A stretch of 64,000 nt of DNA from Sipunculus nudus (taxonomy: Eukaryota > Annelida > Sipuncula > Golfingiida > Sipunculidae). The position numbers were made by a program, and so were the translations under genes. This document shows positions 1 to 64,000 of the stretch, piece by piece. The stretch is taken from NCBI GenBank assembly GCA_026874595.1, contig CM049318.1, forward strand, positions 44,992,456 through 45,056,455, read 5' to 3'. Below the pieces are notes generated by a model. That model worked only from the letters and a program-made list of their open reading frames with translations, was not told the DNA's origin and did not search any database. Every line of letters starts with the position of its first letter. The first letter of the stretch is position 1.

Positions 1-35
1 CGATGGGATGAAAATTGCGACCTGTAGAGACTGGA

Positions 36-72
36 CAGACAAACAAGCAAACAAACAAACAGACAAACAGAC
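36..72. repeat. CAAA/CAGA microsatellite within each A unit
   Basis: A run of CAAA tetranucleotides edged by CAGA units. It recurs at the same offset in every copy and is a constant part of the unit. Copy 1 has one interruption (G at 47). Copy 19 has one extra A. On the minus strand it translates to a cysteine/valine/leucine/phenylalanine pattern, a composition artefact and not a protein signal. Confidence 0.95.
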
Positions 73-160
73 ATCCGCGACTGACCAACCAGCTTGCGAA
101 AATCGAAGATTTCCGGCAAGCAATAAAGTTGTGACTGTGCCTCCAACATGTATGATCATA

Positions 161-249
161 GATGGGGCCCGGAGAGGCCGTCACGCACCGCTGCACACGC
201 CGGCCGCCCACCGTAGGGACCCTGCCGCCACTTGCGGCGACGGCACGTG
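161..249. other. GC-rich, CpG-dense patch of the A unit
   Basis: About 90 bp that is clearly GC-rich inside an otherwise AT-rich unit, with many CpG dinucleotides and palindromes such as GGGCCC and GCCGGC. It ends in a CACGTG E-box core (244-249); a second CACGTG lies at 403-408. It recurs at the same offset in each copy. It could be a small CpG island or promoter-like element, or simply an inserted fragment. No start site can be inferred from sequence alone. Confidence 0.7.
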
Positions 250-408
250 TCTTCGTGGTTTGGCGAAAAACGGCGCGAGATTTGACGAGACTAACAATGT
301 GACCCCTGAATGTGACTGCGAGTGTCAGCCGCTATCCAGCGCTGCAAACCATGTGTCTGTAGCGTGAAAAATGACATAATTATAGGCATTTCTTTGAATG
401 GTCACGTG

Positions 409-425
409 TTCTCGTTTCACGAGAA
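409..425. other. Perfect 7-bp hairpin, 3-nt loop (B1)
   Basis: TTCTCGT, loop TTC, then ACGAGAA. The stem is perfect, and the counterpart in B2 at 865-881 keeps the same stem with loop TTG. The two halves of the unit are otherwise strongly diverged here, so the shared palindrome is the best-preserved local feature. Present at the same offset in other copies. Confidence 0.85.
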
Positions 426-582
426 ACGGTGCGAGATATGACGAGACTTGCGATTGAATGACTAAGAACTAGAGGGATGCTGTCTAACGCCAAACACCAG
501 ACCTTTCTATCGCAAATATCAACAGAGAGAGAAGCTGGAAAACTCCGAATTTTCAGATTGTCAAGTTTTACCCCAAAATTTG

Positions 583-596
583 GTAACCATGGTAAC
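583..596. promoter_or_regulatory. RFX X-box-like palindrome in the A unit
   Basis: GTAACCATGGTAAC fits the X-box consensus bound by RFX/DAF-19 factors (GTNRCC, 0-3 bases, RGYAAC) at every specified position with a 2-base spacer. It recurs at the same offset in nearly all copies; copy 18 has lost a base in the right half-site. This is a motif match only. A 14-bp near-palindrome can arise by chance and is then multiplied by array amplification. Confidence 0.4.
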
Positions 597-730
597 GGCA
601 GCACAAAGCAACATGTGCGAAGGGATAAGCCAATGTTCCTAGTTTCAGATACGACCCAAAAAATGGTGTCACGTTTAATATTTTTTGAGATATTGCAGAA
701 AAATGATATGTTACAGTGTTTCATGTACCA

Positions 731-743
731 CGCCCCCTGGTGG
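731..743 (-). promoter_or_regulatory. CTCF-like site, one per A unit
   Basis: On the minus strand this reads CCACCAGGGGGCG, identical to the 13-bp core of the vertebrate CTCF consensus as I know it; the flanking TAG upstream also fits. The same 13 bp are unaltered in all 19 full copies, at 731, 2000, 3269, 4538, 5807, 7076, 8345, 9614, 10883, 12157, 13421, 14690, 15959, 17229, 18499, 19769, 21040, 22305 and 23578 (left ends). All lie in the same orientation. CTCF is conserved across Bilateria, where it organises chromatin loops and boundaries. Binding here is an inference. Confidence 0.6.
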
Positions 744-864
744 CTATTTCCAAAAAATGAAAAATTGATTTCGAGATATTTCTAAACAACACAAAATATG
801 TCATTTTCAAAGTCATAGTTTAAAAAATGCGACCTGTAAGCCATATCTAATGAAATCTCGAAAA

Positions 865-881
865 TTCTCGTTTGACGAGAA
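865..881. other. Perfect 7-bp hairpin, 3-nt loop (B2)
   Basis: TTCTCGT, loop TTG, then ACGAGAA, exactly 456 bp downstream of the B1 hairpin. It is followed in both halves by a GGTGCGAGAT...ACGAGACT stretch. Confidence 0.85.
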
Positions 882-1179
882 ATGGTGCGAGATTTTACGA
901 GACTTTTACTTGTATGATAAAAAGCTTATTTAGTACTATATGATGCAAAAAACTAGGAATCTCTAGCTTTAAAAATGACAAAGTTAGAAAAATTAGGCCT
1001 TTTATTTTCGAAAATCATGAGATTTCCCCCAAAATGTGTAACCATAGAAACAGCAGATTTCAGCAACATATACATCAGAAGAAAGGCCTTGGAATGCCGA
1101 TTAAAAGGAGCCATGTTTGAAGTGGCTATGACAAATAGTAATGGAGATATGAAGAAAAGAGCACTTTAGGAACTTTTGA

Positions 1180-1204
1180 TGACCTTGACCTTGACCTTTG
1201 ACCT
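1180..1204 (-). promoter_or_regulatory. Cluster of four AGGTCA half-sites in the A unit
   Basis: On the minus strand four perfect AGGTCA hexamers lie in 25 bp: a DR1 pair (1192-1204, one-base spacer A) followed by two hexamers with no spacer. Two of them sit in the extended TCAAGGTCA context used by ERR/Ftz-F1-type monomeric nuclear receptors, and DR1 is the classic element for RXR/HNF4-type dimers. Repeated in each full unit; copies 18 and 19 have one-base insertions here. TGACCT runs are common in dispersed repeats of marine invertebrates, so this may be inherited repeat sequence without function. Confidence 0.45.
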
Positions 1205-1269
1205 ATATTGCCCAAAAACAATAGGCTTCTTGCATTTTTGATTCTACACAAACTGTGAAAGTTTGAAAG

Positions 1270-4200
1270 CGATGGGATGAAAATTGCGACCTGTAGAGAC
1301 TGGACAGACAAACAAACAAACAAACAAACAGACAAACAGACATCCGCGACTGACCAACCAGCTTGCGAAAATCGAAGATTTCCGGCAAGCAATAAAGTTG
1401 TGACTGTGCCTCCAACATGTATGATCATAGATGGGGCCCGGAGAGGCCGTCACGCACCGCTGCACACGCCGGCCGCCCACCGTAGGGACCCTGCCGCCAC
1501 TTGCGGCGACGGCACGTGTCTTCGTGGTTTGGCGAAAAACGGCGCGAGATTTGACGAGACTAACAATGTGACCCCTGAATGTGACTGCGAGTGTCAGCCG
1601 CTATCCAGCGCTGCAAACCATGTGTCTGTAGCGTGAAAAATGACATAATTATAGGCATTTCTTTGAATGGTCACGTGTTCTCGTTTCACGAGAAACGGTG
1701 CGAGATATGACGAGACTTGCGATTGAATGACTAAGAACTAGAGGGATGCTGTCTAACGCCAAACACCAGACCTTTCTATCGCAAATATCAACAGAGAGAG
1801 AAGCTGGAAAACTCCGAATTTTCAGATTGTCAAGTTTTACCCCAAAATTTGGTAACCATGGTAACGGCAGCACAAAGCAACATGTGCGAAGGGATAAGCC
1901 AATGTTCCTAGTTTCAGATACGACCCAAAAAATGGTGTCACGTTTAATATTTTTTGAGATATTGCAGAAAAATGATATGTTACAGTGTTTCATGTACCAC
2001 GCCCCCTGGTGGCTATTTCCAAAAAATGAAAAATTGATTTCGAGATATTTCTAAACAACACAAAATATGTCATTTTCAAAGTCATAGTTTAAAAAATGCG
2101 ACCTGTAAGCCATATCTAATGAAATCTCGAAAATTCTCGTTTGACGAGAAATGGTGCGAGATTTTACGAGACTTTTACTTGTATGATAAAAAGCTTATTT
2201 AGTACTATATGATGCAAAAAACTAGGAATCTCTAGCTTTAAAAATGACAAAGTTAGAAAAATTAGGCCTTTTATTTTCGAAAATCATGAGATTTCCCCCA
2301 AAATGTGTAACCATAGAAACAGCAGATTTCAGCAACATATACATCAGAAGAAAGGCCTTGGAATGCCGATTAAAAGGAGCCATGTTTGAAGTGGCTATGA
2401 CAAATAGTAATGGAGATATGAAGAAAAGAGCACTTTAGGAACTTTTGATGACCTTGACCTTGACCTTTGACCTATATTGCCCAAAAACAATAGGCTTCTT
2501 GCATTTTTGATTCTACACAAACTGTGAAAGTTTGAAAGCGATGGGATGAAAATTGCGACCTGTAGAGACTGGACAGACAAACAAACAAACAAACAAACAG
2601 ACAAACAGACATCCGCGACTGACCAACCAGCTTGCGAAAATCGAAGATTTCCGGCAAGCAATAAAGTTGTGACTGTGCCTCCAACATGTATGATCATAGA
2701 TGGGGCCCGGAGAGGCCGTCACGCACCGCTGCACACGCCGGCCGCCCACCGTAGGGACCCTGCCGCCACTTGCGGCGACGGCACGTGTCTTCGTGGTTTG
2801 GCGAAAAACGGCGCGAGATTTGACGAGACTAACAATGTGACCCCTGAATGTGACTGCGAGTGTCAGCCGCTATCCAGCGCTGCAAACCATGTGTCTGTAG
2901 CGTGAAAAATGACATAATTATAGGCATTTCTTTGAATGGTCACGTGTTCTCGTTTCACGAGAAACGGTGCGAGATATGACGAGACTTGCGATTGAATGAC
3001 TAAGAACTAGAGGGATGCTGTCTAACGCCAAACACCAGACCTTTCTATCGCAAATATCAACAGAGAGAGAAGCTGGAAAACTCCGAATTTTCAGATTGTC
3101 AAGTTTTACCCCAAAATTTGGTAACCATGGTAACGGCAGCACAAAGCAACATGTGCGAAGGGATAAGCCAATGTTCCTAGTTTCAGATACGACCCAAAAA
3201 ATGGTGTCACGTTTAATATTTTTTGAGATATTGCAGAAAAATGATATGTTACAGTGTTTCATGTACCACGCCCCCTGGTGGCTATTTCCAAAAAATGAAA
3301 AATTGATTTCGAGATATTTCTAAACAACACAAAATATGTCATTTTCAAAGTCATAGTTTAAAAAATGCGACCTGTAAGCCATATCTAATGAAATCTCGAA
3401 AATTCTCGTTTGACGAGAAATGGTGCGAGATTTTACGAGACTTTTACTTGTATGATAAAAAGCTTATTTAGTACTATATGATGCAAAAAACTAGGAATCT
3501 CTAGCTTTAAAAATGACAAAGTTAGAAAAATTAGGCCTTTTATTTTCGAAAATCATGAGATTTCCCCCAAAATGTGTAACCATAGAAACAGCAGATTTCA
3601 GCAACATATACATCAGAAGAAAGGCCTTGGAATGCCGATTAAAAGGAGCCATGTTTGAAGTGGCTATGACAAATAGTAATGGAGATATGAAGAAAAGAGC
3701 ACTTTAGGAACTTTTGATGACCTTGACCTTGACCTTTGACCTATATTGCCCAAAAACAATAGGCTTCTTGCATTTTTGATTCTACACAAACTGTGAAAGT
3801 TTGAAAGCGATGGGATGAAAATTGCGACCTGTAGAGACTGGACAGACAAACAAACAAACAAACAAACAGACAAACAGACATCCGCGACTGACCAACCAGC
3901 TTGCGAAAATCGAAGATTTCCGGCAAGCAATAAAGTTGTGACTGTGCCTCCAACATGTATGATCATAGATGGGGCCCGGAGAGGCCGTCACGCACCGCTG
4001 CACACGCCGGCCGCCCACCGTAGGGACCCTGCCGCCACTTGCGGCGACGGCACGTGTCTTCGTGGTTTGGCGAAAAACGGCGCGAGATTTGACGAGACTA
4101 ACAATGTGACCCCTGAATGTGACTGCGAGTGTCAGCCGCTATCCAGCGCTGCAAACCATGTGTCTGTAGCGTGAAAAATGACATAATTATAGGCATTTCT

Positions 4201-7200
4201 TTGAATGGTCACGTGTTCTCGTTTCACGAGAAACGGTGCGAGATATGACGAGACTTGCGATTGAATGACTAAGAACTAGAGGGATGCTGTCTAACGCCAA
4301 ACACCAGACCTTTCTATCGCAAATATCAACAGAGAGAGAAGCTGGAAAACTCCGAATTTTCAGATTGTCAAGTTTTACCCCAAAATTTGGTAACCATGGT
4401 AACGGCAGCACAAAGCAACATGTGCGAAGGGATAAGCCAATGTTCCTAGTTTCAGATACGACCCAAAAAATGGTGTCACGTTTAATATTTTTTGAGATAT
4501 TGCAGAAAAATGATATGTTACAGTGTTTCATGTACCACGCCCCCTGGTGGCTATTTCCAAAAAATGAAAAATTGATTTCGAGATATTTCTAAACAACACA
4601 AAATATGTCATTTTCAAAGTCATAGTTTAAAAAATGCGACCTGTAAGCCATATCTAATGAAATCTCGAAAATTCTCGTTTGACGAGAAATGGTGCGAGAT
4701 TTTACGAGACTTTTACTTGTATGATAAAAAGCTTATTTAGTACTATATGATGCAAAAAACTAGGAATCTCTAGCTTTAAAAATGACAAAGTTAGAAAAAT
4801 TAGGCCTTTTATTTTCGAAAATCATGAGATTTCCCCCAAAATGTGTAACCATAGAAACAGCAGATTTCAGCAACATATACATCAGAAGAAAGGCCTTGGA
4901 ATGCCGATTAAAAGGAGCCATGTTTGAAGTGGCTATGACAAATAGTAATGGAGATATGAAGAAAAGAGCACTTTAGGAACTTTTGATGACCTTGACCTTG
5001 ACCTTTGACCTATATTGCCCAAAAACAATAGGCTTCTTGCATTTTTGATTCTACACAAACTGTGAAAGTTTGAAAGCGATGGGATGAAAATTGCGACCTG
5101 TAGAGACTGGACAGACAAACAAACAAACAAACAAACAGACAAACAGACATCCGCGACTGACCAACCAGCTTGCGAAAATCGAAGATTTCCGGCAAGCAAT
5201 AAAGTTGTGACTGTGCCTCCAACATGTATGATCATAGATGGGGCCCGGAGAGGCCGTCACGCACCGCTGCACACGCCGGCCGCCCACCGTAGGGACCCTG
5301 CCGCCACTTGCGGCGACGGCACGTGTCTTCGTGGTTTGGCGAAAAACGGCGCGAGATTTGACGAGACTAACAATGTGACCCCTGAATGTGACTGCGAGTG
5401 TCAGCCGCTATCCAGCGCTGCAAACCATGTGTCTGTAGCGTGAAAAATGACATAATTATAGGCATTTCTTTGAATGGTCACGTGTTCTCGTTTCACGAGA
5501 AACGGTGCGAGATATGACGAGACTTGCGATTGAATGACTAAGAACTAGAGGGATGCTGTCTAACGCCAAACACCAGACCTTTCTATCGCAAATATCAACA
5601 GAGAGAGAAGCTGGAAAACTCCGAATTTTCAGATTGTCAAGTTTTACCCCAAAATTTGGTAACCATGGTAACGGCAGCACAAAGCAACATGTGCGAAGGG
5701 ATAAGCCAATGTTCCTAGTTTCAGATACGACCCAAAAAATGGTGTCACGTTTAATATTTTTTGAGATATTGCAGAAAAATGATATGTTACAGTGTTTCAT
5801 GTACCACGCCCCCTGGTGGCTATTTCCAAAAAATGAAAAATTGATTTCGAGATATTTCTAAACAACACAAAATATGTCATTTTCAAAGTCATAGTTTAAA
5901 AAATGCGACCTGTAAGCCATATCTAATGAAATCTCGAAAATTCTCGTTTGACGAGAAATGGTGCGAGATTTTACGAGACTTTTACTTGTATGATAAAAAG
6001 CTTATTTAGTACTATATGATGCAAAAAACTAGGAATCTCTAGCTTTAAAAATGACAAAGTTAGAAAAATTAGGCCTTTTATTTTCGAAAATCATGAGATT
6101 TCCCCCAAAATGTGTAACCATAGAAACAGCAGATTTCAGCAACATATACATCAGAAGAAAGGCCTTGGAATGCCGATTAAAAGGAGCCATGTTTGAAGTG
6201 GCTATGACAAATAGTAATGGAGATATGAAGAAAAGAGCACTTTAGGAACTTTTGATGACCTTGACCTTGACCTTTGACCTATATTGCCCAAAAACAATAG
6301 GCTTCTTGCATTTTTGATTCTACACAAACTGTGAAAGTTTGAAAGCGATGGGATGAAAATTGCGACCTGTAGAGACTGGACAGACAAACAAACAAACAAA
6401 CAAACAGACAAACAGACATCCGCGACTGACCAACCAGCTTGCGAAAATCGAAGATTTCCGGCAAGCAATAAAGTTGTGACTGTGCCTCCAACATGTATGA
6501 TCATAGATGGGGCCCGGAGAGGCCGTCACGCACCGCTGCACACGCCGGCCGCCCACCGTAGGGACCCTGCCGCCACTTGCGGCGACGGCACGTGTCTTCG
6601 TGGTTTGGCGAAAAACGGCGCGAGATTTGACGAGACTAACAATGTGACCCCTGAATGTGACTGCGAGTGTCAGCCGCTATCCAGCGCTGCAAACCATGTG
6701 TCTGTAGCGTGAAAAATGACATAATTATAGGCATTTCTTTGAATGGTCACGTGTTCTCGTTTCACGAGAAACGGTGCGAGATATGACGAGACTTGCGATT
6801 GAATGACTAAGAACTAGAGGGATGCTGTCTAACGCCAAACACCAGACCTTTCTATCGCAAATATCAACAGAGAGAGAAGCTGGAAAACTCCGAATTTTCA
6901 GATTGTCAAGTTTTACCCCAAAATTTGGTAACCATGGTAACGGCAGCACAAAGCAACATGTGCGAAGGGATAAGCCAATGTTCCTAGTTTCAGATACGAC
7001 CCAAAAAATGGTGTCACGTTTAATATTTTTTGAGATATTGCAGAAAAATGATATGTTACAGTGTTTCATGTACCACGCCCCCTGGTGGCTATTTCCAAAA
7101 AATGAAAAATTGATTTCGAGATATTTCTAAACAACACAAAATATGTCATTTTCAAAGTCATAGTTTAAAAAATGCGACCTGTAAGCCATATCTAATGAAA

Positions 7201-10200
7201 TCTCGAAAATTCTCGTTTGACGAGAAATGGTGCGAGATTTTACGAGACTTTTACTTGTATGATAAAAAGCTTATTTAGTACTATATGATGCAAAAAACTA
7301 GGAATCTCTAGCTTTAAAAATGACAAAGTTAGAAAAATTAGGCCTTTTATTTTCGAAAATCATGAGATTTCCCCCAAAATGTGTAACCATAGAAACAGCA
7401 GATTTCAGCAACATATACATCAGAAGAAAGGCCTTGGAATGCCGATTAAAAGGAGCCATGTTTGAAGTGGCTATGACAAATAGTAATGGAGATATGAAGA
7501 AAAGAGCACTTTAGGAACTTTTGATGACCTTGACCTTGACCTTTGACCTATATTGCCCAAAAACAATAGGCTTCTTGCATTTTTGATTCTACACAAACTG
7601 TGAAAGTTTGAAAGCGATGGGATGAAAATTGCGACCTGTAGAGACTGGACAGACAAACAAACAAACAAACAAACAGACAAACAGACATCCGCGACTGACC
7701 AACCAGCTTGCGAAAATCGAAGATTTCCGGCAAGCAATAAAGTTGTGACTGTGCCTCCAACATGTATGATCATAGATGGGGCCCGGAGAGGCCGTCACGC
7801 ACCGCTGCACACGCCGGCCGCCCACCGTAGGGACCCTGCCGCCACTTGCGGCGACGGCACGTGTCTTCGTGGTTTGGCGAAAAACGGCGCGAGATTTGAC
7901 GAGACTAACAATGTGACCCCTGAATGTGACTGCGAGTGTCAGCCGCTATCCAGCGCTGCAAACCATGTGTCTGTAGCGTGAAAAATGACATAATTATAGG
8001 CATTTCTTTGAATGGTCACGTGTTCTCGTTTCACGAGAAACGGTGCGAGATATGACGAGACTTGCGATTGAATGACTAAGAACTAGAGGGATGCTGTCTA
8101 ACGCCAAACACCAGACCTTTCTATCGCAAATATCAACAGAGAGAGAAGCTGGAAAACTCCGAATTTTCAGATTGTCAAGTTTTACCCCAAAATTTGGTAA
8201 CCATGGTAACGGCAGCACAAAGCAACATGTGCGAAGGGATAAGCCAATGTTCCTAGTTTCAGATACGACCCAAAAAATGGTGTCACGTTTAATATTTTTT
8301 GAGATATTGCAGAAAAATGATATGTTACAGTGTTTCATGTACCACGCCCCCTGGTGGCTATTTCCAAAAAATGAAAAATTGATTTCGAGATATTTCTAAA
8401 CAACACAAAATATGTCATTTTCAAAGTCATAGTTTAAAAAATGCGACCTGTAAGCCATATCTAATGAAATCTCGAAAATTCTCGTTTGACGAGAAATGGT
8501 GCGAGATTTTACGAGACTTTTACTTGTATGATAAAAAGCTTATTTAGTACTATATGATGCAAAAAACTAGGAATCTCTAGCTTTAAAAATGACAAAGTTA
8601 GAAAAATTAGGCCTTTTATTTTCGAAAATCATGAGATTTCCCCCAAAATGTGTAACCATAGAAACAGCAGATTTCAGCAACATATACATCAGAAGAAAGG
8701 CCTTGGAATGCCGATTAAAAGGAGCCATGTTTGAAGTGGCTATGACAAATAGTAATGGAGATATGAAGAAAAGAGCACTTTAGGAACTTTTGATGACCTT
8801 GACCTTGACCTTTGACCTATATTGCCCAAAAACAATAGGCTTCTTGCATTTTTGATTCTACACAAACTGTGAAAGTTTGAAAGCGATGGGATGAAAATTG
8901 CGACCTGTAGAGACTGGACAGACAAACAAACAAACAAACAAACAGACAAACAGACATCCGCGACTGACCAACCAGCTTGCGAAAATCGAAGATTTCCGGC
9001 AAGCAATAAAGTTGTGACTGTGCCTCCAACATGTATGATCATAGATGGGGCCCGGAGAGGCCGTCACGCACCGCTGCACACGCCGGCCGCCCACCGTAGG
9101 GACCCTGCCGCCACTTGCGGCGACGGCACGTGTCTTCGTGGTTTGGCGAAAAACGGCGCGAGATTTGACGAGACTAACAATGTGACCCCTGAATGTGACT
9201 GCGAGTGTCAGCCGCTATCCAGCGCTGCAAACCATGTGTCTGTAGCGTGAAAAATGACATAATTATAGGCATTTCTTTGAATGGTCACGTGTTCTCGTTT
9301 CACGAGAAACGGTGCGAGATATGACGAGACTTGCGATTGAATGACTAAGAACTAGAGGGATGCTGTCTAACGCCAAACACCAGACCTTTCTATCGCAAAT
9401 ATCAACAGAGAGAGAAGCTGGAAAACTCCGAATTTTCAGATTGTCAAGTTTTACCCCAAAATTTGGTAACCATGGTAACGGCAGCACAAAGCAACATGTG
9501 CGAAGGGATAAGCCAATGTTCCTAGTTTCAGATACGACCCAAAAAATGGTGTCACGTTTAATATTTTTTGAGATATTGCAGAAAAATGATATGTTACAGT
9601 GTTTCATGTACCACGCCCCCTGGTGGCTATTTCCAAAAAATGAAAAATTGATTTCGAGATATTTCTAAACAACACAAAATATGTCATTTTCAAAGTCATA
9701 GTTTAAAAAATGCGACCTGTAAGCCATATCTAATGAAATCTCGAAAATTCTCGTTTGACGAGAAATGGTGCGAGATTTTACGAGACTTTTACTTGTATGA
9801 TAAAAAGCTTATTTAGTACTATATGATGCAAAAAACTAGGAATCTCTAGCTTTAAAAATGACAAAGTTAGAAAAATTAGGCCTTTTATTTTCGAAAATCA
9901 TGAGATTTCCCCCAAAATGTGTAACCATAGAAACAGCAGATTTCAGCAACATATACATCAGAAGAAAGGCCTTGGAATGCCGATTAAAAGGAGCCATGTT
10001 TGAAGTGGCTATGACAAATAGTAATGGAGATATGAAGAAAAGAGCACTTTAGGAACTTTTGATGACCTTGACCTTGACCTTTGACCTATATTGCCCAAAA
10101 ACAATAGGCTTCTTGCATTTTTGATTCTACACAAACTGTGAAAGTTTGAAAGCGATGGGATGAAAATTGCGACCTGTAGAGACTGGACAGACAAACAAAC

Positions 10201-11421
10201 AAACAAACAAACAGACAAACAGACATCCGCGACTGACCAACCAGCTTGCGAAAATCGAAGATTTCCGGCAAGCAATAAAGTTGTGACTGTGCCTCCAACA
10301 TGTATGATCATAGATGGGGCCCGGAGAGGCCGTCACGCACCGCTGCACACGCCGGCCGCCCACCGTAGGGACCCTGCCGCCACTTGCGGCGACGGCACGT
10401 GTCTTCGTGGTTTGGCGAAAAACGGCGCGAGATTTGACGAGACTAACAATGTGACCCCTGAATGTGACTGCGAGTGTCAGCCGCTATCCAGCGCTGCAAA
10501 CCATGTGTCTGTAGCGTGAAAAATGACATAATTATAGGCATTTCTTTGAATGGTCACGTGTTCTCGTTTCACGAGAAACGGTGCGAGATATGACGAGACT
10601 TGCGATTGAATGACTAAGAACTAGAGGGATGCTGTCTAACGCCAAACACCAGACCTTTCTATCGCAAATATCAACAGAGAGAGAAGCTGGAAAACTCCGA
10701 ATTTTCAGATTGTCAAGTTTTACCCCAAAATTTGGTAACCATGGTAACGGCAGCACAAAGCAACATGTGCGAAGGGATAAGCCAATGTTCCTAGTTTCAG
10801 ATACGACCCAAAAAATGGTGTCACGTTTAATATTTTTTGAGATATTGCAGAAAAATGATATGTTACAGTGTTTCATGTACCACGCCCCCTGGTGGCTATT
10901 TCCAAAAAATGAAAAATTGATTTCGAGATATTTCTAAACAACACAAAATATGTCATTTTCAAAGTCATAGTTTAAAAAATGCGACCTGTAAGCCATATCT
11001 AATGAAATCTCGAAAATTCTCGTTTGACGAGAAATGGTGCGAGATTTTACGAGACTTTTACTTGTATGATAAAAAGCTTATTTAGTACTATATGATGCAA
11101 AAAACTAGGAATCTCTAGCTTTAAAAATGACAAAGTTAGAAAAATTAGGCCTTTTATTTTCGAAAATCATGAGATTTCCCCCAAAATGTGTAACCATAGA
11201 AACAGCAGATTTCAGCAACATATACATCAGAAGAAAGGCCTTGGAATGCCGATTAAAAGGAGCCATGTTTGAAGTGGCTATGACAAATAGTAATGGAGAT
11301 ATGAAGAAAAGAGCACTTTAGGAACTTTTGATGACCTTGACCTTGACCTTTGACCTATATTGCCCAAAAACAATAGGCTTCTTGCATTTTTGATTCTACA
11401 CAAACTGTGAAAGTTTGAAAG
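1270..11421 (+). repeat. Macrosatellite A copies 2-9, apparently identical
   Basis: Eight consecutive units of exactly 1,269 bp. The open frames of these units translate identically in every copy and I found no difference on reading them. Such uniformity over about 10 kb means very recent homogenisation or amplification, or an assembler that repeated one consensus, in which case the true copy number is uncertain. Confidence 0.93.
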
Positions 11422-12696
11422 CGATGGGATGAAAATTGCGACCTGTAGAGACTGGACAGACAAACAAACAAACAAACAAACAGACAAACAGACATCCGCG
11501 ACTGACCAACCAGCTTGCGAAAATCGAAGATTTCCGGCAAGCAATAAAGTTGTGGACTGTGCCTCCCAACATGTATGATCATAGATGGGGCCCGGAGAGG
11601 CCGTCACGCACCGCTGCACACGCCGGCCGCCCACCGTAGGGACCCTGCCGCCACTTGCGGCGACGGGCACGTGTCTTCGTGGTTTGGCGAAAAACGGCGC
11701 GAGATTTGACGAGACTAACAATGTGACCCCTGAATGTGACTGCGAGTGTCAGCCGCTATCCAGCGCTGCAAACCATGTGTCTGTAGCGTGAAAAATGACA
11801 TAATTATAGGCATTTCTTTGAATGGTCACGTGTTCTCGTTTCACGAGAAACGGTGCGAGATATGACGAGACTTGCGATTGAATGACTAAGAACTAGAGGG
11901 ATGCTGTCTAACGCCAAACACCAGACCTTTCTATCGCAAATATCAACAGAGAGAGAAGCTGGAAAACTCCGAATTTTCAGATTGTCAAGTTTTACCCCAA
12001 AATTTGGTAACCATGGTAACGGCAGCACAAAGCAACATGTGCGAAGGGATAAGCCAATGTTCCTAGTTTCAGATACGGACCCAAAAAATGGGTGTCACGT
12101 TTAATATTTTTTGAGATATTGCAGAAAAATGATATGTTACAGTGTTTCATGTACCACGCCCCCTGGTGGCTATTTCCAAAAAATGAAAAATTGATTTCGA
12201 GATATTTCTAAACAACACAAAATATGTCATTTTCAAAAGTCATAGTTTAAAAAATGCGACCTGTAAGCCATATCTAATGAAATCTCGAAAATTCTCGTTT
12301 GACGAGAAATGGGTGCGAGATTTTACGAGACTTTTACTTGTATGATAAAAAGCTTATTTAGTACTATATGATGCAAAAAACTAGGAATCTCTAGCTTTAA
12401 AAATGACAAAGTTAGAAAAATTAGGCCTTTTATTTTCGAAAATCATGAGATTTCCCCCAAAATGTGTAACCATAGAAACAGCAGATTTCAGCAACATATA
12501 CATCAGAAGAAAGGCCTTGGAATGCGATTAAAAGGAGCCATGTTTGAAGTGGCTATGACAAATAGTAATGGAGATATGAAGAAAAGAGCACTTTAGGAAC
12601 TTTTGATGACCTTGACCTTGACCTTTGACCTATATTGCCCAAAAACAATAGGCTTCTTGCATTTTTGATTCTACACAAACTGTGAAAGTTTGAAAG
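11422..12696 (+). repeat. Macrosatellite A copy 10, 1,275 bp
   Basis: Differs from the standard unit by eight single-base indels and no substitutions: seven insertions (near 11554, 11566, 11666, 12077, 12090, 12238 and 12312, mostly an extra G, C or A beside the same base) and one lost C near 12524. The net +6 explains its length. The pattern is typical of consensus error in long reads. Confidence 0.9.
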
Positions 12697-13959
12697 CGAT
12701 GGGATGAAAATTGCGACCTGTAGAGACTGGACAGACAAACAAACAAACAAACAAACAGACAAACAGACATCCGCGACTGACCAACCAGCTTGCGAAAATC
12801 GAAGATTTCCGGCAAGCAATAAAGTTGTGACTGTGCCTCCAACATGTATGATCATAGATGGGGCCCGGAGAGGCCGTCACGCACCGCTGCACACGCCGGC
12901 CGCCCACCGTAGGGACCCTGCCGCCACTTGCGGCGACGGCACGTGTCTTCGTGGTTTGGCGAAAAACGGCGCGAGATTTGACGAGACTAACAATGTGACC
13001 CCTGAATGTGACTGCGAGTGTCAGCCGCTATCCAGCGCTGCCAAACCATGTGTCTGTAGCGTGAAAAATGACATAATTATAGGCATTTCTTTGAATGGTC
13101 ACGTGTTCTCGTTTCACGAGAAACGGTGCGAGATATGACGAGACTTGCGATTGAATGACTAAGAACTAGAGGGATGCTGTCCTAACGCCAAACACCAGAC
13201 CTTAAATATCAACAGAGAGAGAAGCTGGAAAACTCCGAATTTTCAGATTGTCAAGTTTTACCCCAAAATTTGGTAACCATGGTAACGGCAGCACAAAGCA
13301 ACATGTGCGAAGGGATAAGCCAATGTTCCTAGTTTCAGATACGACCCAAAAAATGGTGTCACGTTTAATATTTTTTGAGATATTGCAGAAAAATGATATG
13401 TTACAGTGTTTCATGTACCACGCCCCCTGGTGGCTATTTCCAAAAAATGAAAAATTGATTTCGAGATATTTCTAAACAACACAAAATATGTCATTTTCAA
13501 AGTCATAGTTTAAAAAATGCGACCTGTAAGCCATATCTAATGAAATCTCGAAAATTCTCGTTTGACGAGAAATGGTGCGAGATTTTACGAGACTTTTACT
13601 TGTATGATAAAAAGCTTATTTAGTACTATATGATGCAAAAAACTAGGAATCTCTAGCTTTAAAAATGACAAAGTTAGAAAAATTAGGCCTTTTATTTTCG
13701 AAAATCATGAGATTTCCCCCAAAATGTGTAACCATAGAAACAGCAGATTTCAGCAACATATACATCAGAAGAAAGGCCTTGGAATGCCGATTAAAAGGAG
13801 CCATGTTTGAAGTGGCTATGACAAATAGTAATGGAGATATGAAGAAAAGAGCACTTTAGGAACTTTTGATGACCTTGACCTTGACCTTTGACCTATATTG
13901 CCCAAAAACAATAGGCTTCTTGCATTTTTGATTCTACACAAACTGTGAAAGTTTGAAAG
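12697..13959 (+). repeat. Macrosatellite A copy 11, 1,263 bp with 8-bp deletion
   Basis: Lacks TCTATCGC after position 13203 and has two one-base C insertions (near 13041 and 13181), net -6. The 8-bp loss is the only indel longer than 2 bp in the array and is a usable marker for this copy. Confidence 0.9.
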
Positions 13960-16900
13960 CGATGGGATGAAAATTGCGACCTGTAGAGACTGGACAGACA
14001 AACAAACAAACAAACAAACAGACAAACAGACATCCGCGACTGACCAACCAGCTTGCGAAAATCGAAGATTTCCGGCAAGCAATAAAGTTGTGACTGTGCC
14101 TCCAACATGTATGATCATAGAAGGGGCCCGGAGAGGCCGTCACGCACCGCTGCACACGCCGGCCGCCCACCGTAGGGACCCTGCCGCCACTTGCGGCGAC
14201 GGCACGTGTCTTCGTGGTTTGGCGAAAAACGGCGCGAGATTTGACGAGACTAACAATGTGACCCCTGAATGTGACTGCGAGTGTCAGCCGCTATCCAGCG
14301 CTGCAAACCATGTGTCTGTAGCGTGAAAAATGACATAATTATAGGCATTTCTTTGAATGGTCACGTGTTCTCGTTTCACGAGAAACGGTGCGAGATATGA
14401 CGAGACTTGCGATTGAATGACTAAGAACTAGAGGGATGCTGTCTAACGCCAAACACCAGACCTTTCTATCGCAAATATCAACAGAGAGAGAAGCTGGAAA
14501 ACTCCGAATTTTCAGATTGTCAAGTTTTACCCCAAAATTTGGTAACCATGGTAACGGCAGCACAAAGCAACATGTGCGAAGGGATAAGCCAATGTTCCTA
14601 GTTTCAGATACGACCCAAAAAATGGTGTCACGTTTAATATTTTTTGAGATATTGCAGAAAAATGATATGTTACAGTGTTTCATGTACCACGCCCCCTGGT
14701 GGCTATTTCCAAAAAATGAAAAATTGATTTCGAGATATTTCTAAACAACACAAAATATGTCATTTTCAAAGTCATAGTTTAAAAAATGCGACCTGTAAGC
14801 CATATCTAATGAAATCTCGAAAATTCTCGTTTGACGAGAAATGGTGCGAGATTTTACGAGACTTTTACTTGTATGATAAAAAGCTTATTTAGTACTATAT
14901 GATGCAAAAAACTAGGAATCTCTAGCTTTAAAAATGACAAAGTTAGAAAAATTAGGCCTTTTATTTTCGAAAATCATGAGATTTCCCCCAAAATGTGTAA
15001 CCATAGAAACAGCAGATTTCAGCAACATATACATCAGAAGAAAGGCCTTGGAATGCCGATTAAAAGGAGCCATGTTTGAAGTGGCTATGACAAATAGTAA
15101 TGGAGATATGAAGAAAAGAGCACTTTAGGAACTTTTGATGACCTTGACCTTGACCTTTGACCTATATTGCCCAAAAACAATAGGCTTCTTGCATTTTTGA
15201 TTCTACACAAACTGTGAAAGTTTGAAAGCGATGGGATGAAAATTGCGACCTGTAGAGACTGGACAGACAAACAAACAAACAAACAAACAGACAAACAGAC
15301 ATCCGCGACTGACCAACCAGCTTGCGAAAATCGAAGATTTCCGGCAAGCAATAAAGTTGTGACTGTGCCTCCAACATGTATGATCATAGATGGGGCCCGG
15401 AGAGGCCGTCACGCACCGCTGCACACGCCGGCCGCCCACCGTAGGGACCCTGCCGCCACTTGCGGCGACGGCACGTGTCTTCGTGGTTTGGCGAAAAACG
15501 GCGCGAGATTTGACGAGACTAACAATGTGACCCCTGAATGTGACTGCGAGTGTCAGCCGCTATCCAGCGCTGCAAACCATGTGTCTGTAGCGTGAAAAAT
15601 GACATAATTATAGGCATTTCTTTGAATGGTCACGTGTTCTCGTTTCACGAGAAACGGTGCGAGATATGACGAGACTTGCGATTGAATGACTAAGAACTAG
15701 AGGGATGCTGTCTAACGCCAAACACCAGACCTTTCTATCGCAAATATCAACAGAGAGAGAAGCTGGAAAACTCCGAATTTTCAGATTGTCAAGTTTTACC
15801 CCAAAATTTGGTAACCATGGTAACGGCAGCACAAAGCAACATGTGCGAAGGGATAAGCCAATGTTCCTAGTTTCAGATACGACCCAAAAAATGGTGTCAC
15901 GTTTAATATTTTTTGAGATATTGCAGAAAAATGATATGTTACAGTGTTTCATGTACCACGCCCCCTGGTGGCTATTTCCAAAAAATGAAAAATTGATTTC
16001 GAGATATTTCTAAACAACACAAAATATGTCATTTTCAAAGTCATAGTTTAAAAAATGCGACCTGTAAGCCATATCTAATGAAATCTCGAAAATTCTCGTT
16101 TGACGAGAAATGGTGCGAGATTTTACGAGACTTTTACTTGTATGATAAAAAGCTTATTTAGTACTATATGATGCAAAAAACTAGGAATCTCTAGCTTTAA
16201 AAATGACAAAGTTAGAAAAATTAGGCCTTTTATTTTCGAAAATCATGAGATTTCCCCCAAAATGTGTAACCATAGAAACAGCAGATTTCAGCAACATATA
16301 CATCAGAAGAAAGGCCTTGGAATGCCGATTAAAAGGAGCCATGTTTGAAGTGGCTATGACAAATAGTAATGGAGATATGAAGAAAAGAGCACTTTAGGAA
16401 CTTTTGATGACCTTGACCTTGACCTTTGACCTATATTGCCCAAAAAACAATAGGCTTCTTGCATTTTTGATTCTACACAAACTGTGAAAGTTTGAAAGCG
16501 ATGGGATGAAAATTGCGACCTGTAGAGACTGGACAGACAAACAAACAAACAAACAAACAGACAAACAGACATCCGCGACTGACCAACCAGCTTGCGAAAA
16601 TCGAAGATTTCCGGCAAGCAATAAAGTTGTGACTGTGCCTCCAACATGTATGATCATAGATGGGGCCCGGAGAGGCCGTCACGCACCGCTGCACACGCCG
16701 GCCGCCCACCGTAGGGACCCTGCCGCCACTTGCGGCGACGGCACGTGTCTTCGTGGTTTGGCGAAAAACGGCGCGAGATTTGACGAGACTAACAATGTGA
16801 CCCCTGAATGTGACTGCGAGTGTCAGCCGCTATCCAGCGCTGCAAACCATGTGTCTGTAGCGTGAAAAATGACATAATTATAGGCATTTCTTTGAATGGT

Positions 16901-17767
16901 CACGTGTTCTCGTTTCACGAGAAACGGTGCGAGATATGACGAGACTTGCGATTGAATGACTAAGAACTAGAGGGATGCTGTCTAACGCCAAACACCAGAC
17001 CTTTCTATCGCAAATATCAACAGAGAGAGAAGCTGGAAAACTCCGAATTTTCAGATTGTCAAGTTTTACCCCAAAATTTGGTAACCATGGTAACGGCAGC
17101 ACAAAGCAACATGTGCGAAGGGATAAGCCAATGTTCCTAGTTTCAGATACGACCCAAAAAATGGTGTCACGTTTAATATTTTTTGAGATATTGCAGAAAA
17201 ATGATATGTTACAGTGTTTCATGTACCACGCCCCCTGGTGGCTATTTCCAAAAAATGAAAAATTGATTTCGAGATATTTCTAAACAACACAAAATATGTC
17301 ATTTTCAAAGTCATAGTTTAAAAAATGCGACCTGTAAGCCATATCTAATGAAATCTCGAAAATTCTCGTTTGACGAGAAATGGTGCGAGATTTTACGAGA
17401 CTTTTACTTGTATGATAAAAAGCTTATTTAGTACTATATGATGCAAAAAACTAGGAATCTCTAGCTTTAAAAATGACAAAGTTAGAAAAATTAGGCCTTT
17501 TATTTTCGAAAATCATGAGATTTCCCCCAAAATGTGTAACCATAGAAACAGCAGATTTCAGCAACATATACATCAGAAGAAAGGCCTTGGAATGCCGATT
17601 AAAAGGAGCCATGTTTGAAGTGGCTATGACAAATAGTAATGGAGATATGAAGAAAAGAGCACTTTAGGAACTTTTGATGACCTTGACCTTGACCTTTGAC
17701 CTATATTGCCCAAAAACAATAGGCTTCTTGCATTTTTGATTCTACACAAACTGTGAAAGTTTGAAAG
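13960..17767 (+). repeat. Macrosatellite A copies 12-14
   Basis: Near-standard units of 1,269, 1,270 and 1,269 bp. Copy 12 has a T-to-A substitution at 14122, next to the GGGCCC palindrome. Copy 13 has an extra A in the run near 16442. Copy 14 looks standard. Confidence 0.9.
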
Positions 17768-20308
17768 CGATGGGATGAAAATTGCGACCTGTAGAGACTG
17801 GACAGACAAACAAACAAACAAACAAACAGACAAACAGACATCCGCGACTGACCAACCAGCTTGCGAAAATCGAAGATTTCCGGCAAGCAATAAAGTTGTG
17901 ACTGTGCCTCCAACATGTATGATCATAGATGGGGCCCGGAGAGGCCGTCACGCACCGCTGCACACGCCGGCCGCCCACCGTAGGGACCCTGCCGCCACTT
18001 GCGGCGACGGCACGTGTCTTCGTGGTTTGGCGAAAAACGGCGCGAGATTTGACGAGACTAACAATGTGACCCCTGAATGTGACTGCGAGTGTCAGCCGCT
18101 ATCCAGCGCTGCAAACCATGTGTCTGTAGCGTGAAAAATGACATAATTATAGGCATTTCTTTGAATGGTCACGTGTTCTCGTTTCACGAGAAACGGTGCG
18201 AGATATGACGAGACTTGCGATTGAATGACTAAGAACTAGAGGGATGCTGTCTAACGCCAAACACCAGACCTTTCTATCGCAAATATCAACAGAGAGAGAA
18301 GCTGGAAAACTCCGAATTTTCAGATTGTCAAGTTTTACCCCAAAATTTGGTAACCATGGTAACGGCAGCACAAAGCAACATGGTGCGAAGGGATAAGCCA
18401 ATGTTCCTAGTTTCAGATACGACCCAAAAAATGGTGTCACGTTTAATATTTTTTGAGATATTGCAGAAAAATGATATGTTACAGTGTTTCATGTACCACG
18501 CCCCCTGGTGGCTATTTCCAAAAAATGAAAAATGATTTCGAGATATTTCTAAACAACACAAAATATGTCATTTTCAAAGTCATAGTTTAAAAAATGCGAC
18601 CTGTAAGCCATATCTAATGAAATCTCGAAAATTCTCGTTTGACGAGAAATGGTGCGAGATTTTACGAGACTTTTACTTGTATGATAAAAAGCTTATTTAG
18701 TACTATATGATGCAAAAAACTAGGAATCTCTAGCTTTAAAAATGACAAAGTTAGAAAAATTAGGCCTTTTATTTTCGAAAATCATGGAGATTTCCCCCAA
18801 AATGTGTAACCATAGAAACAGCAGATTTCAGCAACATATACATCAGAAGAAAGGCCTTGGAATGCCGATTAAAAGGAGCCATGTTGAAGTGGCTATGACA
18901 AATAGTAATGGAGATATGAAGAAAAGAGCACTTTAGGAACTTTTGATGACCTTGACCTTGACCTTTGACCTATATTGCCCAAAAACAATAGGCTTCTTGC
19001 ATTTTTGATTCTACACAAACTGTGAAAGTTTGAAAGCGATGGGATGAAAATTGCGACCTGTAGAGACTGGACAGACAAACAAACAAACAAACAAACAGAC
19101 AAACAGACATCCGCGACTGACCAACCAGCTTGCGAAAATCGAAGATTTCCGGCAAGCAATAAAGTTTGTGACTGTGCCTCCAACATGTATGATCATAGAT
19201 GGGGCCCGGAGAGGCCCGTCACGCACCGCTGCACACGCCGGCCGCCCACCGTAGGGACCCTGCCGCCACTTGCGGCGACGGCACGTGTCTTCGTGGTTTG
19301 GCGAAAAAACGGCGCGAGATTTGACGAGACTAACAATGTGACCCCTGAATGTGACTGCGAGTGTCAGCCGCTATCCAGCGCTGCAAACCATGTGTCTGTA
19401 GCGTGAAAAATGACATAATTATAGGCATTTCTTTGAATGGTCACGTGTTCTCGTTTCACGAGAAACGGTGCGAGATATGACGAGACTTGCGATTGAATGA
19501 CTAAGAACTAGAGGGATGCTGTCTAACGCCAAACACCAGACCTTTCTATCGCAAATATCAACAGAGAGAGAAGCTGGAAACTCCGAATTTTCAGATTGTC
19601 AAGTTTTACCCCAAAATTGGTAACCATGGTAACGGCAGCACAAAGCAACATGTGCGAAAGGGATAAGCCAATGTTCCTAGTTTCAGATACGACCCAAAAA
19701 ATGGTGTCACGTTTAATATTTTTTGAGATATTGCAGAAAAATGATATGTTACAGTGTTTCATGTACCACGCCCCCTGGTGGCTATTTCCAAAAAATGAAA
19801 AATTGATTTCGAGATATTCTAAACAACACAAAATATGTCATTTTCAAAGTCATAGTTTAAAAAATGCGACCTGTAAGCCATATCTAATGAAATCTCGAAA
19901 ATTCTCGTTTGACGAGAAATGGTGCGAGATTTTACGAGACTTTTACTTGTATGATAAAAAAGCTTATTTAGTACTATATGATGCAAAAAACTAGGAATCT
20001 CTAGCTTTAAAAATGACAAAGTTAGAAAAAATTAGGCCTTTTATTTTCGAAAATCATGAGATTTCCCCCAAAATGTGTAACCATAGAAACAGCAGATTTC
20101 AGCAACATATACATCAGAAGAAAGGCCTTGGAATGCCGATTAAAAGGAGCCATGTTTGAAGTGGCTATGACAAATAGTAATGGAGATATGAAGAAAAGAG
20201 CACTTTAGGAACTTTTGATGACCTTGACCTTGACCTTTGACCTATATTGCCCAAAAACAATAGGCTTCTTGCATTTTTGATTCTACACAAACTGTGAAAG
20301 TTTGAAAG
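17768..20308 (+). repeat. Macrosatellite A copies 15-16, indel-bearing
   Basis: Copy 15 (17768-19036) has four single-base indels that cancel to 1,269 bp: extra G near 18382 and 18786, lost T near 18532 and 18884. Copy 16 (19037-20308) has nine, six gains and three losses, giving 1,272 bp. No substitution was noticed. CTCF-like cores at 18499 and 19769 are intact. Confidence 0.88.
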
Positions 20309-21578
20309 CGATGGGATGAAAATTGCGACCTGTAGAGACTGGACAGACAAACAAACAAACAAACAAACAGACAAACAGACATCCGCGACTGACCAACCAG
20401 CTTGCGAAAATCGAAGATTTCCGGCAAGCAATAAAGTTGTGACTGTGCCTCCAACATGTATGATCATAGATGGGGCCCGGAGAGGCCGTCACGCACCGCT
20501 GCACACGCCGGCCGCCCACCGTAGGGACCCTGCCGCCACTTGCGGCGACGGCACGTGTCTTCGTGGTTTGGCGAAAAACGGCGCGAGATTTGACGAGACT
20601 AACAATGTGACCCTTGAATGTGACTGCGAGTGTCAGCCGCTATCCAGCGCTGCAAACCATGTGTCTGTAGCGTGAAAAATGACATAATTATAGGCATTTC
20701 TTTGAATGGTCCGTGTTCTCGTTTCACGAGAAACGGTGCGAGATATGACGAGACTTGCGATTGAATGACTAAGAACTAGAGGGATTGCTGTCTAACGCCA
20801 AACACCAGACCTTTCTATCGCAAATATCAACAGAGAGAGAAGCTGGAAAACTCCGAATTTTCAGATTGTCAAGTTTTACCCCAAAATTTGGTAACCATGG
20901 TAACGGCAGCACAAAGCAACATGTGCGAAGGGATAAGCCAATGTTCCTAGTTTCAGATACGACCCAAAAAATGGTGTCACGGTTTAATATTTTTTGAGAT
21001 ATTGCAGAAAAATGATATGTTACAGTGTTTCATGTACCACGCCCCCTGGTGGCTATTTCCAAAAAAATGAAAATTGATTTCGAGATATTTCTAAACAACA
21101 CAAAATATGTCATTTTCAAAGTCATAGTTTAAAAATGCGACCTGTAAGCCATATCTAATGAAATCTCCGAAAATTCTCGTTTGACGAGAAATGGTGCGAG
21201 ATTTTACGAGACTTTTACTTGTATGATAAAAAGCTTATTTAGTACTATATGATGCAAAAAACTAGGAATCTCTAGCTTTAAAAATGACAAAGTTAGAAAA
21301 ATTAGGCCTTTTATTTTCGAAAATCATGAGATTTCCCCCAAATGTGTAACCATAGAAACAGCAGATTCAGCAACATTATACATCAGAAGAAAGGCCTTGG
21401 AATGCCGATTAAAAGGAGCCATGTTTGAAGTGGCTATGACAAATAGTAATGGAGATATGAAGAAAAGAGCACTTTAGGAACTTTTGATGACCTTGACCTT
21501 GACCTTTGACCTATATTGCCCAAAAACAATAGGCTTCTTGCATTTTTGATTCTACACAAACTGTGGAAAGTTTGAAAG
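20309..21578 (+). repeat. Macrosatellite A copy 17, 1,270 bp
   Basis: Carries a C-to-T change near 20614 and eleven single-base indels (six gains, five losses). One removes an A from the CACGTG element near 20711. The CTCF-like core at 21040-21052 is intact. Confidence 0.88.
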
Positions 21579-22844
21579 CGATGGGATGAAAATTGCGACC
21601 TGTAGAGGACTGGACAGGACAAACAAACAAACAAACAAACAGACAAACAGACATCCGCGACTGACCAACCAGCTTGCGAAAATCGAAGATTTCCGGCAAG
21701 CAATAAAGTTGTGACTGTGCCTCCAACATGTATGATCATAGATGGGGCCCGGAGAGGCCGTCACGCACCGCTGCACACGCCGGCCGCCCACCGTAGGGAC
21801 CCTGCCGCCACTTGCGGCGACGGCACGTGTCTTCGTGGTTTGGCGAAAACGGCGCGAGATTTGACGAGACTAACAATGTGACCCCTGAATGTGACATGCG
21901 AGTGTCAGCCGCTATCCAGCGCTGCAAACCATGTGTCTGTAGTGAAAAATGACATAATTATAGGCATTTCTTGATGGTCACGTGTTCTCGTTTCACGAGA
22001 ACGGTGCGAGATATGACGAGACTTGCGATTGAATGACTAAGAACTTAGAGGGATGCTGTCTAACGCCAAACACCAGGACCTTTCTATCGCAAATATCAAC
22101 AGAGAGAGAAGCTGGAAAACTCCGAATTTTCAGATTGTCAAGTTTTACCCCAAAATTGGTAACCATGTAACGGCAGCACAAAGCAACATGTGCGAAGGGA
22201 TAAGCCAATGTTCCTAGTTTCAGATACGACCCCAAAAAATGGTGTCACGTTTAATATTTTTGAGATATGCAGAAAAATGATATGTTACAGTGTTTCATGT
22301 ACCACGCCCCCTGGTGGCTATTTCCAAAAAATGAAAAATTGATTTCGAGGATATTCTAACAACACAAAAATATGTCATTTTTCAAAGTCATAGTTTAAAA
22401 AATGCGACCTGTAAGCCATATCTAATGAAATCTCGAAAATTCTCGTTTGACGAGAAATGGTGCGAGATTTTACGAGACTTTTACTTGTATGATAAAAAGC
22501 TTATTTAGTACTATATGATGCAAAAAACTAGGGAATCTCTAGCTTTAAAAATGACAAAGTTAGAAAATTAGGCCTTTTATTTTCGAAAATCATGAGATTT
22601 CCCCAAAATGTGTAACCATAGAAACAGCAGATTTCAGCAACATATACATCAGAAGAAAGGCCTTGGAATGCCGAATTAAAAGGAGCCATGTTTGAGTGGC
22701 TATGACAAATAGTAATGGAGATATGAAGAAAAGAGCACTTTAGGAACTTTTGATGACCTTGACCTTGACCTTTGACCCTATATTGCCCAAAAACAATAGG
22801 CTTCTTGCATTTTTGATTCTACACAAACTGTGAAAGTTTGAAAG
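21579..22844 (+). repeat. Macrosatellite A copy 18, 1,266 bp, most indels
   Basis: About 26 indel events, all of one or two bases, and no substitution: 12 bases gained and 15 lost, which accounts for the length of 1,266 bp. Affected elements include the X-box-like palindrome (a G lost near 22168) and the TGACCT cluster (an extra C near 22778). The CTCF-like core at 22305-22317 is untouched. Confidence 0.88.
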
Positions 22845-24114
22845 CGATGGGATGAAAATTGCGACCTGTAGAGACTGGACAGACAAACAAACAAACAAAC
22901 AAAACAGACAAACAGACATCCGCGACTGACCAACCAGCTTGCGAAAATCGAAGATTTCCGGCAAGCAATAAAGTTGTGACTGTGCCTCCAACATGTATGA
23001 TCATAGATGGGGCCCGGAGAGGCCGTCACGCACCGCTGCACACGCCGGCCGCCCACCCGTAGGGACCCTGCCGCCACTTGCGGCGACGGCACGTGTCTTC
23101 GTGGTTTGGCGAAAAACGGCGCGAGATTTGACGAGACTAACAATGTGACCCCTGAATGTGACTGCGAGTGTCAGCCGCTATCCAGCGCTGCAAACCATGT
23201 GTCTGTAGCGTGAAAAATGACATAATTATAGGCATTTCTTTGAATGGTCACGTGTTCTCGTTTCACGAGAAACGGTGCGAGATATGACGAGACTTGCGAT
23301 TGAATGACTAAGAACTAGAGGGATGCTGTCTAACGCCAAAACACCAGACCTTTCTATCGCAAATATCAACAGAGAGAGAAGCTGGAAAACTCCGAATTTT
23401 CAGATTGTCAAGTTTTACCCCAAAATTTGGTAACCATGGTAACGGCAGCACAAAGCAACATGTGCGAAGGGATAAGCCAATGTTCCTAGTTTCAGATACG
23501 ACCCAAAAAATGGTGTCACGTTTAATATTTTTTGAGATATTGCAGAAAAATGATATGTTACAGTGTTTCATGTACCACGCCCCCTGGTGGCTATTTCCAA
23601 AAATGAAAAATTGATTTCGAGATATTTTCTAAACAACACAAAATATGTCATTTTCAAAGTCATAGTTTAAAAAATGCGACCTGTAAGCCATATCTAATGA
23701 ATCTCGAAAATTCTCGTTTGACGAGAAATGGTGCGAGATTTTACGAGACTTTTACTTGTATGATAAAAAGCTTATTTAGTACTATATGATGCAAAAAAAC
23801 TAGGAATCTCTAGCTTTAAAAATGACAAAGTTAGAAAAAATTAGGCCTTTTATTTCGAAAATCATGAGATTTCCCCAAAATGTGTAACCATAGAAACAGC
23901 AGATTTCAGCAACATATACATCAGAAGAAAGGCCTTGGAATGCGATTAAAAGGAAGCCATGTTTGAAGTGCTATGACAAATAGTAATGGAGATATGAAGA
24001 AAAGAGCACTTTAGGAACTTTTGATGACCTTGACCTTGACCTTTTGACCTATATTGCCCAAAACAATAGGCTTCTTGCATTTTTGATTCTACACAAACTG
24101 TGAAAGTTTGAAAG
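22845..24114 (+). repeat. Macrosatellite A copy 19, 1,270 bp
   Basis: Fifteen single-base indels (eight gains, seven losses) mostly in homopolymers, no clear substitution. CTCF-like core at 23578-23590 intact; the TGACCT cluster has one extra T near 24044. Confidence 0.88.
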
Positions 24115-24597
24115 CGATGGGATGAAATTTGCGACCTGTAGAGACTGGACCAGACAAACAAACAAACAAACAAACAGACAAACAGACATCCGCGACTGAC
24201 CAACCAGCTTGCGAAAATCGAAGATTTCCGGCAAGCAATAAAGTTGTGACTGTGCCTCCAACATGTATGATCATAGATGGGGCCCGGAGAGGCCGTCACG
24301 CACCGCTGCACACGCCGGCCGCCCACCGTAGGGACCCTGCCGCCACTTGCGGCGACGGCACGTGTCTTCGTGGTTTGGCGAAAAACGGCGCGAGATTTGA
24401 CGAGGACTAACAATGTGACCCCTGAATGTGACTGCGAGTGTCAGCCGCTATCCAGCGCTGCAAACCATGTGTCTGTAGCGTGAAAAATGACATAATTATA
24501 GGCATTTCTTTGAATGGTCACGTGTTCTCGTTTCACGAGAAACGGTGCGAGATATGACGAGACTTGCGATTGAATGACTAAGAACTAGAGGGATGCT
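24115..24597 (+). repeat. Macrosatellite A copy 20, partial (483 bp)
   Basis: Covers the microsatellite, GC-rich patch and start of B1, including the hairpin, then stops at the N run before the X-box and CTCF-like sites. It shows small changes (AAATTT for AAAATT near 24126, an extra C near 24151, an extra G near 24405). The array very probably continues into the gap. Confidence 0.93.
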
Positions 24598-25097
24598 NNN
24601 NNNNNNNNNNNNNNNNNNNNNNNNNNNNNNNNNNNNNNNNNNNNNNNNNNNNNNNNNNNNNNNNNNNNNNNNNNNNNNNNNNNNNNNNNNNNNNNNNNNN
24701 NNNNNNNNNNNNNNNNNNNNNNNNNNNNNNNNNNNNNNNNNNNNNNNNNNNNNNNNNNNNNNNNNNNNNNNNNNNNNNNNNNNNNNNNNNNNNNNNNNNN
24801 NNNNNNNNNNNNNNNNNNNNNNNNNNNNNNNNNNNNNNNNNNNNNNNNNNNNNNNNNNNNNNNNNNNNNNNNNNNNNNNNNNNNNNNNNNNNNNNNNNNN
24901 NNNNNNNNNNNNNNNNNNNNNNNNNNNNNNNNNNNNNNNNNNNNNNNNNNNNNNNNNNNNNNNNNNNNNNNNNNNNNNNNNNNNNNNNNNNNNNNNNNNN
25001 NNNNNNNNNNNNNNNNNNNNNNNNNNNNNNNNNNNNNNNNNNNNNNNNNNNNNNNNNNNNNNNNNNNNNNNNNNNNNNNNNNNNNNNNNNNNNNNNN
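24598..25097. other. Assembly gap, 500 N
   Basis: Exactly 500 N, a conventional placeholder length, so the true distance is unknown. It separates macrosatellite A from satellite B; no read-through sequence joins the two families. Any open frame crossing it is an artefact of translating N. Confidence 0.99.
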
Positions 25098-25498
25098 AAG
25101 ATCGTGGTTTGTGCAAAAATGGCCGATTTAAATTGCGAAAGAAGCGTTTTAGAAGCTTCATTAGGCCATTTAGACCCTGTTACAAACGTCGTTTTCGCCG
25201 AAATCAGCTCGGTTTTCGCGTAATACAAGATCGTGTTTTCTGCAAAAGTGGCCGATTTAAATTGCGAAAGAAGCGTTTTAGAAGCTTCATTAGGCCATTT
25301 AGACCCTGTTACAAACGTCGTTTTCGCCGAAATCAGCTCGGTTTTCGCGTAATACAAGATCGTGTTTTCTGCAAAAGTGGCCGATTTAAATTGCGAAAGA
25401 AGCGTTTTAGAAGCTTCATTAGGCCATTTAGACCCTGTTACAAACGTCGTTTTCGCCGAAATGGGCTCGGTTTTCGCGTAATACAAGATCGTGTTTTG
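25098..25498 (+). repeat. End of a canonical satellite B run
   Basis: Just over three canonical monomers, cut on the left by the gap. They correspond to the end of the canonical run in the next HOR (around 28712 onward), so the contig begins inside an HOR. Confidence 0.9.
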
Positions 25499-26330
25499 TG
25501 CAAAAATGGCCGAATTAAATAGAAAAAGAAGCGTTTCACAAGATTTATTAGGCCATTTAGAACCTGTTACAAACGTCGGTTTCGCCGAAATCAGCTCGGT
25601 TTCGGCGCAACACGAAATCGTTTTTTCTGCAAAAGTGGCCGATTTAAATTGCAAAAGATGCGTTTGAAAAGCTTCATTAGTCCATTCAGAACCTCTTACA
25701 AACGCCGTTTTCGCCGAAATTAGCTCGGTTTTCGCGTTATACAAGATCGGGTTTTGGCGAAAAATGGCCGATTTAAATAGCGAAAGAAGCGTTCACAAGC
25801 TTTATTAGGCCAGTTGATAACCGGTTACAAACGACGTTTTCGCCGAAATCAGCTCGGTTTCCTCGTAATACAAGATCGTGTTCGTGCAAAAATTGCCGAT
25901 TTAAATTGCGAAAGAAAGGTTTTAGAAGCTTCATTAGTCCAGTTGATAACCGGTTACAAGCGTCGTTTTCGCCGAAATCAGCTTGGTTTTCGCGTAATAC
26001 AAGGTCATGTTTTGTGCAAAAATGGCCGATTTAAATTCCGAAAAAAGCATTTTAGGAGCTTCACTGGTCCATTTAGAACCTGTTACAAACGCCGTTTTCG
26101 CCGAAATCAGCTCGGTTTCGGGCGCAACACGAAATCGTTTTTTGTGCAAAAATGGCCGATTTAAATTGCAAAAGATGTGTTTTAAAAACTTCATTAGTCC
26201 ATTCAGAACCTCTTACAATCGCCGTTTTCGCCGAAATTAGCTCGGTTTTCGCGTTATACAAGATCGTGTTTTGGCGAAAAATGGCCGATTTAAATAACGA
26301 AAGAAGCGTTTCACAAGCTTTATTAGGCCA
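25499..26330 (+). repeat. Diverged monomer block of satellite B HOR
   Basis: About 6.5 non-canonical monomers in fixed order, marked by ATTAAATAGAAAAAG, GGTTTCGGCGCAACACG, GTTGATAACCGGTTAC and TGGCGAAAAATGG variants. The same ordered block returns at about 29113-29943 and 32852-34203. Here one monomer has an extra G (GGGCGCAAC near 26120), the main difference from the later copies. Confidence 0.9.
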
Positions 26331-26389
26331 GTTGATTACCGGTAACAAACGCCGTTTTCGCCGAAATCAGCTCGGTTTTCGCGTAATAC

Positions 26390-26518
26390 AAGATCGTGTT
26401 TTGTGCAAAAATGGCCGATTTAAATTGCGAAAGAAGCGTTTTAGAAGCTTCATTAGGCCATTTAGACCCTGTTACAAACGTCGTTTTCGCCGAAATCAGC
26501 TCGGTTTTCGCGTAATAC
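26390..26518 (+). repeat. Canonical 129-bp satellite B monomer (reference)
   Basis: Starts AAGATCGTG, then GGCCGATTTAAATTGCG, AAGCTTCATTAGGCC, ACCCTGTTACAAACG and TTTTCGCCGAAA, and ends CGCGTAATAC. By hand count it has 53 G+C of 129 (41 percent) and 11 CpG where base composition predicts about 5.4. It includes the near-palindrome TTTCG-C-CGAAA and the 8-bp palindrome GAAGCTTC. Two of its six frames lack stops, one per strand. I saw no match to a CENP-B box. Confidence 0.95.
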
Positions 26519-28087
26519 AAGATCGTGTTTTGTGCAAAAATGGCCGATTTCAATTGCAAAAGAAGCGTTTTAGAAGCTTCATTAGGCCATTTAGACCCTG
26601 TTACAAACGTCGTTTTCGCCGAAATCAGCTCGGTTTTCGCGTAATACAAGATCGTGTTTTGTGCAAAAATGGCCGATTTAAATTGCGAAAGAAGCGTTTT
26701 AGAAGCTTCATTAGGCCATTTAGACCCTGTTACAAACGTCGTTTTCGCCGAAATGGGCTCGGTTTTCGCGTAATACAAGATCGTGTTTTGTGCAAAAATG
26801 GCCGATTTAAATTGCGAAAGAAGCGTTTTAGAAGCTTCATTAGGCCATTTAGACCCTGTTACAAACGTCGTTTTCGCCGAAATCAGCTCGGTTTTCGCGT
26901 AATACAAGATCGTGTTTTGTGCAAAAATGGCCGATTTAAATTGCGAAAGAAGCGTTTTAGAAGCTTCATTAGGCCATTTAGACCCTGTTACAAACGTCGT
27001 TTTCGCCGAAATCAGCTCGGTTTTCGCGTAATACAAGATCGTGTTTTCTGCAAAAGTGGCCGATTTAAATTGCGAAAGAAGCGTTTTAGAAGCTTCATTA
27101 GGCCATTTAGACCCTGTTACAAACGTCGTTTTCGCCGAAATCAGCTCGGTTTTCGCGTAATACAAGATCGTGTTTTGTGCAAAAATGGCCGATTTAAATT
27201 GCGAAAGAAGCGTTTTAGAAGCTTCATTAAGCCATTTAGACCCTGTTACAAACGTCGTTTTCGCCGAAATCAGCTCGGTTTTCGCGTAATACAAGATCGT
27301 GTTTTGTGCAAAAATGGCCGATTTAAATTGCGAAAGAAGCGTTTTAGAAGCTTCATTAGGCCATTTAGACCCTGTTACAAACGTCGTTTTCGCCGAAATG
27401 GGCTCGGTTTTCGCGTAATACAAGATCGTGTTTTGTGCAAAAATGGCCGATTTAAATTGCGAAAGAAGCATTTTAGAAGCTTCATTAGGCCATTTAGACC
27501 CTGTTACAAACGTCGTTTTCGCCGAAATCAGCTCGGTTTTCGCGTAATACAAGATCGTGTTTTGTGCAAAAATGGCCGATTTTAATTGCGAAAGAAGCGT
27601 TTTAGAAGCTTCATTAGGCCATTTAGACCCTGTTACAAACGTCGTTTTCGCCGAAATGGGCTCGGTTTTCGCGTAATACAAGATCGTGTTTTGTGCAAAA
27701 ATGGCCGATTTAAATTGCAAAAGAAGCGTTTTAGAAGCTTCATTAGGCCATTTAGACCCTGTTACAAACGTCGTTTTCGCCGAAATGGGCTCGGTTTTCG
27801 CGTAATACAAGATCGTGTTTTGTGCAAAAATGGCCGATTTAAATTGCGAAAGAAGCGTTTTAGAAGCTTCATTAGGCCATTTAGACCCTGTTACAAACGT
27901 CGTTTTCGCCGAAATCAGCTCGGTTTTCGCGTAATACAAGATCGTGTTTTGTGCAAAAATGGCCGATTTAAATTGCGAAAGAAGCGTTTTAGAAGCTTCA
28001 TTAGGCCATTTAGACCCTGTTACAAACGTCGTTTTCGCCGAAATCTGCTCGGTTTTCGCGTAATACAAGATCGTGTTTTCTGCAAAA

Positions 28088-28140
28088 ATGGCAGTTATCT
28101 GATGCTAAAGAAGCCATTTAGGATCTTCATTACCCGATTT
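28088..28140 (+). repeat. Aberrant half-monomer in HOR 1
   Basis: About 50 bp of one monomer are replaced by strongly diverged text (GCAGTTATCTGATGC, AAGCCATTTAGGATC, TTACCCGATTT) while both flanks are canonical. The same segment occurs once in HOR 2 at about 32346-32400. It looks like a patch from a more distant monomer family brought in by gene conversion before the HOR was copied. Confidence 0.85.
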
Positions 28141-29943
28141 AGACCCTGTTACAAACGTCGTTTTCGCCGAAATCGGCTCGGTTTTCGCGTAATACAAGAT
28201 CGTGTTTTCTGCAAAAGTGGCCGATTTAAATTGCGAAAGAAGCGTTTTAGAAGCTTCATTAGGCCATTTAGACCCTGTTACAAACGTCGTTTTCGCCGAA
28301 ATGGGCTCGGTTTTCGCGTAATACAAGATCGTGTTTTGTGCAAAAATGGCCGATTTAAATTGCGAAAGAAGCGTTTTAGAAGCTTCATTAGGCCATTTAG
28401 ACCCTGTTACAAACGTCGTTTTCGCCGAAATGGGCTCGGTTTTCGCGTAATACAAGATCGTGTTTTGTGCAAAAATGGCCGATTTAAATTGCGAAAGAAG
28501 CGTTTTAGAAGCTTCATTAGGCCATTTAGACCCTGTTACAAACGTCGTTTTCGCCGAAATCAGCTCGGTTTTCGCGTAATACAAGATCGTGTTTTCTGCA
28601 AAAGTGGCCGATTTAAATTGCGAAAGAAGCGTTTTAGAAGCTTCATTAGGCCATTTAGACCCTGTTACAAACGTCGTTTTCGCCGAAATCAGCTCGGTTT
28701 TCGCGTAATACAAGATCGTGTTTTCTGCAAAAGTGGCCGATTTAAATTGCGAAAGAAGCGTTTTAGAAGCTTCATTAGGCCATTTAGACCCTGTTACAAA
28801 CGTCGTTTTCGCCGAAATGGGCTCGGTTTTCGCGTAATACAAGATCGTGTTTTGTGCAAAAATGGCCGATTTAAATTGCGAAAGAAGCGTTTTAGAAGCT
28901 TCATTAGGCCATTTAGACCCTGTTACAAACGTCGTTTTCGCCGAAATCAGCTCGGTTTTCGCGTAATACAAGATCGTGTTTTGTGCAAAAATGGCCGATA
29001 TAAATTGCGAAAGAAGCGTTTTAGAAACTTCATTAGTCTATTTAGACCCTGTCACAAACGCCGTTTTCGCCGAAATTTGCTCGGTTTTCGAGTTATACAA
29101 GATCGTGTTTTGTGCAAAAATGGCCGAATTAAATAGAAAAAGAAGCGTTTCACAAGATTTATTAGGCCATTTAGAACCTGTTACAAACGTCGGTTTCGCC
29201 GAAATCAGCTCGGTTTCGGCGCAACACGAAATCGTTTTTTCTGCAAAAGTGGCCGATTTAAATTGCAAAAGATGCGTTTGAAAAGCTTCATTAGTCCATT
29301 CAGAACCTCTTACAAACGCCGTTTTCGCCGAAATTAGCTCGGTTTTCGCGTTATACAAGATCGGGTTTTGGCGAAAAATGGCCGATTTAAATAGCGAAAG
29401 AAGCGTTCACAAGCTTTATTAGGCCAGTTGATAACCGGTTACAAACGACGTTTTCGCCGAAATCAGCTCGGTTTCCTCGTAATACAAGATCGTGTTCGTG
29501 CAAAAATTGCCGATTTAAATTGCGAAAGAAAGGTTTTAGAAGCTTCATTAGTCCAGTTGATAACCGGTTACAAGCGTCGTTTTCGCCGAAATCAGCTTGG
29601 TTTTCGCGTAATACAAGGTCATGTTTTGTGCAAAAATGGCCGATTTAAATTCCGAAAAAAGCATTTTAGGAGCTTCACTGGTCCATTTAGAACCTGTTAC
29701 AAACGCCGTTTTCGCCGAAATCAGCTCGGTTTCGGCGCAACACGAAATCGTTTTTTGTGCAAAAATGGCCGATTTAAATTGCAAAAGATGTGTTTTAAAA
29801 GCTTCATTAGTCCATTCAGAACCTCTTACAATCGCCGTTTTCGCCGAAATTAGCTCGGTTTTCGCGTTATACAAGATCGTGTTTTGGCGAAAAATGGCCG
29901 ATTTAAATAACGAAAGAAGCGTTTCACAAGCTTTATTAGGCCA

Positions 29944-32900
29944 GTTGATTACCGGTAACAAACGCCGTTTTCGCCGAAATCAGCTCGGTTTTCGCGTAAT
30001 ACAAGATCGTGTTTTGTGCAAAAATGGCCGATTTAAATTGCGAAAGAAGCGTTTTAGAAGCTTCATTAGGCCATTTAGACCCTGTTACAAACGTCGTTTT
30101 CGCCGAAATCAGCTCGGTTTTCGCGTAATACAAGATCGTGTTTTGTGCAAAAATGGCCGATTTAAATTGCGAAAGAAGCGTTTTAGAAGCTTCATTAGGC
30201 CATTTAGACCCTGTTACAAACGTCGTTTTCGCCGAAATGGGCTCGGTTTTCGCGTAATACAACATCGTGTTTTGTGCAAAAATGGCCGATTTAAATTGCG
30301 AAAGAAGCTTTTTAGAAGCTTCATTAGGCCATTTAGACCCTGTTACAAACGTCGTTTTCGCCGAAATCAGCTCGGTTTTCGCGTAATACAAGATCGTGTT
30401 TTCTGCAAAAATGGCCGATTTAAATTGCGAAAGAAGCGTTTTAGAAGCTTCATTAGGCCATTTAGTCCCTGTTACAAACGTCGTTTTCGCCGAAATGGGC
30501 TCGGTTTTCGCGTAATACAAGATCGTGTTTTGTGCAAAAATGGCCGATTTAAATTGCGAAAGAAGCGTTTTAGAAGCTTCATTAGGCCATTTAGACCCTG
30601 TTACAAACGTCGTTTTCGCCGAAATCAGCTCGGTTTTCGCGTAATACAAGATCGTGTTTTGTGGAAAAATGGCCGATTTAAATTGCGAAAGAAGCGTTTT
30701 AGAAGCTTCATTAGGCCATTTAGACCCTGTTACAAACGTCGTTTTCGCCGAAATCAGCTCGGTTTTCGCGTAATACAAGATCGTGTTTTGTGCAAAAATG
30801 GCCGATTTAAATTGCAAAAGAAGCGTTTTAGAAGCTTCATTAGGCCATTTAGACCCTGTTACAAACGTCGTTTTCGCCGAAATCAGCTCGGTTTTCGCGT
30901 AATACAAGATCGTGTTTTGTGCAAAAATGGCCGATTTAAATTGCGAAAGAAGCGTTTTAGAAGCTTCATTAGGCCATTTAGACCCTGTTACAAACGTCGT
31001 TTTCGCCGAAATGGGCTCGGTTTTCGCGTAATACAAGATCGTGTTTTGTGCAAAAATTGCCGATTTAAATTGCGAAAGAAGCGTTTTAGAAGCTTCATTA
31101 GGCCATTTAGACCCTGTTACAAACGTCGTTTTCGCCGAAATGGGCTCGGTTTTCGCGTAATACAAGATCGTGTTTTGTGCAAAAATGGCCGATTTAAATT
31201 GCGAAAGAAGCGTTTTAGAAGCTTCATTAGGCCATTTAGACCCTGTTACAAACGTCGTTTTCGCCGAAATCAGCTCGGTTTTCGCGTAATACAAGATCGT
31301 GTTTTCTGCAAAAGTGGCCGATTTAAATTGCGAAAGAAGCGTTTTAGAAGCTTCATTAGGCCATTTAGACCCTGTTACAAACGTCGTTTTCGCCGAAATC
31401 AGCTCGGTTTTCGCGTAATACAAGATCGTGTTTTGTGCAAAAATGGCCGATTTAAATTGCGAAAGAAGCGTTTTAGAAGCTTCATTAAGCCATTTAGACC
31501 CTGTTACAAACGTCGTTTTCGCCGAAATCAGCTCGGTTTTCGCGTAATACAAGATCGTGTTTTGTGCAAAAATGGCCGATTTAAATTGCGAAAGAAGCGT
31601 TTTAGAAGCTTCATTAGGCCATTTAGACCCTGTTACAAACGTCGTTTTCGCCGAAATGGGCTTGGTTTTCGCGTAATACAAGATCGTGTTTTGTGCAAAA
31701 ATGGCCGATTTAAATTGCGAAAGAAGCATTTTAGAAGCTTCATTAGGCCATTTAGACCCTGTTACAAACGTCGTTTTCGCCGAAATCAGCTCGGTTTTCG
31801 CGTAATACAAGATCGTGTTTTGTGCAAAAATGGCCGATTTTAATTGCGAAAGAAGCGTTTTAGAAGCTTCATTAGGCCATTTAGACCCTGTTACAAACGT
31901 CGTTTTCGCCGAAATGGGCTCGGTTTTCGCGTAATACAAGATCGTGTTTTGTGCAAAAATGGCCGATTTAAATTGCAAAAGAAGCGTTTTAGAAGCTTCA
32001 TTAGGCCATTTAGACCCTGTTACAAACGTCGTTTTCGCCGAAATGGGCTCGGTTTTCGCGTAATACAAGATCGTGTTTTGTGCAAAAATGGCCGATTTAA
32101 ATTGCGAAAGAAGCGTTTTAGAAGCTTCATTAGGCCATTTAGACCCTGTTACAAACGTCGTTTTCGCCGAAATCAGCTCGGTTTTCGCGTAATACAAGAT
32201 CGTGTTTTGTGCAAAAATGGCCGATTTAAATTGCGAAAGAAGCGTTTTAGAAGCTTCATTAGGCCATTTAGACCCTGTTACAAACGTCGTTTTCGCCGAA
32301 ATCTGCTCGGTTTTCGCGTAATACAAGATCGTGTTTTCTGCAAAAATGGCAGTTATCTGATGCTAAAGAAGCCATTTAGGATCTTCATTACCCGATTTAG
32401 ACCCTGTTACAAACGTCGTTTTCGCCGAAATCAGCTCGGTTTTCGCGTAATACAAGATCGTGTTTTCTGCAAAAGTGGCCGATTTAAATTGCGAAAGAAG
32501 CGTTTTAGAAGCTTCATTAGGCCATTTAGACCCTGTTACAAACGTCGTTTTTGCCGAAATGGGCTCGGTTTTCGCGTAATACAAGATCGTGTTTTGTGCA
32601 AAAATGGCCGATTTAAATTGCGAAAGAAGCGTTTTTAGAAGCTTCATTAGGCCATTTAGACCCTGTTACAAACGTCGTTTTCGCCGAAATCAGCTCGGTT
32701 TTCGCGTAATACAAGATCGTGTTTTGTGCAAAAATGGCCGATATAAATTGCGAAAGAAGCGTTTTAGAAACTTCATTAGTCCATTTAGACCCTGTCACAA
32801 ACGCCGTTTTCGCCGAAATTTGCTCGGTTTTCGAGTTATACAAGATCGTGTTTTGTGCAAAAATGGCCGAATTAAATAGAAAAAGAAGCGTTTCACAAGA

Positions 32901-34203
32901 TTTATTAGGCCATTTAGAACCTGTTACAAACGTCGGTTTCGCCGAAATCAGCTCGGTTTCGGCGCAACACGAAATCGTTTTTTCTGCAAAAGTGGCCGAT
33001 TTAAATTGCAAAAGATGCGTTTGAAAAGCTTCATTAGTCCATTCAGAACCTCTTACAAACGCCGTTTTCGCCGAAATTAGCTCGGTTTTCGCGTTATACA
33101 AGATCGGGTTTTGGCGAAAAATGGCCGATTTAAATAGCGAAAGAAGCGTTCACAAGCTTTATTAGGCCAGTTGATAACCGGTTACAAACGACGTTTTCGC
33201 CGAAATCAGCTCGGTTTCCTCGTAATACAAGATCATGTTCGTGCAAAAATTGCCGATTTAAATTGCGAAAGAAAGGTTTTAGAAGCTTCATTAGTCCAGT
33301 TGATAACCGGTTACAAGCGTCGTTTTCGCCGAAATCAGCTTGGTTTTCGCGTAATACAAGGTCATGTTTTGTGCAAAAATGGCCGATTTAAATTCCGAAA
33401 AAAGCATTTTAGGAGCTTCACTGGTCCATTTAGAACCTGTTACAAACGCCGTTTTCGCCGAAATCAGCTCGGTTTCGGCGCAACACGAAATCGTTTTTTG
33501 TGCAAAAATGGCCGATTTAAATTGCAAAAGATGTGTTTTAAAAGCTTCATTAGTCCATTCAGAACCTCTTACAATCGCCGTTTTCGCCGAAATTAGCTCG
33601 GTTTTCGCGTTATACAAGATCGGGTTTTGGCGAAAAATGGCCGATTTAAATAGCGAAAGAAGCGTTCACAAGCTTTATTAGGCCAGTTGATAACCGGTTA
33701 CAAACGACGTTTTCGCCGAAATCAGCTCGGTTTCCTCGTAATACAAGATCGTGTTCGTGCAAAAATTGCCGATTTAAATTGCGAAAGAAAGGTTTTAGAA
33801 GCTTCATTAGTCCAGTTGATAACCGGTTACAAGCGTCGTTTTCGCCGAAATCAGCTTGGTTTTCGCGTAATACAAGGTCATGTTTTGTGCAAAAATGGCC
33901 GATTTAAATTCCGAAAAAAGCATTTTAGGAGCTTCACTGGTCCATTTAGAACCTGTTACAAACGCCGTTTTCGCCGAAATCAGCTCGGTTTCGGCGCAAC
34001 ACGAAATCGTTTTTTGTGCAAAAATGGCCGATTTAAATTGCAAAAGATGTGTTTTAAAAGCTTCATTAGTCCATTCAGAACCTCTTACAATCGCCGTTTT
34101 CGCCGAAATTAGCTCGGTTTTCGCGTTATACAAGATCGTGTTTTGGCGAAAAATGGCCGGATTTAAATAACGAAAGAAGCGTTTCACAAGCTTTATTAGG
34201 CCA
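29944..34203 (+). repeat. Satellite B higher-order repeat 2 (33 monomers)
   Basis: Second copy of the HOR, 4,260 bp. Matching subtype order against HOR 1, it has about five extra canonical monomers before the shared core, about four fewer after the aberrant monomer, and a duplicated 4-monomer block at its end. The canonical run is interrupted by an extra T near 32635. Such differences are typical of unequal exchange between monomers. Confidence 0.85.
33100..34131 (+). repeat. Tandem duplication of a 516-bp, 4-monomer block
   Basis: Four diverged monomers (about 33100-33615) are repeated immediately (about 33616-34131) with near identity and a spacing of exactly 516 bp, four monomer lengths. 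One difference is the A at 33234 against G in the second copy (GATCATG versus GATCGTG). Confidence 0.88.
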
Positions 34204-36181
34204 GTTGATTACCGGTAACAAACGCCGTTTTCGCCGAAATCAGCTCGGTTTCCTAGTAATACTAGATCGTATTTGTGCAAAAATGGCCGATTTAAATTGC
34301 GAAAGAAAAGTTTTAGAAGCTTTGATAACCGGTTACAAACGTCGTTTTCGCCGAAATCAGCTCGGTTTTCGCGTAATACAAGATCGCCTTTTCTGCAAAA
34401 ATGGCCGAATTAAATTGCGAAAGAAGCGTTTTAGAGGCATCAATAGTTCATTTAGAATCTGTTACAAACGCCGTTTCGCCGAAATCAGCTTGGTTTTCGC
34501 GTAATGCAAGATCATGTTTTGTGCAAAAATGGCCTATTTAAATTCCGAAAAAAAGCATTTTAGGAGCTTCACTGGTCCATTTAGAACCTGTTACAAACGC
34601 CGTTTTCGCCGAAATCAGCTCAGTTTCGGCGCAACACGAAATTGTTTTTTCTGGCAAAAATGGCCGATTTAAATTGCGAAAGATGCGTTTTAAAAGCTTC
34701 ATTAGTCCATTCAGAACCTCTTGCAAACGTGGTTTTTGCCGAAATCAGCTCGGTTTTCCAGTAATACAAGATCGTTTTTTCTGCAATAATGCTTCATTAG
34801 TCCATTCAGAACATGTTACAAATGGCGTTTTCACCGAGATCACCGCGAGTTTTGCGTAATAGAAGATCGTGTTCTCTGCAAAAATGGCCGATTTAAATTG
34901 CGAAAGAAGCGTTTTAGAAGCTTCATTAGTCCATTTAGAACTTGTTATAAACGTCGTTTTCGACAAAATCAGCTTGGTTTTCAAGTAATACAAGATCATG
35001 TTTTGTGCAAAAATGGCCGATTTAAATTCCGAAAAAATCATTTAAGGAGCTTCACTGGTCCATTCAGAACCTGTTACAAACGCCATTTTCGCCGAAATCA
35101 GCTCGATTTCGGCGCAACACGAAATCGTGTTTTGTGCAAAAATGGCCGATTTAAATTGCAAAAGATGCGTTTTTAAAAGCTTCATTAGTCCATTCAGAAC
35201 CCCTTACAATCGCCGTTTTCGCCGAAATTAGCTCGGTTTTCGCGTTATACAAGATCGTGTTTCGGCGAAAAATGGGCCGATTTAAATAGCGAAAGAAGCG
35301 TTTCACAAGCTTTATTAGGCCAGTTGATAACCGGTTACAAACGCCGTTTTCGCCGAAAACAGCTCGGTTTCCTCGTAATACAAGATCGTGTTTGTGCAAA
35401 AATGGCCGATTTAAATTGCGAAAGAAACGTTTTAGAAGCTTCATTAGTCCAGTTGATAACGGGCTACAATCGTCGTTTTCGCCGAAATCAGCTCGGTTTT
35501 AGCGTAATACAAGATCGTGTTTTCTGCAAAAATGGCCGATTTAAATTGCGAAAGAAGCGTTTTAGAAACTTCATTAGGCCATTGACACCCTGTTACAAAC
35601 GCCGTTTTCGCCGAAATTCGCTCGGTTTTCGAGTAATACAAGATCGTGTTCTCTGCAAAAATGGCCGATTTAAATTGCAAAAGAAGCTCTTTAGAATCTT
35701 CATTAGTCTATTTAGAACCTGTTATAAACGTAGTTATCGCCGAAATCAGCTCGGTTTTCGTGTAATACAAGATCGTGTTTTGTGCAAAAATGGCCGATTT
35801 AAATTGCGAAAGAAGCGTTTAAGAAGCTTCATTAGGCCATTTAGACCCTGTTACAAACGTCGTTTTCGCCGAAATCAGCTCGGTTTTCGCGTAATACAAG
35901 ATCGTGTTTTGTGCAAAAATGGCCGATATAAATTGCGAAAGAAGCGTTTTAGAAACTTCATTAGTCCATTTAGACCCTGTCACAAACGCCGTTTTCGCCG
36001 AAATTTGCTCGGTTTTCGAGTTATACAAGATCGTGTTTTGTGCAAAAATGGCCGAATTAAATAGAAAAAGAAGCGTTTCACAAGATTTATTAGGCCATTT
36101 AGAACCTGTTACAAACGTCGGTTTCGCCGAAATCAGCTCGGTTTCGGCGCAACACGAAATCGTTTTTTCTGCAAAAATGGG
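34204..36181 (+). repeat. Diverged satellite B mosaic, first segment
   Basis: No long canonical run. It starts with the ATTACCGGTAAC monomer and the CTAGTAATACTAG monomer (34253-34265), includes a monomer that lost about 13 bp (AAGCTTTGATAACC near 34318) and a 95-bp truncated monomer near 34764, then monomers with ATAAACGTAGTTATCG. Most of it is repeated about 4,517 bp downstream (38716-40630), and its first about 1.05 kb again 7,057 bp downstream. Confidence 0.82.
34253..34265. repeat. Palindrome-bearing monomer marker CTAGTAATACTAG
   Basis: Six-base inverted repeat around a central A, created by changes to the CGCGTAATACAAG end of the canonical monomer. It also occurs at 38759, 41310, 43948, 46633, 48156, 49934, 57514 and 63975. 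The intervals (about 4.5, 2.55, 2.64, 2.69, 1.5 and 1.8 kb in contig 2) trace HOR boundaries. Confidence 0.85.
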
Positions 36182-38750
36182 CCGATTTAAATTGCGAAAG
36201 AAACGTTTTAGAAGCTTCATTAGTCCAGTTGATAACGGGCTACAATCGTCGTTTTCGCCGAAATCAGCTCGCTTTTAGCGTAATACAAGATCGTCTTTTC
36301 TGCAAAAATTGCCGAATTAAATTGCGAAAGAAGCGTTTTAGAGGCATCATTAGTTCATTTAGAATCTTTTACAAACGTCGTTTTCGCCGAAATCAGCTTG
36401 GTTTTCGCGTAATACAAGGTCATGTTTTGTGCAAAAATGGCCGATTTAAATTCCGAAAAAAGCATTTTAGGAGCTTCACTGGTCCATTTAGAACCTGTTA
36501 CAAACGCCGTTTTCGCCGAAATCAGCTCGGTTTCGGCGCAACACGAAATCGTTTTTCTGGCAAAAATGGCCGATTTAAATTGCGAAAGATGCGTTTTAAA
36601 AGCTTCATTAGTCCATTCAGAACCTCTTACAAACGTGGTTTTTGCCGAAATCAGCTCGGTTTTCCAGTAATACAAGATCGTTTTTTCTGCAATAATGCTT
36701 CATTAGTCCATTCAGAACATGTTACAAACGTCGTTTTCACCGAAATCACCTCGGTTTTTGCGTAATAGAAGATCGTGTTCTCTGCAAAAATTGCCGATTT
36801 AAATTGCAAAAGATGCGTTTTAAAAGCTTCATTAGTCCATTCAGAACCTCTTACAAACGCCGTTTTCGCCGAAATTAGCTCGGTTTTCGCGTTATACAAG
36901 ATCGTGTTTTGGCGAAAAATGGCCGATGTAAATAACGAAAGAAGCGTTTCACGAGCTTTATTAGGCCAGTTCATAACCGGTTACAAACGCCGTTTTCGCC
37001 GAAATTAGCTCGGTTTTCGCGTTATACAAGATCGTGTTTCGGCGAAAAATGGCCGATTTAAATAGCGAAAGAAGCGTTTCACAAGCTTTATTAGGCCAGT
37101 TGATAACCGGTTACAAACGCCGTTTTCGCCGAAAACAGCTCGGTTTCCTCGTAATACAAGATCGTGTTTGTGCAAAAATGGCCGATTTAAATTGCGAAAG
37201 AAACGTTTTAGAAGCTTCATTAGTCCAGTTGATAACGGGCTACAATCGTCGTTTTCGCCGAAATCAGCTCGCTTTTAGCGTAATACAAGATCGTCTTTTC
37301 TGCAAAAATTGCCGAATTAAATTGCGAAAGAAGCGTTTTAGAGGCATCATTAGTTCATTTAGAATCTTTTACAAACGTCGTTTTCGCCGAAATCAGCTTG
37401 GTTTTCGCGTAATACAAGGTCATGTTTTGTGCAAAAATGGCCGATTTAAATTCCGAAAAAAGCATTTTAGGAGCTTCACTGGTCCATTTAGAACCTGTTA
37501 CAAACGCCGTTTTCGCCGAAATCAGCTCGGTTTCGGCGCAACACGAAATCGTTTTTCTGGCAAAAATGGCCGATTTAAATTGCGAAAGATGCGTTTTAAA
37601 AGCTTCATTAGTCCATTCAGAACCTCTTACAAACGTGGTTTTTGCCGAAATCAGCTCGGTTTTCCAGTAATACAAGATCGTTTTTTCTGCAATAATGCTT
37701 CATTAGTCCATTCAGAACATGTTACAAACGTCGTTTTCACCGAAATCACCTCGGTTTTTGCGTAATAGAAGATCGTGTTCTCTGCAAAAATTGCCGATTT
37801 AAATTGCAAAAGATGCGTTTTAAAAGCTTCATTAGTCCATTCAGAACCTCTTACAAACGCCGTTTTCGCCGAAATTAGCTCGGTTTTCGCGTTATACAAG
37901 ATCGGGTTTTGGCGAAAAATGGCCGATGTAAATAACGAAAGAAGCGTTTCACGAGCTTTATTAGGCCAGTTCATAACCGGTTACAAACGCCGTTTTCGCC
38001 GAAATTAGCTCGGTTTTCGCGTTATGCAAGATCGTGTTTCGGCGAAAAATGGCCGATTTAAATAGCGAAAGAAGCGTTTCACAAGCTTTATTAGGCCAGT
38101 TGATAACCGGTTACAAACGCCGTTTTCGCCGAAAACAGCTCGGTTTCCTCGTAATACAAGATCGTGTTTGTGCAAAAATGGCCGATTTAAATTGCGAAAG
38201 AAACGTTTTAGAAGCTTCACTGGTCCATTTAGAACCTGTTACAAACGCCGTTTTCGCCGAAATCAGCTCGGTTTCGGCGCAACACGAAATCGTTTTTCTG
38301 GCAAAAATGGCCGATTTAAATTGCAAAAGATGCGTTTTAAAAGCTTCATTAGTCCATTCAGAACCTCTTACAAACGTGGTTTTTGCCGAAATCAGCTCGG
38401 TTTTCCAGTAATACAAGATCGTTTTTTCTGCAATAATGCTTCATTAGTCCATTCAGAACATGTTACAAACGTCGTTTTCACCGAAATCACCTCGGTTTTT
38501 GCGTAATAGAAGATCGTGTTCTCTGCAAAAATTGCCGATTTAAATTGCAAAAGATGCGTTTTAAAAGCTTCATTAGTCCATTCAGAACCTCTTACAAACG
38601 CCGTTTTCGCCGAAATTAGCTCGGTTTTCGCGTTATACAAGATCGTGTTTTGGCGAAAAATGGCCGATGTAAATAACGAAAGAAGCGTTTCACGAGCTTT
38701 ATTAGGCCAGTTCATAACCGGTTACAAACGCCGTTTTCGCCGAAATCAGC
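36182..38750 (+). repeat. Triplication of a 1,000-bp sub-HOR
   Basis: Two tandem copies spaced by exactly 1,000 bp (about 36182-37181 and 37182-38181), then a third of about 570 bp that lacks about two monomers (259 bp) early on and breaks off at about 38750. The unit is seven 129-bp monomers plus one 95-bp truncated monomer and a couple of single-base gains. Copies 1 and 2 differ at only a few bases (for example GATCGTG versus GATCGGG near 36903/37903). Confidence 0.9.
36674..36768 (+). repeat. Truncated 95-bp satellite B monomer (reference)
   Basis: Lacks 34 bp between CTGCA and GCTTCATTAG, leaving CTGCAATAATGCTTCATTAG, and continues TCCATTCAGAACATG with TTTTCACCGAAATCACC. It recurs forward near 34776, 37690, 38430, 39300, 41840, 43615, 46310, 47825, 49605, 51345, 56415, 58170 and 62610, and in reverse near 52365, 54135, 59325 and 60580. 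A single old deletion inherited by every HOR family outside the canonical run is the simplest reading. Confidence 0.9.
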
Positions 38751-40630
38751 TCGGTTTCCTAGTAATACTAGATCGTATTTGTGCAAAAATGGCCGATTTA
38801 AATTGCGAAAGAAAAGTTTTAGAAGCTTCATCAGTCCAGTTGATAACCGGTTACAAACGTCGTTTTCGCCGAAATCAGCTCGGTTTTCGCGTAATACAAG
38901 ATCGCCTTTTCTGCAAAAATTGCCGAATTAAATTGCGAAAGAAGCGTTTTAGAGGCATCAATAGTTCATTTAGAATCTGTTACAAACGCCGTTTTCGCCG
39001 AAATCAGCTTGGTTTTCGCGTAATGCAAGATCATGTTTTGTGCAAAAATGGCCTATTTAAATTCCAAAAAAAGCATTTTAGGAGCTTCACTGGTCCATTT
39101 AGAACCTGTTACAAACGCCGTTTTCGCCGAAATCAGCTCAGTTTCGGCGCAACACGAAATCGTTTTTTCTGGCAAAAATGGCCGATTTAAATAGCGAAAG
39201 ATGCGTTTTAAAAGCTTCATTAGTCCATTCAGAACCTCTTGCAAACGTGGTTTTTGCCGAAATCAGCTCGGTTTTCCAGTAATACAAGATCGTTTTTTCT
39301 GCAATAATGCTTCATTAGTCCATTCAGAACATGTTACAAATGGCGTTTTCACCGAAATCACCGCGGTTTTTGCGTAATAGAAGATCGTGTTCTCTGCAAA
39401 AATGGCCGATTTAAATTGCGAAAGAAGCGTTTTAGAAGCTTCATTAGTCCATTTAGAACTTGTTATAAACGTCGTTTTCGACGAAATCAGCTTGCTTTTC
39501 AAGTAATACAAGATCATGTTTTGTGCAAAAATGGCCGATTTAAATTCCGAAAAAATCATTTTAGGAGCTTCACTTGTCCATTAAGAACCTGTTACAAACG
39601 CCGTTTTCGCCGAAATTAGCTCGATTTCGGCGCAACACGAAATCGTGTTTTGTGCAAAAATGGCCGATTTAAATTGCAAAAGATGCGTTTTTAAAAGCTT
39701 CATTAGTCCATTCAGAACCTCTTACAATCGCCGTTTTCGCCGAAATTAGCTCGGTTTTCGCGTTATACAAGATCGTGTTTCGGCGAAAAATGGCCGATTT
39801 AAATAGCAAAAGAAGCGTTTCACAAGCTTTATTAGGCCAGTTGATAACCGGTTACAAACGCCGTTTTCGCCGAAAACAGCTCGGTTTCCTCGTAATACAA
39901 GATCGTGTTTGTGCAAAAATGGCCGATTTAAATTGCGAAAGAAACGTTTTAGAAGCTTCATTAGTCCAGTTGATAACGGGCTACAATCGTCGTTTTCGCC
40001 GAAATCAGCTCGGTTTTAGCGTAATACAAGATCGTGTTTTCTGCAAAAATGGCCGATTTAAATTGCGAAAGAAGCGTTTTAGAAACTTCATTAGGCCATT
40101 GACACCCTGTTACAAACCCCGTTTTCGCCGAAATTCGCTCGGTTTTCGAGTAATACAAGATCGTGTTCTCTGCAAAAATGGCCGATTTAAATTGCAAAAG
40201 AAGCTCTTTAGAATCTTCATTAGTCCATTTAGAACCTGTTATAAACGTAGTTATCGCCGAAATCAGCTCGGTTTTCGTGTAATACAAGATCGTGTTTTGT
40301 GCAAAAATGGCCGATTTAAATTGCGAAAGAAGCGTTTAAGAAGCTTCATTAGGCCATTTAGACCCTGTTACAAACGTCGTTTTCGCCGAAATCAGCTCGG
40401 TTTTCGCGTAATACAAGATCGTGTTTTGTGCAAAAATGGCCGATATAAATTGCGAAAGAAGCGTTTTAGAAACTTCATTAGTCCATTTAGACCCTGTCAC
40501 AAACGCCGTTTTCGCCGAAATTTGCTCGGTTTTCGAGTTATACAAGATCGTGTTTTGTGCAAAAATGGCCGAATTAAATAGCAAAAGAAGCGTTTCACAA
40601 GCTTTATTAGGCCATTTAGAACCTGTTACA
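38716..40630 (+). repeat. Segmental repeat of 34204-36110
   Basis: Same monomer order as about 4,517 bp upstream, including the CTAGTAATACTAG monomer (38759-38771), a 95-bp monomer near 39300 and ATAAACGTAGTTATCG near 40240. This copy retains the 13 bp lost at 34318, so it represents the undeleted form. Confidence 0.82.
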
Positions 40631-40897
40631 AACGTCGGTTTCGCCGAAATCAGCTCGGTTTCGGCGCAACACGAAATCGTTTTTTCTGCAAAAGTGGCCG
40701 ATTTAAATTGCAAAAGATGCGTTTTAAAAGCTTCATCAGTCCAGTTGATAACCGGTTACAAGCGTCGTTTTCGCCGAAATCAGCTCGCTTTTAGCGTAAT
40801 ACAAGATCGTCTTTTCTGCAAAAATTGCCGAATTAAATTGCGAAAGAAGCGTCTTAGAGGCATCATTAGTTCATTTAGAATCTGTTACAAACGTCGT

Positions 40898-42315
40898 TTT
40901 CGCCGAAATCAGCTTGGTTTTCGCGTAATACAAGGTCATGTTTTGTGCAAAAATGGCCGATTTAAATTCCGAAAAAAGCATTTTAGGAGCTTCACTGGTC
41001 CATTTAGAACCTGTTACAAACGCCGTTTTCGCCGAAATCAGCTCGGTTTCGGCGCAACACGAAATCGTTTTTTGTGCAAAAATGGCCGATTTAAATTGCA
41101 AAAGATGTGTTTTAAAAGCTTCATTAGTCCATTCAGAACCTTTTACAATCGCCGTTTTCGCCGAAATTAGCTCGGTTTTCGCGTTATACAAGATCGTGTT
41201 TTGGCGAAAAATGGCCGATTTAAATAACGAAAGAAGCGTTTCACAAGCTTTATTAGGCCAGTTGATTACCGGTAACAAACGCCGTTTTCGCCGAAATCAG
41301 CTCGGTTTCCTAGTAATACTAGATCGTATTTGTGCAAAAATGGCCGATTTAAATTGCGAAAGAAAAGTTTTAGAAGCTTTGATAACCGGTTACAAACGTC
41401 GTTTTCGCCGAAATCAGCTCGGTTTTCGCGTAATACAAGATCGCCTTTTCTGCAAAAATGGCCGAATTAAATTGCGAAAGAAGCGTTTTAGAGGCATCAA
41501 TAGTTCATTTAGAATCTGTTACAAACGCCGTTTCGCCGAAATCAGCTTGGTTTTCGCGTAATGCAAGATCATGTTTTGTGCAAAAATGGCCTATTTAAAT
41601 TGAGAAAAAAAGCATTTTAGGAGCTTCACTGGTCCATTTAGAACCTGTTACAAACGCCGTTTTCGCCGAAATCAGCTCAGTTTCGGCGCAACACGAAATT
41701 GTTTTTTCTGGCAAAAATGGCCGATTTAAATTGCGAAAGATGCGTTTTAAAAGCTTCATTAGTCCATTCAGAACCTCTTGCAAACGTGGTTTTTGCCGAA
41801 ATCAGCTCGGTTTTCCAGTAATACAAGATCGTTTTTTCTGCAATAATGCTTCATTAGTCCATTCAGAACATGTTACAAATGGCGTTTTCACCGAGATCAC
41901 CGCGAGTTTTGCGTAATAGAAGATCGTGTTCTCTGCAAAAATGGCCGATTTAAATTGCGAAAGAAGCGTTTTAGAAGCTTCATTAGTCCATTTAGAACTT
42001 GTTATAAACGTCGTTTTCGACAAAATCAGCTTGGTTTTTTTCAAGTAATACAAGATCATGTTTTGTGCAAAAATGGCCGATTTAAATTCCGAAAAAATCA
42101 TTTAAGGAGCTTCACTGGTCCATTCAGAACCTGTTACAAACGCCATTTTCGCCGAAATCAGCTCGATTTCGGCGCAACACGAAATCGTGTTTTGTGCAAA
42201 AATGGCCGATTTAAATTGCAAAAGATGCGTTTTTAAAAGCTTCATTAGTCCAATCAGAACCCCTTACAATCGCCGTTTTCGCCGAAATTAGCTCGGTTTT
42301 CGCGTTATACAAGAT
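40898..42315 (+). repeat. Segmental repeat of 33840-35255 (7,057-bp spacing)
   Basis: Near-identical to the upstream segment, and it shares the 13-bp loss (AAGCTTTGATAACC near 41375) and the CTAGTAATACTAG monomer (41310-41322). Two or three extra T (TTGGTTTTTTTCAAG near 42035) shift the spacing to about 7,060 after that point. Confidence 0.82.
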
Positions 42316-42446
42316 CGTGTTTTGGCGAAAAATGGCCGATGTAAATAACGAAAGAAGCGTTTCACGAGCTTTATTAGGCCAGTTCATAACCGGTTACAAA
42401 CGCCGTTTTCGCCGAAATTAGCTCGGTTTTCGCGTTATACAAGATC

Positions 42447-45400
42447 GTGTTTCGGCGAAAAATGGCCGATTTAAATAGCGAAAGAAGCGTTTCACAAGCT
42501 TTATTAGGCCAGTTGATAACCGGTTACAAACGCCGTTTTCGCCGAAAACAGCTCGGTTTCCTCGTAATACAAGACCGTGTTTGTGCAAAAATGGCCGATT
42601 TAAATTGCGAAAGAAACGTTTTAGAAGCTTCATTAGTCCAGTTGATAACGGGCTACAATCGTCGTTTTCGCCGAAATCAGCTCGGTTTTAGCGTAATACA
42701 AGATCGTGTTCTCTGCAAAAATGGCCGATTTAAATTGCGAAAGAAGCGTTTTAGAAGCTTCATTAGTCCATTAAGAACCTCTTACAATCGCCGTTTTCGC
42801 CGAAATTCGCTCGGTTTTCGAGAAATACAAGATCGTGTTCTCTGCAAAAATGGCCGATTTAAATTGCAAAAGAAGCTCTTTAGAAGCTTCATTAGTCCAT
42901 TTAGAACCTGTTATAAACGTAGTTATCGCCGAAATCAGCTCGGTTTTCGCGTAATACAAGATCGTGTTTTGTGCAAAAATGGCCGATTTAAATTGCGAAA
43001 GAAGCGTTTTAGAAGCTTCATTAGGCCATTTAGACCCTGTTACAAACGTCGTTTTCGCCGAAATCAGCTCGGTTTTCGCGTAATACAAGATCGTGTTTTG
43101 TGCAAAAATGGCCGATATAAATTGCGAAAGAAGCGTTTTAGAAACTTCATTAGTCCATTTAGACCCTGTTACAAACGCCGTTTTCGCCGAAATTCGCTCG
43201 GTTTTCGAGTTGTATAAGATCGTGTTTTGTGCAAAAATGGCCGAATTAAATAGCAAAGAAGCGTTTCACAAGCTTTATTATGCCATTTAGAACCTGTTAC
43301 AAACGGCGGTTTCGCCGAAATCAGCTTGGTTTTCGCGTAATACAAGGTCATGTTTTGTGCAAAAATGGCCGATTTAAATTCCGAAAAAAAGCATTTTAGG
43401 AGCTTTACTGGTCCATTTAGAACCTGTTACAAACGCCGTTTTCGCCGAAATCAGCTCGGTTTCGGCGCAACACGAAATCGTTTTTCTGGCAAAAATGGCC
43501 GATTTAAATTGCGAAAGATGCGTTTTAAAAGCTTCATTAGTCCATTCAGAACCTCTTACAAACGTGGTTTTTGCCGAAATCAGCTCGGTTTTCCAGTAAT
43601 ACAAGATCGTTTTTTCTGCAATAATGCTTCATTAGTCCATTCAGAACATGTTACAAACGTCGTTTTCACCGAAATCACCTCGGTTTTTGCGTAATAGAAG
43701 ATCGTGTTCTCTGCAAAAATTGCCGATTTAAATTGCAAAAGATGCGTTTTTAAAAGCTTCATTAGTCCATTCAGATCCTCTTACAAACGCCGTTTTCGCC
43801 GAAATTAGCTCGGTTTTCGCGTTATACAAGATCGTGTTTTGGCGAAAAATGGCCGATTTAAATAACGAAAGAAGCGTTTCACAAGCTTTATTAGGCCAGT
43901 TGATAACCGGTTACAAACGCCGTTTTCGCCGAAATCAGCTCGGTTTCCTAGTAATACTAGATCGTATTTGTGCAAAAATGGCCGATTTAAATTGCGAAAG
44001 AAGCGTTTTAGAAGCTTCATCAGTCCAGTTGATAACCGGTTACAAACGTCGTTTTCGCCGAAATCAGCTCGGTTTTCGCGTAATACAAGATCGCCTTTTC
44101 TGCAAAAATGGCCGATTTAAATTGCGAAAGAAACGTTTTAGAAGCTTCATTAGTCCAGTTGATAACGGGCTACAATCGTCGTTTTCGCCGAAATCAGCTC
44201 GGTTTTAGCGTAATACAAGATCGTGTTCTCTGCAAAAATGGCCGATTTAAAATTGCGAAAGAAGCGTTTTAGAAGCTTCATTAGTCCATTAAGAACCTCT
44301 TACAATCGCCGTTTTCTCCGAAATTCGCTCGGTTTTCGAGTAATACAAGATCGTGTTCTCTGCAAAAAATGGCCGATTTAAATTGCAAAAGAAGCTCTTT
44401 AGAAGCTTCATTAGTCCATTTAGAACCTGTTATAAACGTAGTTATCGCCGAAATCAGCTCGGTTTTCGCGTAATACAAGATCGTGTTTTGTGCAAAAATG
44501 GCCGATTTAAATTGCGAAAGAAGCGTTTTAGAAGCTTCATTAGGCCATTTAGACCCTGTTACAAACGTCGTTTTCGCCGAAATCAGCTCGGTTTTCGCGT
44601 AATACAAGATCGTGTTTTGTGCAAAAATGGCCGATATAAATTGCGAAAGAAGCGTTTTAGAAACTTCATTAGTCCATTTAGACCCTGTTACAAACGCCGT
44701 TTTCGCCGAAATCAGCTCGGTTTTCGAGTTGTACAAGATCGTGTTTTGTGCAAAAATGGCCGAATTAAATAGCAAAAGAAGCGTTTCACAAGCTTTATTA
44801 TGCCATTTAGAACCTGTTACAAACGGCGGTTTCGCCGAAATCAGCTTGGTTTTCGCGTAATACAAGATCATGTTTTGTGCAAAAATGGCCGATTTAAATT
44901 CCGAAAAAATCATTTAAGGAGCTTCACTGGTCCATTCAGAACCTGTTACAAACGCCATTTTCGCCGAAATCAGCTCGATTTCGGCGCAACACGAAATCGT
45001 GTTTTGTGCAAAAATGGCCGATTTAAATTGCAAAAGATGCGTTTTTAAAAGCTTCATTAGTCCAATCAGAACCCCTTACAATCGCCGTTTTCGCCGAAAT
45101 TAGCTCGGTTTTCGCGTTATACAAGATCGTGTTTCGGCGAAAAATGGCCGATTTAAATAGCGAAAGAAGCGTTTCACAAGCTTTATTAGGCCAGTTGATA
45201 ACCGGTTACAAACGCCGTTTTCGCCGAAAACAGCTCGGTTTCCTCGTAATACAAGACCGTGTTTGTGCAAAAATGGCCGATTTAAATTGCGAAAGAAAAC
45301 GTTTTAGAAGCTTCATTAGTCCAGTTGATAACGGGCTACAATCGTCGTTTTCGCCGAAATCAGCTCGGTTTTAGCGTAATACAAGATCGTGTTCTCTGCA

Positions 45401-47815
45401 AAAATGGCCGATTTAAATTGCGAAAGAAGCGTTTTAGTAGCTTCATTAGTCCATTAAGAACCTCTTACAATCGCCGTTTTCGCCGAAATTCGCTCGGTTT
45501 TCGAGAAATACAAGATCGTGTTCTCTGCAAAAATGGCCGATTTAAATTGCAAAAGAAGCTCTTTAGAAGCTTCATTAGTCCATTTAGAACCTGTTATAAA
45601 CGTAGTTATCGCCGAAATCAGCTCGGTTTTCGCGTAATACAAGATCGTGTTTTGTGCAAAAATGGCCGATTTAAATTGCGAAAGAAGCGTTTTAGAAGCT
45701 TCATTAGGCCATTTAGACCCTGTTACAAACGTCGTTTTCGCCGGAAATCAGCTCGGTTTTCGCGTAATACAAGATCGTGTTTTGTGCAAAAATGGCCGAT
45801 ATAAATTGCGAAAGAAGCGTTTTAGAAACTTCATTAGTCCATTTAGACCCCTGTTACAAACGCCGTTTTCGCCGAAATTCGCTCGGTTTTCGAGTTGTAT
45901 AAGATCGTGTTTTGTGCAAAAATGGCCGAATTAAATAGCAAAAGAAGCGTTTCACAAGCTTTATTATGCCATTTAGAACCTGTTACAAACGGCGGTTTCG
46001 CCGAAATCAGCTTGGTTTTCGCGTAATACAAGGTCATGTTTTGTGCAAAAATGGCCGATTTAAATTCCGAAAAAAAGCATTTTAGGAGCTTCACTGGTCC
46101 ATTTAGAACCTGTTACAAACGCCGTTTTCGCCGAAATCAGCTCGGTTTCGGCGCAACACGAAATCGTTTTTCTGGCAAAATGGCCGATTTAAATTGCGAA
46201 AGATGCGTTTTAAAAGCTTCATTAGTCCATTCAGAACCTCTTACAAACGTGGTTTTTGCCGAAATCAGCTCGGTTTTCCAGTAATACAAGATCGTTTTTT
46301 TCTGCAATAATGCTTCATTAGTCCATTCAGAACATGTTACAAACGTCGTTTTCACCGAAATCACCTCGGTTTTTGCGTAATAGAAGATCGTGTTCTCTGC
46401 AAAAATTGCCGATTTAAATTGCAAAAGATGCGTTTTAAAAGCTTCATTAGTCCATTCAGAACCTCTTACAAACGCCGTTTTCGCCGAAATTAGCTCGGTT
46501 TTCGCGTTATACAAGATCGTGTTTTGGCGAAAAATGGCCGATTTAAATAACGAAAGAAGCGTTTCACAAGCTTTATTAGGCCAGTTGATAACCGGTTACA
46601 AACGCCGTTTTCGCCGAAATCAGCTCGGTTTCCTAGTAATACTAGATCGTATTTGTGCAAAAATGGCCGATTTAAATTGCGAAAGAAGCGTTTTAGAAGC
46701 TTCATCAGTCCAGTTGATAACCGGTTACAAACGTCGTTTTCGCCGAAATCAGCTCGGTTTTCGCGTAATACAAGATCGCCTTTTCTGCAAAAATGGCCGA
46801 TTTAAATTGCGAAAGAAACGTTTTAGAAGCTTCATTAGTCCAGTTGATAACGGGCTACAATCGTCGTTTTCGCCGAAATCAGCTCGGTTTTAGCGTAATA
46901 CAAGATCGTGTTCTCTGCAAAAATGGCCGATTTAAATTGCGAAAGAAGCGTTTTAGAAGCTTCATTAGTCCATTAAGAACCTCTTACAATCGCCGTTTTC
47001 TCCGAAATTCGCTCGGTTTTCGAGTAATACAAGATCGTGTTCTCTGCAAAAATGGCCGATTTAAATTGCAAAAGAAGCTCTTTAGAAGCTTCATTAGTCC
47101 ATTTAGAAACCTGTTATAAACGTAGTTATCGCCGAAATCAGCTCGGTTTTCGCGTAATACAAGATCGTGTTTTGTGCAAAAATGGCCGATTTAAATTGCG
47201 AAAGAAGCGTTTTAGAAGCTTCATTAGGCCATTTAGAACCCTGTTACAAACGTTCGTTTTCGCCGAAATCAGCTCGGTTTTCGCGTAATACAAGATCGTG
47301 TTTTGTGCAAAAATGGCCGATATAAATTGCGAAAGAAGCGTTTTAGAAACTTCATTAGTCCATTTAGACCCTGTTACAAACGCCGTTTTCGCCGAAATTC
47401 GCTCGGTTTTCGAGTTGTACAAGATCGTGTTTTGTGCAAAAATGGCCGAATTAAATAGCAAAAGAAGCGTTTCACAAGCTTTATTATGCCATTTAGAACC
47501 TGTTACAAACGGCGGTTTCGCCGAAATCAGCTTGGTTTTCGCGTAATACAAGGTCATGTTTTGTGCAAAAATGGCCGATTTAAATTCCGAAAAAAAGCAT
47601 TTTAGGAGCTTCACTGGTCCATTTAGAACCTGTTACAAACGCCGTTTTCGCCGAAATCAGCTCGGTTTCGGCGCAACACGAAATCGTGTTCTCTGCAAAA
47701 ATGGCCGATTTAAATTGCGAAAGAAGCGTTTTAGAAGCTTCATTAGTCCATTCAGAACCTCTTACAAACGTGGTTTTTGCCGAAATCAGCTCGGTTTTCC
47801 AGTAATACAAGATCG
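42447..47815 (+). repeat. Tandem 2.68-kb HOR, two copies
   Basis: Monomers in 42447-45128 recur in the same order at 45129-47815 with spacings of 2,682-2,686 bp. Inside each copy the GATTTAAATTCCG monomer returns after about 1,520 bp, so the unit is composite. Small indels differ between the copies (for example CGCCGGAAATC near 45741, ACGTTCGTTTTCG near 47250). Confidence 0.8.
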
Positions 47816-50188
47816 TTTTTTCTGCAATAATGCTTCATTAGTCCATTCAGAACATGTTACAAACGTCGTTTTCACCGAAATCACCTCGGTTTTTGCGTAA
47901 TAGAAGATCGTGTTCTCTGCAAAAATTGCCGAATTTAAAATTGCAAAAGATGCGTTTTAAAAGCTTCATTAGTCCATTCAGAAACCTCTTACAAACGCCG
48001 TTTTCGCCGAAATTAGCTCGGTTTTCGCGTTATACAAGATCGTGTTTTGGCGAAAAATGGCCGATTTAAATAACGAAAGAAGCGTTTCACAAGCTTTATT
48101 AGGCCAGTTGATAACCGGTTACAAACGCCGTTTTCGCCGAAATCAGCTCGGTTTCCTAGTAATACTAGATCGCCTTTTCTGCCAAAAATGGCCGATTTAA
48201 ATTGCGAAAGAAGCGTTTTAGAAGCTTCATTAGTCCATTAAGAACCTCTTACAATCGCCGTTTTCGCCGAAATTCGCTCGGTTTTCGAGTAATACAAAAT
48301 CGTGTTCTCTGCAAAAATGGCCGATTTAAATTGCAAAAGAAGCTCTTTAGAAGCTTCATTAGTCCATTTAGAACCTGTGATAAACGTATTTATCGCCGAA
48401 ATCAGCTCGGTTTTCGCGTAATACAAGATCGTGTTTTGTGCAAAAATGGCCGATTTAAATTGCGAAAGAAGCGTTTTAGAAGCTTCATTAGGCCATTTAG
48501 ACACTGTTACAAACGTCGTTTTCGCCGAAATCAGCTCGGTTTTCGCGTAATACAAGATCGTGTTTTGTGCAAAAATGGCCGATATAAATTGCGAAAGAAG
48601 CGTTTTAGAAACTTCATTAGTCCATTTAGACCCTGTTACAAACGCCGTTTTCGCCGAAATTCGCTCGGTTTTCGAGTTGTACAAGATCGTGTTTTGTGCA
48701 AAAATGGCCGAATTAAATAGCAAAAGAAGCGTTTCACAAGCTTTATTATGCCATTTAGAACCTGTTACAAACGTCGGTTTCGCCGAAATCAGCTCGGTTT
48801 TCGCGTAATACAAGATCGTGTTTTCTGCAAAAGTGGCCGATTTAAATTGAGGAAGAAGCATTTTAGAAGCTTCATTAGTCCATTTAGAACCTCTTACAAA
48901 CGCCGTTTTCGCCGAAATTAGCTCGGTTTTCGCGTTATACAAGATCGGGTTTTGGCGAAAAATGGCCGATTTAAATAGCGAAAGAAGCGTTCACAAGCTT
49001 TATTAGGCCAGTTGATAACCGGTTACAAACGACGTTTTCGCCGAAATCAGCTCGGTTTCCTCGTAATACAAGATCGTGTTCGTGCAAAAATGGCCGATTT
49101 AAATTGCGAAAGAAAGGTTTTAGAAGCTTCATCAGTCCAGTTGATAACCGGTTACAAACGTCGTTTTCGCCGAAATCAGCTCGCTTTTAGCGTAATACAA
49201 GATCGTCTTTTCTGCAAAAATTGCCGAATTAAATTGCGAAAGAAGCGTTTTAGAGGCATCATTAGTTCATTTAGAATCTGTTACAAACGTCGTTTTCGCC
49301 GAAATCAGCTTGGTTTTTCGCGTAATACAAGGTCATGTTTTGTGCAAAAAATGGCCGATTTAAAGCCCGAAAAAAGCATTTTAGGAGCTTCACTGGTCCA
49401 TTTAGAACCTGTTACAAACGCCGTTTTCGCCGAAATCAGCTCGGTTTCGGCGCAACACGAAATCGTTTTTCTGGCAAAAATGGCCGATTTAAATTGCGGA
49501 AGATGCGTTTTAAAAGCTTCATTAGTCCATTCAGAACCTCTTACAAACGTGGTTTTTGCCGAAATCAGCTCGGTTTTCCAGTAATACAAGATCGTTTTTT
49601 CTGCAATAATGCTTCATTAGTCCATTCAGAACATGTTACAAACGTCGTTTTCACCGAAATCACCTCGGTTTTTGCGTAATAGAAGATCGTGTTCTCTGCA
49701 AAAATTGCCGATTTAAATTGCAAAAGATGCGTTTTAAAAGCTTCATTAATCCATTCAGAACCTCTTACAAACGCCGTTTTCGCCGAAATTAGCTCGGTTT
49801 TCGCGTTATACAAGATCGTGTTTTGGCGAAAAATGGCCGATGTAAATAACGAAAGAAGCGTTTTCACAAGCTTTATTAGGCCAGTTGATAACCGGTTACA
49901 AACGCCGTTTTTCGCCGAAATCAGCTCGGTTTCCTAGTAATACTAGATCGTATTTGTGCAAAAATGGCCGATTTAAATTGCGAAAGAAAAGTTTTAGAAG
50001 CTTCATCAGTCCAGTTGATAACCGGTTACAAACGTCGTTTTCGCCGAAATCAGCTCGGTTTTCGCGTAATACAAGATCGCCTTTTCTTGCAAAAATTGCC
50101 GAATTAAATTGCGAAAGAAGCGTTTTAGAGGCATCAATAGTTCATTTAGAATCTGTTACAAACGCCGTTTTCGCCGAAATCAGCTTGG
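47816..50188 (+). repeat. Diverged satellite B mosaic to contig end
   Basis: Shuffled versions of the same monomers: a 95-bp monomer near 47825, a CTAGTAATACTAG monomer at 48156-48168 fused to a CGCCTTTTCTGCC monomer, and another at 49934-49946. Two sub-blocks resemble 43.4-44.7 and 36.2-37.0 kb. Single-base gains are more frequent close to the gap (near 49320, 49350, 49862, 49911 and 50086), as at the end of contig 1. Confidence 0.8.
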
Positions 50189-50688
50189 NNNNNNNNNNNN
50201 NNNNNNNNNNNNNNNNNNNNNNNNNNNNNNNNNNNNNNNNNNNNNNNNNNNNNNNNNNNNNNNNNNNNNNNNNNNNNNNNNNNNNNNNNNNNNNNNNNNN
50301 NNNNNNNNNNNNNNNNNNNNNNNNNNNNNNNNNNNNNNNNNNNNNNNNNNNNNNNNNNNNNNNNNNNNNNNNNNNNNNNNNNNNNNNNNNNNNNNNNNNN
50401 NNNNNNNNNNNNNNNNNNNNNNNNNNNNNNNNNNNNNNNNNNNNNNNNNNNNNNNNNNNNNNNNNNNNNNNNNNNNNNNNNNNNNNNNNNNNNNNNNNNN
50501 NNNNNNNNNNNNNNNNNNNNNNNNNNNNNNNNNNNNNNNNNNNNNNNNNNNNNNNNNNNNNNNNNNNNNNNNNNNNNNNNNNNNNNNNNNNNNNNNNNNN
50601 NNNNNNNNNNNNNNNNNNNNNNNNNNNNNNNNNNNNNNNNNNNNNNNNNNNNNNNNNNNNNNNNNNNNNNNNNNNNNNNNNNNNNNNN
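50189..50688. other. Assembly gap, 500 N
   Basis: Second run of exactly 500 N. The left flank is a diverged forward monomer. The right flank is the reverse-to-forward junction spacer of the bidirectional block, so the orientation of satellite B just inside the gap on the right is predicted to be reverse. Confidence 0.99.
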
Positions 50689-50710
50689 CGAAAAAAACCT
50701 TAAATAGGTT
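50689..50710. repeat. Orientation junction J0 (reverse-to-forward spacer)
   Basis: The contig opens with an A-rich run and CCTTAAATAGGTT before forward monomers resume at ATTTAAATAGCG. The same non-satellite spacer lies between reverse and forward arms at 55761-55781 and 61960-61980. By analogy the sequence missing to the left is a reverse arm. Confidence 0.8.
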
Positions 50711-52345
50711 ATTTAAATAGCGAAAGAAGCGTTTCACAAGCTTTATTAGGCCATTTAGAATATGTTACAAACGTCGGTTTCGCCAAAATCAGCTCGGTTT
50801 TCTCGTAATACAAGATCGTGTTTTGTGCAAAAATGGCCGATTTAAATTTCGAAAGAAGCGTTTAAGAAGCTTCATTAGTTCATTTAGAACCTGTTACAAA
50901 CGCCGTTTACGCCGAAATCAGCTCGGTTTCGGCGCAACACGAAATCGTTTTTTTGTGCAAAAATGGCCGATTTAAATTGCGAAAGATGCGTTTTAAAAGC
51001 TTCTTTAGTCCATTCAGAACCTCTTACAAACGCCGTTTTCGCCGAAATCAGCTCGGTTTTCCGTAATACAAGATTGTGTTTTTGCGAAAAATGTCCTATT
51101 AAAATAGCGAAAGAAGCGTTTTAGAAGCTTCATTAGTCAATTTAGAACCTGTTACAAACGCCGTTTTCGCCGAAGTTAGCTCAGTTTTCACGTTATACAA
51201 GATCGTGTTTTTGCGAAAAATGGCCGATTTAAATAGCGAAAGAAGCGTTTCACAAGCTTTATTAGGCCATTTAGAATCTGTCAAAAACGTCGTTTTCGCC
51301 GAAATCAGCTCGTTTTTCGGATAATACAAGATGGTGTTTCCTGCAATAATACTTCATTAGTCTATTTATAACCTGTTACAAACGCCGTTTTCGCCGAAGT
51401 TAGCTCAGTTTTTACGTTATACAAGATCGTGTTTTGGCGAAAAATGGCCGATTTAAATAGCGAAAGAAGCATTTCACAAGCTTTATTAGGCCATTTAGAA
51501 TCTGTTACAAACGTCAGTTTCGCCGAAATCAGCTCGGTATTCACGTAATACAAGATCGTGTTTGGTGCAAAAATAGCCAATTTAAATTGCGAAAGAAGCG
51601 TTTTTTAGTAGCTTATTAAGTTCATTTAGAACCTGTTACAAACGTCGTACTCGCCGAATTCATCTCGGTTTTCCCGTTATACAAGATCGTGTTTTCTGCA
51701 AAAATGGCCGATTTAAATTGCGAAAGAAGCGTTTTAGAAACTTCATTAGGCCATTTAGACCCTGTTACAAACGTCGTTTTCGCCGAAATCAGCTCGGTTT
51801 TCGCGTAATACAAGATCGTGTTTTGTGCAAAAATGGCCGATTTAAATTGCGAAAGAAGCAGTTCACAAGCTTTTTTAGGCCATTTAGATCCAGTTACAAA
51901 CGTCAGTTTCGCCGAAATCAGCTCGGTTTTCTCGTAATACAAGATCGTGTTTTGTGCAAAAATGGCCGATTTAAATTGCGAAAGAAGCGTTTTAGAAGCT
52001 TCATTAGTCCAGTTAATAATCGGTTACAAACGTCGTTTTCGCCGAAATCAGCTTGGTTTTAGCGTAATACAAGATCGTGTTTTCTGCAAAAATGGCCGAA
52101 TTAAATTGCGAAAGAAGCGTTTTAGAAGCTTCATTAGGCCATTTAGACCCTGTTACAAACGTCGTTTTCGCCGAAATCAGCTCGTTTTCCCGTAATACAA
52201 GATCGTGCTTTGTGCAAAAATGGCCGATTTGAATTGCGAAAGAAGCGTTTGAGAAGCTTCATTAGGCCATTTAGACCCTGTTACAAACAACGCTTTCGCC
52301 GAAATCAGCTCGGTTTTCGCGTAATACAAGATCGTGTTTTCTGCA
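50711..52345 (+). repeat. Forward arm of bidirectional unit 1
   Basis: About 1.6 kb of diverged forward monomers, shorter than the forward arm of unit 2 by about 1.9 kb. The part from about 51060 on matches 58018 onward at a spacing of about 6,958 bp. It contains a 95-bp-type monomer near 51345 (AATAATACTTC) and ends CTGCA at 52345. Confidence 0.88.
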
Positions 52346-52395
52346 TGTTCTGAATGGACTAATGAAGCATTATTGCAGAAAAAACGATCTTGTAT
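52324..52395. repeat. Palindromic strand switch S1 (forward to reverse)
   Basis: A 22-bp stem (52324-52345 against 52374-52395, one mismatch) encloses a 28-nt loop (52346-52373). The loop and right stem belong to the reversed 95-bp monomer. The reverse satellite arm that follows is imperfectly complementary to the forward arm for over 1 kb, so the region is a large fold-back. Confidence 0.92.
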
Positions 52396-55300
52396 TACTG
52401 GAAAACCGAGCTGATTTCGGCGATAACGACGTTTATAACAGGTTCTAAATGGACTATTGAAGCTTCTAAAACGCTCCTTTCTCAATTTAAATCGGCCATT
52501 TTTGCACAAAACACGAGCTTGTATTATGCGAAAACCAAGCTGATATCGGCGAAAACGAAGTTTGTAAAAGTTTCTAAATGGCCTAATAAACCTTCTAAAA
52601 CGCTTCTTTTGCAATATAAATCGGCTATTTTTGCACAAAACACGATCTTGTATTATGCGAAAACCAAGCTGATTTCGGCGAAAACGACGTTTCTAACAGA
52701 TTTTAAATGGACTAATGAAGCTTCAAAAACGCTTCTTTCGTTATCGAAATCGGTCATTTTTGGACAAAACACTATCTTGTATTACGCGAAAACCGAGCTG
52801 ATTTCGGCGAAAACGACGTTTGTAACAGGGTCTAAATGGCCTAATGAAGCTTCTAAAACGCTTCTTTCGCAATTTAAACCGGCCATTTTAGCACAAAATA
52901 CGATCTTGTATTACGCGAAAACCGAGCTGATTTCGGCGAAAACGACGTTTGTAATAGGGTCTAAATGGCCTAATGAAGCTTCTAAAACGCTTCTTTCTCA
53001 ATTTAAATCGGCCTTTTTTGCACAAAACACGATCTTGCATTACGCGAAAACCGAGCTGATTTCGGCGAAAACGACGTTTGTAACAGATTCGAAATAGACT
53101 AATGAAGCTTCTTAAACGCTTCTTTCGTAATTTAAATCGGCCATTTTTGCACAAAACACGATCTTGTATTATGCGAAAACCAAGCTGATTTCGGCGAAAA
53201 CGACGTTTCTAACAGATTTTAAATGGACTAATGAAGCTTCAAAAACGCTTCTTTCGTTATCGAAATCGGTCATTTTTGGACAAAACACTATCTTGTATTA
53301 CGCGAAAACCGAGCTGATTTCGGCGAAAACGACGTTTGTAACAGGGTCTAAATGGCCTAATGAAGCTTCTAAAACGCTTCTTTCGCAATTTAAAAAGGCC
53401 ATTTTAGCACAAAATACGATCTTGTATTACGCGAAAACCGAGCTGATTTCGGCGAAAACGACGTTTGTAATAGGGTCTAAATGGCCTAATGAAGCTTCTA
53501 AAACGCTTCTTTCTCAATTTAAATCGGCCTTTTTTGCACAAAACACGATCTTGCATTACGCGAAAACCGAGCTGATTTCGGCGAAAACGACGTTTGTAAC
53601 AGATTCGAAATAGACTAATGAAGCTTCTTAAACGCTTCTTTCGTAATTTAAATCGGCCATTTTTGCAGAAAACACGATCTTGTATTACGCGAAAACCGAG
53701 CTGATTTCGGTTAAAACGACGTTTGTAACATGTCCTTAATGGACTGATGAAGCTTCTAAAACGCTTCTTTCCCAATTTAAATTGGCCATTTTTACACAAG
53801 ACACGATCTTGTATTACGCGAAAACCGGGCTGATTTCGGCAAAACTGACGTTTGTAACAGGTTCTAAATGGCCTAGTAAAGCTTCTGAAACGCTTATTTT
53901 GCTATTTAATTCGGCCATATTTGCACAAAACACGATCTTGTATTACGCTAAACCGAGCTGATTTCGGCGAAAACGACGTTTGTAACAGGTTCTAAATGGA
54001 CTAATGAAGCTTCTAAAAACGCTTCTTTCGCAATTTAAATCGGCCATTTTTGCAGTGAACACGATCTTGTATTACGCAAGAACCGAGCTGATTTCGGTGA
54101 AAACGCCGTTTGTAACATGTTCTGAATGGACTACTGAAGCATTATTGCTGAAAAAATGATCTTGTATTACTGGAAAATCGAGCTGATTTCGGCGAAAACC
54201 ACGTTTGTAAGAGGTTCTGAATGGACTAATGAAGCTTTTAAAGCGCATCTTTCCCAATTTAAATCGGCCATTTTTGCACAAAAAACGATTTCGTGTTGCG
54301 CCGAAACCAATCTGATTTCGGCAGAAACGGCGTTTGTAACAGGTTCTAAATGGACCAGTGAAGCTCCTAAAATGCTTCTTTTGCAATTTAAATCGGCTAT
54401 TTTTGCACCAAACATGATCTTGTATTACGCGAAAACCCAGCTGGTTTCGGCGAAACCGAGGTTTGTAACAGGTTCTAAATGGCCTAATAAAGCTTGTGAA
54501 ACGCTTCTTTCGCTATTTAAATCGGCCATTTTCCGACAAAACACGATCTTGTATAACGCGAAAACCGAGCTACTTTCAGGGAAAACGGCGTTTTTAAGAG
54601 GTTCTGAACGGACTAATGAAGCTTTTAAAACGCATCTTTCGCAATTTAAATCGCCCACTTTTGCAGAAAACACGATCTTGTATTACGCGAAAACCCAGCT
54701 GGTTTCGTTAAAAACGACGTTTGTAACAGGTTCTAAATGGACTAATGAAGCTTCTAAACGCTTCTCTCGCAATTTAAATCGGCCATTTTTGCAGAAAATA
54801 CGATCTTGTATTTTGGGAACAACGAGCGGATTTCGGCGAAAACGACGTTTGTAACAGGGTCTAAATGGCCTAATGAAGCTTGTGAGACGATTCTTTTGCA
54901 ATTTAAATCGGCCACTTTTGCAGAAAACACGATCTTGTATTACGCGAAAACCGAGCTGATTTTGGCGAAAACGACGTTTGTATCAGGTTCTAAATGGACT
55001 AATGAAGCTTCTAAACGCTTCTCTCGCAATTTAAATCGGCCATTTTTGCAGAAAACACGATCTTGTATTAAGCGAAAACCAAGCTAATTTAGGCGAAAAC
55101 GACGTTTGTATCAGGTTCTAAATGGACTATTGAAGCTTTTTTTTGCAATTTAAATCGGGCATTTTTGCAGAAAATACGATCTTGTATTAGGCGAAAAACG
55201 AGTTGATTTCGGCGAAAACGATGTTTGTAACAGGTTCTAAATGGCCTAATGAAGGTTCTAAACGCTTTTTTTGCAATTTAAATCGGCCATTTTTGCAGAA

Positions 55301-55760
55301 AATACAATCTTGCATTAGGCGAACAACGAGTTGATTTCGGCGAAAATGACGCTTGTAACAGTTTCTAAATGGCATAATGAAGTTGTCAAACGCTTCTTTC
55401 GCAATTTAAGTATAGAAGCTTCTTTGGCAATTTAAACTGGCTATTTTTGCACAAGACACGATCTTGTATTACGCGAAAACCGAGCTGATTTCGGCGAAAA
55501 CGACGTTTGTAATGGTCTAAATGGCCTAATGAAGCTTCTAAAACGCTTCTTTCGCAATTTCAATCGGTCATTTTTGCACAAAACAGGATCTTGTATTACG
55601 CGAAAACCGAGCTGATTTCGGCGAAAACGACGTTTGTAACAGGGTCTAAATGGCCTAATGAAGCTTCTAAAACGCTTCTTTTGCAATTTAAATCGGACAT
55701 TTTTGCACAAAACACGATCTTGTATTACGCGAAAACCAAGCTGATTTCGTCGAAAACGAC
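52374..55760 (-). repeat. Reverse arm of bidirectional unit 1
   Basis: About 3.4 kb of satellite B in inverted orientation, read as GCGAAAACCGAGCTGATTTC and AATGAAGCTTCTAAAACG. Monomers are diverged, several with short deletions (TTCTAAACGCTTCTC). It contains a 516-bp duplication and extra monomers near 55080 and 55500 that the unit 2 arm lacks, which explains its greater length. Confidence 0.93.
52641..53672 (-). repeat. 516-bp, 4-monomer duplication in the reverse arm
   Basis: 52641-53156 is repeated at 53157-53672 with exact 516-bp spacing, including a frame-closing TCGAAATAG variant and a GTTATCGAAATCGG monomer. The only clear difference is TTTAAACCGGCC (near 52873) against TTTAAAAAGGCC (near 53389). 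Unit 2 has a single copy (from about 59600). Confidence 0.9.
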
Positions 55761-55781
55761 GAAAAAAGCCTTAAATAGGTT
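55761..55781. repeat. Orientation junction J1 (reverse-to-forward spacer)
   Basis: Spacer GAAAAAAGCCTTAAATAGGT and one further T, not derivable from either monomer strand. It separates the reverse arm ending CGAAAACGAC from forward ATTTAAATAGC. Confidence 0.88.
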
Positions 55782-58700
55782 ATTTAAATAGCAAAAGAAG
55801 CGTTTCACAAGCTTTATTAGGCCATTTAGAATATGTTACAAACGTCGGTTTTGCCGAAATCAGCTCGGTTTTCTCGTAATACAAGATCGTGTTTTGTGCA
55901 AAAATGGCCGATTTAAATTGCGAAAGAAGCGTTTTAGAAGCTTCATTAGTCCAGTTAATAATCGGTTACAAACGTTTTCGCCGAAATCAACTCGGTTTTA
56001 GCGTAATACAAGATATTCTTTTCTGCAAAAATGGCCGAATTAAATTGCGAAAGAAGCGTTTCAGAGGCATCATTAATTCATTTACAATCTGTTACAAACG
56101 TCGTTTTCGTCGAAATCAGCTTGGTTTTCGAGTAATACAAGGTCATGTTTTGTGCAAAAATGGCCGATGTTAATTCCGAAAAAAGCATTTTAGGAGCTTC
56201 ACTGGTCCATTTAGAACCTCTTACAAACACCGTTTTCGCCGAAATCAGATCGGTTTCGGCGCAACACGAAATCGTTTTATGTGCAAAAATGGCCGATTTA
56301 AATTGCTAAAGATGCGTTCTAAATGCTTCATTATTCCATTCAGAACCTCTTACAAACGTGGTTTTCGCCGAAATCAGCTCGGTTTTACAGTAATACAAGA
56401 TCGTTTTTTCTGCAATTATGCTTCATTAGTCCATTCAGAACATGTTACAAACGGAGTTTTCACCGAAATCAGCTCGGTTTTTGCGTAATACAAGATCGTG
56501 TTCTCTGCAAAAATGGCCGATTTAAATTGCGAAAGAAGCGTTTTAGAAGCTTCATTAGTCCATTTAGAACCTGTTATAAACGTAGTTATCGCCGAAATCA
56601 GCTTGGTTTTCCCGTAATACAAGATCGTGTTTTGTGTCAAAATGGTCGATTTAAATTGCGAAAGAAGCGTTTTAGAAGCTTCATTAGTCTACATAGAAAC
56701 CGGTTATAAACGTCGTTTTAACTGAAATCAGCTCGGTTTTCGCGTAATACAAGATCGTGTTCTCTGCAAAAATGGCCCAATTATAATGAGGAAGAAGCAT
56801 TTTAGAAGCTTCATAAGTCCATTTAGAACATATTACAAACGTCGTTTTCTCCAAAATCAGCTTGGTTTTCGCGTGATTCAAGATCGTGTTTTGTTTAAAA
56901 ATGGACGATTTATATTGCGAAAGAAGAGTTTTAGAAGCTTCATCAGTCCATTTAGAACCTTTTACAAACGCCGTTTTCGCCGAAATCAGCTCGGTTTCGG
57001 CGCAACACGAAATCTTTTTTGTGCAAAAATGGCCGATTTAAATTGCAAAAGATGCGTTTTAAAAGCTTTATTAGTCCATTCAGAACCTCTTACAAAAGCC
57101 GTTTTCGCCGAAATTAGCTTGGTTTTCGCGTTATATAAGATTGTGTTTTGGCGAAAAATGTCCTATCTAAATAGCGAAAGAAGCGTTTCACAAGCTTTAT
57201 TAGGCCAGTTGATAACCAGTTACAAACGCCGTTTTCGCCGAAACAGCTCGGTTTCGGCGCAATACGAAATCGTGTTTTGGCGAAAAATGGCCGATTTAAA
57301 TTGCGAAGGAAGCGTATTAGAACTTCATTAATCCAGTTGATAACCGGTAACAAACGTCGTTTTCGCCGAAATCAGATCGGTTTTAGGGTAATACAAGATC
57401 GTCTTTTTTGCAAAAATGGCCGAATTAAATTGCGAAAGAAGCGTTTTAGAGGCATCATTAGTTCATTTAGAATCTGTTACAAACGCCGTTTTCGCCGAAA
57501 TCAGCTCGGTTTCCTAGTAATACTAGATCGTATTTGTGCAAAAATGGCCGATTTAAATTGCGAAAGAAAAGTTTTAGAAGCTTTGATAACCGGTTACAAA
57601 CGTCGTTTTCGCCGAAATCAGCTCGGTTTTCGCGTAATACAAGATCGTGTTTTGTGCAAAAATGGCCGATTTAAATTGCGAAAGAAGCGTTTCGCAAACT
57701 TTATTAGGCCATTTAGAACCTGTTACAAACGTCGGTTTCGCCGAAATCAGCTCCGTTTTCGCGTAATACAAGATCGTGTTTTCTGCAAAAATGGCCGAAT
57801 TAAATTGCAAAAGAAGCCTTTTAGAAGCTTCATTGGTCCATATAGAATCTGTTACATGCGTAGTTTTCCGCGAAAACAGCTTGGTTTTAGCGTAATGCAG
57901 GATATTGTTTTCTGCAAAAATGGCCGATTTAAATTTCGAAAGAAGCGTTTTAGAAGCTTCATTAGTCCATTCAGAACCTCTTACAAACGCCGTTTTTGCC
58001 GAAATCAGCTCGGTTTTCCGTTATACAAGATCGTGATTTGGCGAAAAATGTCCTATTAAAATAGCGAAAGAAGCGTTTTAGAAGCTTCATTAGTCCATTT
58101 AGTATCTGTTAAAAACGTCGTTTTCGCCGAAATCAGCTCGTTTTTCGGATAATACAAGATGGTGTTTCCTGCAATAATACTTCATTAGTCCATTCAGAAC
58201 CTGTTATAAACGCCGTTTTCACCGAAATCACTTCGGTTTTTGCGTAATACAAGATCGTGTTTTCTGCAAAAATGGCCGATTTAAATTGCGAAAGAAGCGT
58301 TTTTAGAAGCTTCATTAGTCCATTTAGAACCTGTCACAAACGCCGTTTTCGCCGAAGTTAGCTCAGTTTTTACGTGATACAAGATCGTGTTTTGGCGAAA
58401 AATGGCCGATTTAAATAGCGAAAGAAGCGTTTCACAAGCTTTATTAGGCCATTTAGAATCTGTTACAAACGTCGGTTTCGCCGAAATCAGCCCGGTATTC
58501 ACGTAATACAAGATCGAGTTTTGTGCAAAAATAGCCAATTTAAATTGCGAAAGAAGCGTTTTTTAGTAGCTTCATCAGTCCATTTAGAACATGTTACAAA
58601 CGCCGTTTTCGCCGAATTCATCTCGGTTTTCCCGTTATACAAGATCGTGTTTTCTGCAAAAATGGCCGATTTAAAATGCGAAAGAAGCGTTTTAGAAGCT

Positions 58701-59304
58701 TCATTAGGCCATTTAGACCCTGTTACAAACGTCGTTTTCGCCGCAATCAGCTCAGTTTTCGCGTAATACAAGATCGTGTTTTGTGCAAAAATGGCCGATT
58801 TAAATTGCGAAAGAAGCAGTTCACAAGCTTTATTAGGCCATATAGATCCAGTTACAAACGTCAGTTTCGCCGAAATCAGCTCGATTTTCTCGTAATACAA
58901 GATCGTGTTTTGTGCAAAAATGGCCGATTTAAATTGCGAAAGAAGCGTTTTAGAAGCTTCATTAGTCCAGTTAATAATCGGTTACAAACGTCGTTTTTGC
59001 CGAAATCAGCTCTTTTTTAACGTAATACAAGATCGTGTTTTGTGCAAAAATGGCCGATTTAAATTGCGAAAGAAGCGTTTTAGATGCTTCATTAGGCCAT
59101 TTAGACCCTGTTACAAACGTCGTTTTCGCCGAAATCAGCTCGGTTTTCGCGTAATACAAGATCGTGCTTTGTGCAAAAATGGCCGATTTAAATTGCGAAA
59201 GAAGCGTTTTAGAAGCTTCATTAGGCCATTTAGACCCTGTTACAAACGTCGTTTTCGCCGAAATCAGCTCGGTTTTCGCGTAATACAAGATCGTGTTTTC
59301 TGCA
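55782..59304 (+). repeat. Forward arm of bidirectional unit 2
   Basis: About 3.5 kb of diverged forward monomers, including 95-bp-type monomers near 56415 and 58170 and the CTAGTAATACTAG monomer (57514-57526), which is followed by the 13-bp-deleted monomer also seen near 34318 and 41375. It aligns with unit 3 at a spacing of about 6,200 bp. Ends with three canonical-like monomers and CTGCA at 59304. Confidence 0.9.
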
Positions 59305-59354
59305 TGTTATGAATGGACTAATGAAGCATTATTGCAGAAAATACGATCTTGTAT
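59283..59354. repeat. Palindromic strand switch S2 (forward to reverse)
   Basis: Same architecture as S1: 22-bp stem with one mismatch (59283-59304 against 59333-59354) and a 28-nt loop (59305-59332), TGTTATGAATGG in place of TGTTCTGAATGG. S1 and S2 therefore descend from a single fold-back event. Confidence 0.92.
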
Positions 59355-61959
59355 TAATGGAAAACCGAGCTGATTTCGGCGATAACGACGTTTATAACAG
59401 GTTCTAAATGGACTAGTGAAGCTTCTAAAACGCTTCTTTCTCAATTTTTAATCGGCCATTTTTGCACAAAACACGAGCTTGTATTATGCGAAAACCAAGC
59501 TGATATCGCCGAAAACGAAGTTTGTAAAAGTTTCTAAATGGCCAAATAAACCTTCTAAAACGCTTCTTTGGCAATATAAATCGGCTATTTTTGCACAAAA
59601 CACGATCTTGTATTATGCGAAAACCAAGCTGATTTCGGCGAAAACGACGTTTGTAACAGGGTCTAAATGGACTAATGAAGCTTCAAAAACGCTTCTTTCG
59701 TTATCGAAATCGGCCATTTTTGGACAAAACACTATCTTGTATTAAGCGAAAACCGAGCTGATTTCGGCAAAAACGACGTTTATAACCGGTTACTTGGTGG
59801 ACTAATGAAGCTTCTAAAACGCTTCTTTCGCAATTTAACCGGCCATTTTGCACAAAACACGATCTTGTATTACGCGAAAACCGAGCTGATTTCGGCGAAA
59901 ACGACGTTTGTAATAGGGTCTCAATGGCCTAATGAAGCTTCTAAAACGCTTCTTTCTCAATTTAAATCGGCCATTTTTGCACAAAACACGATCTTGCATT
60001 TCGCGAAAACCGAGCTGATTTCGGCGAAAACGACGTTTGTAACAGATTCGAAATAGACTAATGAAGCTTCTTAAACGCTTCTTTCTCAATTTAAATCGGC
60101 CATTTTTGCAGAAAACACGATCTTGTATTACGCGAAAACCGAGCTGATTTCAGTTAAAACGACGTTTGTAACATATCCTTAATGGACTGATGAAGCTTCT
60201 AAAACGCTTCTTTCGCAATTTAAATTGGCCATTTTTACACAAGACACGATCTTGTATTACGCGAAAACCGGGCTGATTTCAGCAAAACCGACGTTTGTAA
60301 CAGGTTCTAAATGGCCTAGTAAAACTTCTGAAACTCTTATTTTGCTATTTAATTCGGCCATATTTGCACAAAACACGATCTTGTATTACGCTAAACCGAG
60401 CTGATTTCGGCGAAAACGACGTTTGTAACGGGTTCTAAATGGACTAATGAAGCTTCTAAAAACGCTTCTTTCGCAATATAAATCGGCCATTTTTGCAATG
60501 AACACGATCTTGTATTACGCAAAAACCGAGCTGATTTCGGTGAAAACGCCGTTTGTAACATGTTCTGAATGGACTACTGAAGCATTATTGCAGAAAAAAC
60601 GATCTTGTATTACTGGAAAATCGAGCTGATTTCGGCGAAAACCACGTTTGTAAGAGGTTCTGAATGGACTAATGAAGCTTTTAAATCGCATCTTTCCCAA
60701 TTTAAATCGGCCATTTTTGCACAAAAAACGATTTCGTGTTGCGCCGAAACCAATCTGATTTCGGCAGAAACGGCGTTTGTAACAGGTTCTAAATGGACCA
60801 GTGAAGCTCCTAAAATGCTTCTTTCGCAATTTAAATCGGCTATTTTTGCACCAAACATGATCTTGTATTACGCGAAAACCAAGCTGGTTTCGGCGAAACC
60901 GAGGTTTGTAACAGGTTCTAAATTTCCTAATAAAGCTTGTGAAACTCTTCTTTCGCTATTTAAATCGGCCATTTTCCGACAAAACACGATCTTGTATAAC
61001 GCGAAAACCGAGCTACTTTCGGGGAAAACGGCGTTTTTAAGAAGTTCTGAACGGACTAATGAAGCTTTTAAAACGCATCTTTCGCAATTTCAATCGGCCA
61101 CTTTTGCAGAAAACACGATCTTGTATTACGCGAAAACCTAGCTGGTTTCGTTGAAAACGACGTTTGTAACAGGTTCTAAATGGACTAATGAAGCTTCTAA
61201 ACGCTTCTCTTGCAATTTAAATCGGCCATTTTTGCAGAAAATACAATCTTGTATTTTGGGAACAACGAGCGGATTTCGGCGAAAACGACGTTTGTAACAG
61301 GTTCTAAATGGCCTAATGAAGCTTGTCAGACGATTCTTTCGCAATTTAAATCGGCCACTTTTGCAGAAAACACGATCTTGTATTACGCGAAAACCGAGCT
61401 GATTTTGGCGAAAACGACGTTTGTATCAGGTTCTAAATGGACTAATGAAGCTTCTAAACGCTTCTCTCGCAATTTAAATCGGCCATTTTTGCAGAAAATA
61501 CGATTTTGTATTAGGCGAAAAACGAGTTGATTTCGGCGAAAACGACGTTTGTAACAGGTTCTAAATGGCCTAATGAAGGTTCTAAACGCTTTTTTTTGCA
61601 ATTTAAATCGGCTATTTTTGCAGAAAATACGATCTTGCATTAGGCGAACAACGAGTTGGTTTCGGCGAAAAATGACGCTTGTAACAGTTTCTAAATGGAC
61701 TAATGAAGTTGTCAAACGCTTCTTTCGCAATTTAAGTATTGAAGCTTCTTTGGCAATTTAAACCGGTTATTTTTGCACAAGACACGATCTTGTATTACGC
61801 GAAAACCGAGCTGATTTCGGCGAAAACGACGTTTGTAACAGGGTCTAAATGGCCTAATGAAGCTTCTAAAACGCTTCTTTTGCAATTTAAATCGGACATT
61901 TTTGCACAAAACACGATCTTGTATTACGCGAAAACCGAGCTGATTTCGGCGAAAACGAC
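59333..61959 (-). repeat. Reverse arm of bidirectional unit 2
   Basis: About 2.6 kb of inverted satellite B, collinear with the unit 1 reverse arm but without its 516-bp duplication. It differs by scattered substitutions and short indels, for example an aberrant GGTTACTTGGTGGAC near 59787. Confidence 0.92.
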
Positions 61960-61980
61960 GGAAAAAGCCTTAAATAGGTT
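61960..61980. repeat. Orientation junction J2 (reverse-to-forward spacer)
   Basis: GGAAAAAGCCTTAAATAGGT and one further T, nearly identical to J1. The shared CCTTAAATAGG text begins at 50698, 55769 and 61968, giving unit lengths of 5,071 and 6,199 bp. Confidence 0.88.
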
Positions 61981-64000
61981 ATTTAAATAGCGAAAGAAGC
62001 GTTTCACAAGCTTTATTAGGCCATTTAGAATATGTTACAAACGTCGGTTTTGCCGAAATCAGCTCGGTTTTCTTGTAATACAAGATCGTGTTTTGTGCAA
62101 AAATGGCCGATTTAAATTGCGAAAGAAGCGTTTTAGAAGCTTCATTAGTCCAGTTAATAATCGGTTACAAACGTCGTTTTCGCCGAAATCAACTCGGTTT
62201 TAGCGTAATACAAGATATTCTTTTCTGCAAAAATGGCCGAATTAAATTGCGAAAGAAGCGTTTCAGAGGCATCATTAGTTCATTTAGAATCTGTTACAAA
62301 CGTCGTTTTCGTCGAAATCAGCTTGGTTTTCGAGTAATACAAGGTCATGTTTTGTGCAAAAATGGATGATGTAAATTCCGAAAAAAGCATTTTAGGAGCT
62401 TCACTGGTCCATTTAGAACTTCTTACAAACACCGTTTTCGCCGAAATCAGATCGGTTTCGGCGCAAGACGAAATCGTTTTATGTGCAAAAATGGCCGATT
62501 TAAATTGCTAAAGATGCGTTTTAAATGCTTCATTATTCCATTCAGAACCTCTTACAAACGTGGTTTTCGCCGAAATCAGCTCGGTGTTACAGTAATACAA
62601 GATCGTTTTTTCTGCAATAATGCTTCATTAGTCCATTCAGAACATGTTACAAACGGAGTTTTCACCGAAATCAGCTCGGTTTTTGCGTAATACAAGATCG
62701 TGTTCTCTGCAAAAATGGCCGATTTAAATTGCTAAAGAAGCGTTTTAGAAGCTTCATTAGTCCATTTAGAACCTGTTATAAACGTAGTTATCGCCGAAAT
62801 CAGCTTGGTTTTCCCGTAATACAAGATCGTGTTTTGTGTCAAAATGGTCGATTTAAATTGCGAAAGAAGCGTTTTAGAAGCTTCATTAGTCCACATAGAA
62901 ACCGGTTATAAACGTCGTTTTCGCCGAAATCAGCTCGGTTTTCGCGTAATACAAGATCGTGTTTTCTGCAAAAATGGCCCAATTATATTGAGGAAGAAGC
63001 ATTTTAGAAGCTTCATTAGTCCATTTAGAACATATTACAAACGTCGTTTTCTCCAAAATCAGCTTGGTTTTCGCGTGATTCAAGATCGTGTTTTGTTTAA
63101 AAATGGACGATTTATATTGCGAAAGAAGAGTTTTAGAAGCTTCATCAGTCCATTTAGAACCTGTTACAAACGCCGTTTTCGCCGAAATCAGCTCGGTTTC
63201 GGCGCAACACGAAATCTTTTTTGTGCAAAAATGGCCGATTTAAATTGCAAAAGATGCGTTTTAAAAGCTTCATTAGTCCATTCAGAACCTCTTACAAAAG
63301 CCGTTTTCGCCGAAATTAGCTTGGTTTTCGCGTTATACAAGATTGTGTTTTGGCGAAAAATGTCCTATCTAAATAGCGAAAGAAGCGTTTCACAAGCTTT
63401 ATTAGGCCAGTTGATAACCAGTTACAAACGCCGTTTTCGCCGAAACAGCTCGGTTTCGGCGCAATACGAAATCGTGTTTTGGCGAAAAATGGCCGATTTA
63501 AATTGCGAAGGAAGCGTATTAGAACTTCATTAATCCAGTTGATAACCGGTAACAAACGTCGTTTTCGCCGAAATCAGATCGGTTTTAGGGTAATACAAGA
63601 TCGTCTTTTTTGCAAAAATGGCCGAATTAAATTGCGAAAGAAGCGTTTTAGAGGCATCATTAGTTCATTTAGAATCTGTTACAAACGCCGTTTTCGCCGA
63701 AATCAGCTCGATTTCGGCGCAAAACGAAATCGTTTTTTGTGTAAAAATGGCCGATTTAAATTGCAAAAGATGTGTTTTAAAAGCTTCATTAGTCCATTCA
63801 GAACCTCTTACAATCGCCGTTTTCGCCGAAATTAGCTCGGTTTTCGCGTTATACAAGATCGTGTTTTGGCGAAAAATGGCCGATTTAAATAACGAAAGAA
63901 GCGTTTCACAAGCTTTATTAGGCCAGTTGATTACCGGTAACAAACGCCGTTTTCGCCGAAATCAGCTCGGTTTCCTAGTAATACTAGATCGTATTTGTGC
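61981..64000 (+). repeat. Forward arm of bidirectional unit 3 (partial)
   Basis: Matches the unit 2 forward arm closely at a spacing of 6,199-6,202 bp up to about 63690, then carries about two extra monomers (CGATTTCGGCGCAAAACG and a TTACAATCGCC type) before reaching the CTAGTAATACTAG monomer at 63975. The window ends inside the arm. Confidence 0.9.

Follow-up and report, generated by a model that had tools for sequence, protein, structure and literature searches.

A probable higher-order array from a genome-wide repeat superfamily with a putative CTCF recognition site in Sipunculus nudus

The tandem array at the left side of the analysed window (the whole stretch of 64,000 nucleotides from Sipunculus nudus) is likely to represent one higher-order block within a repeat superfamily that is found genome-wide and is equipped with a putative CTCF recognition site. 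Its CTCF-type word recurs throughout the host genome, the 1,269-bp unit is built from diverged subunits, and the host encodes an orthologue of CTCF.

Organisation of the array

The features of the window and of the contig that contains the array are as follows.

1..24116, minus strand (the site-bearing strand): 19 full 1,269-bp units; the array extends beyond the left window edge
731..743, minus strand: CTCF-type site 1 of 19, CCACCAGGGGGCG, 20.9 of 29.1 bits with a vertebrate matrix
Starts at 2000, 3269, 4538, 5807, 7076, 8345, 9614, 10883 and 12157, minus strand: sites 2-10
Starts at 13421, 14690, 15959, 17229, 18499, 19769, 21040, 22305 and 23578, minus strand: sites 11-19
1678..2133, minus strand: second unit, A half (unit coordinates 409-864) with the CTCF-type site, from self-comparison of the unit and aligned copies
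2134..2496, minus strand: second unit, B half (unit coordinates 865 to about 1227), from the same comparisons
About 2449-2472: AGGTCA-type direct repeats at the homologous B-half counterpart of the site, with coordinates derived manually
24117..24597, minus strand: 20th unit, partial and without site, truncated at the assembly gap
24598..25097, no strand: 500-N assembly gap, its two sides joined by scaffolding only
25098..64000, no strand: 129-bp satellite array with changes of orientation and a second gap at 50189-50688
C13:44980963-45017052: contig of about 36 kb consisting of the array only, with 28 sites in one orientation

A direct search confirmed the initial annotation in that 19 exact CCACCAGGGGGCG sites, which read CGCCCCCTGGTGG on the plus strand, lie on one strand with one site per 1,269-bp unit and a spacing of 1264-1274 bp between neighbours. 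No further place in the window matched the 13-mer at up to two mismatches. Scored with the vertebrate CTCF matrix JASPAR MA0139.1, which may differ from that of the host, the 19 sites reach 20.9 of 29.1 bits and the runner-up place in the window 9.4 bits; nowhere in the 129-bp satellite part (25098..64000) does a CTCF-like place reach 14 bits. At the 3′ end the site of the unit is the weaker one, with TGG in place of CTG. The unit has a GC content of 0.413 (41%) and contains a single YY1-like word, AACATGGC, several hundred bp from the CTCF site; about 0.15 per unit would be expected by chance by our own arithmetic, the YY1 consensus being AANATGGC. A coding function of the units was rejected, the stop-to-stop frames of the first two units being at most 133 amino acids long, overlapping and distributed over both strands. 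Searches for RNA genes gave no Rfam match at the gathering threshold and no tRNA, and folding of the motif strand at the site was no better than that of shuffled sequences (z 0.46), which gives no indication of a hairpin.

The initial annotation also described the motif as untouched in copies that carry 15-26 indels elsewhere. As evidence of selection this argument does not hold, because the units are nearly identical, the indels mostly affect run lengths and 574 of the 1,257 13-mers of the unit are equally invariant in all 19 copies, so that an arbitrary 13-mer has a chance of about 46% to show the same invariance. Aligned to unit 2, the 19 units display only 3 substitutions, 75 one-base indels and 6 longer indels. 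Run lengthening or shortening accounts for 73 of the 75 one-base indels; the final three units, next to the 500-N gap, contain 51 of the 75, and unit 10, away from it, contains 8. The run-length indels look like long-read consensus errors. The proposed co-orientation of the sites is valid inside the contig of about 36 kb and is lost across the left gap, where the orientation of the array flips. Eight more sites, in units of 99.9-100% identity, are present in a stretch (L003) that documents the extension of the array.

A dispersed repeat family and the CTCF of its host

The 13-mer is present in 3,767 copies in the 1.43-Gb genome and its reversal in none. Together with family-independent occurrences and the presence of a CTCF orthologue, this upholds the 13-mer as a CTCF-type word of the host genome. 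Among 100 listed places, all on C1, 81 could be assigned to a single repeat family with dispersed and tandem members: 68 sit in flanks of the close family and 13 further ones match a motif-masked family model, while 16 do not match it and 3 were outside the comparison. Eleven of the 100 show no match to the family model and, apart from the motif, none among themselves; the 13-mer is also part of a different repeat, whose copies are spaced 4,854 bp. When other segments of the unit were used as anchors, they yielded 2,130, 2,255 and 2,340 copies (controls 37, 0 and 0, respectively) and the flanks of the motif 2,820 (control 52). Among the matches listed, the family is present on contigs C1-C9 and C13; its arrays lie near some contig ends (C7, C8, C9) and in a mid-chromosome cluster on C1, where copies are dense at 64.2-66 Mb. 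The array of the window is an ordinary member of this family and no unique chromosome landmark.

Self-comparison revealed that the 1,269-bp unit is composite: about 456 bp are duplicated within it, and the A half carries the site CCACCAGGGGGCGTGG, the B half AGGTCA-type repeats at the homologous place. Near-identical composite units are built here from diverged subunits, as is characteristic of a higher-order satellite. Older family members have a length of 327-331 bp, occur in tandem as well as inside scattered multi-kb composites, and carry sites such as CCGCTAGGGGGCGCTG. The old-type site CCRCYAGRKGGCGCTG was found 6,829 times genome-wide versus once for the control, often at distances of 327-334 bp among the matches listed, and one locus (L094) combines tandem periods of 148, 327 and 331 bp. 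A comparison of three 9.9-kb composite loci did not define transposon ends. When 66 old monomers were selected without regard to the motif, 56 of them proved to carry a CTCF-type site where one is expected (at least 14 bits, no more than 20 bp off the predicted position; median 21.6). The corresponding numbers are 0 of 130 for control places at a distance of 70 bp and 0 of 54 for B-type monomers. Ten family loci contain 4-9 such places each, and Markov controls 0-1. The old consensus has a G at matrix position 6, which is disfavoured in the vertebrate matrix.

The CTCF orthologue of the host (locus L001) has human CTCF as its best PDB match (E 2e-109). Eleven fingers were counted by eye; fingers 3-5 are nearly identical to the human ones in the helix and finger 6 differs. 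Host CTCF can probably bind accessible copies. C2H2 zinc-finger frames are very numerous in the host (374 matches).

The exact 54-mer of the 129-bp satellite is confined on C1 to 65.198-65.814 Mb of 110.9 Mb (41 rows; 0.62 Mb) and on C2, among the matches listed, to 68.568-68.716 Mb (0.15 Mb). The array of the window is probably pericentromeric, an assignment that depends on scaffolded joins over gaps and on a 129-bp satellite known from two contigs only; a gap-free join of this satellite and the family was not found at four edges on C1.

Conservation of the motif

The initial annotation had named free mutation of the 13-mer in related copies as evidence against its proposal, and the outcome is mixed: recent copies offer no evidence of excess conservation, and the result for old ones depends on the alignment. 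In recent copies, 5 distinct motif variants face 6 variants of an adjacent control 13-mer, which gives no support for selection on the site. None of the 5 damaged variants recurs among the recent copies listed, in contrast to two control variants (11 and 9 rows). When the A-type copies are taken as a whole, the motif window occupies rank 110 of 309, without excess conservation, even though the sorting into A and B used motif letters and demanded a minimum of 9 of 13 motif columns, a bias towards motif conservation.

For old monomers, taken from loci on C1 and C13 only, a motif-blind alignment gave a divergence of 0.209 in the motif versus 0.205 in the rest after 90% clustering (rank 80 of 156) and of 0.154 versus 0.192 after 97% clustering (rank 32 of 156). 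Upon realignment, the 13 columns rank 16 of 191 with 22 representatives and 5 of 191 with 45. The CTCF matrix accounts for the changes in old monomers better than column-permuted matrices do (P 0.010-0.024 in the motif-blind alignment and 0.009-0.020 in the realigned set; 0.014-0.069 without matrix position 6), whereby the relatedness of the representatives renders these P values optimistic. A set of 32 monomers picked by eye ranked 15 of 191 with P 0.003-0.022; since eye-picking favoured recognisable sites, this set was replaced by a rule that ignores motif letters. With rule-based picking and the motif-blind alignment, the excess conservation vanished or shrank. The extra conservation of the motif is small and alignment-dependent.

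Comparison with known systems and alternative explanations

Human alpha satellite forms higher-order arrays with a CENP-B box. The array shares with it near-identical composite units, diverged subunits, blocks of opposite orientation and other satellites around, and differs by subunits of about 330 and 148 bp and by scattered copies far from arrays; a CTCF-type site is found in place of the CENP-B box. A second related system is the SINE-borne expansion of CTCF sites in mammals, as outlined in extracts of Schmidt et al. 2012 (PMC3368268). As in these expansions, a repeat has spread thousands of CTCF-type sites within one genome; the motif is part of the repeat consensus, the copies number thousands, and the host CTCF possesses matching DNA-reading fingers. 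Unlike in mammals, the carrier is a tandem/satellite superfamily of monomers of about 330 bp and higher-order units of 1,269 bp. DXZ4 is a single X-linked array according to extracts of PMC3218863; these and extracts of PMC6985041 describe GC-rich 3-kb units with paired CTCF/YY1 sites and CTCF bound on the inactive X. The present array resembles DXZ4/Dxz4 as described there in its long tandem units with one CTCF-type site each and a common polarity, here within one contig. In contrast to DXZ4, it belongs to a dispersed family, has a unit of 1.27 kb with 41% GC, thus lacking both the single locus and the GC-rich unit of DXZ4, and its CTCF sites are putative.

These differences weigh on the initial proposal of an independent DXZ4-like boundary element, i.e. 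a locus-specific insulator that anchors long loops via co-oriented CTCF sites. The contig with 28 sites of one orientation, the strong matrix score and the presence of a CTCF gene are in line with it. However, other contigs likewise contain the 1,269-bp unit, in many arrays and as scattered copies, the array across the left gap is oriented oppositely, the right neighbour is a 129-bp satellite, and the unit is not GC-rich as that of DXZ4 is in the extracts of PMC3218863. No sign of a locus-specific boundary was seen in the array and, with a unit that belongs to a multi-contig family and an invariance argument that fails, we regard this role as highly improbable.

The repeat might instead keep the site for its own spread, if copies with an intact site amplified better, e.g. 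in open germ-line chromatin, and the superfamily depended on CTCF. The matrix fit of old-monomer changes in both alignments (P 0.010-0.024 and 0.009-0.020), the ranks of 16 and 5 of 191 upon realignment and the lack of recurrent damaged variants, where two control variants recur, agree with this idea. Against it stand the motif-blind ranks (80 and 32 of 156), the weaker P values without position 6 and their optimism due to related representatives, the A-type set without excess, and the B-type monomers, which still spread without a site (54 of 188 hits covering the place); such a dependence appears doubtful. Somewhat less likely still is a chance resemblance, in which another protein or none acts on a CTCF-like word and host CTCF prefers something else. 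This possibility gains from the putative nature of the CTCF assignment, from the 374 other C2H2 matches, from the unlike finger 6 and from the disfavoured G at matrix position 6 of the old consensus; it is countered by the 13-mer at the 11 family-unlike places and in another repeat, by its complete absence in reversed form and by the retention of the site in 56 of 66 old monomers.

Proposed origin and implications

For the preferred higher-order block of a CTCF-site-bearing superfamily, we propose that the composite was amplified and homogenised by unequal exchange or conversion, which gave rise to arrays near centromeres and near some chromosome ends; the site would thereby have been handed down to every unit in one common orientation. 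In analogy to SINE-borne sites in mammals, dispersed copies might insulate locally or halt cohesin. For the arrays, which are probably pericentromeric, a passenger role of the sites is more likely, or binding only if chromatin and methylation allow. A more far-reaching scenario, which we consider unlikely, would attribute the success of the superfamily to CTCF itself: CTCF-type sites numbering about 10,000 (the 3,767 exact 13-mers and 6,829 old-type 16-mers, 116 counted in both; most, not all, within the family), placed every 330 or 1,269 bp, would recruit CTCF and cohesin to (peri)centromeric or subtelomeric arrays and scattered elements, and repeats rather than genes would hold most strong sites and shape folding. 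Among the titles listed in a literature search that lacked most subscription papers, none concerned CTCF-site-bearing satellites in an invertebrate. Satellites with thousands of strong oriented CTCF-type sites constitute a natural experiment, in which the titration of CTCF by heterochromatic sites, the stopping of cohesin, silencing and the spreading of architectural sites by repeats beyond mammals can be addressed.

Sites and structure of the array

In the Sipunculus nudus assembly (1,426,538,692 bases in 153 contigs; the window is C13:44992456-45056455), the 13-mer CCACCAGGGGGCG occurs 19 times in the window, always on the minus strand and at spacings of 1264-1274 bp, and no other place within two mismatches was found there. 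This bears out the initial annotation, which had placed it in all 19 full copies of the 1,269-bp unit in a single orientation. Scored with a vertebrate CTCF matrix (JASPAR MA0139.1, which may differ from the host's own preference), the sites reach 20.9 of 29.1 bits, and nothing else in the window exceeds 9.4; the 129-bp satellite right of the gap holds no place of at least 14 bits. That the site is untouched in indel-rich copies, which the annotation had also stressed, is not evidence of protection: with unit 2 as reference, the whole set of 19 shows three substitutions, 73 of the 75 one-base indels are longer or shorter single-base runs, and a multiple alignment finds 574 of the unit's 1,257 13-mers unchanged in every one of the 19 copies. 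Of the 75 one-base indels, 51 lie in the last three units, adjoining the 500-N gap at 24598, and eight in unit 10, remote from it; six indels are longer. The indel-rich copies are most simply explained as consensus-error copies.

The unit is internally duplicated (409-449 versus 865-905 at 90%; 564-614 versus 1020-1069 at 76%), with the CTCF-type site in its A half and TGACCTTGACCTTGACCTTTGACC at the homologous place of its B half. AGGTCA-type direct repeats, which we take to be nuclear-receptor half-site-like, stand in the B half at window 2449-2472 and at the equivalent place of other units. The array contig (C13:44980963-45017052) consists of array only and carries 28 sites, one in L090 and eight in L003, both left of the window, and 19 in the window. 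Across the gap to its left the array continues in reversed orientation at 96.9-98.6% identity (fetched pieces L090, L091 and L092; the left-hand pieces extend to C13:44942456, excluding 44945456-44962455), broken at L091:1-725 by sequence without a match to the unit. Scaffolding can put an array-only contig in the wrong place or orientation.

A genome-wide repeat family

Genome-wide, the 13-mer is present in 3,767 copies (1,736 + 2,031; reversed control 0). Another part of the unit, allowing up to three mismatches, gave 2,130 copies (control 37), two further parts 2,255 and 2,340 (control 0 each), and the motif flanks TACCA-N13-CTATTTCC 2,820 (control 52); the right-hand anchor is weak (1,317 versus 591). 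Among the matches listed, anchor patterns fall on contigs C1-C9. Of 100 listed 13-mer places, all on C1, 68 sit within exact family flanks, 13 more match the motif-masked family profile, 16 do not, and three were left out of the comparison. The 16 comprise four places in one other repeat, found at two places as two copies 4,854 bp apart, one (L067) that matches an old family locus over 279 bp (75% identity), and 11 with nothing in common except matches at the motif no longer than 20 bp. The near-identical contexts of the unrelated repeat (L071, L072, L076 and L077; C1:10096800-10102150 and C1:50596200-50601550) resemble the two-end layout of an LTR element, as an observation only.

Scattered family copies are parts of longer composites: about 2.07 kb is common to three 9.9-kb loci selected by the 13-mer (95-97% identity), and the family locus L094 contains tandem repeats of 148-, 327- and 331-bp period. 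In the older, diverged 327-331-bp monomers the sites read, for example, CCGCTAGGGGGCGCTG or CCACTAGAGGGCGCTG; the old-type pattern CCRCYAGRKGGCGCTG occurs 6,829 times genome-wide (reversal 1), its neighbours often 327-334 bp apart among 100 places listed, and CCACCAGGGGGCGCTG alone 116 times (reversal 0). Ten family loci each hold 4-9 places of at least 14 bits; 49 of 50 Markov controls hold none and the remaining one holds one. Further family arrays are found close to the ends of contigs (C7, from 8.7 kb; C9 237-417 kb; C8 80.65-80.72 of 80.87 Mb).

The independent DXZ4-like boundary proposed initially is unlikely. DXZ4, in the available text of PMC3218863, is a single locus with a GC-rich unit, whereas the unit described here has a GC content of 41% and belongs to a genome-wide family, and a locus-specific boundary is supported only by what other family members share.

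Chromosomal placement

A 54-mer of the 129-bp satellite (window 25098-64000) has 4,758 exact genome copies (reversal 0), and the 100 places listed form two blocks on C1 (65.198-65.814 Mb, 41 rows) and two on C2 (68.568-68.716 Mb, at least 59 rows). One narrow region per chromosome among these places suggests a candidate centromeric repeat and a pericentromeric position of the window array, although the gap separating the two in the window counts against certain placement. At four edges of 129-bp arrays on C1, diverged family monomers follow after a 500-N gap in one case; a second edge ends in a gap with no family match on its far side, and the other two lack a family match. The satellite flips orientation at window 52368 and 59327 onwards and includes recurrent irregular units of 95 and 224 bp; its first monomer contains AAAATGGC, presumably a YY1-like word.

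Host CTCF

A CTCF gene, whose absence was named initially as an argument against the proposal, was found at C11:67037659-67038510 (L001), the best match of a human CTCF finger query (57% identity, E 3.7e-99; next E 6.7e-53; 137 of 1,826 candidates scored). Its open frame encodes eleven C2H2 fingers, counted by eye; Pfam reports C2H2 fingers only, and a PDB search ranks human CTCF first (E 2e-109). In that alignment the helix letters of fingers 3-5 are the human ones (TSGELVRH, SKLKRH, DTYKLKRH), and the helix of finger 6 is changed (QSNSLKA versus human QSGTMKM). The CTCF motif core is read by these fingers. Given the finger 6 change and the G that old monomers carry at matrix position 6, a shifted host preference is possible. 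Of CTCF's eleven fingers, one is lost in hemichordates and two in echinoderms, according to the available text of PMC13317027; a host with all eleven probably belongs to neither group. Clustered C2H2 frames are numerous on C16, C7, C9 and C6; the finger query has 374 matches, many of those listed on C16.

Retention of the site

Among recent copies with fixed flanks, sorted by eye, the 13-mer is exact in 94 of 99 family rows (100 listed, one unrelated) and an adjacent control 13-mer in 73 of 98 (100 listed, two unrelated). The control's excess of changed rows arises because two variants hold 11 and 9 rows; with five distinct motif variants versus six for the control in the listed rows, no CTCF-specific constraint is demonstrated in recent arrays. 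In 67 A-type copies, those with the CTCF-type site, from loci not selected by the 13-mer (24 representatives at 93%), the motif window has an identity of 0.846 versus 0.823 for all columns and ranks 110 of 309 (other clustering levels: 100 of 310, 55 of 235, 20 of 275), in a set whose A/B sorting used motif letters and is biased towards motif conservation.

A stronger-looking constraint in eye-picked old monomers was set aside for a set chosen blind to the motif. By a rule ignoring motif letters, 188 of 212 profile hits cover both flanks; 54 are B-type, with AGGTCA words where the site would be, and among the remaining 134 the 66 with less than 80% identity to the window unit form the old set. 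In 56 of the 66, a place of at least 14 bits (median 21.6) is found no more than 20 bp from the expected position, versus none at 130 control positions offset by 70 bp and none in the 54 B-type monomers. A CTCF-type site is thus retained in most old monomers. The initially proposed comparison with related copies gives a mixed answer, with similar numbers of variants for motif and control in recent copies and a conservation rank in old monomers that depends on the alignment.

In a motif-blind alignment, where some rows are misplaced because the motif is masked, the 13 motif columns diverge by 0.209 versus 0.205 overall with 21 representatives (rank 80 of 156) and by 0.154 versus 0.192 with 45 (rank 32 of 156). 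Realignment with the motif visible, which favours the motif, gave 0.150 versus 0.258 with 22 representatives (rank 16 of 191) and 0.121 versus 0.226 with 45 (rank 5 of 191). Shuffling matrix columns among positions sharing a consensus base gave P values, optimistic because the copies are related, of 0.024 and 0.010 (motif-blind) and 0.009 and 0.020 (realigned), or, without position 6, of 0.069 and 0.046 and of 0.014 and 0.046. CTCF-specific constraint in old monomers is suggestive at best; the motif-blind test makes a weaker case for constraint and a stronger one for the site as a lasting part of the family.

Implications

Dispersal of CTCF sites by repeats is established in mammals, as the available text of PMC3368268 describes, and among the titles listed in our literature searches none concerned CTCF-site satellites in invertebrates. 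The data establish a superfamily of repeats bearing CTCF-type sites, with a composite higher-order unit and arrays of near-identical copies, as well as a CTCF gene in the host. Unequal exchange or conversion may have homogenised the arrays, host CTCF would probably be able to bind the sites, and these might be passengers or locally insulating.
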